A DNA stretch of 53,992 bases from a virus: positions 1-53,992 of the IMG/VR virus record IMGVR_UViG_3300037294_000227; one strand, given 5' to 3'. Within the stretch, counting starts at the first letter, position 1; each line of letters opens with the position of its first letter. A model generated the notes under the pieces. The model searched no databases. It saw only the letters and a program-made list of their open reading frames with translations, and was not told the origin of the DNA. The position numbers were made by a program, and so were the translations under genes. Of the stretch, positions 1 to 53,992 are shown piece after piece.

Positions 1-157
1 AAATAATTTTAATAAAATCTTCAAAAGTCCAGTCAATGTTTTTTATATTGTTGTTTGGCAACAGCCCATGAAAGTTTCTGCTACACATAGGACAACTTGC
101 CTGGCAGCGAGTAGTTAGTTCGATTTCAATTTTATGAAGCTGATCAAATTTAAACAC
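1..157 (-). CDS. Radical SAM protein, N-terminal fragment (cut by window edge)
   Basis: The minus strand is open from a GTG at 157 to the left edge (52 codons). An AAGGAA ribosome site lies about 8 nt upstream of the GTG. The fragment contains the radical-SAM cluster motif with Cys18, Cys22 and Cys25 (TTRCQASCPMCSRN), which binds the 4Fe-4S cluster that cleaves S-adenosylmethionine. The Cys spacing and the flanking residues match the complete protein encoded at 1189-2241, so the two are paralogues. The fragment diverges from the plus-strand gene at 186. The rest of the protein, including any SPASM domain, lies outside the window. The assignment to the radical-SAM superfamily is firm; the substrate is unknown. 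Confidence 0.85.
   Translation of the reverse strand, partial: MFKFDQLHKIEIELTTRCQASCPMCSRNFHGLLPNNNIKNIDWTFEDFIKII
73..106. repeat. 34-bp near-identical segment shared with 2157-2190
   Basis: This stretch covers the radical-SAM CxxxCxxC motif of the edge-truncated gene. It matches 2157-2190 at 33 of 34 positions; the only difference is A83 versus G2167. It is a coding repeat left by gene duplication. Confidence 0.85.
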
Positions 158-173
158 AAACGGTTCCTTTTAG

Positions 174-186
174 TTAAATATTTATG
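174..186. promoter_or_regulatory. Divergent late-promoter-like box
   Basis: TTAAATA (174-180, plus strand) and CATAAATA (186-179, minus strand) overlap around the palindrome TAAATATTTA at 175-184. Both resemble the T4 late -10 box TATAAATA. On the minus strand the box leaves room for a short leader with an AAGGAA site before the GTG at 157. On the plus strand only 5 nt separate the box from the GTG at 186. Promoter function is inferred from sequence only. Confidence 0.45.
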
Positions 187-1232
187 TGAACAACATATCA
201 GCAATAAAATTAAAACAAAAAGAACCAATGATGGTTACTTGGGACACTGGCAGACGTTGTAATTTTGATTGCAGCTACTGTGATCTTTCTCGACACGATA
301 CATTTAGTCCATTGACCTCTTTAAAATCATTGCAACTTACATACAAATTTATACAAGAGTACACCAAGCTGTACAATCAACCCAACGCTAATATTGCATT
401 TACTGGCGGCGAACCAACTGTAAATCCTAATTTTTGGCAGTTGATCGATACTATTGAAAACTTTACATTAGGATTGACCACAAACGGAACATTTCCAACA
501 AATAAAATAGATACAATTTTAAACAAATTTGTAGCAGTAACTATAAGCTGGCATTCTGAAATCGATCAAAAACTCAAAGATAGAGCAATAGAAAACGCAA
601 TACTATTAAGCGCCGCAGGGTTTAACGTTCGCGTAAATGTAATGATGCACACCGATTGTTGGAACGAATGTATACAAGCATACGATAAGCTAACATCAGC
701 AGGAGTAACTACAAATGCAGTTATTATCGGCGATGGCAATTTAGGGAGTACTGAATTTTACAAAGACGCTACTGGAACGTTGAGACGAACCAGTCATCCT
801 TATACCGAAGAACAGCAATTGTGGTATTTTAATATCAAAGGTCTTGATACTAACATTATTAACGATATAAAAAGTGGAAATCAACTGCCACGTAGCTGTT
901 GCGGGAACAGAGATCTAATGGGAAAATGCAATGGATGTTGGACTGATATTACGGCTGTTAACACAAATTTTAAAGGATGGTTTTGTAGTGTGAACAAATA
1001 TTTTATGCATATAGATCAGCACACCGGAAATGTGTATCATCATCAAACCTGTAAGGCAAAATTCAATAACGAAAGAGGCCCAATCGGCAATCTTAAAAAC
1101 ACAGATCTTATATTGGATTATGTATCTAAAAATGCAAACAATACAATAGTTTGTCCAAACTTGCGATGCGGATGTGGAATGTGTGCGCCTAAAGCTCAGA
1201 ATAAATCTGAACTTGATCGTTTGGGTTATTAA
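186..1232 (+). CDS. Radical SAM protein with C-terminal twitch/SPASM-like cysteine cluster
   Basis: This 348-residue protein has the radical-SAM motif at Cys25, Cys29 and Cys32 (GRRCNFDCSYC) and the SAM-binding GGEP motif at residues 74-77. The last ~110 residues carry many cysteines (SCCGN, CNGCW, GWFC, then RCGCGMC), which look like a twitch/SPASM auxiliary 4Fe-4S site. Enzymes of this type act on peptides, proteins or small metabolites; the substrate here is unknown. It is a close paralogue of the gene at 4166-5254: both share NVMMH, GPIGNLK and CAPKA. The start is either GTG 186, which is 5 nt after a TTAAATA box, or ATG 228, just before the first strand. Its 3' end overlaps the convergent gene at 1189-2241 by 44 bp. 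Confidence 0.88.
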   Translation: MNNISAIKLKQKEPMMVTWDTGRRCNFDCSYCDLSRHDTFSPLTSLKSLQLTYKFIQEYTKLYNQPNANIAFTGGEPTVNPNFWQLIDTIENFTLGLTTNGTFPTNKIDTILNKFVAVTISWHSEIDQKLKDRAIENAILLSAAGFNVRVNVMMHTDCWNECIQAYDKLTSAGVTTNAVIIGDGNLGSTEFYKDATGTLRRTSHPYTEEQQLWYFNIKGLDTNIINDIKSGNQLPRSCCGNRDLMGKCNGCWTDITAVNTNFKGWFCSVNKYFMHIDQHTGNVYHHQTCKAKFNNERGPIGNLKNTDLILDYVSKNANNTIVCPNLRCGCGMCAPKAQNKSELDRLGY

Positions 1233-2241
1233 AAGTATTCCCGCAAGTTCTAGCACAGGTCCATAGTTTGTTTATGTTCCAATACTTTTTCCAACATTGT
1301 TGAAACTGTGTGGTTTCCAATACTGTGCGTATACCGTGAGAGGCGCTGGTGTCTCCTAGTTCTGCAATTAACTGCAAATATTGCTTTTTAATATAATCCT
1401 TAGGAGTAGCAAGCGTATCAGTTGGTTTGTAATAATCATACGGAATAGCTGCAAGAAAACAACAAGGCATTATATTACGATGTGCATCTATATATAATTC
1501 ACCTTTGTGTTTTGCATAACAACTTATTTGAGTATCATCGATTATCTTTGCAACTACATTCAAATCGCTTACATCAAAATACTTTGCTTTATTGTTTGAC
1601 GGTGGCTCCAAATAATATTCAGTATCTCCAGTTTTGTTTAACACCGAAAACTTTTTTTCAAAATTAAATCTATTACTGTCTTTGACACTAAAATATTTAA
1701 ACCCGTGTGTTTTTGCCAATGCTTCGGCAGCTTCAACTTGATGTTGGTTGTGCTTGAATTTTATAAAACTCCATTCGGCAATTCCTCCTGCTTTTATAAA
1801 AGCCTTTGCATTGTCTAATATCTTATCAAAGTCTGTGCCAATTCTGTATTTACTGTGTGTGTCGCGTAAACCGTCGATTGCAAAAATTACTCTATGTTCT
1901 GTAGACAAATGTTTTACAAAACTTTTCCAATAACTGACATTTCGTAGACTACCATTTGTATGTATTTCTACACTAATATTTTGAGTTTTTAATATTTCTG
2001 TCATCAATTGCAAGTCGTTGTTTACTACAGGGTCACCAAAATTTCCGCAAAATGTAATGTGTTTTATAGTATCAAACACCGGTTGTACAATAGTTTTAAA
2101 ATCTGATACAGACCAATCTGTTTCTATTAGTTTGGTATTTGGCAATCCGCTGTGATAGTTTCTGCTGCACATAGGACAACTTGCCTGGCACTTATTTGTT
2201 ATTTCTAAATGTAAGCTTTTAAGATCTGTATACTGGAACAT
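1189..2241 (-). CDS. Radical SAM protein with C-terminal SPASM-like region
   Basis: This 350-residue protein has the radical-SAM cysteines at 18, 22 and 25 (NKCQASCPMC). At the usual GGEP position it has CGNFGDP (residues 65-71). C-terminal cysteines (NIMPCCF, then FQQCW, WTCARTCG) suggest an auxiliary Fe-S cluster domain of the SPASM type. It is a paralogue of the gene cut at the left edge, with a nearly identical 34-bp stretch. It is divergent from the hydroxylase-like gene at 2280 and convergent with the gene at 186-1232. The start ATG at 2241 lies only 4 nt from a CATAAATA box. The superfamily assignment is strong; the substrate is unknown. Confidence 0.86.
   Translation of the reverse strand: MFQYTDLKSLHLEITNKCQASCPMCSRNYHSGLPNTKLIETDWSVSDFKTIVQPVFDTIKHITFCGNFGDPVVNNDLQLMTEILKTQNISVEIHTNGSLRNVSYWKSFVKHLSTEHRVIFAIDGLRDTHSKYRIGTDFDKILDNAKAFIKAGGIAEWSFIKFKHNQHQVEAAEALAKTHGFKYFSVKDSNRFNFEKKFSVLNKTGDTEYYLEPPSNNKAKYFDVSDLNVVAKIIDDTQISCYAKHKGELYIDAHRNIMPCCFLAAIPYDYYKPTDTLATPKDYIKKQYLQLIAELGDTSASHGIRTVLETTQFQQCWKKYWNINKLWTCARTCGNTFNNPNDQVQIYSEL
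2157..2190. repeat. 34-bp near-identical segment shared with 73-106
   Basis: This is the partner copy of the coding repeat at 73-106, with one mismatch at 2167. It covers the CxxxCxxC motif. Confidence 0.85.
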
Positions 2242-2245
2242 GTTT

Positions 2246-2253
2246 TATTTATG
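2246..2253 (-). promoter_or_regulatory. Late-promoter-like box CATAAATA
   Basis: On the minus strand CATAAATA is followed by 4 nt and then the ATG at 2241. This matches the T4 late box TATAAATA at 7 of 8 positions. If it is used, the transcript would be nearly leaderless. Confidence 0.4.
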
Positions 2254-2267
2254 TGCGTATATTTCTC

Positions 2268-2275
2268 TATAAATA
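2268..2275 (+). promoter_or_regulatory. Late-promoter-like box TATAAATA
   Basis: A perfect TATAAATA lies 4 nt upstream of the ATG at 2280. No clear Shine-Dalgarno sequence is visible between them. It is a candidate late promoter for the plus-strand pair 2280-4215, possibly giving a leaderless transcript. Confidence 0.5.
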
Positions 2276-2279
2276 ATGT

Positions 2280-3026
2280 ATGGACAGTTCTCATCATAGT
2301 TTTTTTCAAAAAAATAAAATATATACACAACAATTAAACAGACTTCCAAGTCTAACAATGTCAGACGAAGAAATTGCATTATGGATGTTGCAAGGCGGAC
2401 ATGGGGATTGGATTGAGTTAGATTTGCAAATCAATACATCTTCTTGGATTGCAGAATATCATACTGTGCAAGATATGTTTGTGCCTCACAGAGACATTGA
2501 TTCTGGTGAAGGAACACATCAGGGGTGGAGTGCTTGCACATTGCATGGCATAAGCTACGATAAAACAAATGTGTGGCAAGAGTATGGATACAAAACTGAG
2601 CCAGAATACAACTGGACACAAGCAGGAAAAAAATGCCCAAGCATAAAGTCTGCATTTGAGTCATTGCCTGCAGAACACCTAGCTAGAGTTAGATTTATGA
2701 AACTTGATGCAGGAGGATGGATTTCTCCTCACAACGACCTAGGACCAGGAATCAACTGGAATAAAATTTTTGATTATCCGTTGCCCATGACAATTGCAGT
2801 AGATCACCCCCAAGAATGCTACATGACCCTAGAAAATAGAGGAGTTGTTCCATTTAAAAATAATAAAGCATTTTTAGTTAACATTTTAAACAATCACAGT
2901 GTAATTAATTTTAGCAAGCAAGATAGAATACATGTCATAGGACATCTGTTTGTAGGAAATCGTAAAAAAGAATATTGTAAATTATTAGCAGACAGTTATA
3001 GGAAATCCTATGTTTTACAAAGGTAA
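2280..3026 (+). CDS. Aspartyl/asparaginyl beta-hydroxylase-like 2OG-Fe(II) oxygenase
   Basis: This 248-residue protein has the signature of the Asp/Asn hydroxylase family. His151-x-Asp153 lies in SPHND, and a second block with His206 and Arg216 reads HSVINFSKQDRIH. In this family the histidines bind Fe(II), and the arginine binds 2-oxoglutarate. Family members hydroxylate Asp/Asn side chains or small substrates. The target here is unknown, though the nearby radical-SAM and glycosyltransferase genes suggest a modification pathway. Start ATG 2280 is used; ATG 2358 is an alternative if transcription begins near 2281. The last 17 bp overlap the next gene, so the two are probably co-transcribed. 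Confidence 0.75.
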   Translation: MDSSHHSFFQKNKIYTQQLNRLPSLTMSDEEIALWMLQGGHGDWIELDLQINTSSWIAEYHTVQDMFVPHRDIDSGEGTHQGWSACTLHGISYDKTNVWQEYGYKTEPEYNWTQAGKKCPSIKSAFESLPAEHLARVRFMKLDAGGWISPHNDLGPGINWNKIFDYPLPMTIAVDHPQECYMTLENRGVVPFKNNKAFLVNILNNHSVINFSKQDRIHVIGHLFVGNRKKEYCKLLADSYRKSYVLQR

Positions 3027-4215
3027 AAACAGTTGTGCAGATTTGTGTGTTTGTATAATCGACGACACCGATCAATACAGTCCTTGGATGAAAGAGCTTG
3101 TAAAAAATACTGCGGATTATACTATTACAAATGTAACTGGAATTGGATACGATGTGTGGGTTGGGCGACACGAACACACACTATTAAAACAAGTAGTGGG
3201 CCAATATAAAAGAGCAGTTGTTATTAGTGCAGGAACCGAATTTATAAATGGTAATAAATTCTTTGATAATTTGCCCGAGGATTTTTTTATTCTTGGGCAC
3301 GTACTTGATATGGGAGATGGCTATTACGGATTACACCATCAGTGCTATGTAATAGATCTTGATTTGTATGCTATGTTAGGAAATCCCGAACCTGGACAAA
3401 CACAATTGCTGGAACAGCATATCCAAACTGTTCCAAATAGAAGTAAAGAAAACATTCACGACGATTACACACCTCTTTGGATTTCAAAAGGATCTGCACA
3501 AAAAGTATACAAACACAAGTTTCACGGATGGAGGATAATCAGTGCAGGTCTTGAGGCAGATTATAAAATTTACGCTTTCGACAGCACGCTACGAGACGGA
3601 AAGCATTTCTTGTATTGTGATGTAGATACCAGTGACTGGATTTACAAACGCTACAATCATTGTTTGCAAAATCATGTGTACAAAGACAGCACAGGCAGTG
3701 TGGATTTTCCAAGACCTTACAATTGCAACATCGATCATTTGATATATCCTGCTGCTGGCACAACATGGTTGGACAAATTAAAAAAGCACGGATACGATAG
3801 TTCTACCAAAGTAACGTTTTATGACTATAATCAATCAGCGTTAGATTACATGCAAGCTAATACTAGAGATATGGGTTTAATTTTTGAATTTGCATTGTTG
3901 GATGCAATTGCAGAGCCCGAGTGCATAGTCGAACTTGTTGACAAAAACTGCAATCCGCAAGGTGTTGTTATACACATGAGCAATATTTTTTCGTACGAAG
4001 GAACAGCAAGTTTAATGCCGTTAAAATATCGAGTGCAACAAGAAAATAAACTTATCGAAAGTGTACAATCAAAAATTCCTATGTGTGTTTTAGAATTTGA
4101 TCAGCGTGCAGCCGAAGGATTTGTACCATGGCGTGCAGAAACAGGACTTGCAAAAGACTTAGAACTCACTGATCTTTCAACTGCGGTACTTCCTCCGTGG
4201 CATACTTATGATTGA
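3010..4215 (+). CDS. Hypothetical two-domain protein, methyltransferase-like C-terminal half
   Basis: I do not recognise this 401-residue protein with certainty. The N-terminal ~140 residues alternate strands and helices (VVISAGTEF, then DFFILGHVLDMGDG), as in nucleotide-sugar or Rossmann-type domains. Residues ~250-310 (IYPAAGTTWL, then VTFYDYNQSALDYM) resemble the glycine-rich loop and acidic residue of a class I SAM methyltransferase. Start ATG 3010 has an AGGA site 7-8 nt upstream, inside the end of the hydroxylase-like gene, so translation is probably coupled. The 3' end overlaps the convergent radical-SAM gene by 50 bp. The protein could be a glycosyltransferase/methyltransferase fusion, but this is inference only. 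Confidence 0.6.
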   Translation: MFYKGKNSCADLCVCIIDDTDQYSPWMKELVKNTADYTITNVTGIGYDVWVGRHEHTLLKQVVGQYKRAVVISAGTEFINGNKFFDNLPEDFFILGHVLDMGDGYYGLHHQCYVIDLDLYAMLGNPEPGQTQLLEQHIQTVPNRSKENIHDDYTPLWISKGSAQKVYKHKFHGWRIISAGLEADYKIYAFDSTLRDGKHFLYCDVDTSDWIYKRYNHCLQNHVYKDSTGSVDFPRPYNCNIDHLIYPAAGTTWLDKLKKHGYDSSTKVTFYDYNQSALDYMQANTRDMGLIFEFALLDAIAEPECIVELVDKNCNPQGVVIHMSNIFSYEGTASLMPLKYRVQQENKLIESVQSKIPMCVLEFDQRAAEGFVPWRAETGLAKDLELTDLSTAVLPPWHTYD

Positions 4216-5254
4216 TTATTTTAAACTTTTCAGGAGTTGCTGCTTTTGGTGCGCATAGTCCACACCAGCATTTTGTTTTTTTGCACACAATAGTCGGTGT
4301 TCCTAGCAATAATCTGTCTATGATGGCACGAGTGTCTTTTAAGTTTCCTATGGGCCCAATGCGATCGTCCCAGGTCATACGACAGTCTTTGTTTGTAAAA
4401 ACTTCACCTGTGGTTTGTCTAATATATAAAAAGTATTTGTCAACACTACAACTCCACCCTTGGAAGTTGTTTCCTTCTACATACTTTGTGTCATAACTAT
4501 TGTTAACACACATGCTGTTGCCGCCGCAACATGCTCTTCCGGTACTGGCTAAGTCGTGACCGCGAGTAAGTACTGCTTTTATTTTTTGTGTTAACTTTGT
4601 AGGAGTTTTTCCTGTTAAAAACTTTACCTGTCGTGGAGAATAATTAAAACGTATGTCAAACCAGTGATGATCAATTTGTCTCACGTGGTATGGTGCTTTA
4701 ATTGCTTTTAACCAGCGTATTATTTTTAAACATTTTAGCCATAATTCTTTTTTTGGATGCATCATAACATTTACTTGGAATGATTTTTTTCTAATTATCA
4801 ATCCTCTAACATTGTCTTTGAATAGCCCTTCTTGAGTAGAATTTCCTTCTGCATGAAAACTTACGGTAAAATGATCTACTAACTTGCAAACTTTGTCCCA
4901 CTGATGCCGACCTACTACTGCATTTGTTATCAACGCTACTGTAAGTGTATAATCTATCTTTTCTTTTTTTGATTGTATGTATTCTAATATTTCAATGATG
5001 TTTGGGTGAAACACGCTTTCGCCGCCTTGAACGTTTAATCCTGCGATTCTCATATGGCTGGGCTTATTGTTCATTTGTATCTGTAAATATTCAAATATAA
5101 AATCAACAGTTTTTAAGCTATCTTCGAGACTAGGATGTTGCAATCTATTATTATGCCCATCGCCGCAATAACTACAATCCATATTGCATTTTAAAGTGCT
5201 TTCCCATGCAACTTGAAAACTTAAATTGTTTACTGGTACTAATGAATCTATCAT
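4166..5254 (-). CDS. Radical SAM protein with C-terminal twitch-like cysteine cluster
   Basis: This is the last gene of the seven-gene minus-strand operon. The start is ATG 5254 (362 residues) rather than the upstream in-frame ATG, because it forms an ATGA overlap with the stop of the preceding gene. The radical-SAM cysteines are 23, 27 and 30 (LKCNMDCSYC). The SAM motif is GGES instead of GGEP. The C-terminal cysteines (ACCGG, GWSC, KDC, KCWCGLC) match those of the gene at 186-1232, including GPIGNLK and CAPKA. It also shares the SxHxE and NVMMH motifs found in the four C-terminal-twitch paralogues here. The substrate is unknown. Confidence 0.87.
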   Translation of the reverse strand: MIDSLVPVNNLSFQVAWESTLKCNMDCSYCGDGHNNRLQHPSLEDSLKTVDFIFEYLQIQMNNKPSHMRIAGLNVQGGESVFHPNIIEILEYIQSKKEKIDYTLTVALITNAVVGRHQWDKVCKLVDHFTVSFHAEGNSTQEGLFKDNVRGLIIRKKSFQVNVMMHPKKELWLKCLKIIRWLKAIKAPYHVRQIDHHWFDIRFNYSPRQVKFLTGKTPTKLTQKIKAVLTRGHDLASTGRACCGGNSMCVNNSYDTKYVEGNNFQGWSCSVDKYFLYIRQTTGEVFTNKDCRMTWDDRIGPIGNLKDTRAIIDRLLLGTPTIVCKKTKCWCGLCAPKAATPEKFKIINHKYATEEVPQLKDQ

Positions 5255-6207
5255 TGTATTATCCATTTTTTTATAGAAATTTCTCCGGCGCATCCGCATA
5301 TATCGCGTGAGCAAAGTGTCGGCTGTATTGTAGGGCTGAACTCAAAGTCTTTATCGTTAATGTTATAAGTCTTATCAAATAGCCGCTGGTTGCAATTGGA
5401 TGTTATTACTCTGTTGGTAATTTTAATATGATCGACTCCTAAATTACAGTGCCATCCTTTAAAATAGTTTAAATTATTTCGAGTAATCCAACTGTCACTG
5501 TTTGTAATAGTTTTTTCATTATTGTTGTGCGTGATTGTAATTTCTGTTCTTGGTTTACGAGAAGTAGAATGAAACCAATCTGCGTTAGGATATCGTTTAA
5601 TAGGTTCTTCAAAATATTTTAATTGCTCAATTGTATAACAAGATTGACCATCAAACAATACAACTTTTGCAACAATTGGCCAAGGCAGTGTTAACTGTTG
5701 CATCTGTTCGACTAACTCAACGCATGTGTTAAATGCAGCTGGATCTATTAACACATCTACATTAACTAGTATCTCCGAACTGTATAAAAAATCAGCAAGA
5801 GTTTTAATTTTGTTTATTTTTGCATATTCGTGGTGTACGCTAATATTAATATGATCCAGCACTCTTGCTGCTTTTTGCCACCATATTATACCTCTAGTAC
5901 CATTGGTACTAATTTCTAAAATACAATTGTATTTTGATTTTAAGAAAATACAAAGTTCTAAAAAGTCATCCCATAATGTGGGTTCACCTCCAACAAAAAA
6001 AATATTAAACACATCTTTGCCATTTGCTGCATAATGATTTAGAACTTTTGATAAGTTTGTTTTAACGATTTCTAGGTCCGGCCAATTTGTATTGCCCTCG
6101 TTGCTGCCCGGGAAGCAGTAATTGCATTTTTGATTGCAAGTATTTCCTAGCATATATTCTATTCTAAGAACATTATCAGGTTGATTATTTTCTACTTTTA
6201 TTATCAT
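5251..6207 (-). CDS. Radical SAM protein with C-terminal twitch-like cluster
   Basis: This 318-residue protein has radical-SAM cysteines at 24, 28 and 31 (NTCNQKCNYC) and VGGEPTLW as SAM-binding loop. Its C-terminus has FKGWHC, SNC and LCSRDICGC, an arrangement of extra cysteines like that in the gene at 19391-20359, its closest paralogue in the window. Both lie directly downstream of an N-terminal-twitch radical-SAM gene with a small overlap. Here the overlap with the upstream gene is ATGA (6204-6207). This tight pairing suggests that the two enzymes act together. The substrate is unknown. Confidence 0.87.
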   Translation of the reverse strand: MIIKVENNQPDNVLRIEYMLGNTCNQKCNYCFPGSNEGNTNWPDLEIVKTNLSKVLNHYAANGKDVFNIFFVGGEPTLWDDFLELCIFLKSKYNCILEISTNGTRGIIWWQKAARVLDHINISVHHEYAKINKIKTLADFLYSSEILVNVDVLIDPAAFNTCVELVEQMQQLTLPWPIVAKVVLFDGQSCYTIEQLKYFEEPIKRYPNADWFHSTSRKPRTEITITHNNNEKTITNSDSWITRNNLNYFKGWHCNLGVDHIKITNRVITSNCNQRLFDKTYNINDKDFEFSPTIQPTLCSRDICGCAGEISIKKWIIQ

Positions 6208-7583
6208 AATAAGTGTGCTAACTCAGGAAAAGTATTTTTGGCGCTAATTCCTCTAATTGCATCTAACTTGTTTACATATTCCTTGAATCCAGGTAGCCTT
6301 TCGGTATGGTCAGCACTTTCCATATAAACTAATATTGATTCCCAACGTCTCCATCCATAAGGATTTGACTCCCAAAAACTTTGATCTAAGTTGCCGTGAT
6401 TTTGTAACCATATCTTAAACTGCATAAACTTGTCACGTATTTCTTGTTTATCATCTTTGGAGAAATTTTGTATATTTAAAAATGTTGGTATGTATAAGAG
6501 GTGCATATTAATCAGGCCGCCGCCTGCTTGCACATTTTTAATTACTTCTGTATTGACTTTTTTAAAGTTACTATTGACTTTCCAATGTATAAAATCTGGA
6601 AGGTGCTTGATATTAAACATCTGAATAGCAGTAGCAATACTAGGACGTATGTTATCAGGAGTGTTGTCCAGCATATGGAGGTTACGCTCAACTGTTTCCC
6701 AATCTGTTGGGTACCTAATGTAATTGTTACGATCTGTATGTGCGTCAATGCTGACTCCGACTTTTACAACTGCAAAATGTTTCCATAGTTCGATAAGTTC
6801 TTCGTCTACAAGAATGCCATTGGTGTTATAACGCAGCCTAATTTTTTTATTGTGTCCACTGCGTACAATTTCTTCGATAAACTTTTTATGTTCTTTGATC
6901 ATTAAAGGTTCGCCGCCTGCGAAGTACACCTCTTCTAAATACGGAATTTGTTTGTACAATTGATCCCAAAATATTTCATTTTCGTGCCATTTGTTATTAA
7001 AGGACGATTTATCCCATTGCATCTGCCGCTTGACTTCAGGATCTTCTAATTGTGGTGCTAGCACTTTCCAGTCAGCTACCCATTTACTACTGTCATGTGG
7101 CGAACACATAACACACTTGATATTGCAAGTATGCCCAAGCCTTAGATCTAAATATTTGAGTTGATCTTTGTATCTACCATCAGATTGCGTGTCGTTTAAC
7201 ATAGTGACAGGATCGAGGCCGCGCTCCATCCAAGTAGTGGTTTCCCACATACGCTTGCTCACAACTCCTTGTTGCTCTTCAGCAAAGCACTTGGTACAAC
7301 TTGCTGGAATGTTACCGTCCATCATTGTGCGTCTGATGTTACGCATATATTCACTATTCCATGCCTGCATAGGAGTGGTAGTACTAAAGTTTACTGGATC
7401 ACCTGCGTCATCCTTTACTAAGCCCACTGTATGATCAACACCAGCACCACTAGCATTAGCACTGCAACATACCCGCATGTCTCCATTTGGTCGTGTTGCC
7501 ATGTGTATCCAAGGTAACGCACAAAATGTAGGAGTAGCAGTTTCTGCAATGGTGTCTTGCCATTGATCTAATAGTTGTTTCAT
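6204..7583 (-). CDS. N-terminal-twitch radical SAM protein
   Basis: This 459-residue protein has the cysteine-rich accessory domain before the radical-SAM core: FCALPWIHM near residue 20, Cys39-Cys40, and Cys96/Cys99. The core cysteines are 153, 157 and 160 (GHTCNIKCVMC), followed by FAGGEPL. This order matches the family named in databases as twitch domain-containing radical SAM proteins, found in phages and bacteria; their function is not settled to my knowledge. It is paralogous to the genes at 20352, 21634 and 22853, sharing FCxxPW and a later S-D...R...Y-R block. It overlaps both neighbours by 4 bp (ATGA). Confidence 0.88.
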   Translation of the reverse strand: MKQLLDQWQDTIAETATPTFCALPWIHMATRPNGDMRVCCSANASGAGVDHTVGLVKDDAGDPVNFSTTTPMQAWNSEYMRNIRRTMMDGNIPASCTKCFAEEQQGVVSKRMWETTTWMERGLDPVTMLNDTQSDGRYKDQLKYLDLRLGHTCNIKCVMCSPHDSSKWVADWKVLAPQLEDPEVKRQMQWDKSSFNNKWHENEIFWDQLYKQIPYLEEVYFAGGEPLMIKEHKKFIEEIVRSGHNKKIRLRYNTNGILVDEELIELWKHFAVVKVGVSIDAHTDRNNYIRYPTDWETVERNLHMLDNTPDNIRPSIATAIQMFNIKHLPDFIHWKVNSNFKKVNTEVIKNVQAGGGLINMHLLYIPTFLNIQNFSKDDKQEIRDKFMQFKIWLQNHGNLDQSFWESNPYGWRRWESILVYMESADHTERLPGFKEYVNKLDAIRGISAKNTFPELAHLL

Positions 7584-8191
7584 CTATATCCAATCAACAA
7601 AAATCTATTATATAACGGCAAAGACAATGTTTCTTTTTTCACTATGGTATTTATTCCGCTGCTTTTAGCAAAATCGTCAACTGTGTCAAAGCATCGAATA
7701 TGCTCAGGCAATTCATAATAATTATTGCTTTGTAACACTATGAGTGTATTAGCAGGAATTCTCTCTAACCAGATGTTGTATTGTAGTTGTGTGATATGTT
7801 CTGTACTGGTATTGATAACCACATGAGGAATCGTGTTGTATTCGTATGTACACATGTCATGTGTTTCTGCACGAAATATACCAGACATTTCTTGGCGTTT
7901 ACAAATCATTTCGGCAACTTCCTTGCATGATTCGTCGATGTCAATACTGCATATCTGTGCAATCTTTGTAAGCCTGTTAAACATCATACTTGCAAGAACG
8001 CCGTTCCAGCCACCATGGATTGTAACATTTAATGCAACACCATCATTTGGCAGGCAAGGCAATAAGTGTTCAATTAGCCATTCTTTACTTCTAAGTTGGC
8101 CCTTCCAGAAACTTTCTAACACACCATAATGATTTTCATTATTGCGTACAGCATCCATCCAAAATGCAATATCATCTAAATTTATGTACAT
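7580..8191 (-). CDS. Class I SAM-dependent methyltransferase-like protein
   Basis: This 203-residue protein has a Rossmann-type core. ALNVTIHGGWNGVLASM sits at the position of methyltransferase motif I, followed by CSIDIDESC, whose acidic residues would bind the SAM ribose. VVINTSTEHI is a later strand at the usual motif IV position. The glycine motif is not canonical, so the call is by fold pattern. The gene overlaps the upstream gene by 10 bp and the downstream radical-SAM gene by 4 bp, so it belongs to the same transcript. The acceptor substrate is unknown; O- or N-methylation of a sugar or peptide would fit the neighbourhood. Confidence 0.65.
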   Translation of the reverse strand: MYINLDDIAFWMDAVRNNENHYGVLESFWKGQLRSKEWLIEHLLPCLPNDGVALNVTIHGGWNGVLASMMFNRLTKIAQICSIDIDESCKEVAEMICKRQEMSGIFRAETHDMCTYEYNTIPHVVINTSTEHITQLQYNIWLERIPANTLIVLQSNNYYELPEHIRCFDTVDDFAKSSGINTIVKKETLSLPLYNRFLLIGYR

Positions 8192-9339
8192 AATTGTTTT
8201 TTAATATCCGGGCACAAGATCTGTTGAATACGTTGAGACATAAAGTGCTTGAAATTGTACGCTCTTGTTTCTTTTGTTTTGTTGTTTAATTCTTCAATTG
8301 TGTATGTTTTCATTGCATGATCCAATGCGTTAATTGCAGCAAAAATTCGTTTGTCTGTATCCATAGTGTCATACGATTCATCAATAAAATCGTCAAATGT
8401 TTTAAACCCTAGTTCTCTAAGATACTGCAATGCATAACGTGGCCCAATTAGAACGAACATTTGTTTTGATACTATAGGTTTCCATATTTTTTCACTAAGA
8501 AACATATGACTATAATTGTTAAAACATTCATAGTAATATGTTTCTGTAACTAGATTAATTAATGCCTTGTTATAAAATGCTTTGTTAAAATCATGTGGGC
8601 GACTTCCAAATAAAAAATTCTCAGTGTCTAAATTCAACGGTAATTTTTGTGCTGTAAGACTCACTTGATTTTCTAGTGTTTGAAATATTTCTTCTGAAAA
8701 TTCATGAGAATAGTCAAACACTACTTGAGAAAATGAAGCAGGATTGGCAATATGTAGTTCGTATGTTTTATCCAAACACGATATCTTTCCTTTTTCTAAC
8801 ATACCCAAATAATCCATGTATGTGATTGCTACTGCTCTGTGATTATGCAACCGATTATTTAAACACATAAACCATTCAGTTTTGTTTATAGTACGCTTTT
8901 TTAAATTATAATCTATAGTATTTTGTTTAACTCTGTAGTACCAGTTGCTATTATAACATACTTTGAACAGCTTGTCAAACTGATTGTCTTTTAACCAAAG
9001 ATTATATTCTTCCTCCACATCACGATTACCAGACAGAAATATAAATTTGTCTTTGAGTTGGTGCTTTACTGAATATTCGTGCAATCTTTCAAACTCTACA
9101 GTTGTATATCCTTCAAGGCAACTGTCATATAACATGAACAAGTTATGAGTGTTGCGAATAACGTCCACTGCTACTTCTAACAAAGAAAGATCAGAAGCAA
9201 TACGATATATGTAAATACTTGTAGTATCCTTGTTATCTAGCCATTGATTAAAATTTAAATGAGTATTTAAACCGGTCGATGAATACAACGGATCGCCTGG
9301 CGCAAGATTAGAATATACTATTTGATTATTGTTTTCCAA
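8182..9339 (-). CDS. Putative glycosyltransferase (GT10-like C-terminal motif), paralogue A
   Basis: This 385-residue protein has the C-terminal block LSEKIWKPIVSKQMFVLIGP (residues ~280-300) and then GFKTFDDFIDESYD. This resembles the xEKxxxP...PF..G pattern of GT10/exostosin-like nucleotide-sugar-binding domains. The same block recurs in the proteins at 10204-11313 and 14574-15893, so three paralogues are present. The start is a TTG at 9339 with AAGGA 10 nt upstream; no in-frame ATG occurs before residue 69. The 5' end overlaps the epimerase gene by 22 bp. Sugar donor and acceptor are unknown. Confidence 0.68.
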   Translation of the reverse strand: MENNNQIVYSNLAPGDPLYSSTGLNTHLNFNQWLDNKDTTSIYIYRIASDLSLLEVAVDVIRNTHNLFMLYDSCLEGYTTVEFERLHEYSVKHQLKDKFIFLSGNRDVEEEYNLWLKDNQFDKLFKVCYNSNWYYRVKQNTIDYNLKKRTINKTEWFMCLNNRLHNHRAVAITYMDYLGMLEKGKISCLDKTYELHIANPASFSQVVFDYSHEFSEEIFQTLENQVSLTAQKLPLNLDTENFLFGSRPHDFNKAFYNKALINLVTETYYYECFNNYSHMFLSEKIWKPIVSKQMFVLIGPRYALQYLRELGFKTFDDFIDESYDTMDTDKRIFAAINALDHAMKTYTIEELNNKTKETRAYNFKHFMSQRIQQILCPDIKKQLCT

Positions 9340-10229
9340 TGTGCAATTGTCCTTGCTATTCCATCTTCGTAGGAAACTTTAGGATACCATCCTGTTTTTT
9401 CAGTAAGCAAGTTATGATTACTGTTGAGCCACCAAATTTCCCCATGTCGAGGATCTTTGGTATCCCAGTTAACAGTACCCCTCCAATCAAGTTGTTCTGC
9501 AATATAGTTTGCACAATCTTTAATCTTGCGAGGCTCGTCTGGACCGATTGTAAAGATATTTCCGCGGCAACTATCTCTATTTTCAATCACAGCCATCCAT
9601 GCATCTAATAAGTCGTCAATGTAAATGAAGTTTCTATATGGCTCGGCATATCCTAAATTGCATGTATTACCTTTGAGCATCTGACTGATAATTTGCTCTG
9701 TGACAAAGTAGTCGTTGTCTTTGCGACCGTAAGCATTAGTTTGTCGAAAGCTAGCCCATTCTAATCCATATGCACGTTCGGCATATTCGAGGTATTTTTC
9801 ACATGCATATTTTGCAACTGCATAAGGGGCATTTGGATGTGGTTCTGTGTGTTCATCAAATGCAACATTTTGAACATATGTGCCAGTTTGTTCAACTTCG
9901 TCGCTGATCGGTTGCCACCCGTAAACTTCCATAGTGCTTGCAAATACAAAATAAGGCATCGGATCTACATTACGACAAGCTTCAATTAAATTAACAGTAC
10001 CTACGTAGTTTACTTCGCTAAAACTAACTTGCTCATAAAAACTTTTTTGTACTTCAGTACGTGCTGCCAAATGCACAATAATATCAGGTGTAACTGATTT
10101 TACTTCTTGTTGAATTGCAGCGTGATCTGTTAAATTGCTTTGTAATTCTACAACTTCGCCTATTGCTTGTAATCTTGGCAGCAAATGTTGCCCAATAAAT
10201 CCACTACTTCCTGTTAATAATATTTTCAT
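9318..10229 (-). CDS. Extended SDR: NAD-dependent nucleotide-sugar epimerase/dehydratase
   Basis: This 303-residue protein starts with the dinucleotide-binding motif TGSSGFIGQH (Gly7, Gly10, Gly13). It has FASTMEVYG with Ser98/Thr99 and the catalytic Tyr136-x-x-x-Lys140 (YAVAK), all typical of extended SDR enzymes such as UDP-glucose epimerase or dTDP/GDP-sugar dehydratases. FIYIDDLLDAWM is the usual C-terminal substrate-domain signature. It probably makes or interconverts a nucleotide sugar for the surrounding glycosyltransferases. Start ATG 10229 has AAAGGAA just upstream. It overlaps both neighbours (26 and 22 bp). The exact reaction cannot be read from the sequence. Confidence 0.9.
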   Translation of the reverse strand: MKILLTGSSGFIGQHLLPRLQAIGEVVELQSNLTDHAAIQQEVKSVTPDIIVHLAARTEVQKSFYEQVSFSEVNYVGTVNLIEACRNVDPMPYFVFASTMEVYGWQPISDEVEQTGTYVQNVAFDEHTEPHPNAPYAVAKYACEKYLEYAERAYGLEWASFRQTNAYGRKDNDYFVTEQIISQMLKGNTCNLGYAEPYRNFIYIDDLLDAWMAVIENRDSCRGNIFTIGPDEPRKIKDCANYIAEQLDWRGTVNWDTKDPRHGEIWWLNSNHNLLTEKTGWYPKVSYEDGIARTIAHWKTIIK

Positions 10230-11313
10230 ATTGTTCCTTTAAACCATCGATGACCGAAATATAATCCGGATTGTCTGTTATATTTAACATTTTTCTATAC
10301 ACGTCAACTTGAACATGGTTAGTATTAGGATCAAGTTTTTTTAAAATCTTGCGACGTGTTTCTTGATCGCCTACAATTTTAAGTAGCCAAAGCCAGTTAT
10401 AGTGTACTGTCTGTTCGACTTTTTTTCTAAGCATACTGATGTCTCGGTTACAAATTTGCTTTACTTGTTTCATAAATTCTATACAACGGGTTTCGTCATC
10501 TTCTATACTGTCAAACGAATAATCAATTATATTGTCAAACAGCTTAAATCCCAAGCTTTTAATGTATTCATTTGCACGAGGATGCCCGTAAACTAAAAAC
10601 GGACGCCGGTTCCAAATAGGTATGTAGGTTTTTTCTGTTATAAATTGTACATCAACTGTTGATTCGCATATTACACTAAACAATGCATCTTTGAATTCCA
10701 GCGGAGGAAGCATATAGTCTACATAACCGTCTGGTCTATTTTCATGTAGGTCGTCAAACTTTAATATTTCTGGTTTCCAATATTTAAATTCATAACCGTA
10801 ATCCCAGTTATCAGAATTTCGAAAACTGATATATCCATGTTGAAATAAGTTTGCGTTGAACATATGGTCTAAAAATAAACACCTATGCGGGTGAGCTCTT
10901 CCGTTTAAACTAACAAAGTGTTTGTTAATATCCTTGCTGTGTCCCAACGGCAACCGTGAGTGAGAAAGTGCATTTTCAACAGTTTGAAATGCAAAAAAAG
11001 TTTCCCACGATATAAAGCTATCTCGGTGATCTATTATAGGGTATCTATAATTGAGTTTGTAACTTAGATTGCAGCCTGTTATTATTTCTAATGTGATATT
11101 ATGATAATTGCAAAATCCTTTAAATATTCGAAAAGTTTCTGAATCATGATAAAACGGCATAAAAACATATTCTTCTGCACCCAACAATCTTATTGTAGAA
11201 ATATCTTTCTTTTCAACAGCATCAACTAGCCATTTGAAATCGCTGTGTGTGTATGCCCAGACATTCAGATAATATATTCCATTATGCACTGTGTCTAAAT
11301 ATGTTCTTTTCAT
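10204..11313 (-). CDS. Putative glycosyltransferase (GT10-like C-terminal motif), paralogue B
   Basis: This is the first gene of the seven-gene minus-strand operon; it encodes 369 residues. The block VQFITEKTYIPIWNRRPFLV (residues ~225-245), followed by YIKSLGFKLFD and SFDSIEDDETR, parallels the genes at 8182 and 14574. An N-terminal region with KHFVSLNGRAHPHR matches the 'NNRxHxHR' part of the 8182 protein, which supports common descent. Its partner upstream is a short divergent spacer; AGG lies 7-8 nt before the ATG. It overlaps the SDR gene by 26 bp. Donor and acceptor are unknown. Confidence 0.68.
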   Translation of the reverse strand: MKRTYLDTVHNGIYYLNVWAYTHSDFKWLVDAVEKKDISTIRLLGAEEYVFMPFYHDSETFRIFKGFCNYHNITLEIITGCNLSYKLNYRYPIIDHRDSFISWETFFAFQTVENALSHSRLPLGHSKDINKHFVSLNGRAHPHRCLFLDHMFNANLFQHGYISFRNSDNWDYGYEFKYWKPEILKFDDLHENRPDGYVDYMLPPLEFKDALFSVICESTVDVQFITEKTYIPIWNRRPFLVYGHPRANEYIKSLGFKLFDNIIDYSFDSIEDDETRCIEFMKQVKQICNRDISMLRKKVEQTVHYNWLWLLKIVGDQETRRKILKKLDPNTNHVQVDVYRKMLNITDNPDYISVIDGLKEQYENIINRK

Positions 11314-11323
11314 TGTGTACCTA

Positions 11324-11331
11324 TATAAATA
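11324..11331 (+). promoter_or_regulatory. Late-promoter-like box TATAAATA
   Basis: A perfect TATAAATA is followed by 5 nt and then the ATG at 11337. By analogy with T4 late promoters, transcription would begin at about the A of the start codon. No Shine-Dalgarno sequence is present. Confidence 0.5.
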
Positions 11332-11336
11332 TTACT

Positions 11337-11924
11337 ATGTTTGATATAGTAACCCAGTTTGAAGAACGTATTGCAAAATTCTTTGGAGCACCATATGCTG
11401 TTAGTACCGATTGTTGTACTCATGCTGTTGAATTATGTTTAAGGTACAATAAATCAAACAACATCAGTATTCCAATGCACACTTACTTATCAATTCCTAT
11501 GACTGCTAGCAAACTAGATTTAAAATGGACGTGGAAAGACGAACGCTGGACTGATTATTATTATATAGACAATAAAATAATTGACGCTGCTGTTTTATGG
11601 AAAAAAAACAGCTATATAACAGGAACAATGATGTGCATTAGTTTCCAATATAAGAAGCATCTAAGTGTTGGGCGCGGTGGTATGATACTGTTAGATAATT
11701 ATCAAGCATATACAGATTTAATCAAACTTGGATACGATGGAAGAAATCGGCAACCGTCGTGGAGCGAACAGGCCATTGACTGCATAGGATATCATTACTA
11801 TATGACTCCAGAAACAGCACAACAAGGGCTCGATAAACTGGATACAGCTATTAACTCTACTCCTAAACTGTGGAGTTGGCAGGACTATCCAAATTTAACA
11901 ACTATGCCGATCTTTTCTAATTAA
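11337..11924 (+). CDS. Truncated DegT/DnrJ/EryC1-type (PLP) aminotransferase-like protein
   Basis: This 196-residue protein matches the large-domain core of sugar aminotransferases. FEERIAKFFGAPYAVSTDC is the usual N-terminus, Asp83 lies in IDAA, and SFQYKKHLSVGRGG aligns with the family motif SFHxxKxxxxGEGG. This places Lys107 as the PLP lysine. The C-terminal small domain is missing, since the family is usually ~370-400 residues. It may be a minimal enzyme, need a partner, or be degenerate. Start ATG 11337 is chosen over upstream codons, which overlap the divergent gene and have no homology. Amino-sugar formation next to the SDR and amidinotransferase is plausible. Confidence 0.75.
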   Translation: MFDIVTQFEERIAKFFGAPYAVSTDCCTHAVELCLRYNKSNNISIPMHTYLSIPMTASKLDLKWTWKDERWTDYYYIDNKIIDAAVLWKKNSYITGTMMCISFQYKKHLSVGRGGMILLDNYQAYTDLIKLGYDGRNRQPSWSEQAIDCIGYHYYMTPETAQQGLDKLDTAINSTPKLWSWQDYPNLTTMPIFSN

Positions 11925-11927
11925 GTT

Positions 11928-12728
11928 TTATCCAGGAGCATCTGTGATTGTATAATGATTGTGAGAATTTTTACGAATATCTTGATATTTGTAATCTATA
12001 ATATTATTAATAATTGATATTGCTTTGGGAATATCGGGTTTAAGAGTTACTTTTATTTTTTCTAATGCATCGTTATGCAATGAAGAAAATATATCTACAG
12101 TAGACTGCTGTAGTTGTTTATCAATTGCAGGATATATAAATTCTTGTAGTATTTGCATGTGTTGAATTATATCAGGATGGCAATCTTGAATTACATCAAA
12201 CGGTTTTTGAAATTCGGATCTTTCAAAATTGTAATAAGGTATCTCGGGTAATTGATCTAGATAAAATTTTGTTATTTCTGACGAAGTTTTTTTTGTTTTA
12301 AATGCTTCATTTTTTGCTAATTTAAATGCACTACCTTGCCATGTGATATATTCTCCAAACATTTTATTAGCAGCAATTATTGCTGTTGAATTTTTAACAA
12401 TATCATTGTCATACGACCAATACCGTTTGATAAAATAGCGATTGTATTCTGTATTGCCGCCGTTGAATACACTGCCTGTGCATACCCAATTACTGTTGCG
12501 GATTCTGTCTTCTCTGCTCCAACTGCTCCAAAGAATAAAGATTTTGTCGTCTTTGTTGAATTTTAATTTTGCATTGGCTTCCACCATACGATGCATAATT
12601 CCTACGTTTCCCAATCCAGGTAATGCAAAATTATGATATTCGATTTCCATGTCGTATCCTAATATATTAGCCCAAGTTGGCCAGCCATACTGTGTATAGC
12701 TGCATCCAAATATGATTATTCTGCTCAT
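11928..12728 (-). CDS. SGNH/GDSL-like hydrolase, paralogue A
   Basis: This ~266-residue protein begins MSRIIIFGCSYTQ; FGCSYT corresponds to the GDSL block with nucleophile Ser10. FALPGLGNVG matches the second block (Gly/Asn), and DCHPDIIQH near residue 200 matches the Asp-x-x-His block. SGNH proteins are usually esterases or O-acetyl transfer/removal enzymes acting on glycans or lipids. Start ATG 12728 is chosen because AAGGAG lies 6 nt upstream; the longer in-frame reading overlaps the divergent gene. It lies tail to tail, 3 bp from the aminotransferase-like gene. Two paralogues follow at 13730 and 15890. Confidence 0.72.
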   Translation of the reverse strand: MSRIIIFGCSYTQYGWPTWANILGYDMEIEYHNFALPGLGNVGIMHRMVEANAKLKFNKDDKIFILWSSWSREDRIRNSNWVCTGSVFNGGNTEYNRYFIKRYWSYDNDIVKNSTAIIAANKMFGEYITWQGSAFKLAKNEAFKTKKTSSEITKFYLDQLPEIPYYNFERSEFQKPFDVIQDCHPDIIQHMQILQEFIYPAIDKQLQQSTVDIFSSLHNDALEKIKVTLKPDIPKAISIINNIIDYKYQDIRKNSHNHYTITDAPG

Positions 12729-12736
12729 GGCACTCC

Positions 12737-12743
12737 TTAAATA
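12737..12743 (+). promoter_or_regulatory. Degenerate late-promoter-like box TTAAATA
   Basis: TTAAATA is followed by 5 nt and then the ATG at 12749. It also covers the AAGGAG ribosome site of the divergent gene. It is a weaker match to TATAAATA, but the spacing to the start codon is identical to that at 11337. Confidence 0.35.
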
Positions 12744-12748
12744 GTTGT

Positions 12749-13753
12749 ATGAATATTTATAGTACAAACGAATGGGATCCATTAAAGAAGGTTGTTGTTG
12801 GTGTTGCTGATTATTGCCGTATTCCAGAAATGGATAAAAGCTTACGAGTTATTAATTATGCTGATCGCAAAGACGTAAGCGATGTTAAAGCTGGATTGTA
12901 TCCTGATCAAGTTGTTGAAGAAAGCAACGAAGATCTTGAAACATTTGTAAAATTTTTAGAAGGCGAAGGTGTAGAAGTTGTAAGACCCAATCGCACACCG
13001 GATGTTGAATATTACAATTATTGTCCACGTGATACTGTATTTGTTTATGGTAAGAAAATGCTTGCTACTCCGATGAGTTTGCGAGCAAGAGAACGTGAGT
13101 TTCATCATATGCTCCCTCACATAGCAGGCGTTGAATTAAGCCCCCGTTACAAAAATAACGACCTGTACGATGAAACTTGTGTCGGCGACCCTGATCAGTT
13201 GGCATTAACTGAAGTAGCACCTTGCTTTGATGCTGCTAATGCTATCCGAGCAAACGACGATGTGTTGTATTTGGTTAGCAACAGCGGCAATAAAGCGGGT
13301 GCTACTTATTTAGACCAGTGGATTAACAAACCAAAGTACGATTTTATAGATCGTGGAAATGTAAAAGTTCATACACTTGAAAATGTTTATAGCTATATGC
13401 ACATCGACAGCACTGTTGCGTTTTTACGCGAGGGATTGTTGTTGGCAAACCCCAGCAGAATTAAAAGTCGAGATGTGCTACCCGGCCCATTTAAAGATTG
13501 GGATATTATTTGGGCGCCTGATCCTGTAGACGCTGGACATTATCCAGGGTTGTGTAATAGTAGTATTTGGACATGGAACGTAAATTTGTTCAGTGTTAAT
13601 CCCAATCTTGTGGTATTAGAGGAACATCAAGAGCCTACACGCAAAGCGTTAGAAGCGTACGGTATCGAATGTGCTATGTTGCCATTGAGACATGCCAGAA
13701 CTTTAGGTGGATGTTTTCATTGCTGTACGCTAGACCTTGTCCGTAAAATTTGA
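12749..13753 (+). CDS. Amidinotransferase (glycine/inosamine-phosphate amidinotransferase-like)
   Basis: This 334-residue protein is in the arginine amidinotransferase family (AGAT/StrB type), which moves the amidino group of arginine to an amine to form a guanidino compound. The catalytic residues appear intact: Asp161 in CFDAANAIR, His218 in MHIDST, and Cys325 in GGCFHCCTLD near the C-terminus. Other family blocks are GATYLDQW and LLLANPSRI. It diverges from an SGNH gene and overlaps a second, convergent SGNH gene by 24 bp. With the neighbouring aminotransferase-like protein and SDR it could make a guanidinylated amino sugar or cyclitol, but the acceptor is unknown. Confidence 0.9.
   Translation: MNIYSTNEWDPLKKVVVGVADYCRIPEMDKSLRVINYADRKDVSDVKAGLYPDQVVEESNEDLETFVKFLEGEGVEVVRPNRTPDVEYYNYCPRDTVFVYGKKMLATPMSLRAREREFHHMLPHIAGVELSPRYKNNDLYDETCVGDPDQLALTEVAPCFDAANAIRANDDVLYLVSNSGNKAGATYLDQWINKPKYDFIDRGNVKVHTLENVYSYMHIDSTVAFLREGLLLANPSRIKSRDVLPGPFKDWDIIWAPDPVDAGHYPGLCNSSIWTWNVNLFSVNPNLVVLEEHQEPTRKALEAYGIECAMLPLRHARTLGGCFHCCTLDLVRKI
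12754..12761 (-). promoter_or_regulatory. Late-promoter-like box TATAAATA
   Basis: On the minus strand, TATAAATA lies 25 nt upstream of ATG 12728, leaving a leader of about 20 nt with AAGGAG. This is a conventional promoter/leader layout, in contrast to the plus-strand gene that starts inside the same segment. Confidence 0.5.
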
Positions 13754-14524
13754 TTTACTTAAAATTTCTTTTAATGCATCTGCTGTTTCTTGATGAAATA
13801 TAGGACCATCGTGTGCATCGTCTCTGGCCTTGTCATATGTAGTAGGCGTTATGTGCCATAATTTATATTTACTATGTAAAATTTCTTGCTCGATATCATC
13901 ATCCCATGTAAAGTTTAATACCGGTACTCCTGCTAGTTTCCACGTATTGTTAAAACTTTCAAACCACTGATATATATTAACGCTCATTTCTCCAGTGTTG
14001 ACTATGTAACGTTTTCCCCACCATCGGCCGTCTGGAGTATGGGTTTCGCTCATATCTTTCAAATAAACGTGCTTGCTCTTGCTTACTGTAGGAATATACA
14101 CAGAGTCTTTAAAAGCAAAATGCTTTCTTGTTTTTTGCGGCCATTGTACTATTACTATTTTTGGAGTGGGAGCGTTGTTGGTATTCCATAACAATGTATT
14201 AAATGAAGGAATATCAGGTCCCGATGCTTGCTTGGCAGCATTATAGAGATCCAAGGACAAATATTTAGAAATATGGTCTGTCCATATTTGATCAGTACGT
14301 AGTCCTACTCCTTCGGTATAACTACAGCCAAATGTTAAAAGAAAATTATTATCTAATTGGTTGATTTCTTTTGTTCTATAACCTAAACTATTAAAGTTAT
14401 AAGTGATTGGCCAGCGGGGGTATTTACGTTGGTGGTTAAGTGTGTCTGTTGAATATATAGAGTTTGTTTGATTGCAATCGTGTGCAGCAACCAGCAGTGG
14501 AGTTTCGGGATGATATTCTAGCAT
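13730..14524 (-). CDS. SGNH/GDSL-like hydrolase, paralogue B
   Basis: This 264-residue protein has LLTFGCSYTEGVGL, with the presumed nucleophile Ser68 preceded by ~60 residues not found in paralogue A. KQASGPDI sits at the second-block position, and DDAHDGPIFHQ near residue 245 matches the Asp-x-His block. Family members cleave or transfer acyl groups on carbohydrates or lipids. Start ATG 14524 has AAGG about 6 nt upstream. The 3' end overlaps the amidinotransferase gene by 24 bp, tail to tail. It is divergent from the glycosyltransferase-like gene at 14574. Substrate unknown. Confidence 0.68.
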   Translation of the reverse strand: MLEYHPETPLLVAAHDCNQTNSIYSTDTLNHQRKYPRWPITYNFNSLGYRTKEINQLDNNFLLTFGCSYTEGVGLRTDQIWTDHISKYLSLDLYNAAKQASGPDIPSFNTLLWNTNNAPTPKIVIVQWPQKTRKHFAFKDSVYIPTVSKSKHVYLKDMSETHTPDGRWWGKRYIVNTGEMSVNIYQWFESFNNTWKLAGVPVLNFTWDDDIEQEILHSKYKLWHITPTTYDKARDDAHDGPIFHQETADALKEILSKSNFTDKV

Positions 14525-14535
14525 TTCTTACCTTG

Positions 14536-14543
14536 AATAAATA
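14536..14543 (+). promoter_or_regulatory. Late-promoter-like box AATAAATA
   Basis: AATAAATA lies 30 nt before ATG 14574. The expected leader (~25 nt) contains a GGAG ribosome site 9 nt before the start. It is a conventional layout. Confidence 0.4.
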
Positions 14544-14573
14544 TATGTATATATTTATCAACGGAGTTACTGT

Positions 14574-15893
14574 ATGTCTGAATACAATTGGTTTATGTCA
14601 CTATATTTTAAACCTAGAAATAATTTACTACCCGAATTAATCAACAAAGATGGAAATCGAACTCCGTTGATACATATTGGAAAATGTCAACACTTGATGC
14701 ATTTGATAAAGGACAGTTTTTTATCGTTGGATCAACGGCCTGTAATAGTATTTAATGGCACGCATTCTATACATTATTTAGAAAAATTATTTGTTACTAA
14801 AAGACATAAAGCTTTATTGCAGACAGAAGAAATTGCTTTCTACTTTTTTGAACCACTAACACACTATGTACACAAAAATGGGCGAGATCCCGAAATGGAA
14901 CCACACATTTTAAAAATAGACAACGAGCCGCACGAAATTAAGAATGTACGCTGCTTAGAATTAGAAAGTATAAACAGCTGGGCTGAGAAAAACAATATTA
15001 AAAATTTAAGTGTATATTGTACAGATCATGACTGTTATAAACATTACGCACAATTTTATCCATATTTAAAATTATACGAAGAAGATTTATTTACATCATG
15101 GCTGTGTGATCGTATTTCATATAGGTCTACACGCAACAAAGGGTGGGAGCACGATTTAGATTCTTCGTTGATTACAAAGAAATTCTGGAGCGGCGCATGG
15201 AGATACGAACCCAGTAGACATTTTATTACTGCATTTTTAGTAGGCAAAGATTTAGTTAAAGACAACAATGTAAGTTTTTATTTTAAAATTTCAAACAGCG
15301 AAATGAAAAGACGCATGTGGTTTGGTTGGAAAGAATTTAAATTAAAGTATCCTGCTGTTAGTGATATAGTAGAAACAGGCAATGAAATTTTACAAAATAT
15401 TGTTCCTCTGAGCTTGGCTGTAAGCAACCCTGTTTCAGTCAACGGAAACGCATCCGATCCAGAAGAAGATAGCGAATTAGATGGCGGAAATGTTAGAACC
15501 ACACACGACCCGAGAGATTCGTATACCGAAGCATTTTGTGCAATAATTCACGAAAGTAGATTTACTCAACCATGGCCAAATATCAGCGAAAAGACAATAA
15601 ACGCGATCAACAGTTATAGACCGTTTGTGATGTGTGCTGCTCCGGGTACATTACAGATGTTAAAAGATATGGGGTTTAAGACGTTTGACAAATACTGGCC
15701 GGAGGATTACGACAGTATTGTGAGTAACAAAGATCGAATAGTTAAGATATGCGAAACCATCGAATATATCAACAGCTTTAGTATTGAAGAACTTATACAC
15801 ATGCACAAGGATATGGAATCGATATTAATACACAATAAAGAAAATTTTGCAAATGTGCAGAAATATTACGACAAATTAAACAAAAAAAATTAA
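14574..15893 (+). CDS. Putative glycosyltransferase (GT10-like C-terminal motif), paralogue C
   Basis: This 439-residue protein has the C-terminal block ISEKTINAINSYRPFVMCA (residues ~340-358), followed by MLKDMGFKTFDKYWPEDYDS. It is the same pattern as in the proteins at 8182 and 10204, although the Pro after the EKxx segment is lost. A central acidic low-complexity stretch (DPEEDSELDGG) lies near residue 300. GGAG lies 9 nt before ATG 14574. It is the only plus-strand gene between two minus-strand SGNH genes and overlaps the second by 4 bp. Donor and acceptor are unknown. Confidence 0.6.
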   Translation: MSEYNWFMSLYFKPRNNLLPELINKDGNRTPLIHIGKCQHLMHLIKDSFLSLDQRPVIVFNGTHSIHYLEKLFVTKRHKALLQTEEIAFYFFEPLTHYVHKNGRDPEMEPHILKIDNEPHEIKNVRCLELESINSWAEKNNIKNLSVYCTDHDCYKHYAQFYPYLKLYEEDLFTSWLCDRISYRSTRNKGWEHDLDSSLITKKFWSGAWRYEPSRHFITAFLVGKDLVKDNNVSFYFKISNSEMKRRMWFGWKEFKLKYPAVSDIVETGNEILQNIVPLSLAVSNPVSVNGNASDPEEDSELDGGNVRTTHDPRDSYTEAFCAIIHESRFTQPWPNISEKTINAINSYRPFVMCAAPGTLQMLKDMGFKTFDKYWPEDYDSIVSNKDRIVKICETIEYINSFSIEELIHMHKDMESILIHNKENFANVQKYYDKLNKKN

Positions 15894-16633
15894 GAAAAAT
15901 TTTCATTAAAAAGTTTTTCTGCCCAGTAAGCGTGAGCATCTTCTTTGTGATGATGCAACAATTGGCCATCAATACTAAATCCTGCATCTAGACAATGTTC
16001 AAAGAAACTCTCGCGTTGATCTGTAAATCCTTTGTAATTTTTGCCATCTACTCTAGAATTATAATACTGAAATCTGGTATTGGCTGAACAAAATTCCAAC
16101 GAATTTTTAAATATATAAGATATATCGTGAACTTTTAACATACTCTGCAGATTTAATATATTCATGTAACGATTTACTTCCCAATGAGTTTCGCTCATGA
16201 ATAGATGTCTACTCAATGCTCTAGCGTTAAAGTGATCGTGCTTGTTAACATAAGAAAAATAATTTGGATGTAAATGACCAACGTGTTCGTCTGGCACAAA
16301 CGGTATTTGCATCCAGAACCAATTGTTGTTTTCTACTCCGTTGTGAAAATACTCGGCACGGGCTGCGCCAGTCCAGTTGATTAAAAACAAACTTTGTTTT
16401 GCTAATTCAACGTTGTCTTGTATCCAGAAATTTGTTGTTCTAAAAATATAATCATTGCTAGCGCCAGGTAGTGCAATATTAGTATACTCTACTCCTAGAC
16501 GTCTTGCTAATTTTGCACCAAAACATTGTACTCTGTTGTATTCAGAATCGCCAATACCAGACCCTTCGATCTCGCTGCCTGCGGTATGACTACATCCATT
16601 TATAAAAACATGCTTAAAATTATACTTCATCAA
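15890..16633 (-). CDS. SGNH/GDSL-like hydrolase, paralogue C
   Basis: This 247-residue protein is the last gene of the twelve-gene minus-strand operon. HVFINGCSHTAGSEIEG carries the GDSL-like block with Ser15. NIALPGASNDYIF is the second block with Gly/Asn, and HHKEDAHAYWAEKLF near the C-terminus carries Asp-x-His. All four SGNH elements are therefore recognisable. It overlaps the upstream kinase-like gene through ATGA (16630-16633). It is more similar in size and motif layout to the protein at 11928 than to other neighbours. It probably acts on a glycan or lipid acyl ester; the substrate is unknown. Confidence 0.75.
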   Translation of the reverse strand: MMKYNFKHVFINGCSHTAGSEIEGSGIGDSEYNRVQCFGAKLARRLGVEYTNIALPGASNDYIFRTTNFWIQDNVELAKQSLFLINWTGAARAEYFHNGVENNNWFWMQIPFVPDEHVGHLHPNYFSYVNKHDHFNARALSRHLFMSETHWEVNRYMNILNLQSMLKVHDISYIFKNSLEFCSANTRFQYYNSRVDGKNYKGFTDQRESFFEHCLDAGFSIDGQLLHHHKEDAHAYWAEKLFNENFS

Positions 16634-17271
16634 ATATTCTCAATTACAGGCCATTCACCTGAGTTAACTGCAAATGCTGTTTCGTAAACTTTTTGCATAT
16701 TTATTAGTCCATCAGACTCAAACTGACCAAATCTCCAAACGTCCATTTTACCTAGTATAGGTGTTAGTTTTTCTTTAGGCAAAAAAGGAGTAGACCGAGA
16801 AACACATCCGTAAAAGTCATGTATTCTAATATTTTCGTTAGAATCAACAAAGCATGTATGCGGATAATAATTAATTTTATACACTGAATTTTCAAGCACT
16901 TTTAAAATATTTTTAATCTGACCTGCATATTCATGCTTGTAAGACTTGCGCTCGATAATGTGATTTAAACTGCTGTCATACCATTTGAAAAATATGCGTC
17001 GAGACGCTGTATCTATATCAATAATTTCAGGTAAAAACGTTTCATTTTTAAAATGAGTTAACCATTTTAATTCATTATTAAAATAAAAATCACACACTTC
17101 TTCGTTGTATAAATATCTGTCAAAAAAGTAACTTTTGTTAATAGTGTAATCCATGCAAAAAATAGTTTTTTCAGGATTAACATAAGGAACATATACAAGG
17201 TTAGGCCTAACCTTGGCTCCTTGTTTATACTTGTAAAAAATGTTCCAGTTGTTGATATCCATTAATTCCAT
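16630..17271 (-). CDS. Small protein-kinase-fold-like protein
   Basis: This 213-residue protein has a pattern that recalls aminoglycoside/lipopolysaccharide-kinase-like folds. NNELKWLTHF (~residue 65) sits where the kinase alpha-C glutamate lies. RRIFFKWYDSSLNHII resembles the hinge, and PHTCFVDSNENIRIHDFYG resembles the catalytic and DFG segments (HxxxxxD, then HDFxG). The N-lobe glycine loop and lysine are not obvious and the protein is short, so activity is uncertain. Alternatively it is an unrelated phage protein. It overlaps the B12-type radical-SAM gene by 10 bp and the SGNH gene by 4 bp, so the three are probably translated from one message. Confidence 0.5.
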   Translation of the reverse strand: MELMDINNWNIFYKYKQGAKVRPNLVYVPYVNPEKTIFCMDYTINKSYFFDRYLYNEEVCDFYFNNELKWLTHFKNETFLPEIIDIDTASRRIFFKWYDSSLNHIIERKSYKHEYAGQIKNILKVLENSVYKINYYPHTCFVDSNENIRIHDFYGCVSRSTPFLPKEKLTPILGKMDVWRFGQFESDGLINMQKVYETAFAVNSGEWPVIENI

Positions 17272-19391
17272 TTACCGTTTTTAATATACCTATATTTAAA
17301 ACTAAAATCGACAGTGTCATTCAATAATTCTTCTTCGTTGAGTAAGTCTGTAAAGTCTTGTCCAGAACGCCCTGATTCAAGGTCCCAATTTGGTTTTGCA
17401 AGTCGTCTTGCTCTTTTAGCTGTATTACTCATCATACGCGAATAATCCTGAGCATAAAAAGGACCCTTGCGCCCTAGTGGCGGACGAACTCTATCGTCAT
17501 AAGGGTTGTCAACTTGTTTAAAATCCCAAGAAAAATCAGCTTCCCAATTTCCGTCGTCATCAATGTTAAATTTGTAAACTGCATTTAACATACCAGGACC
17601 AAACTGACTACCAAATTCTTTTAAATCAATTTCAGGGTTAAACAATACTTCAGCTGTGTAACCTCCACGAGTTTTCCACAGCATTCTAAAGAAAGGCCAC
17701 ATTTCATTGACTAGTGTATCTGCAAAAGGATTAAGACCCGGGTTAATAATATTGTAATCAAAATCTTCGTAGCTGTCAATTTCTTTTATATTAGAAGGAT
17801 TGTTTAACTTGATTTTGTAATGTTCTTTTGCAAGATTATATCGAATAGGATATCCAAAAGGCATTTCAGTACATCCTACCATAAAATCAATAAACATATG
17901 AAATGATTTTACACGGTGCATTACATGCGTTCCGCCTTTGGTAAAATCATTCGTAATCCAATGTCCTTGATATTTTTGATAACTGAGATTAAACTTATGT
18001 GGATTCTGTCCTGCAATAGTTTCAGGGCCTAGTCCAAATCCTACACCAGCGCCAATATTGTTGATATTCATTTCTCGCATACGCCAAAGAAATGTCATAC
18101 TGTCTGCAAAGTCTTTGTGATCTTCTGTAGGAAATCCTACAATCCAATTTGTTGCAGCAAAAATTCCAACTTCTTTTCCGTGTTTAAAGTTAGCTTCCAT
18201 TTCCTCTACTGTTACACCTTTGGCCATATCATTGAGAACTTTTTGACTTCCGCTTTCTATGCCATAGTTGAGCATAATACAGCCACCGGCTTTAAGGTCT
18301 TTAAAGTATTCAAGATCCATTCTACCATCGCATCTTGCATATCCAGTCCAATGAATTTTCAAGTCTTTGGCTGCAACACCTTTCACAAATGCACGTAATT
18401 CGTTGACGTTGCCATTTACTAGACTATCGATAAACCAAAAAACATTGGTACCTTTGTTATAATACAACCACTCAACTTCACCAATTAAATCAACTGATTG
18501 GCGCTGACGATATTTCCAAAAATGTGTTTCTTCACAAAAAGTACACTTGGCTGTGCAACCACGACTAAACTCTGTGTTTACTCCGTTGGGTATTTCGTAC
18601 TGACTAAAATCAATACTTTCATAATCTGGCATTGGCAAACCACTGATATTAATTTTTTCACCGAATGGTTGTTCAACAAATTGTGTACCTTCGTGTTCTC
18701 TTCCTAATTCTATGTCTGCAAGGATTCTAAGCAACACTGCCTCGCCTTCGCCGTTGACAACATAATCATAATAAGGATATTGCTCAAACCAACTTTTTTG
18801 AGCGTTGCTCCCGCCTACTGCAATCTTAATATCCGGACGTAATTCTTTTAAGCGGCGGCACATCCATTTTGTAGGTTCTTCGCTGATATAATATATTGTA
18901 AATCCTACAACTTGCGGATCAAGTGCTAGAATTTCATGCACTGCTTCCTCTAGCATAGGCTCAAGAACAGGATGAATATCGTTCATATACGTTTCACCTT
19001 CCCAATGCCAACTGGCACTAGGATCCCAAAGTCTAAATGGAAATGCGTTGTTTGGTTGCCACTCAGTTTTGTATTTGTTATACACTCTTACATTTAAGTC
19101 AAGTATATGTGTTTCGTATCCTGCGCTTTTTGCAACTCCGCTGAGACGTGCTAAATTAAACGGAGGAAACTGAGGTGCCCATTCGGGACATAGTACTAGT
19201 ACAAGTTTTGTTTTACGAGTTTTATAATCAACATATACAGGTGTAAGATTTTTTTCAATTAATGCAGTAGACCTTGCATAAGGCTTAATTACTTCAAGCA
19301 TGTTCATATGCTTATCGTCTGCTGCACTCTCTGTTAATCTATCAGGAATTTCTGGTTCTGCTTTTGCTAAACCTTTGAGGTTAAAATCCAT
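17262..19391 (-). CDS. B12-binding-domain radical SAM protein
   Basis: At 709 residues this is the largest enzyme in the island. Residues ~60-220 form a Rossmann cobalamin-binding-like domain (KLVLVLCPEW, QVVGFTIYYIS, IKIAVGGSNA, YVVNGEGEAVLL). The radical-SAM core follows with Cys279, Cys283 and Cys286 (FSRGCTAKCTFCEETHFW). The domain order is that of cobalamin-dependent radical-SAM enzymes, often methylases or ring-forming enzymes. No DxHxxG base-off motif is visible, which is common in this class. Residues ~500-709 are not recognised. TAATG joins it to the upstream radical-SAM gene. If it is active, the cell must supply a cobalamin. Confidence 0.87.
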   Translation of the reverse strand: MDFNLKGLAKAEPEIPDRLTESAADDKHMNMLEVIKPYARSTALIEKNLTPVYVDYKTRKTKLVLVLCPEWAPQFPPFNLARLSGVAKSAGYETHILDLNVRVYNKYKTEWQPNNAFPFRLWDPSASWHWEGETYMNDIHPVLEPMLEEAVHEILALDPQVVGFTIYYISEEPTKWMCRRLKELRPDIKIAVGGSNAQKSWFEQYPYYDYVVNGEGEAVLLRILADIELGREHEGTQFVEQPFGEKINISGLPMPDYESIDFSQYEIPNGVNTEFSRGCTAKCTFCEETHFWKYRQRQSVDLIGEVEWLYYNKGTNVFWFIDSLVNGNVNELRAFVKGVAAKDLKIHWTGYARCDGRMDLEYFKDLKAGGCIMLNYGIESGSQKVLNDMAKGVTVEEMEANFKHGKEVGIFAATNWIVGFPTEDHKDFADSMTFLWRMREMNINNIGAGVGFGLGPETIAGQNPHKFNLSYQKYQGHWITNDFTKGGTHVMHRVKSFHMFIDFMVGCTEMPFGYPIRYNLAKEHYKIKLNNPSNIKEIDSYEDFDYNIINPGLNPFADTLVNEMWPFFRMLWKTRGGYTAEVLFNPEIDLKEFGSQFGPGMLNAVYKFNIDDDGNWEADFSWDFKQVDNPYDDRVRPPLGRKGPFYAQDYSRMMSNTAKRARRLAKPNWDLESGRSGQDFTDLLNEEELLNDTVDFSFKYRYIKNGKWN

Positions 19392-20359
19392 TAGTACTCC
19401 ATAAACTTTGGTATAATTATATCAGTGCCGCAATGGCAATGCGTCTTACTACATATAACAGGTTTTAGGTCAAAAGTCAAGTTTTCATCTAATATGTTGC
19501 CATGTTGATTTCCTACGCCGCAACTGGCGCTACTAACTTGTCCAATAGGATTAATAAACAAGCTATCATCAACTTGGCATTTCCATCCTTTAAAAAAGTT
19601 TTGTCGATCTGCAATAATTTGATTACTGTTTGTAGGTTGAATATTTCCGTTTGAATAGTGACTAATGCTGATAGCACTGTTTTCTCTATAAGGTTTAGGT
19701 AAACGCATTACAGTTTCAAACTGTGCAGTTTCTAAAAACTTTTGCTTTTCTGGATCTTTGTATTCCCAAGGACCGGCATTAACACTCATCTCATCAAACA
19801 ACGGTGTCCATTCTAAATTATAATTCGGAACTTCTTCGCGCACACGCTTGCCGAACTCAACCACTTCCCAAAACCGTTCTTCGTGCATTAACATTTTTGT
19901 ACACAAATAATCTACTTTATCACAAAGAAACTTTGCATTTTCAATATAACGATCCTTTTTACTAAATTCAACATGAAAACTCGCAACAATATCGTCAAAC
20001 AAATGATGATGCTGTTCCCAATATTTTAAAGGGCGTGACAAATTGGTATTAACTGCTACTGTTAAGTTGTTGCCTAGTTCATCTTTGAGATATTCTGTTA
20101 ACGGAATAAAATTTTCCCAATGCGTAGGTTCGCCACCACTGTAAAATATTTTAAAATGTCTATAGCCGCGATCTTGATATTGCTGGAATATATTACGTAC
20201 ATTGCGTAAGTATATATCAAGATTGCCGTTATTTCTGCTGTCGCCTGCCCAATTTCCTGGATTGCAGTATGTGCATTGAAAATTACAAAAATTATTTACT
20301 TGCCAAGTAAGACTCATATAAGGTTCTGCAATAGGAGTAATTTTTAATAAATCAGACAT
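19391..20359 (-). CDS. Radical SAM protein with C-terminal twitch-like cluster
   Basis: This 322-residue protein has core cysteines at 25, 29 and 32 (NNFCNFQCTYC) and YSGGEPTHW. The C-terminal cysteines are FKGWKC, SASC, ICSKTHCHC, matching the 5251-6207 protein (FKGWHC, SNC, LCSRDICGC). Both also share a tryptophan-rich middle and SxHxE (SFHVE here). It sits directly after an N-terminal-twitch radical-SAM gene (8-bp overlap), repeating the gene order of the other operon. The downstream B12-type gene is joined by TAATG. Substrate unknown. Confidence 0.88.
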   Translation of the reverse strand: MSDLLKITPIAEPYMSLTWQVNNFCNFQCTYCNPGNWAGDSRNNGNLDIYLRNVRNIFQQYQDRGYRHFKIFYSGGEPTHWENFIPLTEYLKDELGNNLTVAVNTNLSRPLKYWEQHHHLFDDIVASFHVEFSKKDRYIENAKFLCDKVDYLCTKMLMHEERFWEVVEFGKRVREEVPNYNLEWTPLFDEMSVNAGPWEYKDPEKQKFLETAQFETVMRLPKPYRENSAISISHYSNGNIQPTNSNQIIADRQNFFKGWKCQVDDSLFINPIGQVSSASCGVGNQHGNILDENLTFDLKPVICSKTHCHCGTDIIIPKFMEY

Positions 20360-21641
20360 ACTTACGCAACCATTCCATTTCTGGGTACACAGACCAAAAA
20401 TCTTCTTTACGGTGCTGATCTAGTCCGTGATTCTTTTCAAAAAAATCTTTTAGGCGCTGTTGATTAAACGAACCTGTGTTCATAAATTGAATAACGCTAT
20501 CAATTTTTCCAAGTACATCTTTTACTACATCAGGTTTTGCAATCATACGTTCTTTGATTTTATCATAAGCCCACGCTTTGTAATCGATATACTTTGCTCT
20601 TAGTTCTATTTTTATATCTTCGGGTATATTATCGATCCGCATAAAGTTTGGATCTGTGAGTATATTTAGCCTACAATTCTCAATATCGACTAAACCTCGT
20701 TCTACCCAATCCATATGAAAATCTGGCCAATTCCATACATTGTATAGGCTAATAGTAGGAGTAAGTTCAAAGTGTACATGCGGAACATGTTCTAACATTT
20801 CAAGTCTGTTACGTTCAATCTGTTCCCAGTTGGTGCCATGTCGAGAAAATTCTGCTCTAGATCCGTCTGCATCTAAACTTGCGCTTACTTGTATATCACT
20901 AAAATGTTTCCAATAATCGATAATACTTTTTTTCTTAAATCGTAAATTACTGAAATTTGTAGTGTAACGCAGACGCACACCTGTCTTGCCGTCAGCAATC
21001 CATTTATCTAATATTTTATAATGTTCGTCTGTGATTAGTGGCTCGCCGCCTGCCCAGTATACTTCTTCGACATTGGGTAAGAACTCTTGTAACTCTTCCC
21101 AAAAAGTTATATGTTTTGCTACGTTAACTACAATGCTACCATCGTTGTTGAGAATGTTAGCAACTTCGTGTTTTCCGTATAGTTCGCCGTGTTCTTGTGC
21201 ATGTAAACTACTTAACTCAGGACCACAAGTGCGACATTTCATATTGCAAATATTACTAAAACGAATATCCATATATGCCATGCGCATATCTTCTTCTGGA
21301 ATACTGCCGTCTGTTGCTGTTTTTTCTACTAGATCAAAATGCTTGTCGCCGAACCATTGATTATGATTTTTACGAAGAGTCCAGATATATGTACTGTCTT
21401 CTAATTCATAACAACGATTACAACAATTAAGTTTTTTACCTTCTAACATAGCAAGACGTAATTCTTTATAGCGATCACTATTCCATGTTTCTTTCACGCC
21501 ATCTTTTTTAACATTACCAAATGGTTGATCACTGTCAGCAATGCAACAGGGCATAGCCCTACCGTCTGGCCAAACATGCATATGGATCCACGGTAATATA
21601 CAAAACGCTTTATTTTCGTTTAACAATACATCTTTAATCAT
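20352..21641 (-). CDS. N-terminal-twitch radical SAM protein
   Basis: This 429-residue protein opens with the accessory cysteine domain: FCILPWIHM (Cys14), Cys32-Cys33, and Cys73/74/77. The radical-SAM core follows with Cys132, Cys136 and Cys139 (FSNICNMKCRTC) and WAGGEPL. It is most like the next gene upstream (21634): both share an N-terminal LLNEnKtFC segment and RFSNICNxKCRTC, so they are a recent tandem pair. The family is known in phages under the twitch-domain radical-SAM name; its reaction is unknown. It overlaps its neighbours by 8 bp on both sides. Confidence 0.9.
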   Translation of the reverse strand: MIKDVLLNENKAFCILPWIHMHVWPDGRAMPCCIADSDQPFGNVKKDGVKETWNSDRYKELRLAMLEGKKLNCCNRCYELEDSTYIWTLRKNHNQWFGDKHFDLVEKTATDGSIPEEDMRMAYMDIRFSNICNMKCRTCGPELSSLHAQEHGELYGKHEVANILNNDGSIVVNVAKHITFWEELQEFLPNVEEVYWAGGEPLITDEHYKILDKWIADGKTGVRLRYTTNFSNLRFKKKSIIDYWKHFSDIQVSASLDADGSRAEFSRHGTNWEQIERNRLEMLEHVPHVHFELTPTISLYNVWNWPDFHMDWVERGLVDIENCRLNILTDPNFMRIDNIPEDIKIELRAKYIDYKAWAYDKIKERMIAKPDVVKDVLGKIDSVIQFMNTGSFNQQRLKDFFEKNHGLDQHRKEDFWSVYPEMEWLRKYV

Positions 21642-22860
21642 CTAGCATCTCTTTTAATTCAGGGAAAATTTTTGTAAAATCTTCTCCTCTAATTTCATCT
21701 CGACGTTTTACATGATGCCGAAATTCAACCTTGTGTTCATTCCATTGATTTTCTTCGTTGGTAAAGTTAATAGCGTCATTAACATGCACTGCTTGATACC
21801 AATCACCGTCGATCATATACTGGTGTACTTTTTTTAATCTGCTGGATCCTATATCTTTTATAGATTGGGGCAATATCTTAGAACAATAATAAGTAGGAGT
21901 TAGTGCTCTGTAAATACTTATCATGTCCTTTCGACGTAGCAGCAGTTTTCCGATCATATAATTTAAAAATTCATCCATGGTTGCATAGTTAAACGCACTT
22001 AATACTGTATTAAACTGAAAGTCAATATAATCCAAATCTCTGATGCTTTTTAAATTTTCTTCTACCACACCCCAGTCTGTTCCGTGACGCAAGTATTCTG
22101 CACGTTCGCCATAATGATCAAGACTTGCACTGATTTCAACACGCTTAAACTTGCTCCACATATCAAGTATATCATATTTTTTATATTTAAAATTACTCAT
22201 ATTGGTATTATAACGTAGTGTAATGTTTTTGTTTGCGCCAGTACGAATCATCTCTTCAAGCAATACATAATGCTCGTCGGTAATAAGAGGTTCACCCCCT
22301 GCAAAGTAAGCAAGATCCATATTTGGTACTTGTGCTTTGATTTCTTCTAGCAACGCACCTGAGTTGTCAGCATGTTGAATAATACGATAATCCGGAGGTG
22401 TCCAGTCATGCTGTTTCATTTCTTGAGCCCATTGGCTGCTGAATTCGCTACCGCAGGTTCTGCATTTGAAATTGCAAATGTTACTAAACCTTACATCAAA
22501 ATATTTCATTTTAAATTCAGGAACAGTGCCGTCTGGTTGTGTGGTAGTTACAACTTCGTCAAAGTCTTTACCAAAGTGTTCCAAACTGTATTTTCTAAAA
22601 CTAAATGGCGAAGTTTCCTCGTGCTTATAACAATAGTTACAGATGCTGTTTTTTTTGCCAGCAAGCATATCAAGGCGCAACTGTTTCATTTTGTCACCAT
22701 TGAACACTTGTGCTAAACTCTTGCCTTTGATATTATCGAACGGGGCAGTATAATCACTGCTACAGCACGGATATACATTTCCAAGTGGTGTCACATTCAT
22801 ATGCGTCCAAGGAAACATACAAAATGTCTTGCTTTCATTTAATAACTTATCTTTATTCAC
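21634..22860 (-). CDS. N-terminal-twitch radical SAM protein
   Basis: This 408-residue protein has FCMFPWTHM (Cys14), Cys32-Cys33, Cys74/Cys77, core Cys129, Cys133 and Cys136 (FSNICNFKCRTC), and FAGGEPL. It is a tandem paralogue of the protein at 20352-21641. Shared later blocks include SASLDxxGxRAEYxRHGTxW, the usual region after the SAM-binding strands. The order of domains (accessory cluster first) separates it from the four C-terminal-twitch proteins in the window. It overlaps its neighbours by 8 bp. Substrate unknown. Confidence 0.9.
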   Translation of the reverse strand: MNKDKLLNESKTFCMFPWTHMNVTPLGNVYPCCSSDYTAPFDNIKGKSLAQVFNGDKMKQLRLDMLAGKKNSICNYCYKHEETSPFSFRKYSLEHFGKDFDEVVTTTQPDGTVPEFKMKYFDVRFSNICNFKCRTCGSEFSSQWAQEMKQHDWTPPDYRIIQHADNSGALLEEIKAQVPNMDLAYFAGGEPLITDEHYVLLEEMIRTGANKNITLRYNTNMSNFKYKKYDILDMWSKFKRVEISASLDHYGERAEYLRHGTDWGVVEENLKSIRDLDYIDFQFNTVLSAFNYATMDEFLNYMIGKLLLRRKDMISIYRALTPTYYCSKILPQSIKDIGSSRLKKVHQYMIDGDWYQAVHVNDAINFTNEENQWNEHKVEFRHHVKRRDEIRGEDFTKIFPELKEMLDD

Positions 22861-24232
22861 TTACATTCTCACACAGTTTAAAAAAGTCTTTCATTTCAGG
22901 AAAGTTTGCTTCAAAGTCATTTCCTCTACGAGCGTCTTGCTCTTTGAAAAAATTCCAAAAATCTTTGCGACCTTCAAGAAGCTTTTCGTCGTTATATTGA
23001 GTTGTTTTCATATAGTCAACGACACGTCTAAATTTTTCGTATTCAAGATTAGTAAAGTGTTGCTTACTACCTTCTTGTGTGTTGTCTTTGATGAATTGCA
23101 AATGACTTTCCATATACGGCAAATATTCTTCTTTAGGGAGAATATTAATGTCATATTGTAAGGGCTCTTTGAGATAAGGAGTGTCAAAGTGAATGCGCTG
23201 CCACCGACCGCTGTTGGTATCGTTGTATTTTGCACGCCATTCAAGCATTTTTTCCAACAGGCTTTGAAATGTAGTCACACTAAACAAATTGAATGTAATC
23301 ATAAACGTAACTTGCGCAGTTGTGTTGCGCATGAAATAATCAAGATTACGTTCAAACACTTCGATATCAAGTCCGTCGCGAATATATTCAGCACGCTTAC
23401 CCCAAGTGTCCACACTTGTAAACAATTTAAAGTTTTTAATTTTATTTTGGGTAAGCAAGCTGTTTACTCCATCAGTAAACTTTTCAAGCTGCCGTTCTTT
23501 ACCTCCAAGATTACTGTTTACATTTAATTCAAGATGCGGCTTGGGATCTTTTTCAAGTTCATCAAACAATCGATAAGTGCTTTTTTGAATAGTAGGTTCG
23601 CCGCCTGTGATACGCAAGATGTTTAGTGTTTTGCTAACTTCGGGCCACCATTTCCACCATGCTCTTACATAAGGATTGCTGTCTTCTTCATAAACACGAA
23701 ACCAATCAATGTCACAGCGGTGGTTCTTAGACATAGTATAAGGACCGTGTTGACGTATTTCGTTGTGATAACGACTGCTGGCTTTAGGGTGACAGTATCC
23801 GCAACGGAAATTACATTCGTTACCAAATGAAACTTCAATGTATTCAGGATTTACGTTAAAGTCCCAAGGATTAAATTTAATTTCTTGCAAGCGTTCTTCG
23901 TTGTAAATACTGCCGCTTCGGATATGACGATCACTAACATAGTCATCGCCCATGTTTTCAATGTTCCAACAATATTGACATCCTACACATTGCTTGCCTT
24001 CGAGCATTTCTTTGCGTTCAAGTTTTTTGTGTTTGGTATTGTGCAATGCACTTGGATTGGTCAGCAATTCGTCTACATCAATTTTATGAGGAGCCGGGTG
24101 ATAACAACTGTGTGTTTCGCCTGTTTGCAAATATATTGTAGTATGGTACCATTTAGCAAAACAAAATGTTGGACTGAAATGACGATTTGTGATTCCGTTG
24201 ATGGCTTTTAAACGATCTTGATCCAATGACAT
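22853..24232 (-). CDS. N-terminal-twitch radical SAM protein, divergent
   Basis: This 459-residue protein has the accessory cysteines in altered form: FCFAKWYHTT (Cys24), a single Cys43 in SCYHPAPH instead of CysCys, then Cys82/Cys85/Cys88. The core is Cys140, Cys144 and Cys147 (NECNFRCGYC), with ITGGEPT. SVDTWGKRAEYIRDG matches the block seen in the two downstream paralogues. The change in the first half may alter the auxiliary cluster. It is joined to the upstream glycosyltransferase by TAATG and overlaps the downstream gene by 8 bp. Substrate unknown. Confidence 0.87.
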   Translation of the reverse strand: MSLDQDRLKAINGITNRHFSPTFCFAKWYHTTIYLQTGETHSCYHPAPHKIDVDELLTNPSALHNTKHKKLERKEMLEGKQCVGCQYCWNIENMGDDYVSDRHIRSGSIYNEERLQEIKFNPWDFNVNPEYIEVSFGNECNFRCGYCHPKASSRYHNEIRQHGPYTMSKNHRCDIDWFRVYEEDSNPYVRAWWKWWPEVSKTLNILRITGGEPTIQKSTYRLFDELEKDPKPHLELNVNSNLGGKERQLEKFTDGVNSLLTQNKIKNFKLFTSVDTWGKRAEYIRDGLDIEVFERNLDYFMRNTTAQVTFMITFNLFSVTTFQSLLEKMLEWRAKYNDTNSGRWQRIHFDTPYLKEPLQYDINILPKEEYLPYMESHLQFIKDNTQEGSKQHFTNLEYEKFRRVVDYMKTTQYNDEKLLEGRKDFWNFFKEQDARRGNDFEANFPEMKDFFKLCENVSE

Positions 24233-25161
24233 TAATTTTCTCTATCTATAAATTGTTGGCCTGAAATTCTTGCAGGATTTTGATATACTGTTTTAAAAAA
24301 TTTACTCTGTCCTGCATCCAAGGTTGTCTCGGCAATTGGAATTTCTAAAGCATGTATAAGCTTGGCGCCATATTCCTCGATTGCTTCGGGCAAATTTTCT
24401 TCGTCGACTGTGGCTTCAATATTTTTCCACATATTATTTAGGTATGTAAAATCACGTACATTTACAAAATCCCAATCAGTACACATTGTCATGAATAGCC
24501 CTTGTCGAGCGCCGTAGATGCCCCACATGCCGTTTTCTACATCTGCACCGACCATAAGCCAAATGTACAGACGATGTAAGTTTTTCCAATGATTTTTATG
24601 AAAATCTTCTACACTCACACGCATGCCGCGATCAAGTGCCATCTTAACTCCTTCCCTAAATCCTGCACGCCAGGCTTGTTGCGGAGTAGTATTATTCATA
24701 ATTTCTGAGTAGCACCCGTTCATTTGAATATATTCGATATCCCAGCAAAAGTCTACTTGTGCATGTGGATTATCTGCAGGTGCGTTTTCGTGTGTTTTCA
24801 TATTCAACACATATTCTTTGGGCCAGCACTTTATGCCACCGTTACCATACGCAAGTCCGTTGATATGATTTTTAGCAGTCCAACTGATTACGCACTTTTC
24901 CAGATCTTTGTGTGCTTCAAAATCAAACTCTTTGGTAAGGAACTCTTTGTCAATAACATTGTCACCGTCAATGGTAATAAAGCGATTTGTCTCACTTAAT
25001 TCTGCGCAAGCTTTATGTGCTGCATCACTGCCCTCAACTCCGTGTACACGCTTTGCCCAGGGAATTTTGCTACACAGATCGGCATAATTTTTTTCTGCAT
25101 TTGGTTCGTCGTAACTTAGATAAATGATGTCAAAATCTAACACTCTAAATTTGTTAGTCAT
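24232..25161 (-). CDS. GT-A glycosyltransferase-like protein
   Basis: This 309-residue protein has an N-terminal nucleotide-sugar-binding pattern: DIIYLSYDEPNAEKNY, then FITIDGDNVI with the acidic Asp65-Gly-Asp67 motif that binds metal and nucleotide sugar in GT-A enzymes. YGNGGIKCWP and VDFCWDIEYI are further blocks. The C-terminal third is helical and unassigned. It overlaps the upstream unknown gene by 4 bp and is joined to the radical-SAM gene by TAATG, so transfer of a sugar and radical chemistry are probably coordinated. Donor and acceptor unknown. Confidence 0.75.
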   Translation of the reverse strand: MTNKFRVLDFDIIYLSYDEPNAEKNYADLCSKIPWAKRVHGVEGSDAAHKACAELSETNRFITIDGDNVIDKEFLTKEFDFEAHKDLEKCVISWTAKNHINGLAYGNGGIKCWPKEYVLNMKTHENAPADNPHAQVDFCWDIEYIQMNGCYSEIMNNTTPQQAWRAGFREGVKMALDRGMRVSVEDFHKNHWKNLHRLYIWLMVGADVENGMWGIYGARQGLFMTMCTDWDFVNVRDFTYLNNMWKNIEATVDEENLPEAIEEYGAKLIHALEIPIAETTLDAGQSKFFKTVYQNPARISGQQFIDREN

Positions 25162-25745
25162 ACTAATACCTCGTGATAATATGTCTCTAGTCTCTTTGTA
25201 GTATACACACTTAATGCAGACGGGTCAAGTTCTATTTGGGTATCAAAACTAATACCAATTGTTTCATTTTCAACCAAATCCGAGATGCGTATTTTGATAA
25301 ATTTTTCCAACTGGTGTAAATCATTGTATTGAGTAATACTAAATGTTAAAATACTATTTAGATGCATATTTTTTGTTCTAAAATTTTCTCTAACTGTTTT
25401 GTCAAGACTAAAGTGCCATGTTTTATTTTTAATATCTTGTGTAATTTTTAAATCAGCTAGACTATCCAACTGTTTTGAAATTTTATATATATCAACATTG
25501 ATATCAAGGTTTATTTCTTCATTATTAAAAACATGTTTTAGAATATATGATTTTTTAACAGTATCAAATATTACTTGATAATGAAAAAATTGTTCTTTAC
25601 CTGATAACAACGAATCTATTTCGTTTAGTTCAACTGCAATGCGATTGCCAGGCTGTGTATCAGTATTTGATACACTGAGTAAATTTCCATTGTCATCAAA
25701 ATATACGTAACGTTGTGTTTGGACATACATTATAGAATTACTCAT
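25158..25745 (-). CDS. Hypothetical protein in modification operon
   Basis: I do not recognise this 195-residue protein. It is acidic, rich in beta-strand patterns (QRYVYFDDNGNLLSVSN, then HYQVIFDTVKKSYILKHVF) and ends in FDTQIELDPSAL. There are no cysteines and no membrane segments. It sits between two glycosyltransferase genes and overlaps them by 8 and 4 bp, so it is probably made with them. It might be a small virion protein that is modified, or a scaffold for the enzymes; neither is shown by the sequence. Confidence 0.6.
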   Translation of the reverse strand: MSNSIMYVQTQRYVYFDDNGNLLSVSNTDTQPGNRIAVELNEIDSLLSGKEQFFHYQVIFDTVKKSYILKHVFNNEEINLDINVDIYKISKQLDSLADLKITQDIKNKTWHFSLDKTVRENFRTKNMHLNSILTFSITQYNDLHQLEKFIKIRISDLVENETIGISFDTQIELDPSALSVYTTKRLETYYHEVLV

Positions 25746-26586
25746 TATGCACTCCTAGATAATCTTCATATATTTTTATTATATCATCTGTAACAAAATC
25801 TTTTTCTGTATAATGAAAAATGCCGCTCTGTTTGTAATTTCCAATTTTTAAAGTTAAATTATTGTCTAAATAAACCTTAACTTTGTCTTGCCATTTGTCA
25901 GTAACAAATGTCTTCCAATCTTGACAATGTGTTTTCATATGCACAAAATTAGGAAAACTAGTTTGGCTAGTTACTGCATCTTCCATATCTAAAATTTTAG
26001 TTACAATAGCTGCACTAACGTCTACACTGGGCCACTGCTGAAAGTATTTGCCGCCTGCAAACTGCCCATAAAATAGTTCCCAATTGTTCATAACAATTTC
26101 TAACCATTTAAAAAACACGTGAGCATTATCATTTTTTTTGAAATAGTGAAACCCTGCATATAAGTTAGGAAGTTCATGGTTTTTAAATGCTTTTCTATAA
26201 TATATACTTGTAACCGGATCACCACGATATGTTAAAGCATTTGTTGTGAAATAAACATCTTTGGATTGTAGTAAATTCCACCAAGTTGCTATATTGTCTA
26301 ACACTAACATATCTGTGTCTAGTACAATAGTCTGATCGTATGGAGTAGCATGATAGATTTTCCATCTATTTTCTATTTTCCATTCACTCGAGGCTGCTTG
26401 GTCATTCCACGGAATATCAACTATATCATCAAAGACACTTGCTGTTTTTTTATCTAACATTGTATCAGTTATCAAACATATTTTACTTCCTGGGTTGGTT
26501 GCTCGTATACTCATTGCACACAGGTATGCCTGTTTAACATAGTCATGTGTACTATTTTGTGCAAATAGTGTAAAATTAATAGACAT
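25738..26586 (-). CDS. GT8-like glycosyltransferase, paralogue 1
   Basis: This 282-residue protein shows a GT-A/GT8 pattern. N-terminal YVKQAYLCAMSIRATNPGSK matches glycogenin/galactosyltransferase-like openings. IVLDTDMLVLDN carries the metal-binding Asp90-Thr-Asp92, and GIFHYTEKDF lies near the end, where a second metal-binding histidine usually is. It is a paralogue of the gene just upstream (26576-27409) with the same YVKQA opening and DTD spacing. It overlaps neighbours by 11 and 8 bp. Sugar and target are unknown. Confidence 0.78.
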   Translation of the reverse strand: MSINFTLFAQNSTHDYVKQAYLCAMSIRATNPGSKICLITDTMLDKKTASVFDDIVDIPWNDQAASSEWKIENRWKIYHATPYDQTIVLDTDMLVLDNIATWWNLLQSKDVYFTTNALTYRGDPVTSIYYRKAFKNHELPNLYAGFHYFKKNDNAHVFFKWLEIVMNNWELFYGQFAGGKYFQQWPSVDVSAAIVTKILDMEDAVTSQTSFPNFVHMKTHCQDWKTFVTDKWQDKVKVYLDNNLTLKIGNYKQSGIFHYTEKDFVTDDIIKIYEDYLGVHNE

Positions 26587-27409
26587 CGATGACCCTATTT
26601 AAACTAAATTTATTCATAACGTGAACATTACTACCAGTGATGCTCGCTGGAAAATACGTTCCACTTTTGTATTCTATTAAAAACTTGAATGTAGTATCGT
26701 TCAACGTTAATAATATATCTTTATCAGTAGTGTAAAACATTGTACCAGGAAGCGGATTAGCAAAGTTTCCTTGCTGATATCCATTCATAATGTGTATTGC
26801 TATACTAAATGCATGATCATTTCTAAATGTATCAGTGTTTAAATTATAAAGTCTGCGATAATGCAACCAGTTTTCTTTGATATGTTTTAACAAATCAAAA
26901 AACAATTTGTTTGTATCGGTTTTTTTAAAATAAACAACTGTTGCCCAATAAAAATCTATGCTTGTTTCACTGATATAGTCAAACTCACTCAAGTCTCGCC
27001 AATTTGATAGTTCAAAACCAGTTTTATAAATTAAAAAATTATTTTTCTGCAAAAAACAATTCTTTAAGACACTGTTACTTACAATAAAATCAGTATCCAT
27101 TAGCAATGTTTCGTTGTACGGCGATAAATCATATACATCGCAACGAGAAGTATTTTTAAATTCTAAACTTTTTCGAGTAAAATTACCGTCATTATACTTT
27201 TTGTATGTGTAATTTGTATCGTTTTCGATTACAATAATATTGTCAAACGGATGATTAGAAAAGTTTGTTTCTATATAATCCTTGTTGTCCGTAATTATAC
27301 TAACAGGAATTTCAAGATATTTTATAATTCGATTAGCACAGAATACAGCTTGCTTAACATAATCAACTTCTGCATTATTACGTGCAATTAAAACTGCACC
27401 TTTGCTCAT
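26576..27409 (-). CDS. GT8-like glycosyltransferase, paralogue 2
   Basis: This 277-residue protein opens with DYVKQAVFCANRII and has LLMDTDFIVSN with Asp105-Thr-Asp107, as in GT-A enzymes of the GT8 kind. It is a diverged paralogue of the next gene (25738-26586). A histidine in the final segment (VHVMNKF) may be the second metal ligand. It overlaps the upstream 115-residue gene through ATGA and the downstream gene by 11 bp. Sugar donor and acceptor are unknown. Confidence 0.72.
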   Translation of the reverse strand: MSKGAVLIARNNAEVDYVKQAVFCANRIIKYLEIPVSIITDNKDYIETNFSNHPFDNIIVIENDTNYTYKKYNDGNFTRKSLEFKNTSRCDVYDLSPYNETLLMDTDFIVSNSVLKNCFLQKNNFLIYKTGFELSNWRDLSEFDYISETSIDFYWATVVYFKKTDTNKLFFDLLKHIKENWLHYRRLYNLNTDTFRNDHAFSIAIHIMNGYQQGNFANPLPGTMFYTTDKDILLTLNDTTFKFLIEYKSGTYFPASITGSNVHVMNKFSLNRVIDVY

Positions 27410-27753
27410 AAATCAACTATGCCTTCTACAGTTCTATTTCTTTTTAACTTATTATATTCGGTAAGATAGGTGTTTGCGGCTTGCCAATAAACACTGACAA
27501 TTTTGTTTGCAAACAATTGCAAATCTTCAACTTCAGTTGGAATATCGTTGTCGTCAATTAAAATTGTGCTAGACTGCTGAAGTGCTAATAGACTTTGACA
27601 AAAACTTATTAGCCCAGTAGTTACTGTAAATTGACTACCATCGTGATAATGAATTAAGTTATTTTGAAATTGTTCTTTTAGAACACGCTTCTGGTTGCCT
27701 AATGTAACCATATAATTACTAAATTCTAATGCTTTTTCTAGACGAGCGTCCAT
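27406..27753 (-). CDS. Small helical protein, first gene of the 12-gene operon
   Basis: This 115-residue protein is mainly helical with one hydrophobic central helix (GLISFCQSLLALQ). It has polar ends and a conserved-looking acidic turn (ILIDDNDIPTEVEDL). I cannot assign a function. It lies between the virion structural block and the modification island, immediately after a consensus sigma70 promoter and a GGAG ribosome site, so it is expressed first. It could be a virion accessory protein, a chaperone for the tail fibres, or a regulator. It overlaps the GT8-like gene by ATGA. Confidence 0.7.
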   Translation of the reverse strand: MDARLEKALEFSNYMVTLGNQKRVLKEQFQNNLIHYHDGSQFTVTTGLISFCQSLLALQQSSTILIDDNDIPTEVEDLQLFANKIVSVYWQAANTYLTEYNKLKRNRTVEGIVDL

Positions 27754-27774
27754 ATAATACTCCTACTTTAATGT

Positions 27775-27802
27775 ATTATATAGCAATTTTACAAAATGTC
27801 AA
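27775..27802 (-). promoter_or_regulatory. Sigma70-type promoter of the 12-gene operon
   Basis: On the minus strand, TTGACA (27802-27797) and TATAAT (27780-27775) are separated by 16 bp, both consensus. A 21-nt stretch with TAGGAG follows before ATG 27753. It should be recognised by unmodified host RNA polymerase. Confidence 0.8.
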
Positions 27803-27816
27803 GAACTAAGATGGTG

Positions 27817-28797
27817 TTATTCAAGCAATGTTACATTTACAACAGTAGGTGCAGGACGACTTACTCCATAAGTAACAGTATCATATACAAAACTACTGGA
27901 TGGTCTAGCAGATTGTACACTGCTTGTTAACGTTCCGTTTACACTTTCGTCGATGGGATCAAATACAATGCCTGTTCCTTCGCCGACGTCTCCATCATTG
28001 AATGTTATTTGAAATCTCAACACTGTGGTTGAATCTGCTCTACCTTCAATTGTATAATCGTTGTCAGCATATACACCGCTACCAGTTTTAACAAGTAATT
28101 GTTGATATGTACCAGTTAAGTCGTCCATGCCTTTGTTGGCGCTGGTTCCGCTGTTTGCTGTTGTGGTATATTTGTTAAATTTAACTGTGCCGATTGCAGA
28201 TAAAAGAGCTGCCCAGTCGGTGCTTTTTGAGCCAGACCCTCCTGTGAGATTTGCAAAAAATCTAATCTCACCACCAGCAGAAAAATATTGAGACAGGGCA
28301 ATAGCACTCGAAAAAGTAACTGTTACAACATGCTGGATAGATTGTACCTGCCCTGCTCCGCCCCATGCAGTGCTTCTTGTGCTTGTAATTGCTGTACCAG
28401 GAAGAAGATTTCCAACTGGAAATCCAGATACTGCTGGATTGAAATTGGATATGTCCGTGCCAACTTGTATGTAATCGTTTACACCCATTTTGGTACCATC
28501 AGTAACTGCTGTAAGCGCACCAGTGCTTGGGTTAAAAGCAAACGCAGTGTCTGCACCAATACGCAATCCAACTGACGGCACTGCAATAGTAGAACTCAAA
28601 GATCCAGTTTGATGTACAACAACTCGCTGAAGATCAATATATAGATTTTTTAGTTGCAATGCAGTGATAGTATTAACATTTGATACCACAGCACTGCTAA
28701 CTAAATTTTCTCCCCAAGATCCATTTAATATAGAATTCACTGTTGATCTAATATTATTATAATCTGTGGCAAAAATTGTGCCGGCGGTACTTACCAT
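27817..28797 (-). CDS. Virion structural protein, paralogue of 28846-29733
   Basis: This 326-residue protein is Ser/Thr/Gly rich and beta-strand-like, typical of phage tail appendages. Shared blocks with the next gene are the opening (ISVARYNxxxxxVNxIL type), NTITALQLKNLYIDLQ, HQTGS, RSTAWGGAGQ and FSAGGEIRFFANLTGGSGSK. It differs by an insertion of ~40 residues after residue 70 and by its C-terminus. It has its own TAGGAG site and promoter. Function is inferred from position between tail fibres and the modification operon; no specific family is assigned. Confidence 0.7.
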   Translation of the reverse strand: MVSTAGTIFATDYNNIRSTVNSILNGSWGENLVSSAVVSNVNTITALQLKNLYIDLQRVVVHQTGSLSSTIAVPSVGLRIGADTAFAFNPSTGALTAVTDGTKMGVNDYIQVGTDISNFNPAVSGFPVGNLLPGTAITSTRSTAWGGAGQVQSIQHVVTVTFSSAIALSQYFSAGGEIRFFANLTGGSGSKSTDWAALLSAIGTVKFNKYTTTANSGTSANKGMDDLTGTYQQLLVKTGSGVYADNDYTIEGRADSTTVLRFQITFNDGDVGEGTGIVFDPIDESVNGTLTSSVQSARPSSSFVYDTVTYGVSRPAPTVVNVTLLE

Positions 28798-28820
28798 ATT
28801 TTTACTCCTATGCAGTATCT

Positions 28821-28849
28821 ATTATACAACATACTCACCAAAATGTCAA
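28821..28849 (-). promoter_or_regulatory. Sigma70-type promoter upstream of 28797
   Basis: On the minus strand, TTGACA (28849-28844) and TATAAT (28826-28821) are separated by 17 bp, the canonical arrangement. TTGACA contains the TGA stop of the upstream gene. It shares the 12-nt CTTGACATTTTG with the promoter at 27775-27802. Confidence 0.82.
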
Positions 28850-29733
28850 GCTAAATTTGCTGTAGTTAAGTATACAGGAGTTGCTACTTCAACATATATC
28901 CCAGTTGGTCTGAGTTGAGTTATTGTGCTGGTTAGTGTACCCACCACAGGCTCGTCTACGTTGCCTGAAGAACTATCGTTGAACTCTACTTTAAATATTA
29001 ATTTACCACTGTCAACAGAATCAACTTTTGCATATACAACAATATCATTCTCACTATAAATTCCACTGCCGGATTTAATCCAAATAACCTGATAACTTGT
29101 TGTCAATTCAAAGTTACCGATATTATTTGGAGATGTGCCGCTGCCGCCGGTTGTTGTGTCATAATTGAATTTAACTGTACCCATTGCTGTTAACATACTG
29201 TTCCATTCAACATACTTTGCACCAGTGCCGCTGGTTAAGCTTGCAGCAAACCTAACTTCGCCGCCTGCATTAAAAAAGTACCTACGCTGATCAGGGCTAC
29301 TAAATGTTACTGAAAATTCGTGGAACACTGTTTGAGGTTGTGAGCCGCCGCCCCAAGCGGTGGAGCGTTGATTGGTCAATTTTGCTTCAACACTGGCCTG
29401 CGATGCTTCAAATATATCATTCTTATTATTGTAAACAATATTTGTAACTGTTTCGTACTCGTTGTATACTATTTCGGTAATATCATCAGTTAAAATTATC
29501 AATGACAAACTCGGAGTCGACCCTGTTTGGTGTACATACAAATCAATTAAATCAAGTTTTAAATTTTGCATGTGCAATGCATTTACTGTATTGATAGACG
29601 AAACTGGGCTACTTTTAATAGGATCTTGACCGTATCCGAATTGACCTGTTGTACCCACGCCGCCTAACACGTTTTTAACTTTTACTTGCATTGCATTGTA
29701 ACGTGCAACAGATATAATCTCGCCGACGGCCAT
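28846..29733 (-). CDS. Virion structural protein, paralogue of 27817-28797
   Basis: This 295-residue protein is related to the next gene along most of its length. Shared elements are NTVNALHMQNLKLDLIDLY, HQTGS, RSTAWGGGSQ, RYFFNAGGEVRFAASL, and FNYDTTTGGSGTS. Its central part (ILTDDITEIVYNEYETV) is different. It is predicted to be all-beta with no cysteines. It follows the tail-fibre genes, so a role as tail or neck appendage is likely but not proven. GGAG lies 8 nt before ATG 29733. Confidence 0.7.
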   Translation of the reverse strand: MAVGEIISVARYNAMQVKVKNVLGGVGTTGQFGYGQDPIKSSPVSSINTVNALHMQNLKLDLIDLYVHQTGSTPSLSLIILTDDITEIVYNEYETVTNIVYNNKNDIFEASQASVEAKLTNQRSTAWGGGSQPQTVFHEFSVTFSSPDQRRYFFNAGGEVRFAASLTSGTGAKYVEWNSMLTAMGTVKFNYDTTTGGSGTSPNNIGNFELTTSYQVIWIKSGSGIYSENDIVVYAKVDSVDSGKLIFKVEFNDSSSGNVDEPVVGTLTSTITQLRPTGIYVEVATPVYLTTANLA

Positions 29734-29758
29734 TTAAGTCTCCTATAATATACTACTA

Positions 29759-29766
29759 TATTTATA
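29759..29766 (-). promoter_or_regulatory. Late-promoter-like box TATAAATA
   Basis: On the minus strand, TATAAATA overlaps the TAA stop of the upstream tail-fibre gene and lies ~25 nt before ATG 29733. A GGAG site is in the leader. It is a good match to T4 late promoters. Confidence 0.5.
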
Positions 29767-31225
29767 CTTTAAGTACACACTCGACCAACTTTTCATCTTC
29801 GTTGAGGTTTGTTTCTAATGCCACTCCTACCATTGCTGTTGTTGCAATGGTTGTACTAACACCATCTGCCATAGCATACACTGCTTGTCCTTTTTTAACT
29901 GTGCCTTTGACTCTCACCGGAACGCGGCCTTTGAGTGCAATGTACTGTCCTTCAGCTTCGCTGTTCATCATGTATGCAGGATCGGTTGATACTACACCAA
30001 TGCAGTGGTTGCTGGCAATAGCTGGTTCGACTTCGTGTGTGTCACATGCACATACTGCTACTGCTGTACCTGGTAGCAGTTCTTCTGCTGTTGAGTATTT
30101 TTCTGCAAGGTCGGCATAACGTGCTTTGGTTGCTGTACCATTAAACACAACTGCTGTCAAGTCACCGTTGTTGTCTCTTGCTGCAATAGTATTAGGACTG
30201 GCACCAGTTGATGACGACACGTATGTTGATCCAGTTGCACCTAATCTCATTTGATTTGTTTTAGTTGCAATTCCATCTAGGCTGGTTGCATAGACAGTAG
30301 CCCATTTTTTTGCAGCAGAACCCAAGTCATACGAATTGTCAGTGCCGGGTAAAATGCCTGTGTTTTCGATTGTAGTAATTACTGCACTTGAACTGTTTTT
30401 AATTCTTAGAATATTTCTTTCAAGCTTAATTACAGGAGTAGAACTATCCGAATCAATATTTACAGTAAGGTCAATGTCGTTGCCTAGAGTGTAGCCAAAG
30501 TCATTAAATGCTACTGCGGACACTCTGTCTGCAAAATTATTGTCAATGTTGTATTCGCTTGCATCGATGCCGTTAAGTGTTAATGCATTGCTTGCTGTTC
30601 CCCAATAATAATGATCACTGGATGTAACACCGTTGGTTGATGCAGTTGTATTAACTAATGTTGTGCCTTTTCTAATTACATCAAATCCTGCAATAGCATC
30701 AGAAGCCGAAATAGTAAACTCGTCGGTACTGATAATATATACAACTACGTCGTTGATTGTTGCAGCAATTACAGAATGCGACGTACTAAGTGTATCTTCC
30801 AGTGTAAGACTGGTCATTTGTGTTACACCAGTTCCTGCACTTTGTGGTCCAATTAGAACCCACTCGCCGGCTGCATTTTTTGCTTTTAATTGGTTTGATG
30901 TAGTGTCCCACCAAAAGTCGCCCTCTACCGATCCTGCCGGTGCTGTTGCAGACACTTCGGCCCCACCAGTGGTTTTCCAAATGTTGCCATCATAAAATCT
31001 TAATTTTGCGTTGCCGCTGTCGTACCACAGCATTCCACTTAATGGCTTGGTCGGCGCACTGGTATTAGCAAAACTTTCTAACAAAAACAAAAAGTTTTCA
31101 TTTTGTGCTTCTCCATAACCTGCAAAATTTTTACCAATGAGTTTTAATTCAGTGGCATTATTTACTGTGCCGTCTTCGACTGTTGTGATAACAGTTCCGT
31201 TGTATCTATTAATAGTGTATGCCAT
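29762..31225 (-). CDS. Tail fibre-like protein with shared N-terminal module
   Basis: This 487-residue protein has an N-terminal ~130-residue module shared with the next two genes: GKNFAGYGE, NENFLFLLESFAN, PLSGMLWYD, LRFYDGNIWK, GDFWWDT and WVLIGP. The middle is variable. The C-terminus (~295-487) has NSYDLGSAAKKWATVYATSL and a beta-rich end with LPGTAVAVCACDTHEVEPA and KGRVPVRVKGTVKKGQ, similar to end domains of phage fibres. The module probably attaches the fibre to the baseplate and the variable end contacts the host, which is inference. The leader has a TAAATACT-like box and AGGG. Confidence 0.78.
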   Translation of the reverse strand: MAYTINRYNGTVITTVEDGTVNNATELKLIGKNFAGYGEAQNENFLFLLESFANTSAPTKPLSGMLWYDSGNAKLRFYDGNIWKTTGGAEVSATAPAGSVEGDFWWDTTSNQLKAKNAAGEWVLIGPQSAGTGVTQMTSLTLEDTLSTSHSVIAATINDVVVYIISTDEFTISASDAIAGFDVIRKGTTLVNTTASTNGVTSSDHYYWGTASNALTLNGIDASEYNIDNNFADRVSAVAFNDFGYTLGNDIDLTVNIDSDSSTPVIKLERNILRIKNSSSAVITTIENTGILPGTDNSYDLGSAAKKWATVYATSLDGIATKTNQMRLGATGSTYVSSSTGASPNTIAARDNNGDLTAVVFNGTATKARYADLAEKYSTAEELLPGTAVAVCACDTHEVEPAIASNHCIGVVSTDPAYMMNSEAEGQYIALKGRVPVRVKGTVKKGQAVYAMADGVSTTIATTAMVGVALETNLNEDEKLVECVLKV

Positions 31226-31264
31226 TTTTTAAATTACCCTTGCTGTAATGTTAGTATTTACCTA

Positions 31265-33085
31265 TTAAACGCTAGATACAAGATCTGACTCAAACGTCCA
31301 TTGTCCTGCGCCATTGATAATATATCTTTTTAAACTTCTTGTTACTGTTAAAGTAACTGGCTGAGATGACTGCGTTGTAAAACTAAAGTCTTGCACAACT
31401 GATTGGTTTTCTGTACCGTTTTTATCAACTGCAACAAAGCTTTTTGTTACACCGGCACCTGCATTGTAATTATACGTTCCGGAATATGTAGTTCCGTGAA
31501 CTACACAATAAACACCAGTGTTTTTTGTTATTGCTGGGACGAGGTCGTTGATTACTGCTGCAACTTGTGCATTACTTAATCCTGTAATATCCAATGCAAG
31601 AAATTCGTCCTGGTCTAAATATTTGTCGTCTACGTATTCTTTAGTAGCCACAACACTAGGATCGTCACTGACGTCAGGAGTGCCAACTCCAATAATTTTT
31701 CTACTGTTGGCAACAGAAATATCGCCGCCGCTGTCTAATGTCATTGAACCTATAACAGTAATTGTTGACCCATTTAAGTTAATATTGTCAACATCAAGAT
31801 TTGTTAATGTTCCAATTTGAGTTAATCCGACTGCGCTCGAAACTGTTGCGCCCAACGTAGTAGTTGTTAGTATATCAAAGTTTGCAATCTTATAAGCAAA
31901 TCCTGCAGGGATATTAACGTTGCAACTACTATCCCAACTGTTGTATGTGTTGTTCCAGGTTATTGTTTTATCGTCACCTGAAACTCTAACTGCAATGCCG
32001 GCGCCGTCAACTTCTACATCAGATAGTAATGCACTGTCTGATGTTACTGCTAATTCAATTAATTTGTCTTCAACTCTTAGCGTACTAACATCTAAACTAG
32101 TAGTTTCGCCCTGAACCAGTAAATTGCCCGATATCCTAATATCTCCGGCAAAATCGAAATCATACTGAGGCGAAGGTTGCCAAAATCCTATTCTACCAGT
32201 TTGGGTTTTAATTGTAATTGCATCTCTGGTAGTCCCGTCTTGGTTAACTTGAATTCGCAAGTCTGAATTATTCAGTTGATTTTTTAACAATACATCTGTG
32301 CTTAAAACTTTTATATTAAAGTCACTGTCGTCGCCAACAATTAGTCCATTATCATTTTTAACATGTAATGTACCAGTAGTTGTATTATTTTTAGAAACTT
32401 GCATAAAATCATTTGGAGTAAACGGATTGTCTGTGCTGTCCAACAGGTTGTATGTAAAATCTGCTGGGCCATAGAAAGCAAAATTAGCATAGTCGGTGTT
32501 GATGTTTACACCTACTTTAATTGATGTTCCAAAGCCTTCTAAATACCTTATATTGTCAGATATGTTTGCTGCTGTAAATGTTTCTTTACTATATAATGCT
32601 ACCGGTGTTCCGCCTATCATCATACGAGAAACTGTTTTGTTTATACCAAATATATCTTTTAATGTAATAACAGACCATCCAGTTTCACCTTGGTCTACTG
32701 TGTAAACAGGTCCTGCTAAAATTATGTCCGTTCCGTCACTGAAGTAAATTTGGTTGTTTCGACTATCTATCCAAATATCGCCTGCTAACATCGACGGCTG
32801 GGTTGCTGCAACAACAGTTGTGTCTGTAGATTTCCAATCTTCGCCGTTGTATACTCTTAAACGCCCTTCGCTGGTATCATACCATAGTTGTCCAATCAAT
32901 GGATTAGCTGGTGGTGCAACGTTTTTAAAATTTTCTAAAAGTCTTACAAAATTTTCATTAAACTGCTCTCCATAACCTGTGTAGTTTCTTCCTACTAATG
33001 TTAGATCAGTTGTATCAGTATCTATCTTACCGTCTATCAGATCAACTAAGAGTGTCCCGTCAGTTGTATTAATCTTATAACTCAT
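31265..33085 (-). CDS. Tail fibre-like protein with shared N-terminal module
   Basis: This 606-residue protein has the same N-terminal module (GRNYTGYGE, NENFVRLLENF, LIGQLWYD, RLRVYNGEDWK, GDIWIDSRN). It continues with a different beta-rich middle containing TLRVEDKLIELAVTSDSALL. A C-terminal part follows with VVATKEYVDDKYLDQDEFL and QVAAVINDLVPA, a helix-turn preceding a small beta domain (VTLTVTRSLKRYI). No collar domain is visible. AGGAG lies before ATG 33085, and TAATG joins it to the upstream gene. Host contact or structural linker role is inferred. Confidence 0.75.
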   Translation of the reverse strand: MSYKINTTDGTLLVDLIDGKIDTDTTDLTLVGRNYTGYGEQFNENFVRLLENFKNVAPPANPLIGQLWYDTSEGRLRVYNGEDWKSTDTTVVAATQPSMLAGDIWIDSRNNQIYFSDGTDIILAGPVYTVDQGETGWSVITLKDIFGINKTVSRMMIGGTPVALYSKETFTAANISDNIRYLEGFGTSIKVGVNINTDYANFAFYGPADFTYNLLDSTDNPFTPNDFMQVSKNNTTTGTLHVKNDNGLIVGDDSDFNIKVLSTDVLLKNQLNNSDLRIQVNQDGTTRDAITIKTQTGRIGFWQPSPQYDFDFAGDIRISGNLLVQGETTSLDVSTLRVEDKLIELAVTSDSALLSDVEVDGAGIAVRVSGDDKTITWNNTYNSWDSSCNVNIPAGFAYKIANFDILTTTTLGATVSSAVGLTQIGTLTNLDVDNINLNGSTITVIGSMTLDSGGDISVANSRKIIGVGTPDVSDDPSVVATKEYVDDKYLDQDEFLALDITGLSNAQVAAVINDLVPAITKNTGVYCVVHGTTYSGTYNYNAGAGVTKSFVAVDKNGTENQSVVQDFSFTTQSSQPVTLTVTRSLKRYIINGAGQWTFESDLVSSV

Positions 33086-35130
33086 TAAACGACTCCTGTA
33101 TAGATGATATAATTAATTGTTAAAAATGGCGGTACTGTTGTGTATTTGTCTTGAGAAGACCACCCATCAATGCTGCCTGTTATTGTTAATCCAGAACCAG
33201 CGGCGCCGCCGGTGATACTTATATTAGTTGTATTAGAATCCGAAATGCTAGTAACTCCGGTGATTGCATAGAACTGAGTGCCATTGTCTCCCATCAACGA
33301 ATGTCCGTGATCTGGCAGATTTGACAGACTGATATTACTGCGCTGTGCGCCGCCTACTGCGCCTAATATCGATGCTGCGCCGTCATTGTAGATTCTATCT
33401 TCGTCAGTAGACAATGTTCTAGTTGCACCGGCTAGATTTCCCACGGTGGTGCGTCCTCTAGCATCTGGAAGATTAAAGTAACCAAGTGCAATACTGCCAC
33501 CGTATGTAAAACCAATAAGCGAAAACAAGCCTGCATATTGTGTGTCTGTCAACGATATGGGATCGCCGTTACACAATCTCCAGCCGCTGGGCGCTGTAGC
33601 TGCTGCGTACGGCATCATCATTCCGAGTGCAAAGGTTGGGACAGTCGATGCAATTGCTGCTACTGTGCTGATATAAAATTCATTTATAGTCTGCGTGTCA
33701 CCAATTTCGGATGTGGTTTTACGTATTAATACTTGTTCAGTGCCGGATACACTATCAGCATACGATGATTTACCAGTAAAGAATGAATCGTTTAATGCAA
33801 CATTAAATGTTTTTGTTAGGCCGCCGCTTTGGCCGTCAAATGTTACTGGCGACGTTGTTGTAACATCTCCAGTGATTGAAAACGTAGTTGTACTGTTTAA
33901 TTTTCCAGAACTACCGGATGTACCAGTTACATTTCCTATTACATCACCTACCAAAGATCCTCTAAATGTGTTGGCATAGATATTGTTGTATACTAAATTG
34001 ATAGATCCGATATTTCTTGAGTTAGTAACGTCAGGAGTGATGTTAGTGCCAGATATCGATCCAACTGATGAAAAGTTTCCGCCAACATTTAAGTTTTTAG
34101 CAATCCCAACACCGCCTGCTGTAATCACTGACCCTGTACTTATATTTGTGCTTTCTGTTGTATTATTATTAATAATTGTTCCAGAAGCTAAAATATTACC
34201 TGTAACATCTAATGCTTCTTGTGGAGATTCGTTGAGTATGCCCACTTTACCATCATTTTTAATTCTAATAGCAGTGGTATTACCTTGTACTCTAAGAGCA
34301 ATATAACCATCATTGGACTTGTTGGTAATCAACGAGTTACTACCTGTAACACTAAACACCAATGTTTGTGTTTCACCGATGTCAATGCCACCATTGTTTC
34401 TAACTCGAAGAGGTTGTAAAAAAATGTTTGTTGCGTTTAATCTTGCAAATTGTGCTCCAGCAACTGCGCCCACTGTATCGTTGACATATAGTGTTTCTGC
34501 TTTCTGCGATGTTCCGTAATACTTGCCTGCTGTTCCGCCAATATTGCTAGAAAGATTATGTCCAGGATATATAACACCAAACCCCGGTATGGTCAACTTA
34601 GGTGTAAATTGTGTAGAGCTAATAATACTCACAACAATATTATTAACATAATTTAGTATACAAGGAACTGAAGCGTTAACAGTACTAATAATTGTTTCAA
34701 ATCGAGAACCTGTGCCTGCGCCTTCAGCGTAATCTGGACCAACTAGTGTCCAGCCGCTGCCACTGTACAAGTAAACTTGTTGGTTACTTGTGTCCACCCA
34801 AAGATCTCCTATGAGACTTTGTTCTGCGGCGGGCTGACTGCTTCCTTTTTTGACGCCGCCAGCACTGACCCAATTGGCTCCATCGTAAAGTTTTAATTGA
34901 TCTATACCGGTTGTGTTATCATACCATAACTGTCCTTCAACTGGATTGCTAGGACTGGTAGTATTGGCAAAATTTTCTAACAGATGCAAGAAGTTTTCTA
35001 ATACTTTGGTTCCGTAATCGGTGAGGTTACGGCCCGGAAGTGTCAAGCTAGTTTCGGTATTGGCTGTTTGATCCTCAACTGTTATACTTCCTTTGTTAAC
35101 ACTGTCAGTAAAATTTATCTCATATGCCAT
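33085..35130 (-). CDS. Tail fibre with phage tail collar domain
   Basis: This 681-residue protein has the shared N-terminal module (GRNLTDYGTKVLENFLHLLENF, VEGQLWYDNTTG, GDLWVDTSN). A long beta-rich centre follows, with SYDLG-type segments replaced by TSGSSGKLNSTTTFS. Near residue 505 it has the collar domain: MMPYAAATAPSGWRLCNGDP, then LFSLIGFTYGG, GYFNLPDARGRTTVG and NLPDHGHS. Collar domains occur in T4 gp12 short fibres and similar host-binding fibres, where HxH-type histidines bind metal; here HGH is present in DHGHS. This is the best candidate for a receptor-binding fibre among the three paralogues. Confidence 0.87.
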   Translation of the reverse strand: MAYEINFTDSVNKGSITVEDQTANTETSLTLPGRNLTDYGTKVLENFLHLLENFANTTSPSNPVEGQLWYDNTTGIDQLKLYDGANWVSAGGVKKGSSQPAAEQSLIGDLWVDTSNQQVYLYSGSGWTLVGPDYAEGAGTGSRFETIISTVNASVPCILNYVNNIVVSIISSTQFTPKLTIPGFGVIYPGHNLSSNIGGTAGKYYGTSQKAETLYVNDTVGAVAGAQFARLNATNIFLQPLRVRNNGGIDIGETQTLVFSVTGSNSLITNKSNDGYIALRVQGNTTAIRIKNDGKVGILNESPQEALDVTGNILASGTIINNNTTESTNISTGSVITAGGVGIAKNLNVGGNFSSVGSISGTNITPDVTNSRNIGSINLVYNNIYANTFRGSLVGDVIGNVTGTSGSSGKLNSTTTFSITGDVTTTSPVTFDGQSGGLTKTFNVALNDSFFTGKSSYADSVSGTEQVLIRKTTSEIGDTQTINEFYISTVAAIASTVPTFALGMMMPYAAATAPSGWRLCNGDPISLTDTQYAGLFSLIGFTYGGSIALGYFNLPDARGRTTVGNLAGATRTLSTDEDRIYNDGAASILGAVGGAQRSNISLSNLPDHGHSLMGDNGTQFYAITGVTSISDSNTTNISITGGAAGSGLTITGSIDGWSSQDKYTTVPPFLTINYIIYTGVV

Positions 35131-35133
35131 TTA

Positions 35134-35745
35134 TTATACCTCGTTGAATCCGCTTAGACTTTGTACTCTCACAGTGTAGTCAATCTGAATTAGTCTGTTT
35201 AAACTTTTCTGTACTGGATGAAAAATAACATGAGTTATCAATCTTCCTGCGCCTGAACTACTGTAACTACGAAGACCAAGTTCGTCGAATACATACAACT
35301 GCTCGGTATCACCAGCAGTATCAAAAGCGTCTTGGCCGTCTGGCTCTCCATAATCTAATAAACAACTTACAATAATATCGGTATAGTTGGTACCTGCAAC
35401 ATGCCTGATTTCTGTTTTATTTCTTGTAGGATCTAGATTATTAACACTAGTGTCATCTACAACCTTAGTATAAGTTTGGTTATAAAGACTTGCATTAGTA
35501 CCAGTAGTATTAGGAGTTAAGTATGTTATGATTCCAGTTGGGTCAACACTGGTGCCGCCGTTTCCGAAGCTCATTTCATAAATGTATCCCTGGCCCTGAT
35601 TTGCAAGACTTTCTGCTAACGCTAAACTCATATTTTCATAATGAATTGCATTTCTCTTGTTTATAAAAATTTCGCCTGTAGAAGGATCATGAATTTTAAT
35701 ATGACCTTCTACATGTATTCCGTTTAGTTCATTAATATCTGTCAT
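35134..35745 (-). CDS. Phage structural protein (baseplate/tail-associated, unassigned)
   Basis: I cannot name this 203-residue protein. It opens with NGIHVEGHIKIHDPSTGEIF and INKRNAIHYENMSLALAESL, has a Gly-rich turn (MSFGNGGTSVDPTG) and ends with a beta-rich part (HVIFHPVQKSLNRLIQIDYT). The pattern, size and position between a giant tail protein and collar fibre suggest a connector or baseplate subunit. AAGG lies before ATG 35745. It is separated by only 3 bp from the collar-fibre gene and is therefore co-transcribed. Confidence 0.7.
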   Translation of the reverse strand: MTDINELNGIHVEGHIKIHDPSTGEIFINKRNAIHYENMSLALAESLANQGQGYIYEMSFGNGGTSVDPTGIITYLTPNTTGTNASLYNQTYTKVVDDTSVNNLDPTRNKTEIRHVAGTNYTDIIVSCLLDYGEPDGQDAFDTAGDTEQLYVFDELGLRSYSSSGAGRLITHVIFHPVQKSLNRLIQIDYTVRVQSLSGFNEV

Positions 35746-35761
35746 GTTTACACCTTATACT

Positions 35762-35769
35762 GTATTTAT
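35762..35769 (-). promoter_or_regulatory. Late-promoter-like box ATAAATAC
   Basis: On the minus strand, AATAAATAC spans the TAA stop of the giant gene and lies ~16-24 nt before ATG 35745, with AAGG in the leader. It is a moderate match to the T4 late box. Confidence 0.35.
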
Positions 35770-38700
35770 TTTGGTAAGCGAATTGTTGCTCTGCGTAAGA
35801 ATCTGCTTATTGCATTATCTGATTGTGCTAGTGTTTTATTTGGTTCGTTCCAGACTTGACCAATTTTTCTTACAACTTCAATGCGCTGATCGGCCCAGCG
35901 TTCGGGTGCAATTATTTCACCAGTTATTGTATCTCTGGGTTCGATGTAAAGGTTGTTTCCATCAATTCTAAAGTCTGCAGAAATAGTGATATTACCTTCA
36001 TTACTGTCTTGTGCAAGAGTAGGCTGATAAACTTCAATTGCAGTATTTCTTAATCTACTGCCACCTAAGAACACATCTATTTCGTTAACACTCTCAGGCA
36101 CAAAATCCAAAGAATATTCAGTACTGGTTCCGTCTGCTGTCATTGTTTGTCTCAGTATTCTATCTTGGTATGTAATAGTTTCTTCAGGACCTTGTCCTAA
36201 CAATTCTGTGCCTGTGTCGTAGATTGTTTTGACGCCTGTGCCTAACGTTCCTCTTCTCAGCTGCAATAATGCGTTTCCTTTGATCTCGAAGTATTCTATA
36301 CGTTCGCCTTCGATGAACAACACGCCTGGGATATTTTTGGCGCGGTTGGGTTGGAAAATTCCTGCGGTGTTATCAAGTAAAATTCGAGCATCGTAGTAAT
36401 TAAGCGGAGTTGCTAATACATAGCTGTTGTCTTGGTTGAGACGTTTGTAGTGTGTTCGGTTGAGCATGTCTTTGAATATACGATATCCGTATTTCGGAGT
36501 TGACGGTGCAGTACCAAATTGTAATACATCAATTCTATCATTTTCGGACGGAACAACTTTTAATTGCACGGCATCGAGAGAATCAACAACTGTATAATCT
36601 ACATACGGTGTTAATAGAATTCCGTTTATTGCTACCCATGCATATGGAGTTCCGTAAACAGGCTTTCTTAATTGCAATATTCCTCGTGTTAGCAAGTTTC
36701 TCTTAACATATTCGTCTGTACCTTCGGCTACTGTAGTTTTTGAAAGTACGTCGTAGGTCATACGAGAAAAATTATTAATATCATGATTACTAAATGTGTA
36801 AATTTCGATGTTTTCACCACTGCTTGGCGGCACGGCAAATGTTAAACTGTCGCTTTCAACATAAAATACATCAGTAATTTTTACCTGTGTACTATCATTA
36901 TCTGCAATATCAACCACAAATTCAGGATCTTTTATAAATGCATTTCTAATATCAGGTCTGTAAGTTTCGATAACAACGCTGTTACCAATGACTGATTTTA
37001 CAATACCAATATAAACTTCATTGTCGTCAGTTGATGTCATTCTAAGTTCTGCCCCTACTGTTGCAAATCCTTCGATGTCAATTACACTGCTATCGACACT
37101 CTCAAAATCAATTTGTGTATCTACAAAATAATAATCGGCGTCGGAGATAACAAAAATATCCAATTTGCTTCCGATTGTTGCAATGTCATTTCTTAATATA
37201 CGAATTCTACTGTTTACAGGATCATATGTTACTTGTTCTTTTGTGAGTCTAACACCATCTGAATATACAATAACTTCTGCCGACGGAATATAAGAAGGGC
37301 CTGCAAACTGCCAAGATTCAATATCGTAATCGCGTTCTGTTGTTGCAGTATACGAAATACTATATCCCGGATTTAAAATTCGATTGTTGCTCTTAACCAA
37401 TATGTTGTGAGAGAACGGTCTTGCATTAAAAGGAATAGGACCGTCTACATTGAACTTGTGATAATTATTTTCACCGTTTGATTCAAATGTATTATCAATT
37501 TGCATTCTGCTGTAAGTTTGCAATAGTGAATCGTAAATAGTGTACTGAATTAAGTCATTTTCAGTAACATTGTTATTGATTATAGTAACTTGTACACGAC
37601 CCGTAGCATTTTCAGTAAGTGTATAATCTACATCAGGAAGTGCAACAACTCCATTTATTGTCATAATTGACGAAAGTTCTTCGCTGTAAACTGCTGCGGT
37701 GTCGTATGCTATAGTGCTACCATCATACACAATTGTATCAGTGTCAATGATATCAACACCATTGGTGCCTATGGTTGTAATTGTTAGATTATCCCCAATA
37801 GTACTATCGTCTAGAGTTAGTGTTTGAGCATTCCAATTTATTGAATAAAGCAACGAATCTAAAATAACACCGTCCAGTTTAACAATAACACTATCGCCTG
37901 TTTGCGGAATTTGAGGCAATGCAAATTCCGATGTGGTGCCGTCGATCTTGTAACTTGCAACCCCGATAATACCAACACCGTCGCTAGGTCTATGATACAC
38001 TCTAATATCCAATGTGTCCATTAGCTGTCCTGGTACTAGTTCCTCTGGTCCTTTGCTGGTTGTTTCTGTAACAAGGCCGTCGCCGTCTACTGTTATATCT
38101 TCGCTTGTTAATCCAGTAGCAGTTGAGTATGTTAGATTACCACTGCTTAGAGCAGTGTCATAGCTATTCTCAGTAGGAGTGAAACTGCCGTCGCTGGTAG
38201 ATTTTCTAATCACAACAATATCATTTGCACTAGTTGGAATTAATGATGTATCTATTTCAACTGTGGTTGTTATGCCGTCGCCGATTATTGTTTGCATTAC
38301 TGCATTAGGGTTAGTAACAGCACCACTACCGCTATAATTAATGTCGTCGAGGCGAACATTATTTAGATAGAAATTATACTCAACTTCAGTTTCTAACGGA
38401 CCAGCAAGCTCGAATATACTAGTACTGCCGTCAAGCACAAATATTTCGTCTTCATATGTATTGTCAAAAGTATCCCACGGAGTAGAACCAAATCCCTGTC
38501 CAAATTGTGGATCTGGATCCCATCCTTGAATATTGCCAAAATCTATACTTTCATAAATTGAACCACTGTACTCTACACCGTCCATTAACTGTGCTAAGTC
38601 TTTGCCTGGCATACCGGCAGTTGAGTTGTAAAATGAATAAATTCTATCTGCTGCGTCTAGCATCACAACATCTTTTTTATAGCTAATAGTTATCACACTG

Positions 38701-41700
38701 TTCAGCGCTGGTGCGTTAACAAACTCAACTTTTCCTAAATATCTATCATAGCTCTTAGTTGTATCAGATACATTAGATACAGCAAATGCACTACTCAATT
38801 GAATTTTATTATCTACATAAACAACAAAACTATCAGTTTTAATATTCATTGGCCATTTGAGATTGAATATTTCTTTTGCGCCAGTACCTGTAAATGTTTC
38901 AGTAACATTTAAATCAGTTAACAAATATGTACCTTTGATTCTATCAAATTTGATAATCAAGTGTGCTTTTCTTACGACGCCATTGCCAAGTATTGCAACT
39001 GCTTTAGCCGGAGTTCCACCTTCTTCTAATGTGCCGTCGATAGTAACAGTTGGTGCTTTATAAACCTTGCCACCTTTATTTGTAAGTTCTATAGTAGAAA
39101 CTTTGCCTCGGCTTAGATATGCCTTGGCCGTTGTGCCGTTATTTTCGGAGATTGTTACAATTGGTGTTTCTTTATATCCAGAGCCGCTGTCTGCAACACG
39201 TATTTCAACTACGTCATATCCGTTGTTGTCAACCCAGCTCTTGTAAGGATAAGCCATGTATTTTTCAACAATATCGGTTATTGCATTCTGGTTTTGTTTT
39301 GCAGCAATTGTTTCAATTTCTTTAGTTACAACATTGTAACTAGGCGGTACATCGAAGTCAGTTGTTAAGCTTGCAGTCGATTCAAGCTGGTTGTAAGAAC
39401 TGATGTATTCTCTAATTTTTGAACTAAATGGCTTGACTTCGTTAACATAATCTTCGTAGTTTTCCAAGTTGTCGTTTTGGAATGTAATTTTTTGTGCAAG
39501 AGTGCCAAGGTTGTGCTTTGCTCGAATAAAACTGGTTTTAAATGCCCAGTCAATATTTGATTGTTCGCTAAATGCATAACGCACACTTGCAAAAAATGTA
39601 TTATTGTATTCTACTGCTAAATCGCCTACAAATATATCATCTCTTAGTGCAGCTAAAATATTTCTTAATTCTGTTACTGGTTCTCTATCGTAAAACGCAG
39701 CATCATAAATTAATGCATCATATCCACTTGTAACTGTTGCATAATCATAAAGCCTAGTTGCTAACTGTATTGTACCGTTTTGTCGGCCAATGGTTTTGTA
39801 ATTTATTGTATAATCCTCAACTGGTTGGTTATTGATTTTTTCAAGTAACAGCCAACCGCCAGTTCCAATTGTGGTGATTTTTACAATATCACCAATTGAA
39901 TCGTTTAATGCAAAAAGTTCATAACTTTGATCTACAATATGAGTAATTGCAGTTAATTCACTATAGCCTGTTGCATACCAGTCTTTATAATTCCAATAAT
40001 TTGTTGTGTTAAATGACTGATTATCATTTCTTTCCCAAACCTGAGATGCCACGTTCCAATTGTATATTGCCCAGCGACCATTAATTTCTGAGTCACTGTT
40101 TACTAATACACTAAATTTACGTACAAACAATGTTGTGTCGCTACTGTATTTTTTACCTTGATTTTTTACAATTACATTAGTAACATGACCGAGATTGTTG
40201 ATTTCTGTTTGTAATATTGCTCCAGATCCAGTATCGGTGTTTATAACAATACTTGGCGGAACTTTATAACTTCTTCCTGGATCCTCAATAGTGACACTAA
40301 TAATTTTTCCGTTTTCAATAACCGGAGTCAGTGTTGCTTGTTTTGATTTTGCCACTCCAACAAAACGTAAATCATCAACGGTGTCTACAATCGAATCATA
40401 ATTTCCGCTGGTAATAATTGGAGGTTCGTCCTTTAACATAAGTTGGTCAATTACAAAATTGTCTACTATTTGATTTTTAATCAGTACATCGTTGACTCGT
40501 TCAACAAACTGCTTAACTGCTTCAAGTCTATTAACAAACATACTCTGTCTTGGATTATTCAATATACCATATTTTTGTTTAGGTGATAGACCAGTATCCG
40601 GAACAGGATTATTAGACAAATCATACCCAACCAAGCTATCATACCATTTTTGTTCGATTTCTGAGTTTGGTTTAGATACGTCTAGCCCCTCGGTTAATAA
40701 CTGATATTCTCTGTGTATATTGGTTTCTAGGGTTTCGTTTCTTTCAAACTCAATATGTAACACGGTATCGGTGCCACTTATTAGACTTTGAATATTATAT
40801 AGAGCAAATTTATTTGTGTCGAGTGGTGCTAGATATCTATATCCGCTAGCAGCAGGATTTCTAATTAATTGCTCTATATCATACGAACTCAAACGTCTTT
40901 TGATATTTGTAGGAACAACTCTATTGTTCCTTACCCAATAATAATAATAAGTAGTTGTCCTGCCACTGATGGTATCAATATCAGTTGAAGAGCTATAAAT
41001 TGTATCGTTGTACTTTGGAGTTCCGCTAATGCCTTTGACAAATCCTTCATTGGTGTCGGCTTGGTTGCGCCACTGCGACGGTGTTAACGTAGTTTTGACC
41101 CATTCGTAAATTTCAATACTGCCAGAATCAGCCAAGGAATTCCAATTGGCTGCTCTGTAATGTATATTGTCTTGATAAGGGTTTATCCATGTTGCACTGT
41201 CAATTGCCCACCATAGCTTTCCTACATAACTGTTTGTCCAATTCGAATTTACATCAACAGTTATACCAAATCTATCATTGTCGTTTGAACTATAAATTGC
41301 AGGATCATAAAATGTTTTAAATGAAATTTCTTGTTCTGCTGCGCCTGGTATTTTTCCTTGTCGTGGATCAACAACATCGAGATTAGCAATAATATCGTTA
41401 GTTTCTTTGCTGTACAAGAATACTCTAGAAATTTTATTTAAATTAACTTTTCCTGATTGTGCAGTTACTAGTTCCCAACTATTTTTGTTTATAGGGGCTC
41501 TCATGTCAACTAACATACCCAACGAACTGTCCTCTGAACTAATGTAGCCACTTTGTAAAATAGTGTCTGCATCGTCTGCTGGATTTATTTTAGGAAACCC
41601 TATGTACACATGATTATTATTTAATTTAAAGTTTGAAATATCGTTAAACTTAGTATTTCTATTATAAGAAAGATCTTCGCCGAATACAAAAGAATTACCT

Positions 41701-44700
41701 ATTTCTTGGAAGATTGCAATTCTTCCAGTGTCTTTAGTAACTGTAATAAACTGTGTGTTGTTGCCATCATATGTTGTCTTAAATGTATTTTCTTTACTTG
41801 TTTCGTCTAGTACATATCGTGAATAAATTGGATTACTAAATCCATCTCTTGTAATCATTACAAATTCTGGTTGAGAATATCGATCAAAAGTAGTGGCTAC
41901 TCTCTTGTCTGTATTCTTGCCGCTGATTGCTAGTTTGCTGTTGCTAAAACTAATTCCAGTACCAAATGCTTCGTTTTCTTCTGCAAAAGGACTTTGTAAT
42001 GTTTGTACCAAATTGTACGAAGAAATGTTGTTTGAGGTTGTTTTTTCATAAATGTATACAACTCCTTGGTCTATTCCTCTATTATCATTTAATGGTGCAG
42101 CAATAGCAAGTTTGTTACCGGTATTGTTAAGAGAAATAACATACCCAAATCCGTCGACACTATCGTCAGCATCAACATACTGAAGGAACGACCAACGACC
42201 CGATTGGTTTTCAAAAATTGAAACTCGTTCTGTTTTAATTGTTGTATTCTGTGCTAATAGCCCATAATCAGCAGAAGCTGCAATTGAAATAATATCGCCA
42301 AAATCGTTAACATCAAATTTTATACCAATATTAGTCGAAAGATTGTAAACAGTGGAATCGTCTTTGTCCGAAGCAAGGTACAAATCATGTGGAATATATC
42401 CTGTATATTCAACCGAATCAATGGGTGTCCATTTTAAGCTAACTGTAGGATTTTCAGTAACGCCATTGGTTGTTGCTCGATAGAGATTTCCGTTAAGAAA
42501 CACAATCTCGTTGTCGTTATATGTTACACTACTAGACCATTCGCCTTTGTAATTTCTATCTTTGGTGTTGCTCCATGCCGAGCTTGTGTCAGTTTCGAAG
42601 AAATAAATTTTACCTTGATCGATTCCAGCTTCGCCCGGGGCGCCGACAAATAATTTAGTAGTACCATACGAGGTTTGTCTTAGTTCAACTTTGTATCCAA
42701 AACGCTCTTCGGCAGTCGGAATTGGACTCATTATAACATGTTCTAAATTATAGTTATTTGTTATTGGATTTATTTTATAAAGATATACCACACCCTGATT
42801 GGTTAACCCACTAGAATTTCCAGCACTATCAGTTTCTAATAGATAGACAGGCTCCCAATCTTGTGTTAAATTTGTAATTGTACTGTTGTCGCCGTTTACA
42901 GCAATTTTAGCACGCCACAAAGTTCCGCGATCACTAACAATATCGCCTGCTGCATATGTACCAGTTGGTGTCAATTCGCCAACAAATTTTGTTAATGCGT
43001 TACTAGCATTAGGTGTACCCACTGCAATATAAACAGAATCTGCACTAATAGCTACGTCAAAACCAAATAACGAATCTTTATCAATAGTATTGTCAGGAAT
43101 GAGAACTTGAGATAAATCTTTTGTAAAACTTTCTGAGTTACGCTTGAGCACTCGAACGGATTCGTCTCTACCGAATAAAAAGTTGTCAATAGAGTTTACT
43201 ACCATAGTAGTATTAAATTTATTAACATCAAAACTTGATGCAAAGCCGTCGCCGTCGCCTGTTGGGTTTAACGTTTCTTCTTGCAGTGTAAATATTTTTT
43301 CATTTGAATAGACACCAAAGTTTCCATCGCCTTTGTTATCAATCCATACTTTATCGTCGAGATTTTCAATTATGTTTTGAATATTTAAATTTAAGTCATT
43401 TGCATTAACAAAGCGTCGTTTAACAAACTTGCTAATTCCGCCGACGCTACTGTCGTTGTACTCTTCTTCACTGATAGTAGTAGCAGTTAATATAACAACT
43501 TGATTTAAGAATACTTCTTTAACTTTGAAAAATCCATTGATTCCTGTATAATTAGAACGAATTCCGATAATATCATCAGCAACAAAATCAGTAACATTAT
43601 TTTCAAAATATACTGTAAACCCTGTGTTAGGGTCGGTTGGTTCAAAATCAATTTCTCTATCATCTGGCAACAAAGGAATAATATTAATGACAGAATTTTC
43701 AACTGCTACATTTCTATATACATTCCAGTCTCGATCTTCTCTTAATATCCAAACAAAGTCTCCTACAGAAACACTTTCAATTGGCAATAATGTTAATTGT
43801 TCTTTGACAATTGAAACAAAATTTACATCATTTTCACGTACATATCCGCTGTCAAAACCGATAACAGAGGTATCTGCCTTTTCAATAAAAATTGAATGGG
43901 TATAATCTGTTGGCTTTATTATTGCTGCTTGCGGTGTAATTTCATAAACTAAATCGGTTCGAGTATTACTAATTGAATTTGTCAATTCAAACAGTTGAGG
44001 TTCTAAATTAAATTTTGTTTCATCTAACTCGTACTCTACTTCATACGTATTTTCAACCGAACCATATTGTCCTACACGAATTCCCCATTCTTCATAAAAT
44101 TCTAAACTATCCTTGTCTGCATTACTAAGTGCATCAAACAGCTTTGTTAAACTATTTAATGTGCCTTTGTCCTGTATAAATCCTTGATAAAACTTATATT
44201 GACTTACACTATCTGTGATAATGTTTTGAAGGTAATTACGTTTTTGATATCCGATTAAATGCTGACCTAGACGCTGCTGTTCTGTATCAAAATTATCAGT
44301 ATCAAGATCGTAAAAATCTGCAAACTGATTTACTTTATAATCCCAGTTAGGGTATAATCTAGCAACGGGCTTTTCATTTAATATATTCCAAAAACTAGAA
44401 TCAAAAATATCTGTACTAGAATGTTTTTTGTTGGCTGCATAGTAAAACTCTTTGTATTTTACAACATCTCCAATTGCATAATCTTTCCATACACTCCACT
44501 CGGTTACTTTTGCATCATCGTAAAAGAACCCGGGAATGTACAATCCTCCAGTCCATTCATCAGTACGATAGCCGACTAGTTTTATACGCTCTTGTCTATA
44601 ACCAGGAGCAACATCGTAGATAGTATCATTAAAAACAGTGTTGTTGTCAATTAAGATAACATGTTCTTTTTGTACTAGAGGTAATTTAGCAAGGTATATA

Positions 44701-47700
44701 CCGTCATTGGTATTCTGAGGCTTGATGCCAAACTCGTTTTGGTTGCTTCTAAAAATATTACTAAACTCAGAATTAATTCTTGTACCAGACCCGCTAAGTA
44801 TATTCACATCGTAAAAGCCATCAAATATGTCATCAACAATATAATAATCTCTAGAAAATTTAAGTTGATTGGCTGCTGGACTAATAGTTAAAACTGTTCC
44901 AATGTCCCAATTTTGAGTTACCCAAAACATAAACTCTTTTAAACAAAGTTTCATATCTTCAAGAGCTTCGGTGTCTCTGTTGTAAAAGCTAAAATCAAAC
45001 CCTTGATTTATCAAATAGTGCTCGTACCCGAGCATAAAATTTGTAACTTCTTGTACTGAAGCAAGCACCGTACCGTATGGCAGCGAACTCACAGTTGGCG
45101 CAAAGTCTTTTCTAAGCAAAGTAGTTATGCCGCCGACCACAGGCAAACTAGGAAGCACTGCAAACTTAGTGACATCAAATTCAACTCCGCTGATGTGTGT
45201 AATAATAGTTCTAAAATACTTTCCATTATTGAATACAACATTACCAGCAACATATTGAGTATTACCTGTCCAGTTTACATAAGATTCGCTGACGCCGCCA
45301 ACTGTAATTGCGCTATCTCTTTGTCTAGCAATTGGTGCATTGTAATTAAACACTGGATCTTCTTTATCATATCCTGTTACAATGTAACCAGTTTGACTTT
45401 TTTCGATCATAATGCCGCTGAATACCGGAGTTTCCAAAGGACTGCTTACATTAAAGAAGATTTGATAATTTTCATCAGGAACAAACACGCTGGTTTTGTT
45501 CAACGGACTTCTACTATCAAGTACCAATTTTAATTTATTTTTATCAGCAAATCCTCCTAGCTTAACTGCTAGTTGGTTAACACTATTTTTTATCTGAGTT
45601 TGATAAGTATCGTATCTAGTTGTTACTTTGTTAACCATATAATCAGCAATATAATTAACCAATCCACTAGTCAAAATCAAAGCATTGTCAGTACTAATAG
45701 TTGGAAACACCAAGTCTTCGAGACGCAATCTTTTTGCAGTAGGAGTATAAATTAAATTTCCAACTATGTCTCGCTCAATTCTCGAACAATCAAACCCTAA
45801 GCCAAAAATATGAGTCGGCTGCAATATAGTCCAAGCAGTAATCAAACTAAATGGATATTCGCTACTGCGCCTCCACGCTGTTTCTACAGGTGATTCGTCG
45901 CCAAACTTAAAGTTATTTTTAGTTGGTACCAAAGAATAATCTTGGGCTAAACCACAATCTACCGGACTTAACAGTCTGCCATATTCGTCTACTGGAATAT
46001 TAGACAACAGGCCAACACGCTTGAACTTGTTATTTCTTATAAGCGGCTTCCCGGGTTCCTTGATTATTCCTTGTGCAAGATCTGCCCAAAGTATTGTATT
46101 GTCCTTAGTATAAGGAGCAGGACCGTAGGTGTCAGTCCACCATGTTGGCTTGATAGTGAATCCTAGCATTTCCCACGGATGTGTGTGAGGACGATCTGTA
46201 TCAAAATATTTTTTATAGATAGCTCTCCATGTTCCCGGTAACGGATTTCCTGCTTTGTCTCCCATTTCGGAATAATTATATGTAAACCCGTTGAGGTCGT
46301 TCCACGAAATATTGCTGCTGTAATCAGGCGAGCCGGCAATTTCTAACCACTGTGCAAAATCAGCTAATAATATATTGTCAATACTATGTTTAGTAAATCC
46401 AGTATTTCTATCAATTCCTGATACAAAATCAAATATGTCAATTTTGTCTGCAGAGTACTGACACTTAATATTGTTGTAGATTCTCATTTCTAATTCAAGT
46501 ATAAGTTCGTCTCTATAATCGCCGTATGCTTTTACCAAGCTACCGTCATGTCCTTGAATCATAGATGTAGTTTCAATGTAAGTGTTGTCTAGAATTAACA
46601 TAGGTTCAAACAGTGGATACAACCCTAACTTTGTAGGAGTAGGAGGAATATAAGAACCATTGGTACTTTCATATTCGTATACTTCAACAATATCGCCGTC
46701 TTGCAGATCTTGTAAAACATATACAAAATTGTCAGTGAACACATAGTCTTTTTTGTGTAGTAACTGTATACTGTTCAAATAAACTGTCACTGATTTGTTT
46801 GATAATGTAGTTAAATTAAACGATTTACTCAATGCAAAATAAGCAGGACCGTTGTATTCAACTGTGTGGATTGTTTTTGTTTCTGCACCCACACCTACCA
46901 TATCACTAAAATAAAATGGACGATACGAAGTTTTAGATTCTGCAAGAGTGCTTAAAATTAAATCAACGTGATCTTTAGCACTGCCGTGAAATCCGGTCTT
47001 GTTTGCTTCGTAAACAAATTGTCTTTTAAATTTTGCATACTCTTTTCTAGCAAATTTCAACGACTTTACTATGTTTGCATTTTTATCTGTTAAATTATAC
47101 AACGATAGATTGAATGGCCCGCTGTGTTGTACAAAACGTTTTCCGTATGCAGTGAGATTGCTAACGTCTCTTAAATTGCTGGTACCAGGAAACACTCCTA
47201 CAAATTCAGGATGGTCGTCTGTTATACTGTCAATATGATCGTTTACTTCACCAAGAGTAACTTCTGTGATGTTGTTGTTAAGAGGATTCTTTTCAAGGTT
47301 AATTGGAATTTCATAAAACCCGTTTGCATTTTTATTTGCACTGCTAAATGTCTTGATCAACAATATATCATCGACATTTAACGAAGTATTAAAATCTACA
47401 TATGCAATACCATTAATTCTCGAAATCGAGTAATCAATTGTTTCATATTTTCTTGCACTGTTTACCCATACTTTAATAACTAGATCAGTTAAGTTACCAC
47501 TTTTATTATACACATCAATTGGAAAATTATTCAGTTGTGTATTAAGGGTACGATTTCTAATCACACCTTGAGTACTTTTAGCAACTGCTTTTTTCCAACC
47601 ATTTTCATAAGAAAAGTTTTCGCCAGTATTGTCAAACTTTTTTACAAAGGCAGTATCGGTATTAATATCAATTTCTATGTCCATGTCGGATTGATAATTA

Positions 47701-49643
47701 AAGCTATCAGTTAAAAGATTAAAATCAAATACAATATCACCTACGTTAGCAATATTACGGTAACTTAATGCAAATCCTAATTCCGTATCTACTGTGCCAT
47801 TTCCAACTTTATAGTTGAATATTTTATTTCCTTTGAAACTGCTTGCTGGATAATAAATTTCGTCAGTGTAACTGAATCCGTTTTTGTCAAACAAGTCAAA
47901 CAAGGGAAATTGATTTACTGTTGTTTTGTCCTGTGAAGCCTTCCAAGAATTTCCATTGTAATAAAACATATTACCCGAATAGTTGTTTCCTTTTAAAACA
48001 AGAACAGCTTCGTCTACTGTAGGAATAGTATCTACTGCTTCGACTAATGCAATTTGTCTACGAGCATTGTGTGTAATAAAATTAACTACGTATATTTTAC
48101 CATTAACTAATATATCAGGATCGGCTGTGAATAACACTCTCATCCCGTCTACTAAGTCAATTCCGTCTACATTATATCCTAAGCTGCCTTCGATTGTACT
48201 AAACACGTCAGTTGTAAATGTATCAACTAAGTCAATATTTTGTTTTGCTTTTGCGCCGTGCTGAAATAGTTTCAACCCTGCATCAAACTCAATAATAGGA
48301 CGCTTTGCTCTTGCATCCTGATCAAGCGTTACTTCAAGACCATTTGCTATTGCACTTGCTTCTACTACATCTTTGTGAAACCAACGATTATAACGTGTCC
48401 ACGGATTTCGATCAGCACTGCTACGATTGATTACAATATAATCTTTTATTCCAGGAAAACTAGTGGCATCCTCAAACGGATAACGATCAAACCCGTAGTT
48501 GTCAAACGGAATATTAAATTCACTTGTAAATATTGCAGGAACTTCTAAGTCTTTTTCTGCAACCAATTTAATTGCACTTCCTACACCTTCTACGTACCAG
48601 TAACCAGTTTTGTATTTCTCAGGAGATACTACCCCTTGAAAATATATTTTCATTCCGTTGCTAATCTGTGCACCAGTTGACGACTTATAGGTTTTTTTAC
48701 CTAAAAAATCTTTCTCAACATCAATCGAGGATGCTTCTGTGATTTCGTATGTAGCAATTGCGCCGCTGGTATCAATTGAATTTTCACTGAGATAATAAAG
48801 AGTGCTAGGAACGTCGTCTGGCACTACAAATTCTATTACGCCTTTTTCGATATAATTAGCAGTTGTTTCAACTAATTTACCTTCGGCATTGTATTCGTAT
48901 TTTACAACACCTTTTTTATACAATGTGCTAAAATTTGCAGGATTGTATTCGAGATACGGATCCTGGTCGTTGAATACTCTGTTAAGTGTTAACGCAAAAG
49001 GGTGACCGGGGGTGTCGATTTCAAAACGATAAGTTTGTCCTTTGTAGAGTTTTACTGTTGGATTTCTTGTAAATCCGTTTGGTGTAAACACATAAGCATA
49101 GTTGTCTGCATCAAATTCAAGACCAACAGTGTATGTACTAACAATAGTTTTTGCTTGTCCAAAAATAGCAACTGGATCAGGTCCCATTGGTAACCAATAA
49201 TATTCGCGAAAGTTTGCAAACTTGTCCCAGTTTATATGTGGGTTCCATGCATAAAATTCTTGACTGTTTAATACACTGTGATTGCTAGTGGATCCTTTAA
49301 AGCTGGTTAATTGCCCTAAGTAATCGTTGTAATCTTTGTAAAATTCAACATTGTTTAAATTATCTTTGTAAACCATTACAGGCTCAAACTGATAGTTTTC
49401 TCTCGATGCAGAAACATCTGATAAAAAGCTGTCTGCTGCTGTTGTAGCTCTAGCGTATCTTCGGCCAGCAAAACTGTTTATTTTTTCAACAACACCAGGC
49501 TTAATCATCTGATCGATAGTTGAATTTATAAATTTTTTATTGGTGTCTGTTCTAAAATACTTTGGAAGGAAATTTGAAGCACTGATATCTCCAGTGCCGT
49601 TAACAGGTAGGGCAGATTCATTTTGATCTTTATCATATGCCAT
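35766..49643 (-). CDS. Giant multi-domain virion structural protein (4625 residues)
   Basis: One reading frame of 13,878 bp follows the gp6-like gene by TAATG; GGAGG precedes the ATG. Residues ~190-300 resemble a cupredoxin-like domain (LYKGQTYRFEI, FVVPDDVPSTLYYLSENS) in which the copper-ligand segment is not conserved. Four short segments (~1457, ~1715, ~2222, ~2367) look like carbohydrate-binding modules (WSVWKDYAIGDVVKYKEFYY). Residues ~2190-2580 contain FG-GAP/beta-propeller-like repeats (FGFDVAIS, VGAPGEAGIDQG). GSGY-type repeats lie near 3130 and 3490. A repeated beta module (VxLdGxxLxxxDYxV) occurs along the C-terminal 1000 residues. The role is probably baseplate or tail periphery; the domain limits are approximate. 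Confidence 0.85.
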   Translation of the reverse strand: MAYDKDQNESALPVNGTGDISASNFLPKYFRTDTNKKFINSTIDQMIKPGVVEKINSFAGRRYARATTAADSFLSDVSASRENYQFEPVMVYKDNLNNVEFYKDYNDYLGQLTSFKGSTSNHSVLNSQEFYAWNPHINWDKFANFREYYWLPMGPDPVAIFGQAKTIVSTYTVGLEFDADNYAYVFTPNGFTRNPTVKLYKGQTYRFEIDTPGHPFALTLNRVFNDQDPYLEYNPANFSTLYKKGVVKYEYNAEGKLVETTANYIEKGVIEFVVPDDVPSTLYYLSENSIDTSGAIATYEITEASSIDVEKDFLGKKTYKSSTGAQISNGMKIYFQGVVSPEKYKTGYWYVEGVGSAIKLVAEKDLEVPAIFTSEFNIPFDNYGFDRYPFEDATSFPGIKDYIVINRSSADRNPWTRYNRWFHKDVVEASAIANGLEVTLDQDARAKRPIIEFDAGLKLFQHGAKAKQNIDLVDTFTTDVFSTIEGSLGYNVDGIDLVDGMRVLFTADPDILVNGKIYVVNFITHNARRQIALVEAVDTIPTVDEAVLVLKGNNYSGNMFYYNGNSWKASQDKTTVNQFPLFDLFDKNGFSYTDEIYYPASSFKGNKIFNYKVGNGTVDTELGFALSYRNIANVGDIVFDFNLLTDSFNYQSDMDIEIDINTDTAFVKKFDNTGENFSYENGWKKAVAKSTQGVIRNRTLNTQLNNFPIDVYNKSGNLTDLVIKVWVNSARKYETIDYSISRINGIAYVDFNTSLNVDDILLIKTFSSANKNANGFYEIPINLEKNPLNNNITEVTLGEVNDHIDSITDDHPEFVGVFPGTSNLRDVSNLTAYGKRFVQHSGPFNLSLYNLTDKNANIVKSLKFARKEYAKFKRQFVYEANKTGFHGSAKDHVDLILSTLAESKTSYRPFYFSDMVGVGAETKTIHTVEYNGPAYFALSKSFNLTTLSNKSVTVYLNSIQLLHKKDYVFTDNFVYVLQDLQDGDIVEVYEYESTNGSYIPPTPTKLGLYPLFEPMLILDNTYIETTSMIQGHDGSLVKAYGDYRDELILELEMRIYNNIKCQYSADKIDIFDFVSGIDRNTGFTKHSIDNILLADFAQWLEIAGSPDYSSNISWNDLNGFTYNYSEMGDKAGNPLPGTWRAIYKKYFDTDRPHTHPWEMLGFTIKPTWWTDTYGPAPYTKDNTILWADLAQGIIKEPGKPLIRNNKFKRVGLLSNIPVDEYGRLLSPVDCGLAQDYSLVPTKNNFKFGDESPVETAWRRSSEYPFSLITAWTILQPTHIFGLGFDCSRIERDIVGNLIYTPTAKRLRLEDLVFPTISTDNALILTSGLVNYIADYMVNKVTTRYDTYQTQIKNSVNQLAVKLGGFADKNKLKLVLDSRSPLNKTSVFVPDENYQIFFNVSSPLETPVFSGIMIEKSQTGYIVTGYDKEDPVFNYNAPIARQRDSAITVGGVSESYVNWTGNTQYVAGNVVFNNGKYFRTIITHISGVEFDVTKFAVLPSLPVVGGITTLLRKDFAPTVSSLPYGTVLASVQEVTNFMLGYEHYLINQGFDFSFYNRDTEALEDMKLCLKEFMFWVTQNWDIGTVLTISPAANQLKFSRDYYIVDDIFDGFYDVNILSGSGTRINSEFSNIFRSNQNEFGIKPQNTNDGIYLAKLPLVQKEHVILIDNNTVFNDTIYDVAPGYRQERIKLVGYRTDEWTGGLYIPGFFYDDAKVTEWSVWKDYAIGDVVKYKEFYYAANKKHSSTDIFDSSFWNILNEKPVARLYPNWDYKVNQFADFYDLDTDNFDTEQQRLGQHLIGYQKRNYLQNIITDSVSQYKFYQGFIQDKGTLNSLTKLFDALSNADKDSLEFYEEWGIRVGQYGSVENTYEVEYELDETKFNLEPQLFELTNSISNTRTDLVYEITPQAAIIKPTDYTHSIFIEKADTSVIGFDSGYVRENDVNFVSIVKEQLTLLPIESVSVGDFVWILREDRDWNVYRNVAVENSVINIIPLLPDDREIDFEPTDPNTGFTVYFENNVTDFVADDIIGIRSNYTGINGFFKVKEVFLNQVVILTATTISEEEYNDSSVGGISKFVKRRFVNANDLNLNIQNIIENLDDKVWIDNKGDGNFGVYSNEKIFTLQEETLNPTGDGDGFASSFDVNKFNTTMVVNSIDNFLFGRDESVRVLKRNSESFTKDLSQVLIPDNTIDKDSLFGFDVAISADSVYIAVGTPNASNALTKFVGELTPTGTYAAGDIVSDRGTLWRAKIAVNGDNSTITNLTQDWEPVYLLETDSAGNSSGLTNQGVVYLYKINPITNNYNLEHVIMSPIPTAEERFGYKVELRQTSYGTTKLFVGAPGEAGIDQGKIYFFETDTSSAWSNTKDRNYKGEWSSSVTYNDNEIVFLNGNLYRATTNGVTENPTVSLKWTPIDSVEYTGYIPHDLYLASDKDDSTVYNLSTNIGIKFDVNDFGDIISIAASADYGLLAQNTTIKTERVSIFENQSGRWSFLQYVDADDSVDGFGYVISLNNTGNKLAIAAPLNDNRGIDQGVVYIYEKTTSNNISSYNLVQTLQSPFAEENEAFGTGISFSNSKLAISGKNTDKRVATTFDRYSQPEFVMITRDGFSNPIYSRYVLDETSKENTFKTTYDGNNTQFITVTKDTGRIAIFQEIGNSFVFGEDLSYNRNTKFNDISNFKLNNNHVYIGFPKINPADDADTILQSGYISSEDSSLGMLVDMRAPINKNSWELVTAQSGKVNLNKISRVFLYSKETNDIIANLDVVDPRQGKIPGAAEQEISFKTFYDPAIYSSNDNDRFGITVDVNSNWTNSYVGKLWWAIDSATWINPYQDNIHYRAANWNSLADSGSIEIYEWVKTTLTPSQWRNQADTNEGFVKGISGTPKYNDTIYSSSTDIDTISGRTTTYYYYWVRNNRVVPTNIKRRLSSYDIEQLIRNPAASGYRYLAPLDTNKFALYNIQSLISGTDTVLHIEFERNETLETNIHREYQLLTEGLDVSKPNSEIEQKWYDSLVGYDLSNNPVPDTGLSPKQKYGILNNPRQSMFVNRLEAVKQFVERVNDVLIKNQIVDNFVIDQLMLKDEPPIITSGNYDSIVDTVDDLRFVGVAKSKQATLTPVIENGKIISVTIEDPGRSYKVPPSIVINTDTGSGAILQTEINNLGHVTNVIVKNQGKKYSSDTTLFVRKFSVLVNSDSEINGRWAIYNWNVASQVWERNDNQSFNTTNYWNYKDWYATGYSELTAITHIVDQSYELFALNDSIGDIVKITTIGTGGWLLLEKINNQPVEDYTINYKTIGRQNGTIQLATRLYDYATVTSGYDALIYDAAFYDREPVTELRNILAALRDDIFVGDLAVEYNNTFFASVRYAFSEQSNIDWAFKTSFIRAKHNLGTLAQKITFQNDNLENYEDYVNEVKPFSSKIREYISSYNQLESTASLTTDFDVPPSYNVVTKEIETIAAKQNQNAITDIVEKYMAYPYKSWVDNNGYDVVEIRVADSGSGYKETPIVTISENNGTTAKAYLSRGKVSTIELTNKGGKVYKAPTVTIDGTLEEGGTPAKAVAILGNGVVRKAHLIIKFDRIKGTYLLTDLNVTETFTGTGAKEIFNLKWPMNIKTDSFVVYVDNKIQLSSAFAVSNVSDTTKSYDRYLGKVEFVNAPALNSVITISYKKDVVMLDAADRIYSFYNSTAGMPGKDLAQLMDGVEYSGSIYESIDFGNIQGWDPDPQFGQGFGSTPWDTFDNTYEDEIFVLDGSTSIFELAGPLETEVEYNFYLNNVRLDDINYSGSGAVTNPNAVMQTIIGDGITTTVEIDTSLIPTSANDIVVIRKSTSDGSFTPTENSYDTALSSGNLTYSTATGLTSEDITVDGDGLVTETTSKGPEELVPGQLMDTLDIRVYHRPSDGVGIIGVASYKIDGTTSEFALPQIPQTGDSVIVKLDGVILDSLLYSINWNAQTLTLDDSTIGDNLTITTIGTNGVDIIDTDTIVYDGSTIAYDTAAVYSEELSSIMTINGVVALPDVDYTLTENATGRVQVTIINNNVTENDLIQYTIYDSLLQTYSRMQIDNTFESNGENNYHKFNVDGPIPFNARPFSHNILVKSNNRILNPGYSISYTATTERDYDIESWQFAGPSYIPSAEVIVYSDGVRLTKEQVTYDPVNSRIRILRNDIATIGSKLDIFVISDADYYFVDTQIDFESVDSSVIDIEGFATVGAELRMTSTDDNEVYIGIVKSVIGNSVVIETYRPDIRNAFIKDPEFVVDIADNDSTQVKITDVFYVESDSLTFAVPPSSGENIEIYTFSNHDINNFSRMTYDVLSKTTVAEGTDEYVKRNLLTRGILQLRKPVYGTPYAWVAINGILLTPYVDYTVVDSLDAVQLKVVPSENDRIDVLQFGTAPSTPKYGYRIFKDMLNRTHYKRLNQDNSYVLATPLNYYDARILLDNTAGIFQPNRAKNIPGVLFIEGERIEYFEIKGNALLQLRRGTLGTGVKTIYDTGTELLGQGPEETITYQDRILRQTMTADGTSTEYSLDFVPESVNEIDVFLGGSRLRNTAIEVYQPTLAQDSNEGNITISADFRIDGNNLYIEPRDTITGEIIAPERWADQRIEVVRKIGQVWNEPNKTLAQSDNAISRFLRRATIRLPK

Positions 49644-52600
49644 TAGTAAATAATTCCTCCGGTTGTAGTTGAACTACTAGTTGTTGAGCTTTGAATTCCT
49701 GCGTTGTTACTAAATGCTGTAGTAACAATTGCGCCTGCGGCTCTTAATCTTTCTTGTGTGTTTGCCGTTATAAGTTCGATATCATCTACTGTTGCACTGC
49801 TAATAAAAATTTCGTCATTTTCACTTTTTACTTCAAATAGACTACCAAAATTTTGACTTGCATCTCTTGGCACTATGACAATACTAACAACATCAGGTGC
49901 TAATTGTTTCATAATATACGAAGACAATTCGCTAAAATAAAACGTTTCTCCAAAGTCCCAATTATCTAATGCAAAATATTCATTGATTGCTGTTATCACT
50001 TTTGATTTAATCTCATTGTCACTGACTACTCTGTTTTCGTTTTTAACTATTTTAAACACTGCTTGTAAATCTAAATCGCTATTACTTCCGAATAATGTTT
50101 TATATTTTACTGGATGATAAATTACTTCATCACTAATACTTTTTACTTTATTAATTTCTGCACCATATGCTTTATATAGCTGATCGCTGCTTGGCGGTAA
50201 TGGTCTTGTTGCCACTATGTTGTTAATAAACTGTCTAAAATTAGTGTCGTACGACTTTGTTAAAATGTATGTGTCAATAATATTTGTACTGCTAGGATCA
50301 ATACGAGAATTTTCATCAGCAGCATGTACATATTGGAATTTGATTTTGTCTCTTCCAATATAAGCATTATAATTGTATACTTCGGTTAATGATCTATTAG
50401 AACTATCAAGTTTTTTAAATACATCATCTGCTACAAAATAAAATATAGGATTATTTTCTGCTAACAGATTTGGTGATTCGCTAACATTAATAGTTTGTAT
50501 ATTCTCAACCTCGTGGTTGACGTAAACATAAAATTCGTTATTGTTTATTACAGATTTTTTAGTAAAAATGTAATTTGTATTATCTACTATTTCATTAAAC
50601 AAATCTGGGTTATCTATAATACCGTCGTCGTCATTATCGTAGAATGTTACTTCAACTTTTTTACTGTCAACGTAGCCGCCTGCATCTCTGTACTCTTTAG
50701 AAATTTCCCAATCAAAGTCAACTGTAAATGGACTTGTTCCTTGTCCGGCATTAATATTGTTGTTGATATTTAAAACACGAAGTTTATCTTTTACAATTTC
50801 ACCTGTTTTGCTATCATATATTTTTTTACTACCATCAAAATAAAATCTAACTTCTGCATCACTTTCAAACACATAACGTAATGTTCTGTGTGTAATATTG
50901 TAGGATACGCCGTCAGTTTCAAATAACAATAACCAACTGCTATCAATCTGCTGTCCTGACGTGTCTCCTGCTAATCCTAAACTAAAATTAGAATTTACAT
51001 CAAGATCTTCTTGCAGAATAATATTCCACTGTCTTAGTTCTCTATCATAACGTAACCCAAAACTTCTATAAGCAAATACATTGTCAATGATTTGAGTTTG
51101 TACATCTGATATTAAATCTCTAACAAATCTAGGCTTAATAAATTGTAAAATAGAATTAGAAGGAATAATATCATTGAATGTTATTGGACCAGACCCGTCT
51201 GTGTTTAGTTCTTGGCCTGTGCCAACTGTACTAATTACCTTGGTCCACAGGTAGCTTGTTTCTCCCTTAACGCCAGATGACAACACTAGACGATCGTTTA
51301 AAAATGCATATCCTGCAGGAGCTATAAACTTAACCAAGGCACCAGTTTCTAAGAATCGCAAAGGACCTTCTGTAAAGCTACCTACTGTATAATAGATATT
51401 ATTTTCATCATATACTCTACCAGTACTCCTGTTAGTGTCCGAGGTTGATTGTTCCCAACGTAAATTAAGTTCAGAATAATCTTGATTTGGATATTCGTTT
51501 AGATAAAAGTTCTTTGTACCGATATTTTCTAACAACGGAATGATTGTATTGAAAATAGTTTTTGAAATATCAGTTCTTGTAATAAACTTAAAATTTGTTA
51601 GTTTATTCAAGTATTCCTTATATATTACGCCGTCGGTTCCAAATATATTTGTTTTACTGTATTTTCCAGTAGCATCTAAAATATCGTAATATCTACTAAT
51701 TCCGCTAGCTGTTCTATTGACACTTTTTGTTTTGATAATTTCTTGGCTAATACCTAGTGGACCTAAATTATAATCTTCGGCTGTAATAAGTCTATTTTGA
51801 GTATAATATGTACTAGGAGCATTTGTTTTAATACTATCTGTTGATTCGGTTGCACTGGCATTGTCAACTGGAGTTTTTAAATCCATACTTATTGTAAGTG
51901 TTTCTGTTTTGCCGACTTTACTTAGATAAGGCACACGCACACTTATTCCTTGCATACTTGCAGGAGTTATAGTATAATCAGCATTAGCACTTGTTCGGTA
52001 ATAAACTCTAAACGACCCCTTTGGCAATTCGCCAAATATTCCATCACTAAAAATTAAACTAATTCTGTCTTGTGTTCTTGTTAATACACTGTAAATATTT
52101 CTAATGTTTTTGCTGATACTGTTATAAACAATATTGTTACCTTCAACACTGTCAACCTTTGTCCACAATTCCTCTTCAATATTATCTGAATTGAGTTTGT
52201 ATAACCAAACATCACTGTTGTTTATGTCTGATATATTGATTTCAATTTTTTGATTTGGCACTGGAGAATCGACAATAAAGTCACCTTTTTGAATATTGCC
52301 TTGTCTAAAGTGTGCAAAGAATCCAGTGTTAGAACTGCCAGCGCCCTGGCCGTTGTCTCTGTAAATGAATCCAAATTGACTACCTGGCAACGGTGCTTCT
52401 TCAACAATATCGCCGGCGCTGATACCAGTGCTGACAATTTCAAAATTTAATGTTTTACTGTTTATTGGTTTTGTGAATGTAAAAATACTACTTTTATCAG
52501 TTAAGTTGTTTAGTCTGTATTGTTCAGTTGCAATACCATCTACATTTTCTAATTTAATAGGGCGTCCTATCCGATTGTTTATAGGAAGACTTGCATTTAA

Positions 52601-53077
52601 AATTTTAGTAAATTGCTCAAACCAATCCGAATTAGTAGTGTCATTCCATGTGATATTTCTGTTGGCTAAATTAACGCCATTGCTGTCTATAATTTGTTCT
52701 GTTGTTTTTACACCAGTAAACTTTAACAATCCGTTTGCAGCTTGATTTCTTGTAACATTATAAGATACCAACCGAGCAAGACGAAGAACGCTTTCTCTGC
52801 GCTCTGCTAATTCAAGAAAATTTTCTCTTGCATTTAAATCAATACGAAAACTAATATTTTGTCCAAGAAATGCAATCATATCAATTAGCGCAAGATATTC
52901 GCTTGACTCAATATAGTCATTGAAATCTTCTGGGTAATTGGTACGCAGATACTCGATCATTGTACGACGAAGATTGTCAAAATCGTAGCTTTTGAAATCT
53001 GCATACTTAAAACTCTGATAGATTGTTTTCCAATCTTCAGCTAATAACAGTCTATTTTGTCTATCAGTAGATGACAT
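49643..53077 (-). CDS. Baseplate wedge subunit, T4 gp6-like
   Basis: This 1144-residue protein has the N-terminus of gp6-like wedge proteins (RTMIEYLRTNYPEDFNDYI, then LIDMIAFLGQNISFRIDLN). It ends with ETFYFSELSSYIMKQLAPDV, typical of this family, in which it bridges neighbouring wedges of the contractile-tail baseplate. It is much longer than T4 gp6 (660 residues), with extra beta-rich material in the middle. Start ATG 53077 is used because GAGG lies 8 nt upstream; the in-frame GTG at 53083 is too close to it. TAATG links it to the giant gene. Confidence 0.87.
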   Translation of the reverse strand: MSSTDRQNRLLLAEDWKTIYQSFKYADFKSYDFDNLRRTMIEYLRTNYPEDFNDYIESSEYLALIDMIAFLGQNISFRIDLNARENFLELAERRESVLRLARLVSYNVTRNQAANGLLKFTGVKTTEQIIDSNGVNLANRNITWNDTTNSDWFEQFTKILNASLPINNRIGRPIKLENVDGIATEQYRLNNLTDKSSIFTFTKPINSKTLNFEIVSTGISAGDIVEEAPLPGSQFGFIYRDNGQGAGSSNTGFFAHFRQGNIQKGDFIVDSPVPNQKIEINISDINNSDVWLYKLNSDNIEEELWTKVDSVEGNNIVYNSISKNIRNIYSVLTRTQDRISLIFSDGIFGELPKGSFRVYYRTSANADYTITPASMQGISVRVPYLSKVGKTETLTISMDLKTPVDNASATESTDSIKTNAPSTYYTQNRLITAEDYNLGPLGISQEIIKTKSVNRTASGISRYYDILDATGKYSKTNIFGTDGVIYKEYLNKLTNFKFITRTDISKTIFNTIIPLLENIGTKNFYLNEYPNQDYSELNLRWEQSTSDTNRSTGRVYDENNIYYTVGSFTEGPLRFLETGALVKFIAPAGYAFLNDRLVLSSGVKGETSYLWTKVISTVGTGQELNTDGSGPITFNDIIPSNSILQFIKPRFVRDLISDVQTQIIDNVFAYRSFGLRYDRELRQWNIILQEDLDVNSNFSLGLAGDTSGQQIDSSWLLLFETDGVSYNITHRTLRYVFESDAEVRFYFDGSKKIYDSKTGEIVKDKLRVLNINNNINAGQGTSPFTVDFDWEISKEYRDAGGYVDSKKVEVTFYDNDDDGIIDNPDLFNEIVDNTNYIFTKKSVINNNEFYVYVNHEVENIQTINVSESPNLLAENNPIFYFVADDVFKKLDSSNRSLTEVYNYNAYIGRDKIKFQYVHAADENSRIDPSSTNIIDTYILTKSYDTNFRQFINNIVATRPLPPSSDQLYKAYGAEINKVKSISDEVIYHPVKYKTLFGSNSDLDLQAVFKIVKNENRVVSDNEIKSKVITAINEYFALDNWDFGETFYFSELSSYIMKQLAPDVVSIVIVPRDASQNFGSLFEVKSENDEIFISSATVDDIELITANTQERLRAAGAIVTTAFSNNAGIQSSTTSSSTTTGGIIY

Positions 53078-53100
53078 GCGCACTTCCTCAGTTTATCTAA

Positions 53101-53108
53101 TATTTATC
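53101..53108 (-). promoter_or_regulatory. Late-promoter-like box GATAAATA
   Basis: On the minus strand, GATAAATA lies ~23 nt before ATG 53077, with GAGGAA in the leader. It is a moderate match to TATAAATA. Confidence 0.35.
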
Positions 53109-53128
53109 ATATTTAAAAAGTGCGTATA

Positions 53129-53575
53129 TTAAATCAAGCCGTTTTTTTGGTCAAAATTAAACTGTAGCTTTTCGCTGATGCTGTATTCTAGATAAGTTAA
53201 ATCGCATTCAATTTGTATGCCACTTTCGTAACTACTAACTGAAACGTTATTAACTCTTACACGCGGTTCGTGTACAGTAATAATCTGTGTTACATTTTGA
53301 ACAATAACATCTTTGAGATTATCAGTCAACGGATCGTACAATACATCCCATATGATTGTTCCAAATCCTGGGTTTTCTAATTTTTCGCCTAGTCGTATAT
53401 GAAAATGATTTACAATGTCTTGTTTGATCAGTGCAAGATCATACAGTTTAAATTCTTTGCTGTCGGGGTTTACTGTGCTGATGCCACGATAAGTTCCTTG
53501 AGTTACAGGAGGTGCTTCTCTTTTGAGAGATTGTATTTTTAAGTTCTTGTATAGATTTTTTTCTAAGCTACTCAT
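53129..53575 (-). CDS. Baseplate wedge protein, T4 gp25-like
   Basis: This 148-residue protein matches the gp25/lysozyme-related wedge family. KLYDLALIKQDIVNHFHI, then RLGEKLENPGFGTIIWD and LYDPLTDNLK are typical, with the ENPxFG turn and a conserved Asp. gp25 sits at the core of the wedge next to gp6 and the sheath. It is slightly longer than T4 gp25 (132 residues). It precedes the gp6-like gene by ~50 bp, the order known in T4-like phages. A TAAATA box lies only 4 nt before ATG 53575. Confidence 0.88.
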   Translation of the reverse strand: MSSLEKNLYKNLKIQSLKREAPPVTQGTYRGISTVNPDSKEFKLYDLALIKQDIVNHFHIRLGEKLENPGFGTIIWDVLYDPLTDNLKDVIVQNVTQIITVHEPRVRVNNVSVSSYESGIQIECDLTYLEYSISEKLQFNFDQKNGLI

Positions 53576-53579
53576 ACCG

Positions 53580-53585
53580 TATTTA
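53580..53585 (-). promoter_or_regulatory. Late-promoter-like box TAAATA, adjacent to start codon
   Basis: On the minus strand, TAAATA is followed by 4 nt and the ATG at 53575, the same layout as at 2246 and 2268. An AGG also lies 10 nt before the ATG, so a normal leader is possible. Confidence 0.3.
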
Positions 53586-53586
53586 C

Positions 53587-53992
53587 CTATTTTCCTGTTC
53601 GACGAGGTGCCGAGAGATCGCTAACTACTCTGCGTATACCTGCTCCAAATCCTTCTTGTCTAAAAGTTTCAATAGGTGCTTGGCGATTCAAATCTAAATA
53701 ACTACCTGCTGGCCGAGGTCTATCCGCACTGTCTTGCAATGCTTGTCTGGCATTAGAAATCAAAGTATCAGTGGCAATATTATTAGTTACAGCCGGCCGA
53801 GGTCTATCCGCACTGTCTTGCAATGCTTGTCTGGCATTATAAATCAAAGTATCAGTGGCAATATTATTAGTTACAGCCGGAATTCCTGTGTCGTTTCCTG
53901 CTGCATCCACGTATGTCACAGCTATAGGACTTAGAGGGGCAACTCCCGGTAATGCAGCACTTGTAGGAAGTACCGCAGGCTGTTGCCACAAC
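53587..53992 (-). CDS. C-terminal part of a Pro/Ala-rich phage protein with tandem repeat (cut by window edge)
   Basis: The frame is open to the right edge; 134 residues are visible and the true start lies outside. It is rich in Pro, Ala and Asn. Two almost identical 28-residue units (AVTNNIATDTLI and NARQALQDSADRPRP) are encoded by the 84-bp tandem duplication at 53711-53878, then the chain ends with GFGAGIRRVVSDLSAPRRTGK. I do not recognise the family. Its place before the gp25-like gene suggests a baseplate or hub-associated protein. It cannot be judged without the upstream sequence. Confidence 0.65.
   Translation of the reverse strand, partial: LWQQPAVLPTSAALPGVAPLSPIAVTYVDAAGNDTGIPAVTNNIATDTLIYNARQALQDSADRPRPAVTNNIATDTLISNARQALQDSADRPRPAGSYLDLNRQAPIETFRQEGFGAGIRRVVSDLSAPRRTGK
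53711..53794. repeat. 84-bp tandem repeat, unit 1
   Basis: This unit matches 53795-53878 with one mismatch (G53756 versus T53840), which changes Ser to Tyr in the minus-strand protein. The reading frame is kept because 84 is divisible by three. Confidence 0.95.
53795..53878. repeat. 84-bp tandem repeat, unit 2
   Basis: This is the second unit, directly adjacent to the first, with a single base difference. It is consistent with recent slippage or unequal recombination. Confidence 0.95.

Follow-up and report, generated by a model that had tools for sequence, protein, structure and literature searches.

Radical-SAM (rSAM) genes have been reported before from environmental phages. The host-recognition clusters of pelagi- and cyanomyophages are hypervariable, lie beside the tail fibres and carry glycosyltransferases, and those of pelagimyophages include rSAM cassettes, which differ between two close genomes (PMC7029224). 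The T4-like marine genome TARA_ERS488813_N000010, a single environmental phage genome published in 2017, has 12 rSAM genes together with an A-type Fe-S carrier; the passage of that paper on Fe-S metabolism gives the rSAMs as a count and does not describe their families, synteny, operon or bacterial counterpart (PMC5332604). The locus described here is a real variant of phage host-recognition islands, possibly with a new pathway inside. It shares with them the tail-gene neighbours, the glycosyltransferases and a content that varies between relatives, but it differs in its jumbo-phage lineage, in a syntenic many-rSAM core (14–25 rSAM genes in several sister contigs), in a conserved promoter motif and in a toolkit that is common to phage and Bdellovibrionota chromosomes.

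The window, i.e. the whole 54-kb stretch analysed (53,992 nt), is a fragment of a jumbo myovirus from an aquatic habitat, and its phage origin is borne out by homologues of baseplate gp25 and gp6 that adjoin the island. The first-pass annotation had described a dense rSAM island at 1–24232. We confirmed the island and found it bigger than first described, as both limits had to be moved: on the right, glycosyltransferase (GT) and GT-like genes reach 27409, while on the left the island is cut off by the window, with about 15 more rSAM genes lying past this edge in the sister contig G001. Searches of the window for Rfam families and for tRNAs gave no match, and by megablast the island matched no cultured phage. 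The features are listed in Table 1; genes are named by their first coordinate.

Table 1. Features of the rSAM island and the adjoining tail genes (window coordinates)
Feature	Position	Strand	Basis
Truncated rSAM, 1189 type, cut at contig edge	2..157	-	open ORF with CxxxCxxC
rSAM, C-terminal Cys cluster	186..1232	+	PF04055 1.6e-12; Cys invariant
rSAM, C-terminal SPASM-like cysteines	1189..2241	-	PF04055 1.7e-8; Cys 95–100% conserved
Asp/Asn hydroxylase-like (Fe/2OG) enzyme	2280..3026	+	PF05118 7.8e-10
401-aa protein	3010..4215	+	C-terminal half methyltransferase-like by eye only; no Pfam/NCBIfam match
rSAM, C-terminal Cys cluster	4166..5314	-	domain and Cys conservation
rSAM, C-terminal Cys cluster	5251..6207	-	domain and Cys conservation
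N-Twitch rSAM	6204..7583	-	NF033640 4.8e-116
Conserved protein, methyltransferase-like by eye	7580..8191	-	family alignment; no PDB match
GT10-like family member, tentative	8182..9339	-	motif reading in alignment; no PDB match
NAD-dependent sugar epimerase/dehydratase	9318..10229	-	PF01370 4.8e-41
GT10-like family member, tentative	10204..11313	-	motif reading in alignment
Short DegT/DnrJ aminotransferase	11247..11924	+	PF01041 3.9e-14
SGNH-hydrolase-like (motif reading)	11928..12782	-	invariant GCSxT, GxGN, DxHPD blocks
Amidinotransferase related to StrB	12749..13753	+	PDB 1bwd 1.5e-55
SGNH-like (motif reading)	13730..14524	-	GCSYT motif
GT10-like family member, tentative	14574..15893	+	motif reading in alignment
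DUF6071, SGNH-like by motif	15890..16633	-	PF19547 2.4e-16
Putative kinase-like (by eye)	16630..17271	-	no family match
B12-binding rSAM	17262..19391	-	PF02310 and PF04055
rSAM, C-terminal Cys cluster, conserved core	19391..20359	-	domain and Cys conservation
N-Twitch rSAM, conserved core	20352..21641	-	NF033640 6.9e-114
N-Twitch rSAM	21634..22860	-	NF033640 6.3e-116
N-Twitch rSAM, conserved core	22853..24232	-	NF033640 3.4e-90
GT-A-like glycosyltransferase, conserved core	24232..25161	-	fold prediction
195-aa protein, coupled	25158..25745	-	gene overlap
GT8-like glycosyltransferase	25738..26586	-	fold prediction
Paralogue of 25738	26576..27409	-	same blast cluster; aligned
115-aa protein, first gene of overlapping operon	27406..27753	-	gene overlap
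Sigma70-type promoter motif TTGACA-16-TATAAT	27775..27802	-	motif scan
Tail-block gene	27817..28797	-	second 12/12 sigma70 motif upstream, 28849–28821
Tail-block gene	28846..29733	-	T4-type late motif TATAAATA precedes gene

All eleven CxxxCxxC cores reported earlier were recovered, ten in complete rSAM ORFs and the eleventh in the open-ended ORF 2–157, which resembles 1189 by eye. Each complete rSAM ORF holds the motif exactly once; by our estimate, from about 2% Cys, some 0.1 occurrences would be expected by chance over all island ORFs. The core lies within a PF04055 domain, as in the radical SAM superfamily: this model gave 10 matches in the window, 9 above the curated cut-off, of which 2 reached it only together with frame neighbours; 20352 alone stayed below, although NF033640 secured it as an rSAM protein. 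The proposed architectures held, except that 1189, which had been set apart as a further group, is also of the cluster-last type, its C-terminal Cys set being kept in 95–100% of 19 homologues. The accessory-cluster-first proteins (6204, 20352, 21634 and 22853) scored 303–388 bits with NF033640, far above its cut-off of 170, and have N-terminal auxiliary cysteines ahead of the core, which places them in the N_Twi_rSAM (N-Twitch) family; C14, C32, C74, C77, C132, C136 and C139 (numbered as in 20352) do not vary among 28 diverse homologues. PF13186 (SPASM) matched as an N-terminal domain in 6204, 20352 and 21634, not in 22853. In the cluster-last group (186, 4166, 5251 and 19391) the core cysteines and four C-terminal cysteines are invariant in 43/43 homologues and a fifth C-terminal one is kept in 88% of these, despite which Pfam SPASM did not match this region. 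The B12-binding domain at the front of 17262 was confirmed by matches to both PF02310 and PF04055. Thus, rather than the loss of cluster-binding cysteines that was named beforehand as evidence against the island, the opposite was seen. The measurable rSAM genes are under strong purifying selection, with dN/dS of about 0.05–0.12 at near-saturated synonymous sites. We know of no activity for N-Twitch rSAM enzymes, and a PDB search found no close solved structure for them.

Twelve genes, from 27753 down to 15890, overlap by 1–11 nt and include two genes with predicted GT folds, a paralogue of one of these and five rSAM genes. The sigma70-type motif ahead of this operon is kept in 6/6 contigs, where its observed score was reached by 0–92 of 20,000 shuffles per sequence. 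The other outcome named beforehand as evidence against the island was a lack of transcription during infection, which such conserved motifs ahead of the operon make less likely. The two predicted folds support the presence of GTs in the operon. The 25738 model (pLDDT 89) matched glycogenin (4e-8) and LgtC (1e-7, TM 0.54), and with D92 of the DxD motif invariant and D90 nearly so it is a predicted GT8 enzyme; the GT-A-like match of 24232 (pLDDT 84.5) is weak, TM about 0.35, Foldseek returning SunS/ThuS, WrtF and TarP at about 1e-4 and TM of about 0.3–0.38. PDB profile searches with the GT10-like and 7580 families found nothing, and those with the SGNH family gave only ferritin matches, to an unrelated segment, which we dismissed as chance; tblastn with the GT-A-like and 115-aa proteins gave no match. 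By full-length homology to StrB (PDB 1bwd), 12749 is a putative inosamine-phosphate amidinotransferase, but it lacks the surrounding streptomycin pathway and pairs with the shortened DegT aminotransferase. Identity to G001 is about 75–88% for the rSAM, epimerase and amidinotransferase proteins of the core, whereas it is 33–60% for several GT10-like and SGNH-like proteins. As for cofactor supply, an A-type Fe-S carrier is present in 8/11 long rSAM-rich contigs and SAM synthetase in G019 and G065.

Such a set had been called unusual in a phage, which is true of cultured phages but does not make it unique. In tblastn of four island rSAMs against 50,697 cultured-phage records, 21634 matched two sister Vibrio phages only, 17262 gave weak partial matches in four records, and 19391 and 22853 had none. 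On the other hand, besides the published 12-gene genome, all 65 related environmental contigs searched, picked via island genes, carry rSAM genes (up to 25). A core block of tail genes, GT genes, N-Twitch rSAMs, a C-terminal-cluster rSAM and often a B12-rSAM is syntenic even in contigs that are 35–50% identical. Among 41 loci picked via a 20352 relative, 40 had the 22853 type, 37 the GT-A-like gene, 35 the GT8-like gene and 33 the 19391 type; at equal threshold only 7/41 had the B12-rSAM. In Vibrio phage K566, from an independent cultured lineage, N-Twitch rSAM genes are intermingled with Pfam GT8 genes, and LpxC and a gene with the annotation PagP are close by.

The rSAM toolkit is not phage-specific. 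Bdellovibrionota, a phylum of predatory bacteria, have chromosomal islands with the same toolkit and no tail genes, with N-Twitch arrays of up to 14–20 genes per genome and with TauD dioxygenases, desaturase-like genes and PP-loop enzymes as neighbours; one such island, G067, encodes a weak homologue (27%) of the 3010 protein. The same enzyme set in phage and Bdellovibrionota chromosomes points to a biosynthetic pathway common to virus and bacterium. Tandem duplication within the phage as the source of the whole set was rejected for the N-Twitch members, as the paralogues of the window group in different clades together with proteins from Bdellovibrionota in a FastTree phylogeny whose branches are long and whose exact joins are unsure. 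Nine supposedly bacterial MAG loci (L167, L176, L178, L181, L182, L211, L214, L222 and L234) were phage-like by content and were not accepted as bacterial.

The rSAM genes are intact and, together with other biosynthetic enzymes, make up a dedicated cluster; that they serve a single multi-step pathway, as the first-pass annotation proposed, is what we infer. With close to even confidence, we suggest that the island specifies a pathway of several enzymes that tailors a glycan for virion fibres or the host envelope, because of the operon coupling, core synteny, GT folds, sugar enzymes of the window, interleaving in K566, conserved promoter motif, core-versus-variable identity to G001 and cofactor supply. 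A sugar chain would be assembled by the phage GTs, while the N-Twitch, C-terminal-cluster and B12 rSAM enzymes would make radical changes (oxidation, epimerisation, C-methylation or cross-links) on its sugars or an attached residue. The epimerase, short DegT aminotransferase and StrB-like amidinotransferase may provide an amino or guanidino sugar, and the hydroxylase and SGNH enzymes would finish the product, which may vary through the variable GT/SGNH genes around the conserved rSAM/GT/epimerase/amidinotransferase core. On tail fibres or the host envelope it would control recognition or exclusion. These two targets are inseparable here, and we lean slightly to fibres, since the island keeps its place next to the tail genes. 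Several points count against glycan tailoring: the lack of a known activity or close structure for the N-Twitch enzymes, the weak GT-A-like match, the setting of the toolkit in Bdellovibrionota, which has no tail genes and is unlike that usual for glycan loci, and the sigma70 promoter, which is not the kind that a late function aimed purely at the virion would need.

It is unlikely, though worth weighing, that the rSAM, B12-rSAM and Asp-hydroxylase enzymes act directly on a tail-fibre protein or a small phage peptide, as in RiPPs, by epimerisation, C-methylation, cross-linking and hydroxylation, with the GTs glycosylating the same protein. SkfB is the best PDB match of the N-Twitch profile, the window has the AspH-like hydroxylase, and sister islands encode fibre-like repeat proteins. 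Like TokK and the RiPP B12-rSAM C-methyltransferases (TIGR03975), 17262 has a B12-binding domain followed by rSAM; it partially matched PDB 9ccb and TokK, and TIGR03975 was its best NCBIfam model, but at 109.8 bits against a cut-off of 281.85, and all model scores of this kind fall far under the curated cut-offs. Reading of the ORFs and of one small-ORF family revealed no leader peptide or precursor gene; in the sole recurrent small ORF (73–93 aa, in 7/8 contigs) Cys is nearly absent and no core repeat can be seen. Moreover, the sugar enzymes would be left unexplained. Alternatively, phage and Bdellovibrionota alike would make a diffusible guanidino or amino metabolite, e.g. against competitors or for reprogramming host metabolism, which we also regard as rather improbable. 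Such a product agrees with the common chromosomal islands, which have no tail genes and include an amidinotransferase, hydroxylases and PP-loop enzymes, and also with the StrB-like enzyme, the similarity of the Twitch region to BtrN, an aminocyclitol enzyme, and the DegT-amidinotransferase pair, which is also found in contigs that lack most of the rSAM core; the conserved GT coupling beside tail genes argues the other way, and a non-systematic look revealed no gene for export or resistance.

The PP-loop enzymes could also suggest nucleic-acid hypermodification of the 7-deazaguanine type, by QueE-like rSAM and QueC-like enzymes, since the family has QueC-like cysteines with one member above the PF06508 cut-off, and the three searched contigs of >300 kb have FolE and QueD (the 170-kb G019 has FolE). 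This is very unlikely: FolE of G019 is located at 44 kb and not in the island next to the tail genes, the cluster-last proteins reach about 21–33 bits with the QueE model (TIGR03963, cut-off 260.1), and one QueE would be enough, leaving twenty-odd rSAMs unexplained. Least probable by far is the synthesis of viperin-like chain-terminating nucleotides in phage-phage or phage-host conflict. Prokaryotic viperin (NF038283) was the top NCBIfam match of several cluster-last enzymes, but with at most 45.7 bits (cut-off 180) and confined to the rSAM core, and these enzymes keep their C-terminal cluster cysteines, to our knowledge no feature of viperin.

More broadly, and somewhat more tentatively than glycan tailoring itself, we propose a previously undescribed pathway, built of arrays of N-Twitch, C-terminal-cluster and B12 rSAMs with Fe/2OG oxygenases, PP-loop enzymes and GTs, that may pass between large aquatic phages and Bdellovibrionota; from a host-type promoter the phage would run part of it, and the product would remodel its own fibres or the host surface.

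Radical-SAM enzymes perform chemistry that is open to few other enzymes. That a virus lineage has as many as about 25, and that some of its members also bring genes for an Fe-S carrier or SAM synthetase, implies that the pathway is costly and that selection maintains it. For the N-Twitch family there is now an operon that is conserved, a counterpart in bacteria and, in the cultured Vibrio phages K566 and K567, a set of distantly related proteins, so that its function becomes testable. The finding also raises the question of what common need for such chemistry exists in bacteria of a predatory phylum and in phages.

The window, recorded in IMG/VR as a linear viral sequence of 53,992 bases, carries jumbo-myovirus structural genes in its right half and 10 complete radical-SAM (rSAM) genes, with an eleventh cut at the edge, in its left half. 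The coordinates that the first-pass annotation gave for these eleven genes were borne out. Its architecture classes also stand, except that the 1189 type likewise has a conserved C-terminal cysteine set (genes are named by start coordinate), while the limits it set for the island (1-24232) were too narrow, as the island extends past both. In the virion block, a conserved 203-aa protein showed 84–95% identity across the lineage, far above the surrounding tail genes. An 84-bp unit was present in two copies, at 98% identity, within the minus-strand ORF 53587-53991.

Features of the window outside the rSAM genes
Feature	Position	Remarks
AspH-like hydroxylase	2280	
Sugar epimerase	9318	
DegT aminotransferase	11247	short
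StrB-like amidinotransferase	12749	
Conserved virion-block protein	35134-35745	
gp6-like protein	49643-53083	closest relatives: Salicola phage SCTP-2, Sinorhizobium phage Phosso, Agrobacterium phage Atu_ph07, PA5oct-like phages
gp25-like	53129-53575	right half
Virion protein, 4,625 aa		right half
84-bp repeat unit	53711-53880	

The three core rSAM cysteines were invariant in every family tested; in 28 diverse proteins of the NF033640 type (N-Twitch; 6204, 20352, 21634 and 22853 in the window), both the core and the accessory cysteine sets were invariant. Compared with the sister contig G001, the rSAM genes showed 69–88% identity, with pN of 0.08–0.20 and pS of about 0.7–0.9; omega, where computable, was 0.05–0.12, with synonymous sites near saturation and dS not computable for several genes. 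The core of the N-Twitch profile matched SkfB, viperin, MoaA and BlsE, and its N-terminal domain matched the C-terminal Twitch of BtrN, so the auxiliary domain is shifted to the front. Among 11 long contigs rich in rSAM genes, 8 encoded A-type Fe-S carriers; SAM synthetase was detected in G019 and G065. As such carriers also occur in other T4-like phages, according to PMC5332604, these genes are consistent with functioning rSAM enzymes, without being specific for them. In G019 (L131, C1:41634-44617), the SAM synthetase gene is at most 3 kb from that for GTP cyclohydrolase I, and genes for an amidinotransferase and an N-Twitch-like rSAM protein are close by.

Twelve minus-strand genes, from 27753 to 15890, overlap by 1–11 nt. 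A TTGACA-16/17-TATAAT-type motif (10–12 of 12 positions matched; score attained by 0–92 of 20,000 shuffles per sequence) was found 17–22 nt ahead of the first operon gene, 27406, in all six contigs containing it, while the bases around the motif have diverged; these contigs are homologous and so not fully independent. The tail gene next door, 28846, is preceded by the T4-type late motif TATAAATA in all four contigs scanned for it, and the motif was readable upstream in the remaining two. By motif evidence, both sites are putative promoters. Within the operon, 25738 is GT8-like by predicted fold (pLDDT 89; matching glycogenin and LgtC, TM 0.54), a better supported call than the predicted GT-A-like fold of 24232 (pLDDT 84.5; top Foldseek matches SunS/ThuS, WrtF and TarP at about 1e-4, TM about 0.3–0.38). 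The remaining island genes are labelled at motif level only.

The island is a trait of the lineage. rSAM genes were present in 41/41 viral contigs found through 20352 (25 in the 77 kb of G001, 21 in the 170 kb of G019, 19 each in G011 and G021) and in 24/24 of a second set found through the amidinotransferase (up to 22); as both sets, many of them fragments, were picked via island genes, these rates are not background rates. Window gene order is kept in G001, G012, G015, G016 and G019, and the order tail, 27406, 26576, 25738, 24232, 22853, 20352, 6204, (17262), 19391 is retained even in contigs only about 35–50% identical. Past the position of the window's left edge, G001 carries about 15 more rSAM genes with PP-loop and fibre-like repeat genes and, by motif reading, putative Fe/2OG oxygenase, SDR and GNAT genes. 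Its gene 17 (L125:16276-19185, 969 aa) fuses repeated domain copies to a 24232-like glycosyltransferase (GT) domain and adjoins gene 18, a fibre-like repeat protein. A very conserved protein of 73–93 aa lies beside rSAM genes and genes of the 7580 type (methyltransferase-like by eye) in 7 of 8 contigs (L125:13488-13712 and relatives). Contig L240 (G042) matches window 3932-16502 at 99.86% identity, beyond which it diverges: the hydroxylase and rSAM genes 186 and 1189 are missing, and the 401-aa protein 3010 continues in frame at its C-terminus into a fibre-like repeat protein (at about 3753-4913 when the contig is reversed, opposite window 3932). This departure reflects either cassette loss through recombination or an assembly chimera.

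Counterparts were found in bacteria. A GTDB genome scan with a 20352-type alignment yielded 79 loci, and NF033640 was detected in 31 of 114 sampled Bdellovibrionota genomes (at most 14 per genome, 20 in another search), whereas 14 control genomes gave no match. Chromosomal islands flanked by housekeeping genes in G067 (C1:745-775 kb, L241-L243) and G161 (C34, L245-L247), on which we found no open-access literature, hold N-Twitch arrays and oxygenases, with rSAM genes reaching 66% identity to the phage ones. The 24232, 7580, PP-loop, hydroxylase and amidinotransferase families all have homologues there, and TauD as well as AspH domains are present. In L161 (Bdellovibrionales), 20352-, 19391- and 22853-like genes form a single run adjoining an integrase-like gene. 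In the N-Twitch tree (110 proteins, FastTree), phage and bacterial sequences are interleaved, and the starred branches require at least 13 label changes; branches are long and the labels rest on contig assignment. The interleaving argues for an old gene family exchanged repeatedly between phage and bacteria, and does not prove that Bdellovibrionota host the phages. Some bacterial-MAG contigs (L167, L176, L178, L181, L182, L211, L214, L222 and L234) resemble phage DNA with the tail-GT-rSAM block; such contigs call for caution when genome collections are surveyed for rSAM genes.

Vibrio phage K566 (255 kb) is a distant relative, yet the practical test system. Its five N-Twitch-like proteins, four annotated as rSAM in the record, are all only 22–28% identical to the window's; their genes are interleaved with GT8 genes, with LpxC and a gene annotated PagP nearby. 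Glycan tailoring as the proposed role of the island rests on the coupling to GTs, the sugar enzymes and this K566 context, while the Bdellovibrionota islands keep open both small-molecule synthesis and protein modification. In the open-access literature we found no description of such rSAM arrays beyond PMC5332604 and PMC7029224. We place the island as an rSAM-rich variant of the marine myophage host-recognition island (PMC7029224), the core of which may be a new pathway.

Follow-up and report, generated by a model that had tools for sequence, protein, structure and literature searches.

The window analysed here comprises 53,992 bases and is the entire virus record IMGVR_UViG_3300037294_000227, which is probably a fragment. 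The first-pass annotation described a 4,625-residue open reading frame at 35766-49643, directly following gp25-like and gp6-like genes and taking about a quarter of the window; this is correct, with the gene on the minus strand and occupying 25.7% of the sequence. The frame starts with ATG and has no internal stop, while the plus-strand reading of the same interval is full of stops. Dozens of contigs, independent of one another, carry the protein conserved from end to end, which excludes a chance ORF. The genes of the locus, in the order in which they are read, are:

53129..53575, minus strand: gp25-like wedge subunit / sheath initiator, 148 aa (baseplate wedge families phrog_261, E 7.8e-15, and phrog_43, E 1.7e-11)
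49643..53083, minus strand: gp6-like baseplate wedge subunit, 1,146 aa (phrog_10646, baseplate wedge, E 2.3e-297)
35766..49643, minus strand: giant virion/baseplate protein, 4,625 aa, intact ORF (phrog_10938, virion structural protein)
35134..35745, minus strand: beta-rich partner protein, 203 aa (phrog_11259; 60 named records)

The stop codon of the gp6-like gene and the start codon of the giant gene share one base (TAATG). Fibre-like genes are still present downstream of the giant gene. Three of them (681, 606 and 487 aa) lie in tandem at 29762-35130 and have a similar N-terminal domain (phrog_14394/15511) with differing C-terminal parts; the first carries a tail collar domain. Beside the fibre genes, a 23-kb region (1189-24232) contains seven or more radical-SAM genes, of which three have SPASM domains above the Pfam cut-off and one has a B12-binding domain, together with a DUF6071 gene, and is possibly a peptide- or surface-modifying island.

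By sequence, the giant protein is a member of an already known family of virion proteins in jumbo phages of the PA5oct/RaK2/Atu_ph07 type. It matches the profile of phrog_10938 (‘virion structural protein’) over long stretches (E = 0, 1,106 bits), and homologues were detected by tblastn in 60 named phage records, all jumbo phages or their fragments, including PA5oct and its relatives, Atu_ph07, RaK2, 121Q, PBECO4, Munch, CBB and SCTP-2. An alignment-based scan of IMG/VR returned at least 600 stretches, at least 584 of which were confirmed. Full-length relatives range from 3,326 to 5,368 aa.

Gene order around the giant gene is strongly preserved. A gp6-like gene lies immediately upstream in all 76 loci with enough upstream sequence, a gp25-like gene is found within 6 kb upstream in 71 of the 71 loci with room for it, and the one-base overlap between the gp6-like and giant genes recurs in most loci tested. 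The order gp25-gp6-giant is kept in Atu_ph07 (giant of 4,449 aa), PA5oct (3,857 aa), CBB (3,340 aa) and RaK2 (3,326 aa). The 203-aa gene lies 3' of the giant gene in 52 of 57 loci; its 60 named records belong to the same phage groups as the giant and include phages in which it has moved to the other strand. Its product carries the motif FGNGG...VFDELGL...SHVIFHP..KS and has virion-borne relatives in CBB (CBB_230; PMC5259590) and PA5oct (gp357, according to the PA5oct record).

That the giant is a virion protein, as the first-pass annotation held, agrees with mass spectrometry on three homologues: CBB_236 was identified in virions from 21 unique peptides (7.7% coverage; PMC5259590), phAPEC6 gp245 (381.9 kDa) from 17 peptides (7.6% coverage; PMC7247149), and the record of PA5oct gp355 carries an ESI-MS/MS note. 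phAPEC6 gp245 is numbered beside gp244, a ‘baseplate wedge’ (PMC7247149). The T4-like baseplate genes listed for CBB are gp6, gp25 and gp53, and gp7 and gp8 are absent from the text of that paper (PMC5259590).

Three further sequences bear on the family. In L065 (8670-11267) the giant gene looks interrupted close to its beginning, with the match beginning at 8724 and the open frame starting at 11267, through either an assembly error or a real split. In Stenotrophomonas phage CM1 (L087:22959-32372) the gp6-like gene is followed directly by an unannotated open frame of 3,138 aa, which is probably a member of the giant family. A 750-aa unnamed viral protein (BFVD A0A2Z5HGI1) matches the model of the conserved core (TM 0.73 by its own length, 18% identity) and may be a split or minimal form.

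Long blocks of near-constant length alternate with one variable region along the giant protein, whose features are as follows (minus strand throughout):

47304..49643, minus: residues 1-780, conserved N-terminal block, holding a YRFEI..GHPF..TLYY beta module (about 165-308)
44364..47321, minus: residues 775-1760, conserved core, AlphaFold mostly pLDDT 70-95
45147..45281, minus: residues 1455-1499, chitin-binding-type (CBM5/12) module 1, with Pfam and structural match
44376..44513, minus: residues 1711-1756, CBM5/12-type module 2, with match to a phage Milano baseplate chain
44046..44342, minus: residues 1768-1866, helical segment with KGT (K1826-G1827-T1828) and EEW, proposed gp7/gpI-type wedge core
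41304..43751, minus: residues 1965-2780, length-variable cassette of FG-GAP propeller repeats and CBM-like modules
42048..42158, minus: residues 2496-2532, FG-GAP_2 repeat
37944..41366, minus: residues 2760-3900, second conserved block, length nearly constant
40125..40337, minus: residues 3103-3173, GSGY-type beta repeat 1, common to cyanophage gp7
39039..39254, minus: residues 3464-3535, GSGY-type beta repeat 2, common to cyanophage gp7
36189..36428, minus: residues 4406-4485, RGxxGT module, also present in cyanophage gp7

Residues 1-790, 775-1965 and 2760-3900 have fairly constant lengths across relatives, in contrast to the cassette at 1965-2780, which ranges from 578 to 1,517 aa; identity between the window protein and its relative in L003 falls from 66% in the core to 49% in the cassette. 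The module types named in the first-pass annotation were recovered in part. FG-GAP_2 repeats occur in the cassette of 37 of 38 family members (E 6.7e-8 in this segment of the window protein), and the repeated beta modules amount to about ten Ig-like modules and two GSGY repeats along the chain. A carbohydrate-binding module was likewise borne out: four CBM-like stretches are present, CBM_5_12 scores above the Pfam cut-off on the whole protein (E 8.2e-11), and residues 1455-1499 resemble the chitin-binding modules of chitin-active enzymes (VIA; Z up to 6.9, rmsd 1.3 over 45 residues). This small module recurs in baseplate, tail-fibre and injection-system structures (Milano, A-1(L), 7-7-1 and the Anabaena CIS). 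Residues 921-990 resemble domains of podophage tail fibres and tailspikes (Z about 5). Based on these module resemblances, the giant may bind glycans. The cupredoxin-like domain proposed in that annotation, which is the beta module at about 165-308, was not confirmed: the profile of residues 165-308 returned nothing from the PDB or Pfam, and no His or Cys ligands are conserved, with H214 and its neighbours varying across relatives and only N, L, G, Y and P residues invariant.

AlphaFold models covered residues 775-1965 and 1757-1990. The first is confident, and as a whole it was matched by Foldseek to no solved structure; T4 gp7 was not among the matches, an absence that is not evidence. The helices predicted for the KGT segment have a pLDDT of only about 40-60, and the Foldseek search with the model of 1757-1990, which gave no match, is meaningless at that confidence. 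The low confidence could be explained by folding that takes place only in contact with gp6, but it proves nothing either way.

Residues 1760-1960 carry the motif FYQGFIQDKGTLNSLTKLFDAL...EEW. Within it, F, Y, G and K are invariant in 85 sequences, with the G and T of KGT kept in at least 90%; the pattern F-Y-x-G...K-G is invariant over 68 sequences that include RaK2, PA5oct and Atu_ph07, usually as KGT. When residues 1760-1960 were aligned by unguided hhalign to full-length targets, the best match fell on the KG helix of both T4 gp7 (715-755) and cyanophage gp7 (164-214). The cyanophage score was reached by none of 120 column shuffles and by no segment of the giant lacking the motif, while the T4 score was reached by 24 of 120 shuffles and is not above background. 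The similarity to the gp7 KG helix is suggestive, and not significant against T4. Direct BLAST and hhalign comparisons of the giant with T4 baseplate proteins gave nothing significant, and nothing in T4 gp7 was found to correspond to the well-conserved block 775-1760. Tail_P2_I (PF09684, the P2 gpI family) has no match in the window or in the complete relatives, and P-SSM2 gp7 itself has no PF09684 match. Position and motif together make membership of the gp7 group probable, short of proof at the level of fold.

A separate gp7 or gp8 was sought in the complete genomes of PA5oct, CBB, RaK2 and Atu_ph07. The T4 gp7 profile (phrog_964) recovered none, and the gp8 profiles of T4 and cyanophages (phrog_438, phrog_977) gave only short repeat matches, mostly inside the giant; one weak 28-column match in Atu_ph07 was the remainder of the T4 gp7, T4 gp8 and cyanophage gp8 searches. 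P-SSM2 served as the positive control, its gp8 being found at E 1e-166. The first-pass annotation had reasoned that separate gp7 and gp8 homologues elsewhere would speak against its reading; within the sensitivity of the profiles the four relatives have neither, which is in its favour. The 203-aa downstream protein was considered as a hidden gp7 and set aside, being beta-rich by eye and without the KGT motif.

We propose that the giant serves as the gp7-equivalent wedge subunit in the contractile-tail baseplate of a jumbo phage of the PA5oct/RaK2/Atu_ph07 type, with a probability of roughly 0.75. The gene is intact, its family is conserved and the order gp25-gp6-giant is fixed; homologues in virions, modules in common with cyanophage gp7 and the failure to find any other gp7 point the same way. 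In T4, XM1 and the T6SS, the wedge core is formed by a gp7 orthologue and two copies of gp6 (PMC10457771, PMC6300606). By analogy with these (gp6)2-gp7, (gp16)2-gp17 and (TssF)2-TssG assemblies, each of the six wedges would form when the helical segment at about 1768-1866 engages two molecules of the neighbouring gp6-like protein. The other 4,500 residues, made up of Ig-like and other beta modules and the FG-GAP propeller cassette, would then extend into the outer baseplate, where this beta chain may carry or contact fibres. The CBM-like and propeller modules would perhaps touch the cell surface, with the attachment signal passed to the wedge, and the variability of the FG-GAP cassette marks it as the likeliest host-facing part. 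There is precedent for seating host-contacting parts on a gp7-type protein, since the small gp7 orthologue of XM1 (gp17, 242 aa) carries the tail spikes (PMC10457771).

A broader version, which overlaps with and extends the gp7-equivalent reading, has the giant as a fusion replacing both gp7 and gp8, along with outer wedge proteins such as gp10. We consider this doubtful. The complete relatives do lack a gp8-family protein apart from the short repeat matches, but the simple contractile tail of XM1 is described without gp8 (PMC10457771), so that an absent gp8 does not show that the giant does its job and need not mean fusion. The GSGY matches reflect a module that cyanophage gp8 has in common with other proteins, and the models, which covered residues 775-1990, demonstrate no gp8-like fold. 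The earlier suggestion that the giant replaces several wedge or fibre proteins is not borne out, given this and the fibre-like genes that follow it downstream. In its fullest form, one chain would unite the gp7 wedge core, the whole outer baseplate with gp8-type functions, and a swappable FG-GAP propeller cassette for receptor binding; this too we regard as improbable. If it were true, host recognition would be covalently joined to the wedge that triggers contraction and would not reside on detachable fibres.

Somewhat less probable again is a peripheral role for the giant, as a baseplate or whisker/fibre protein that only happens to lie beside gp6, with the true gp7 a small, unrecognised gpI-like protein encoded elsewhere. 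Since gp7 orthologues can be as small as that of XM1, one could be too divergent for profiles, and the gp7 role of the giant stands without fold-level proof. Against this, the T4 gp7 and P2 gpI profiles yield no other candidate in the complete relatives, the obvious small candidate is the 203-aa protein discussed above, and the adjacency of gp6 and the giant is unbroken in all loci tested. That the giant is mainly a multivalent glycan-binding adhesin, with its baseplate role secondary, is the least likely of these alternatives. The four chitin-binding-type modules and variable propeller cassette that suggest it are offset by the recurrence of the same small module in phage and injection-system parts, where it may be structural, and by length-stable, well-conserved blocks with no lectin signature in Pfam.

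The family was already in databases as a virion structural protein, and substitutes for gp7 have been published (PMC7029224); what is new is a specific gp7 assignment for the giant. Under the gp7-equivalent reading, a jumbo-phage ‘virion structural’ protein that ranks among the largest and most widespread acquires a testable function. The reading singles out a segment of roughly 100 residues expected to touch gp6, as well as a cassette of variable length that may determine host range.

The closest known counterparts are the members of phrog_10938 itself (RaK2 gp465/ORF070w, CBB_236, PA5oct gp355, Atu_ph07 gp180 and phAPEC6 gp245). These occupy the same place after gp6, are 26-30% identical to the window protein in the core block and are found in virions of three of the phages (CBB, phAPEC6 and PA5oct). 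At 3,326-4,449 aa they are somewhat shorter than the window protein, and public records label them ‘virion structural’ without assigning any further function.

T4 has gp7 (1,032 aa), gp8 and gp9 after gp6, in that order. T4 gp7 (phrog_964) thus likewise comes after gp6, and its KG helix lies at about 738-760, behind a helical domain at 643-689. It differs from the window protein in being 4.5 times shorter, in having no significant sequence match to it and in being followed by gp8; Pfam domains V and VI of T4 gp7 were not found in the window protein. The 121-kb IMG/VR contig 2974739009 bears a pair of T4-type gp7 loci (L166, L167), each about 80% identical to T4 gp7, through either a duplication or a concatenated assembly.

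The first-pass annotation placed the giant in a position that other wedge genes normally hold in T4-like phages. The gp7 slot is right, but the contrast was overstated: the T4-like cyanophages have giants exactly there, in the order gp25-gp6, giant, gp8, and a giant there is therefore nothing out of the ordinary. That of P-SSM2 (PSSM2_111, 5,195 aa) is annotated as gp7, ‘baseplate wedge initiator’, and that of S-CAM1 (SXBG_00012, 3,032 aa) occupies the same slot and has a YHYH domain. The T4 gp7 profile matches the P-SSM2 protein only at the KG helix, and T4 gp7 matches the PHROG of giant cyanophage wedge proteins at residues 730-758, over the same helix; these matches indicate that giant gp7 proteins exist. 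A published precedent for a gp7 stand-in is VrlC, which appears to substitute for gp7 in pelagimyophages and cyanomyophages (PMC7029224). The window protein and cyanophage giant gp7 differ in the position of the KG helix, which in cyanophages is close to the N terminus (about residue 200) and whose proposed counterpart here is at about 1826, in lacking overall sequence similarity, and in the gp8 gene that comes next in cyanophages. They are alike in the slot after gp25-gp6, the proposed KG helix, the GSGY repeats (E 4e-10 by profile comparison) and the RGxxGT module (E 2e-6); both modules are promiscuous, and GSGY also occurs in cyanophage gp8. The gp6-like protein also has its N-terminal region in common with cyanophage gp6. 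This comparison suggests that an oversized gp7 is common to cyanophages and jumbo phages of the PA5oct/RaK2/Atu_ph07 type.
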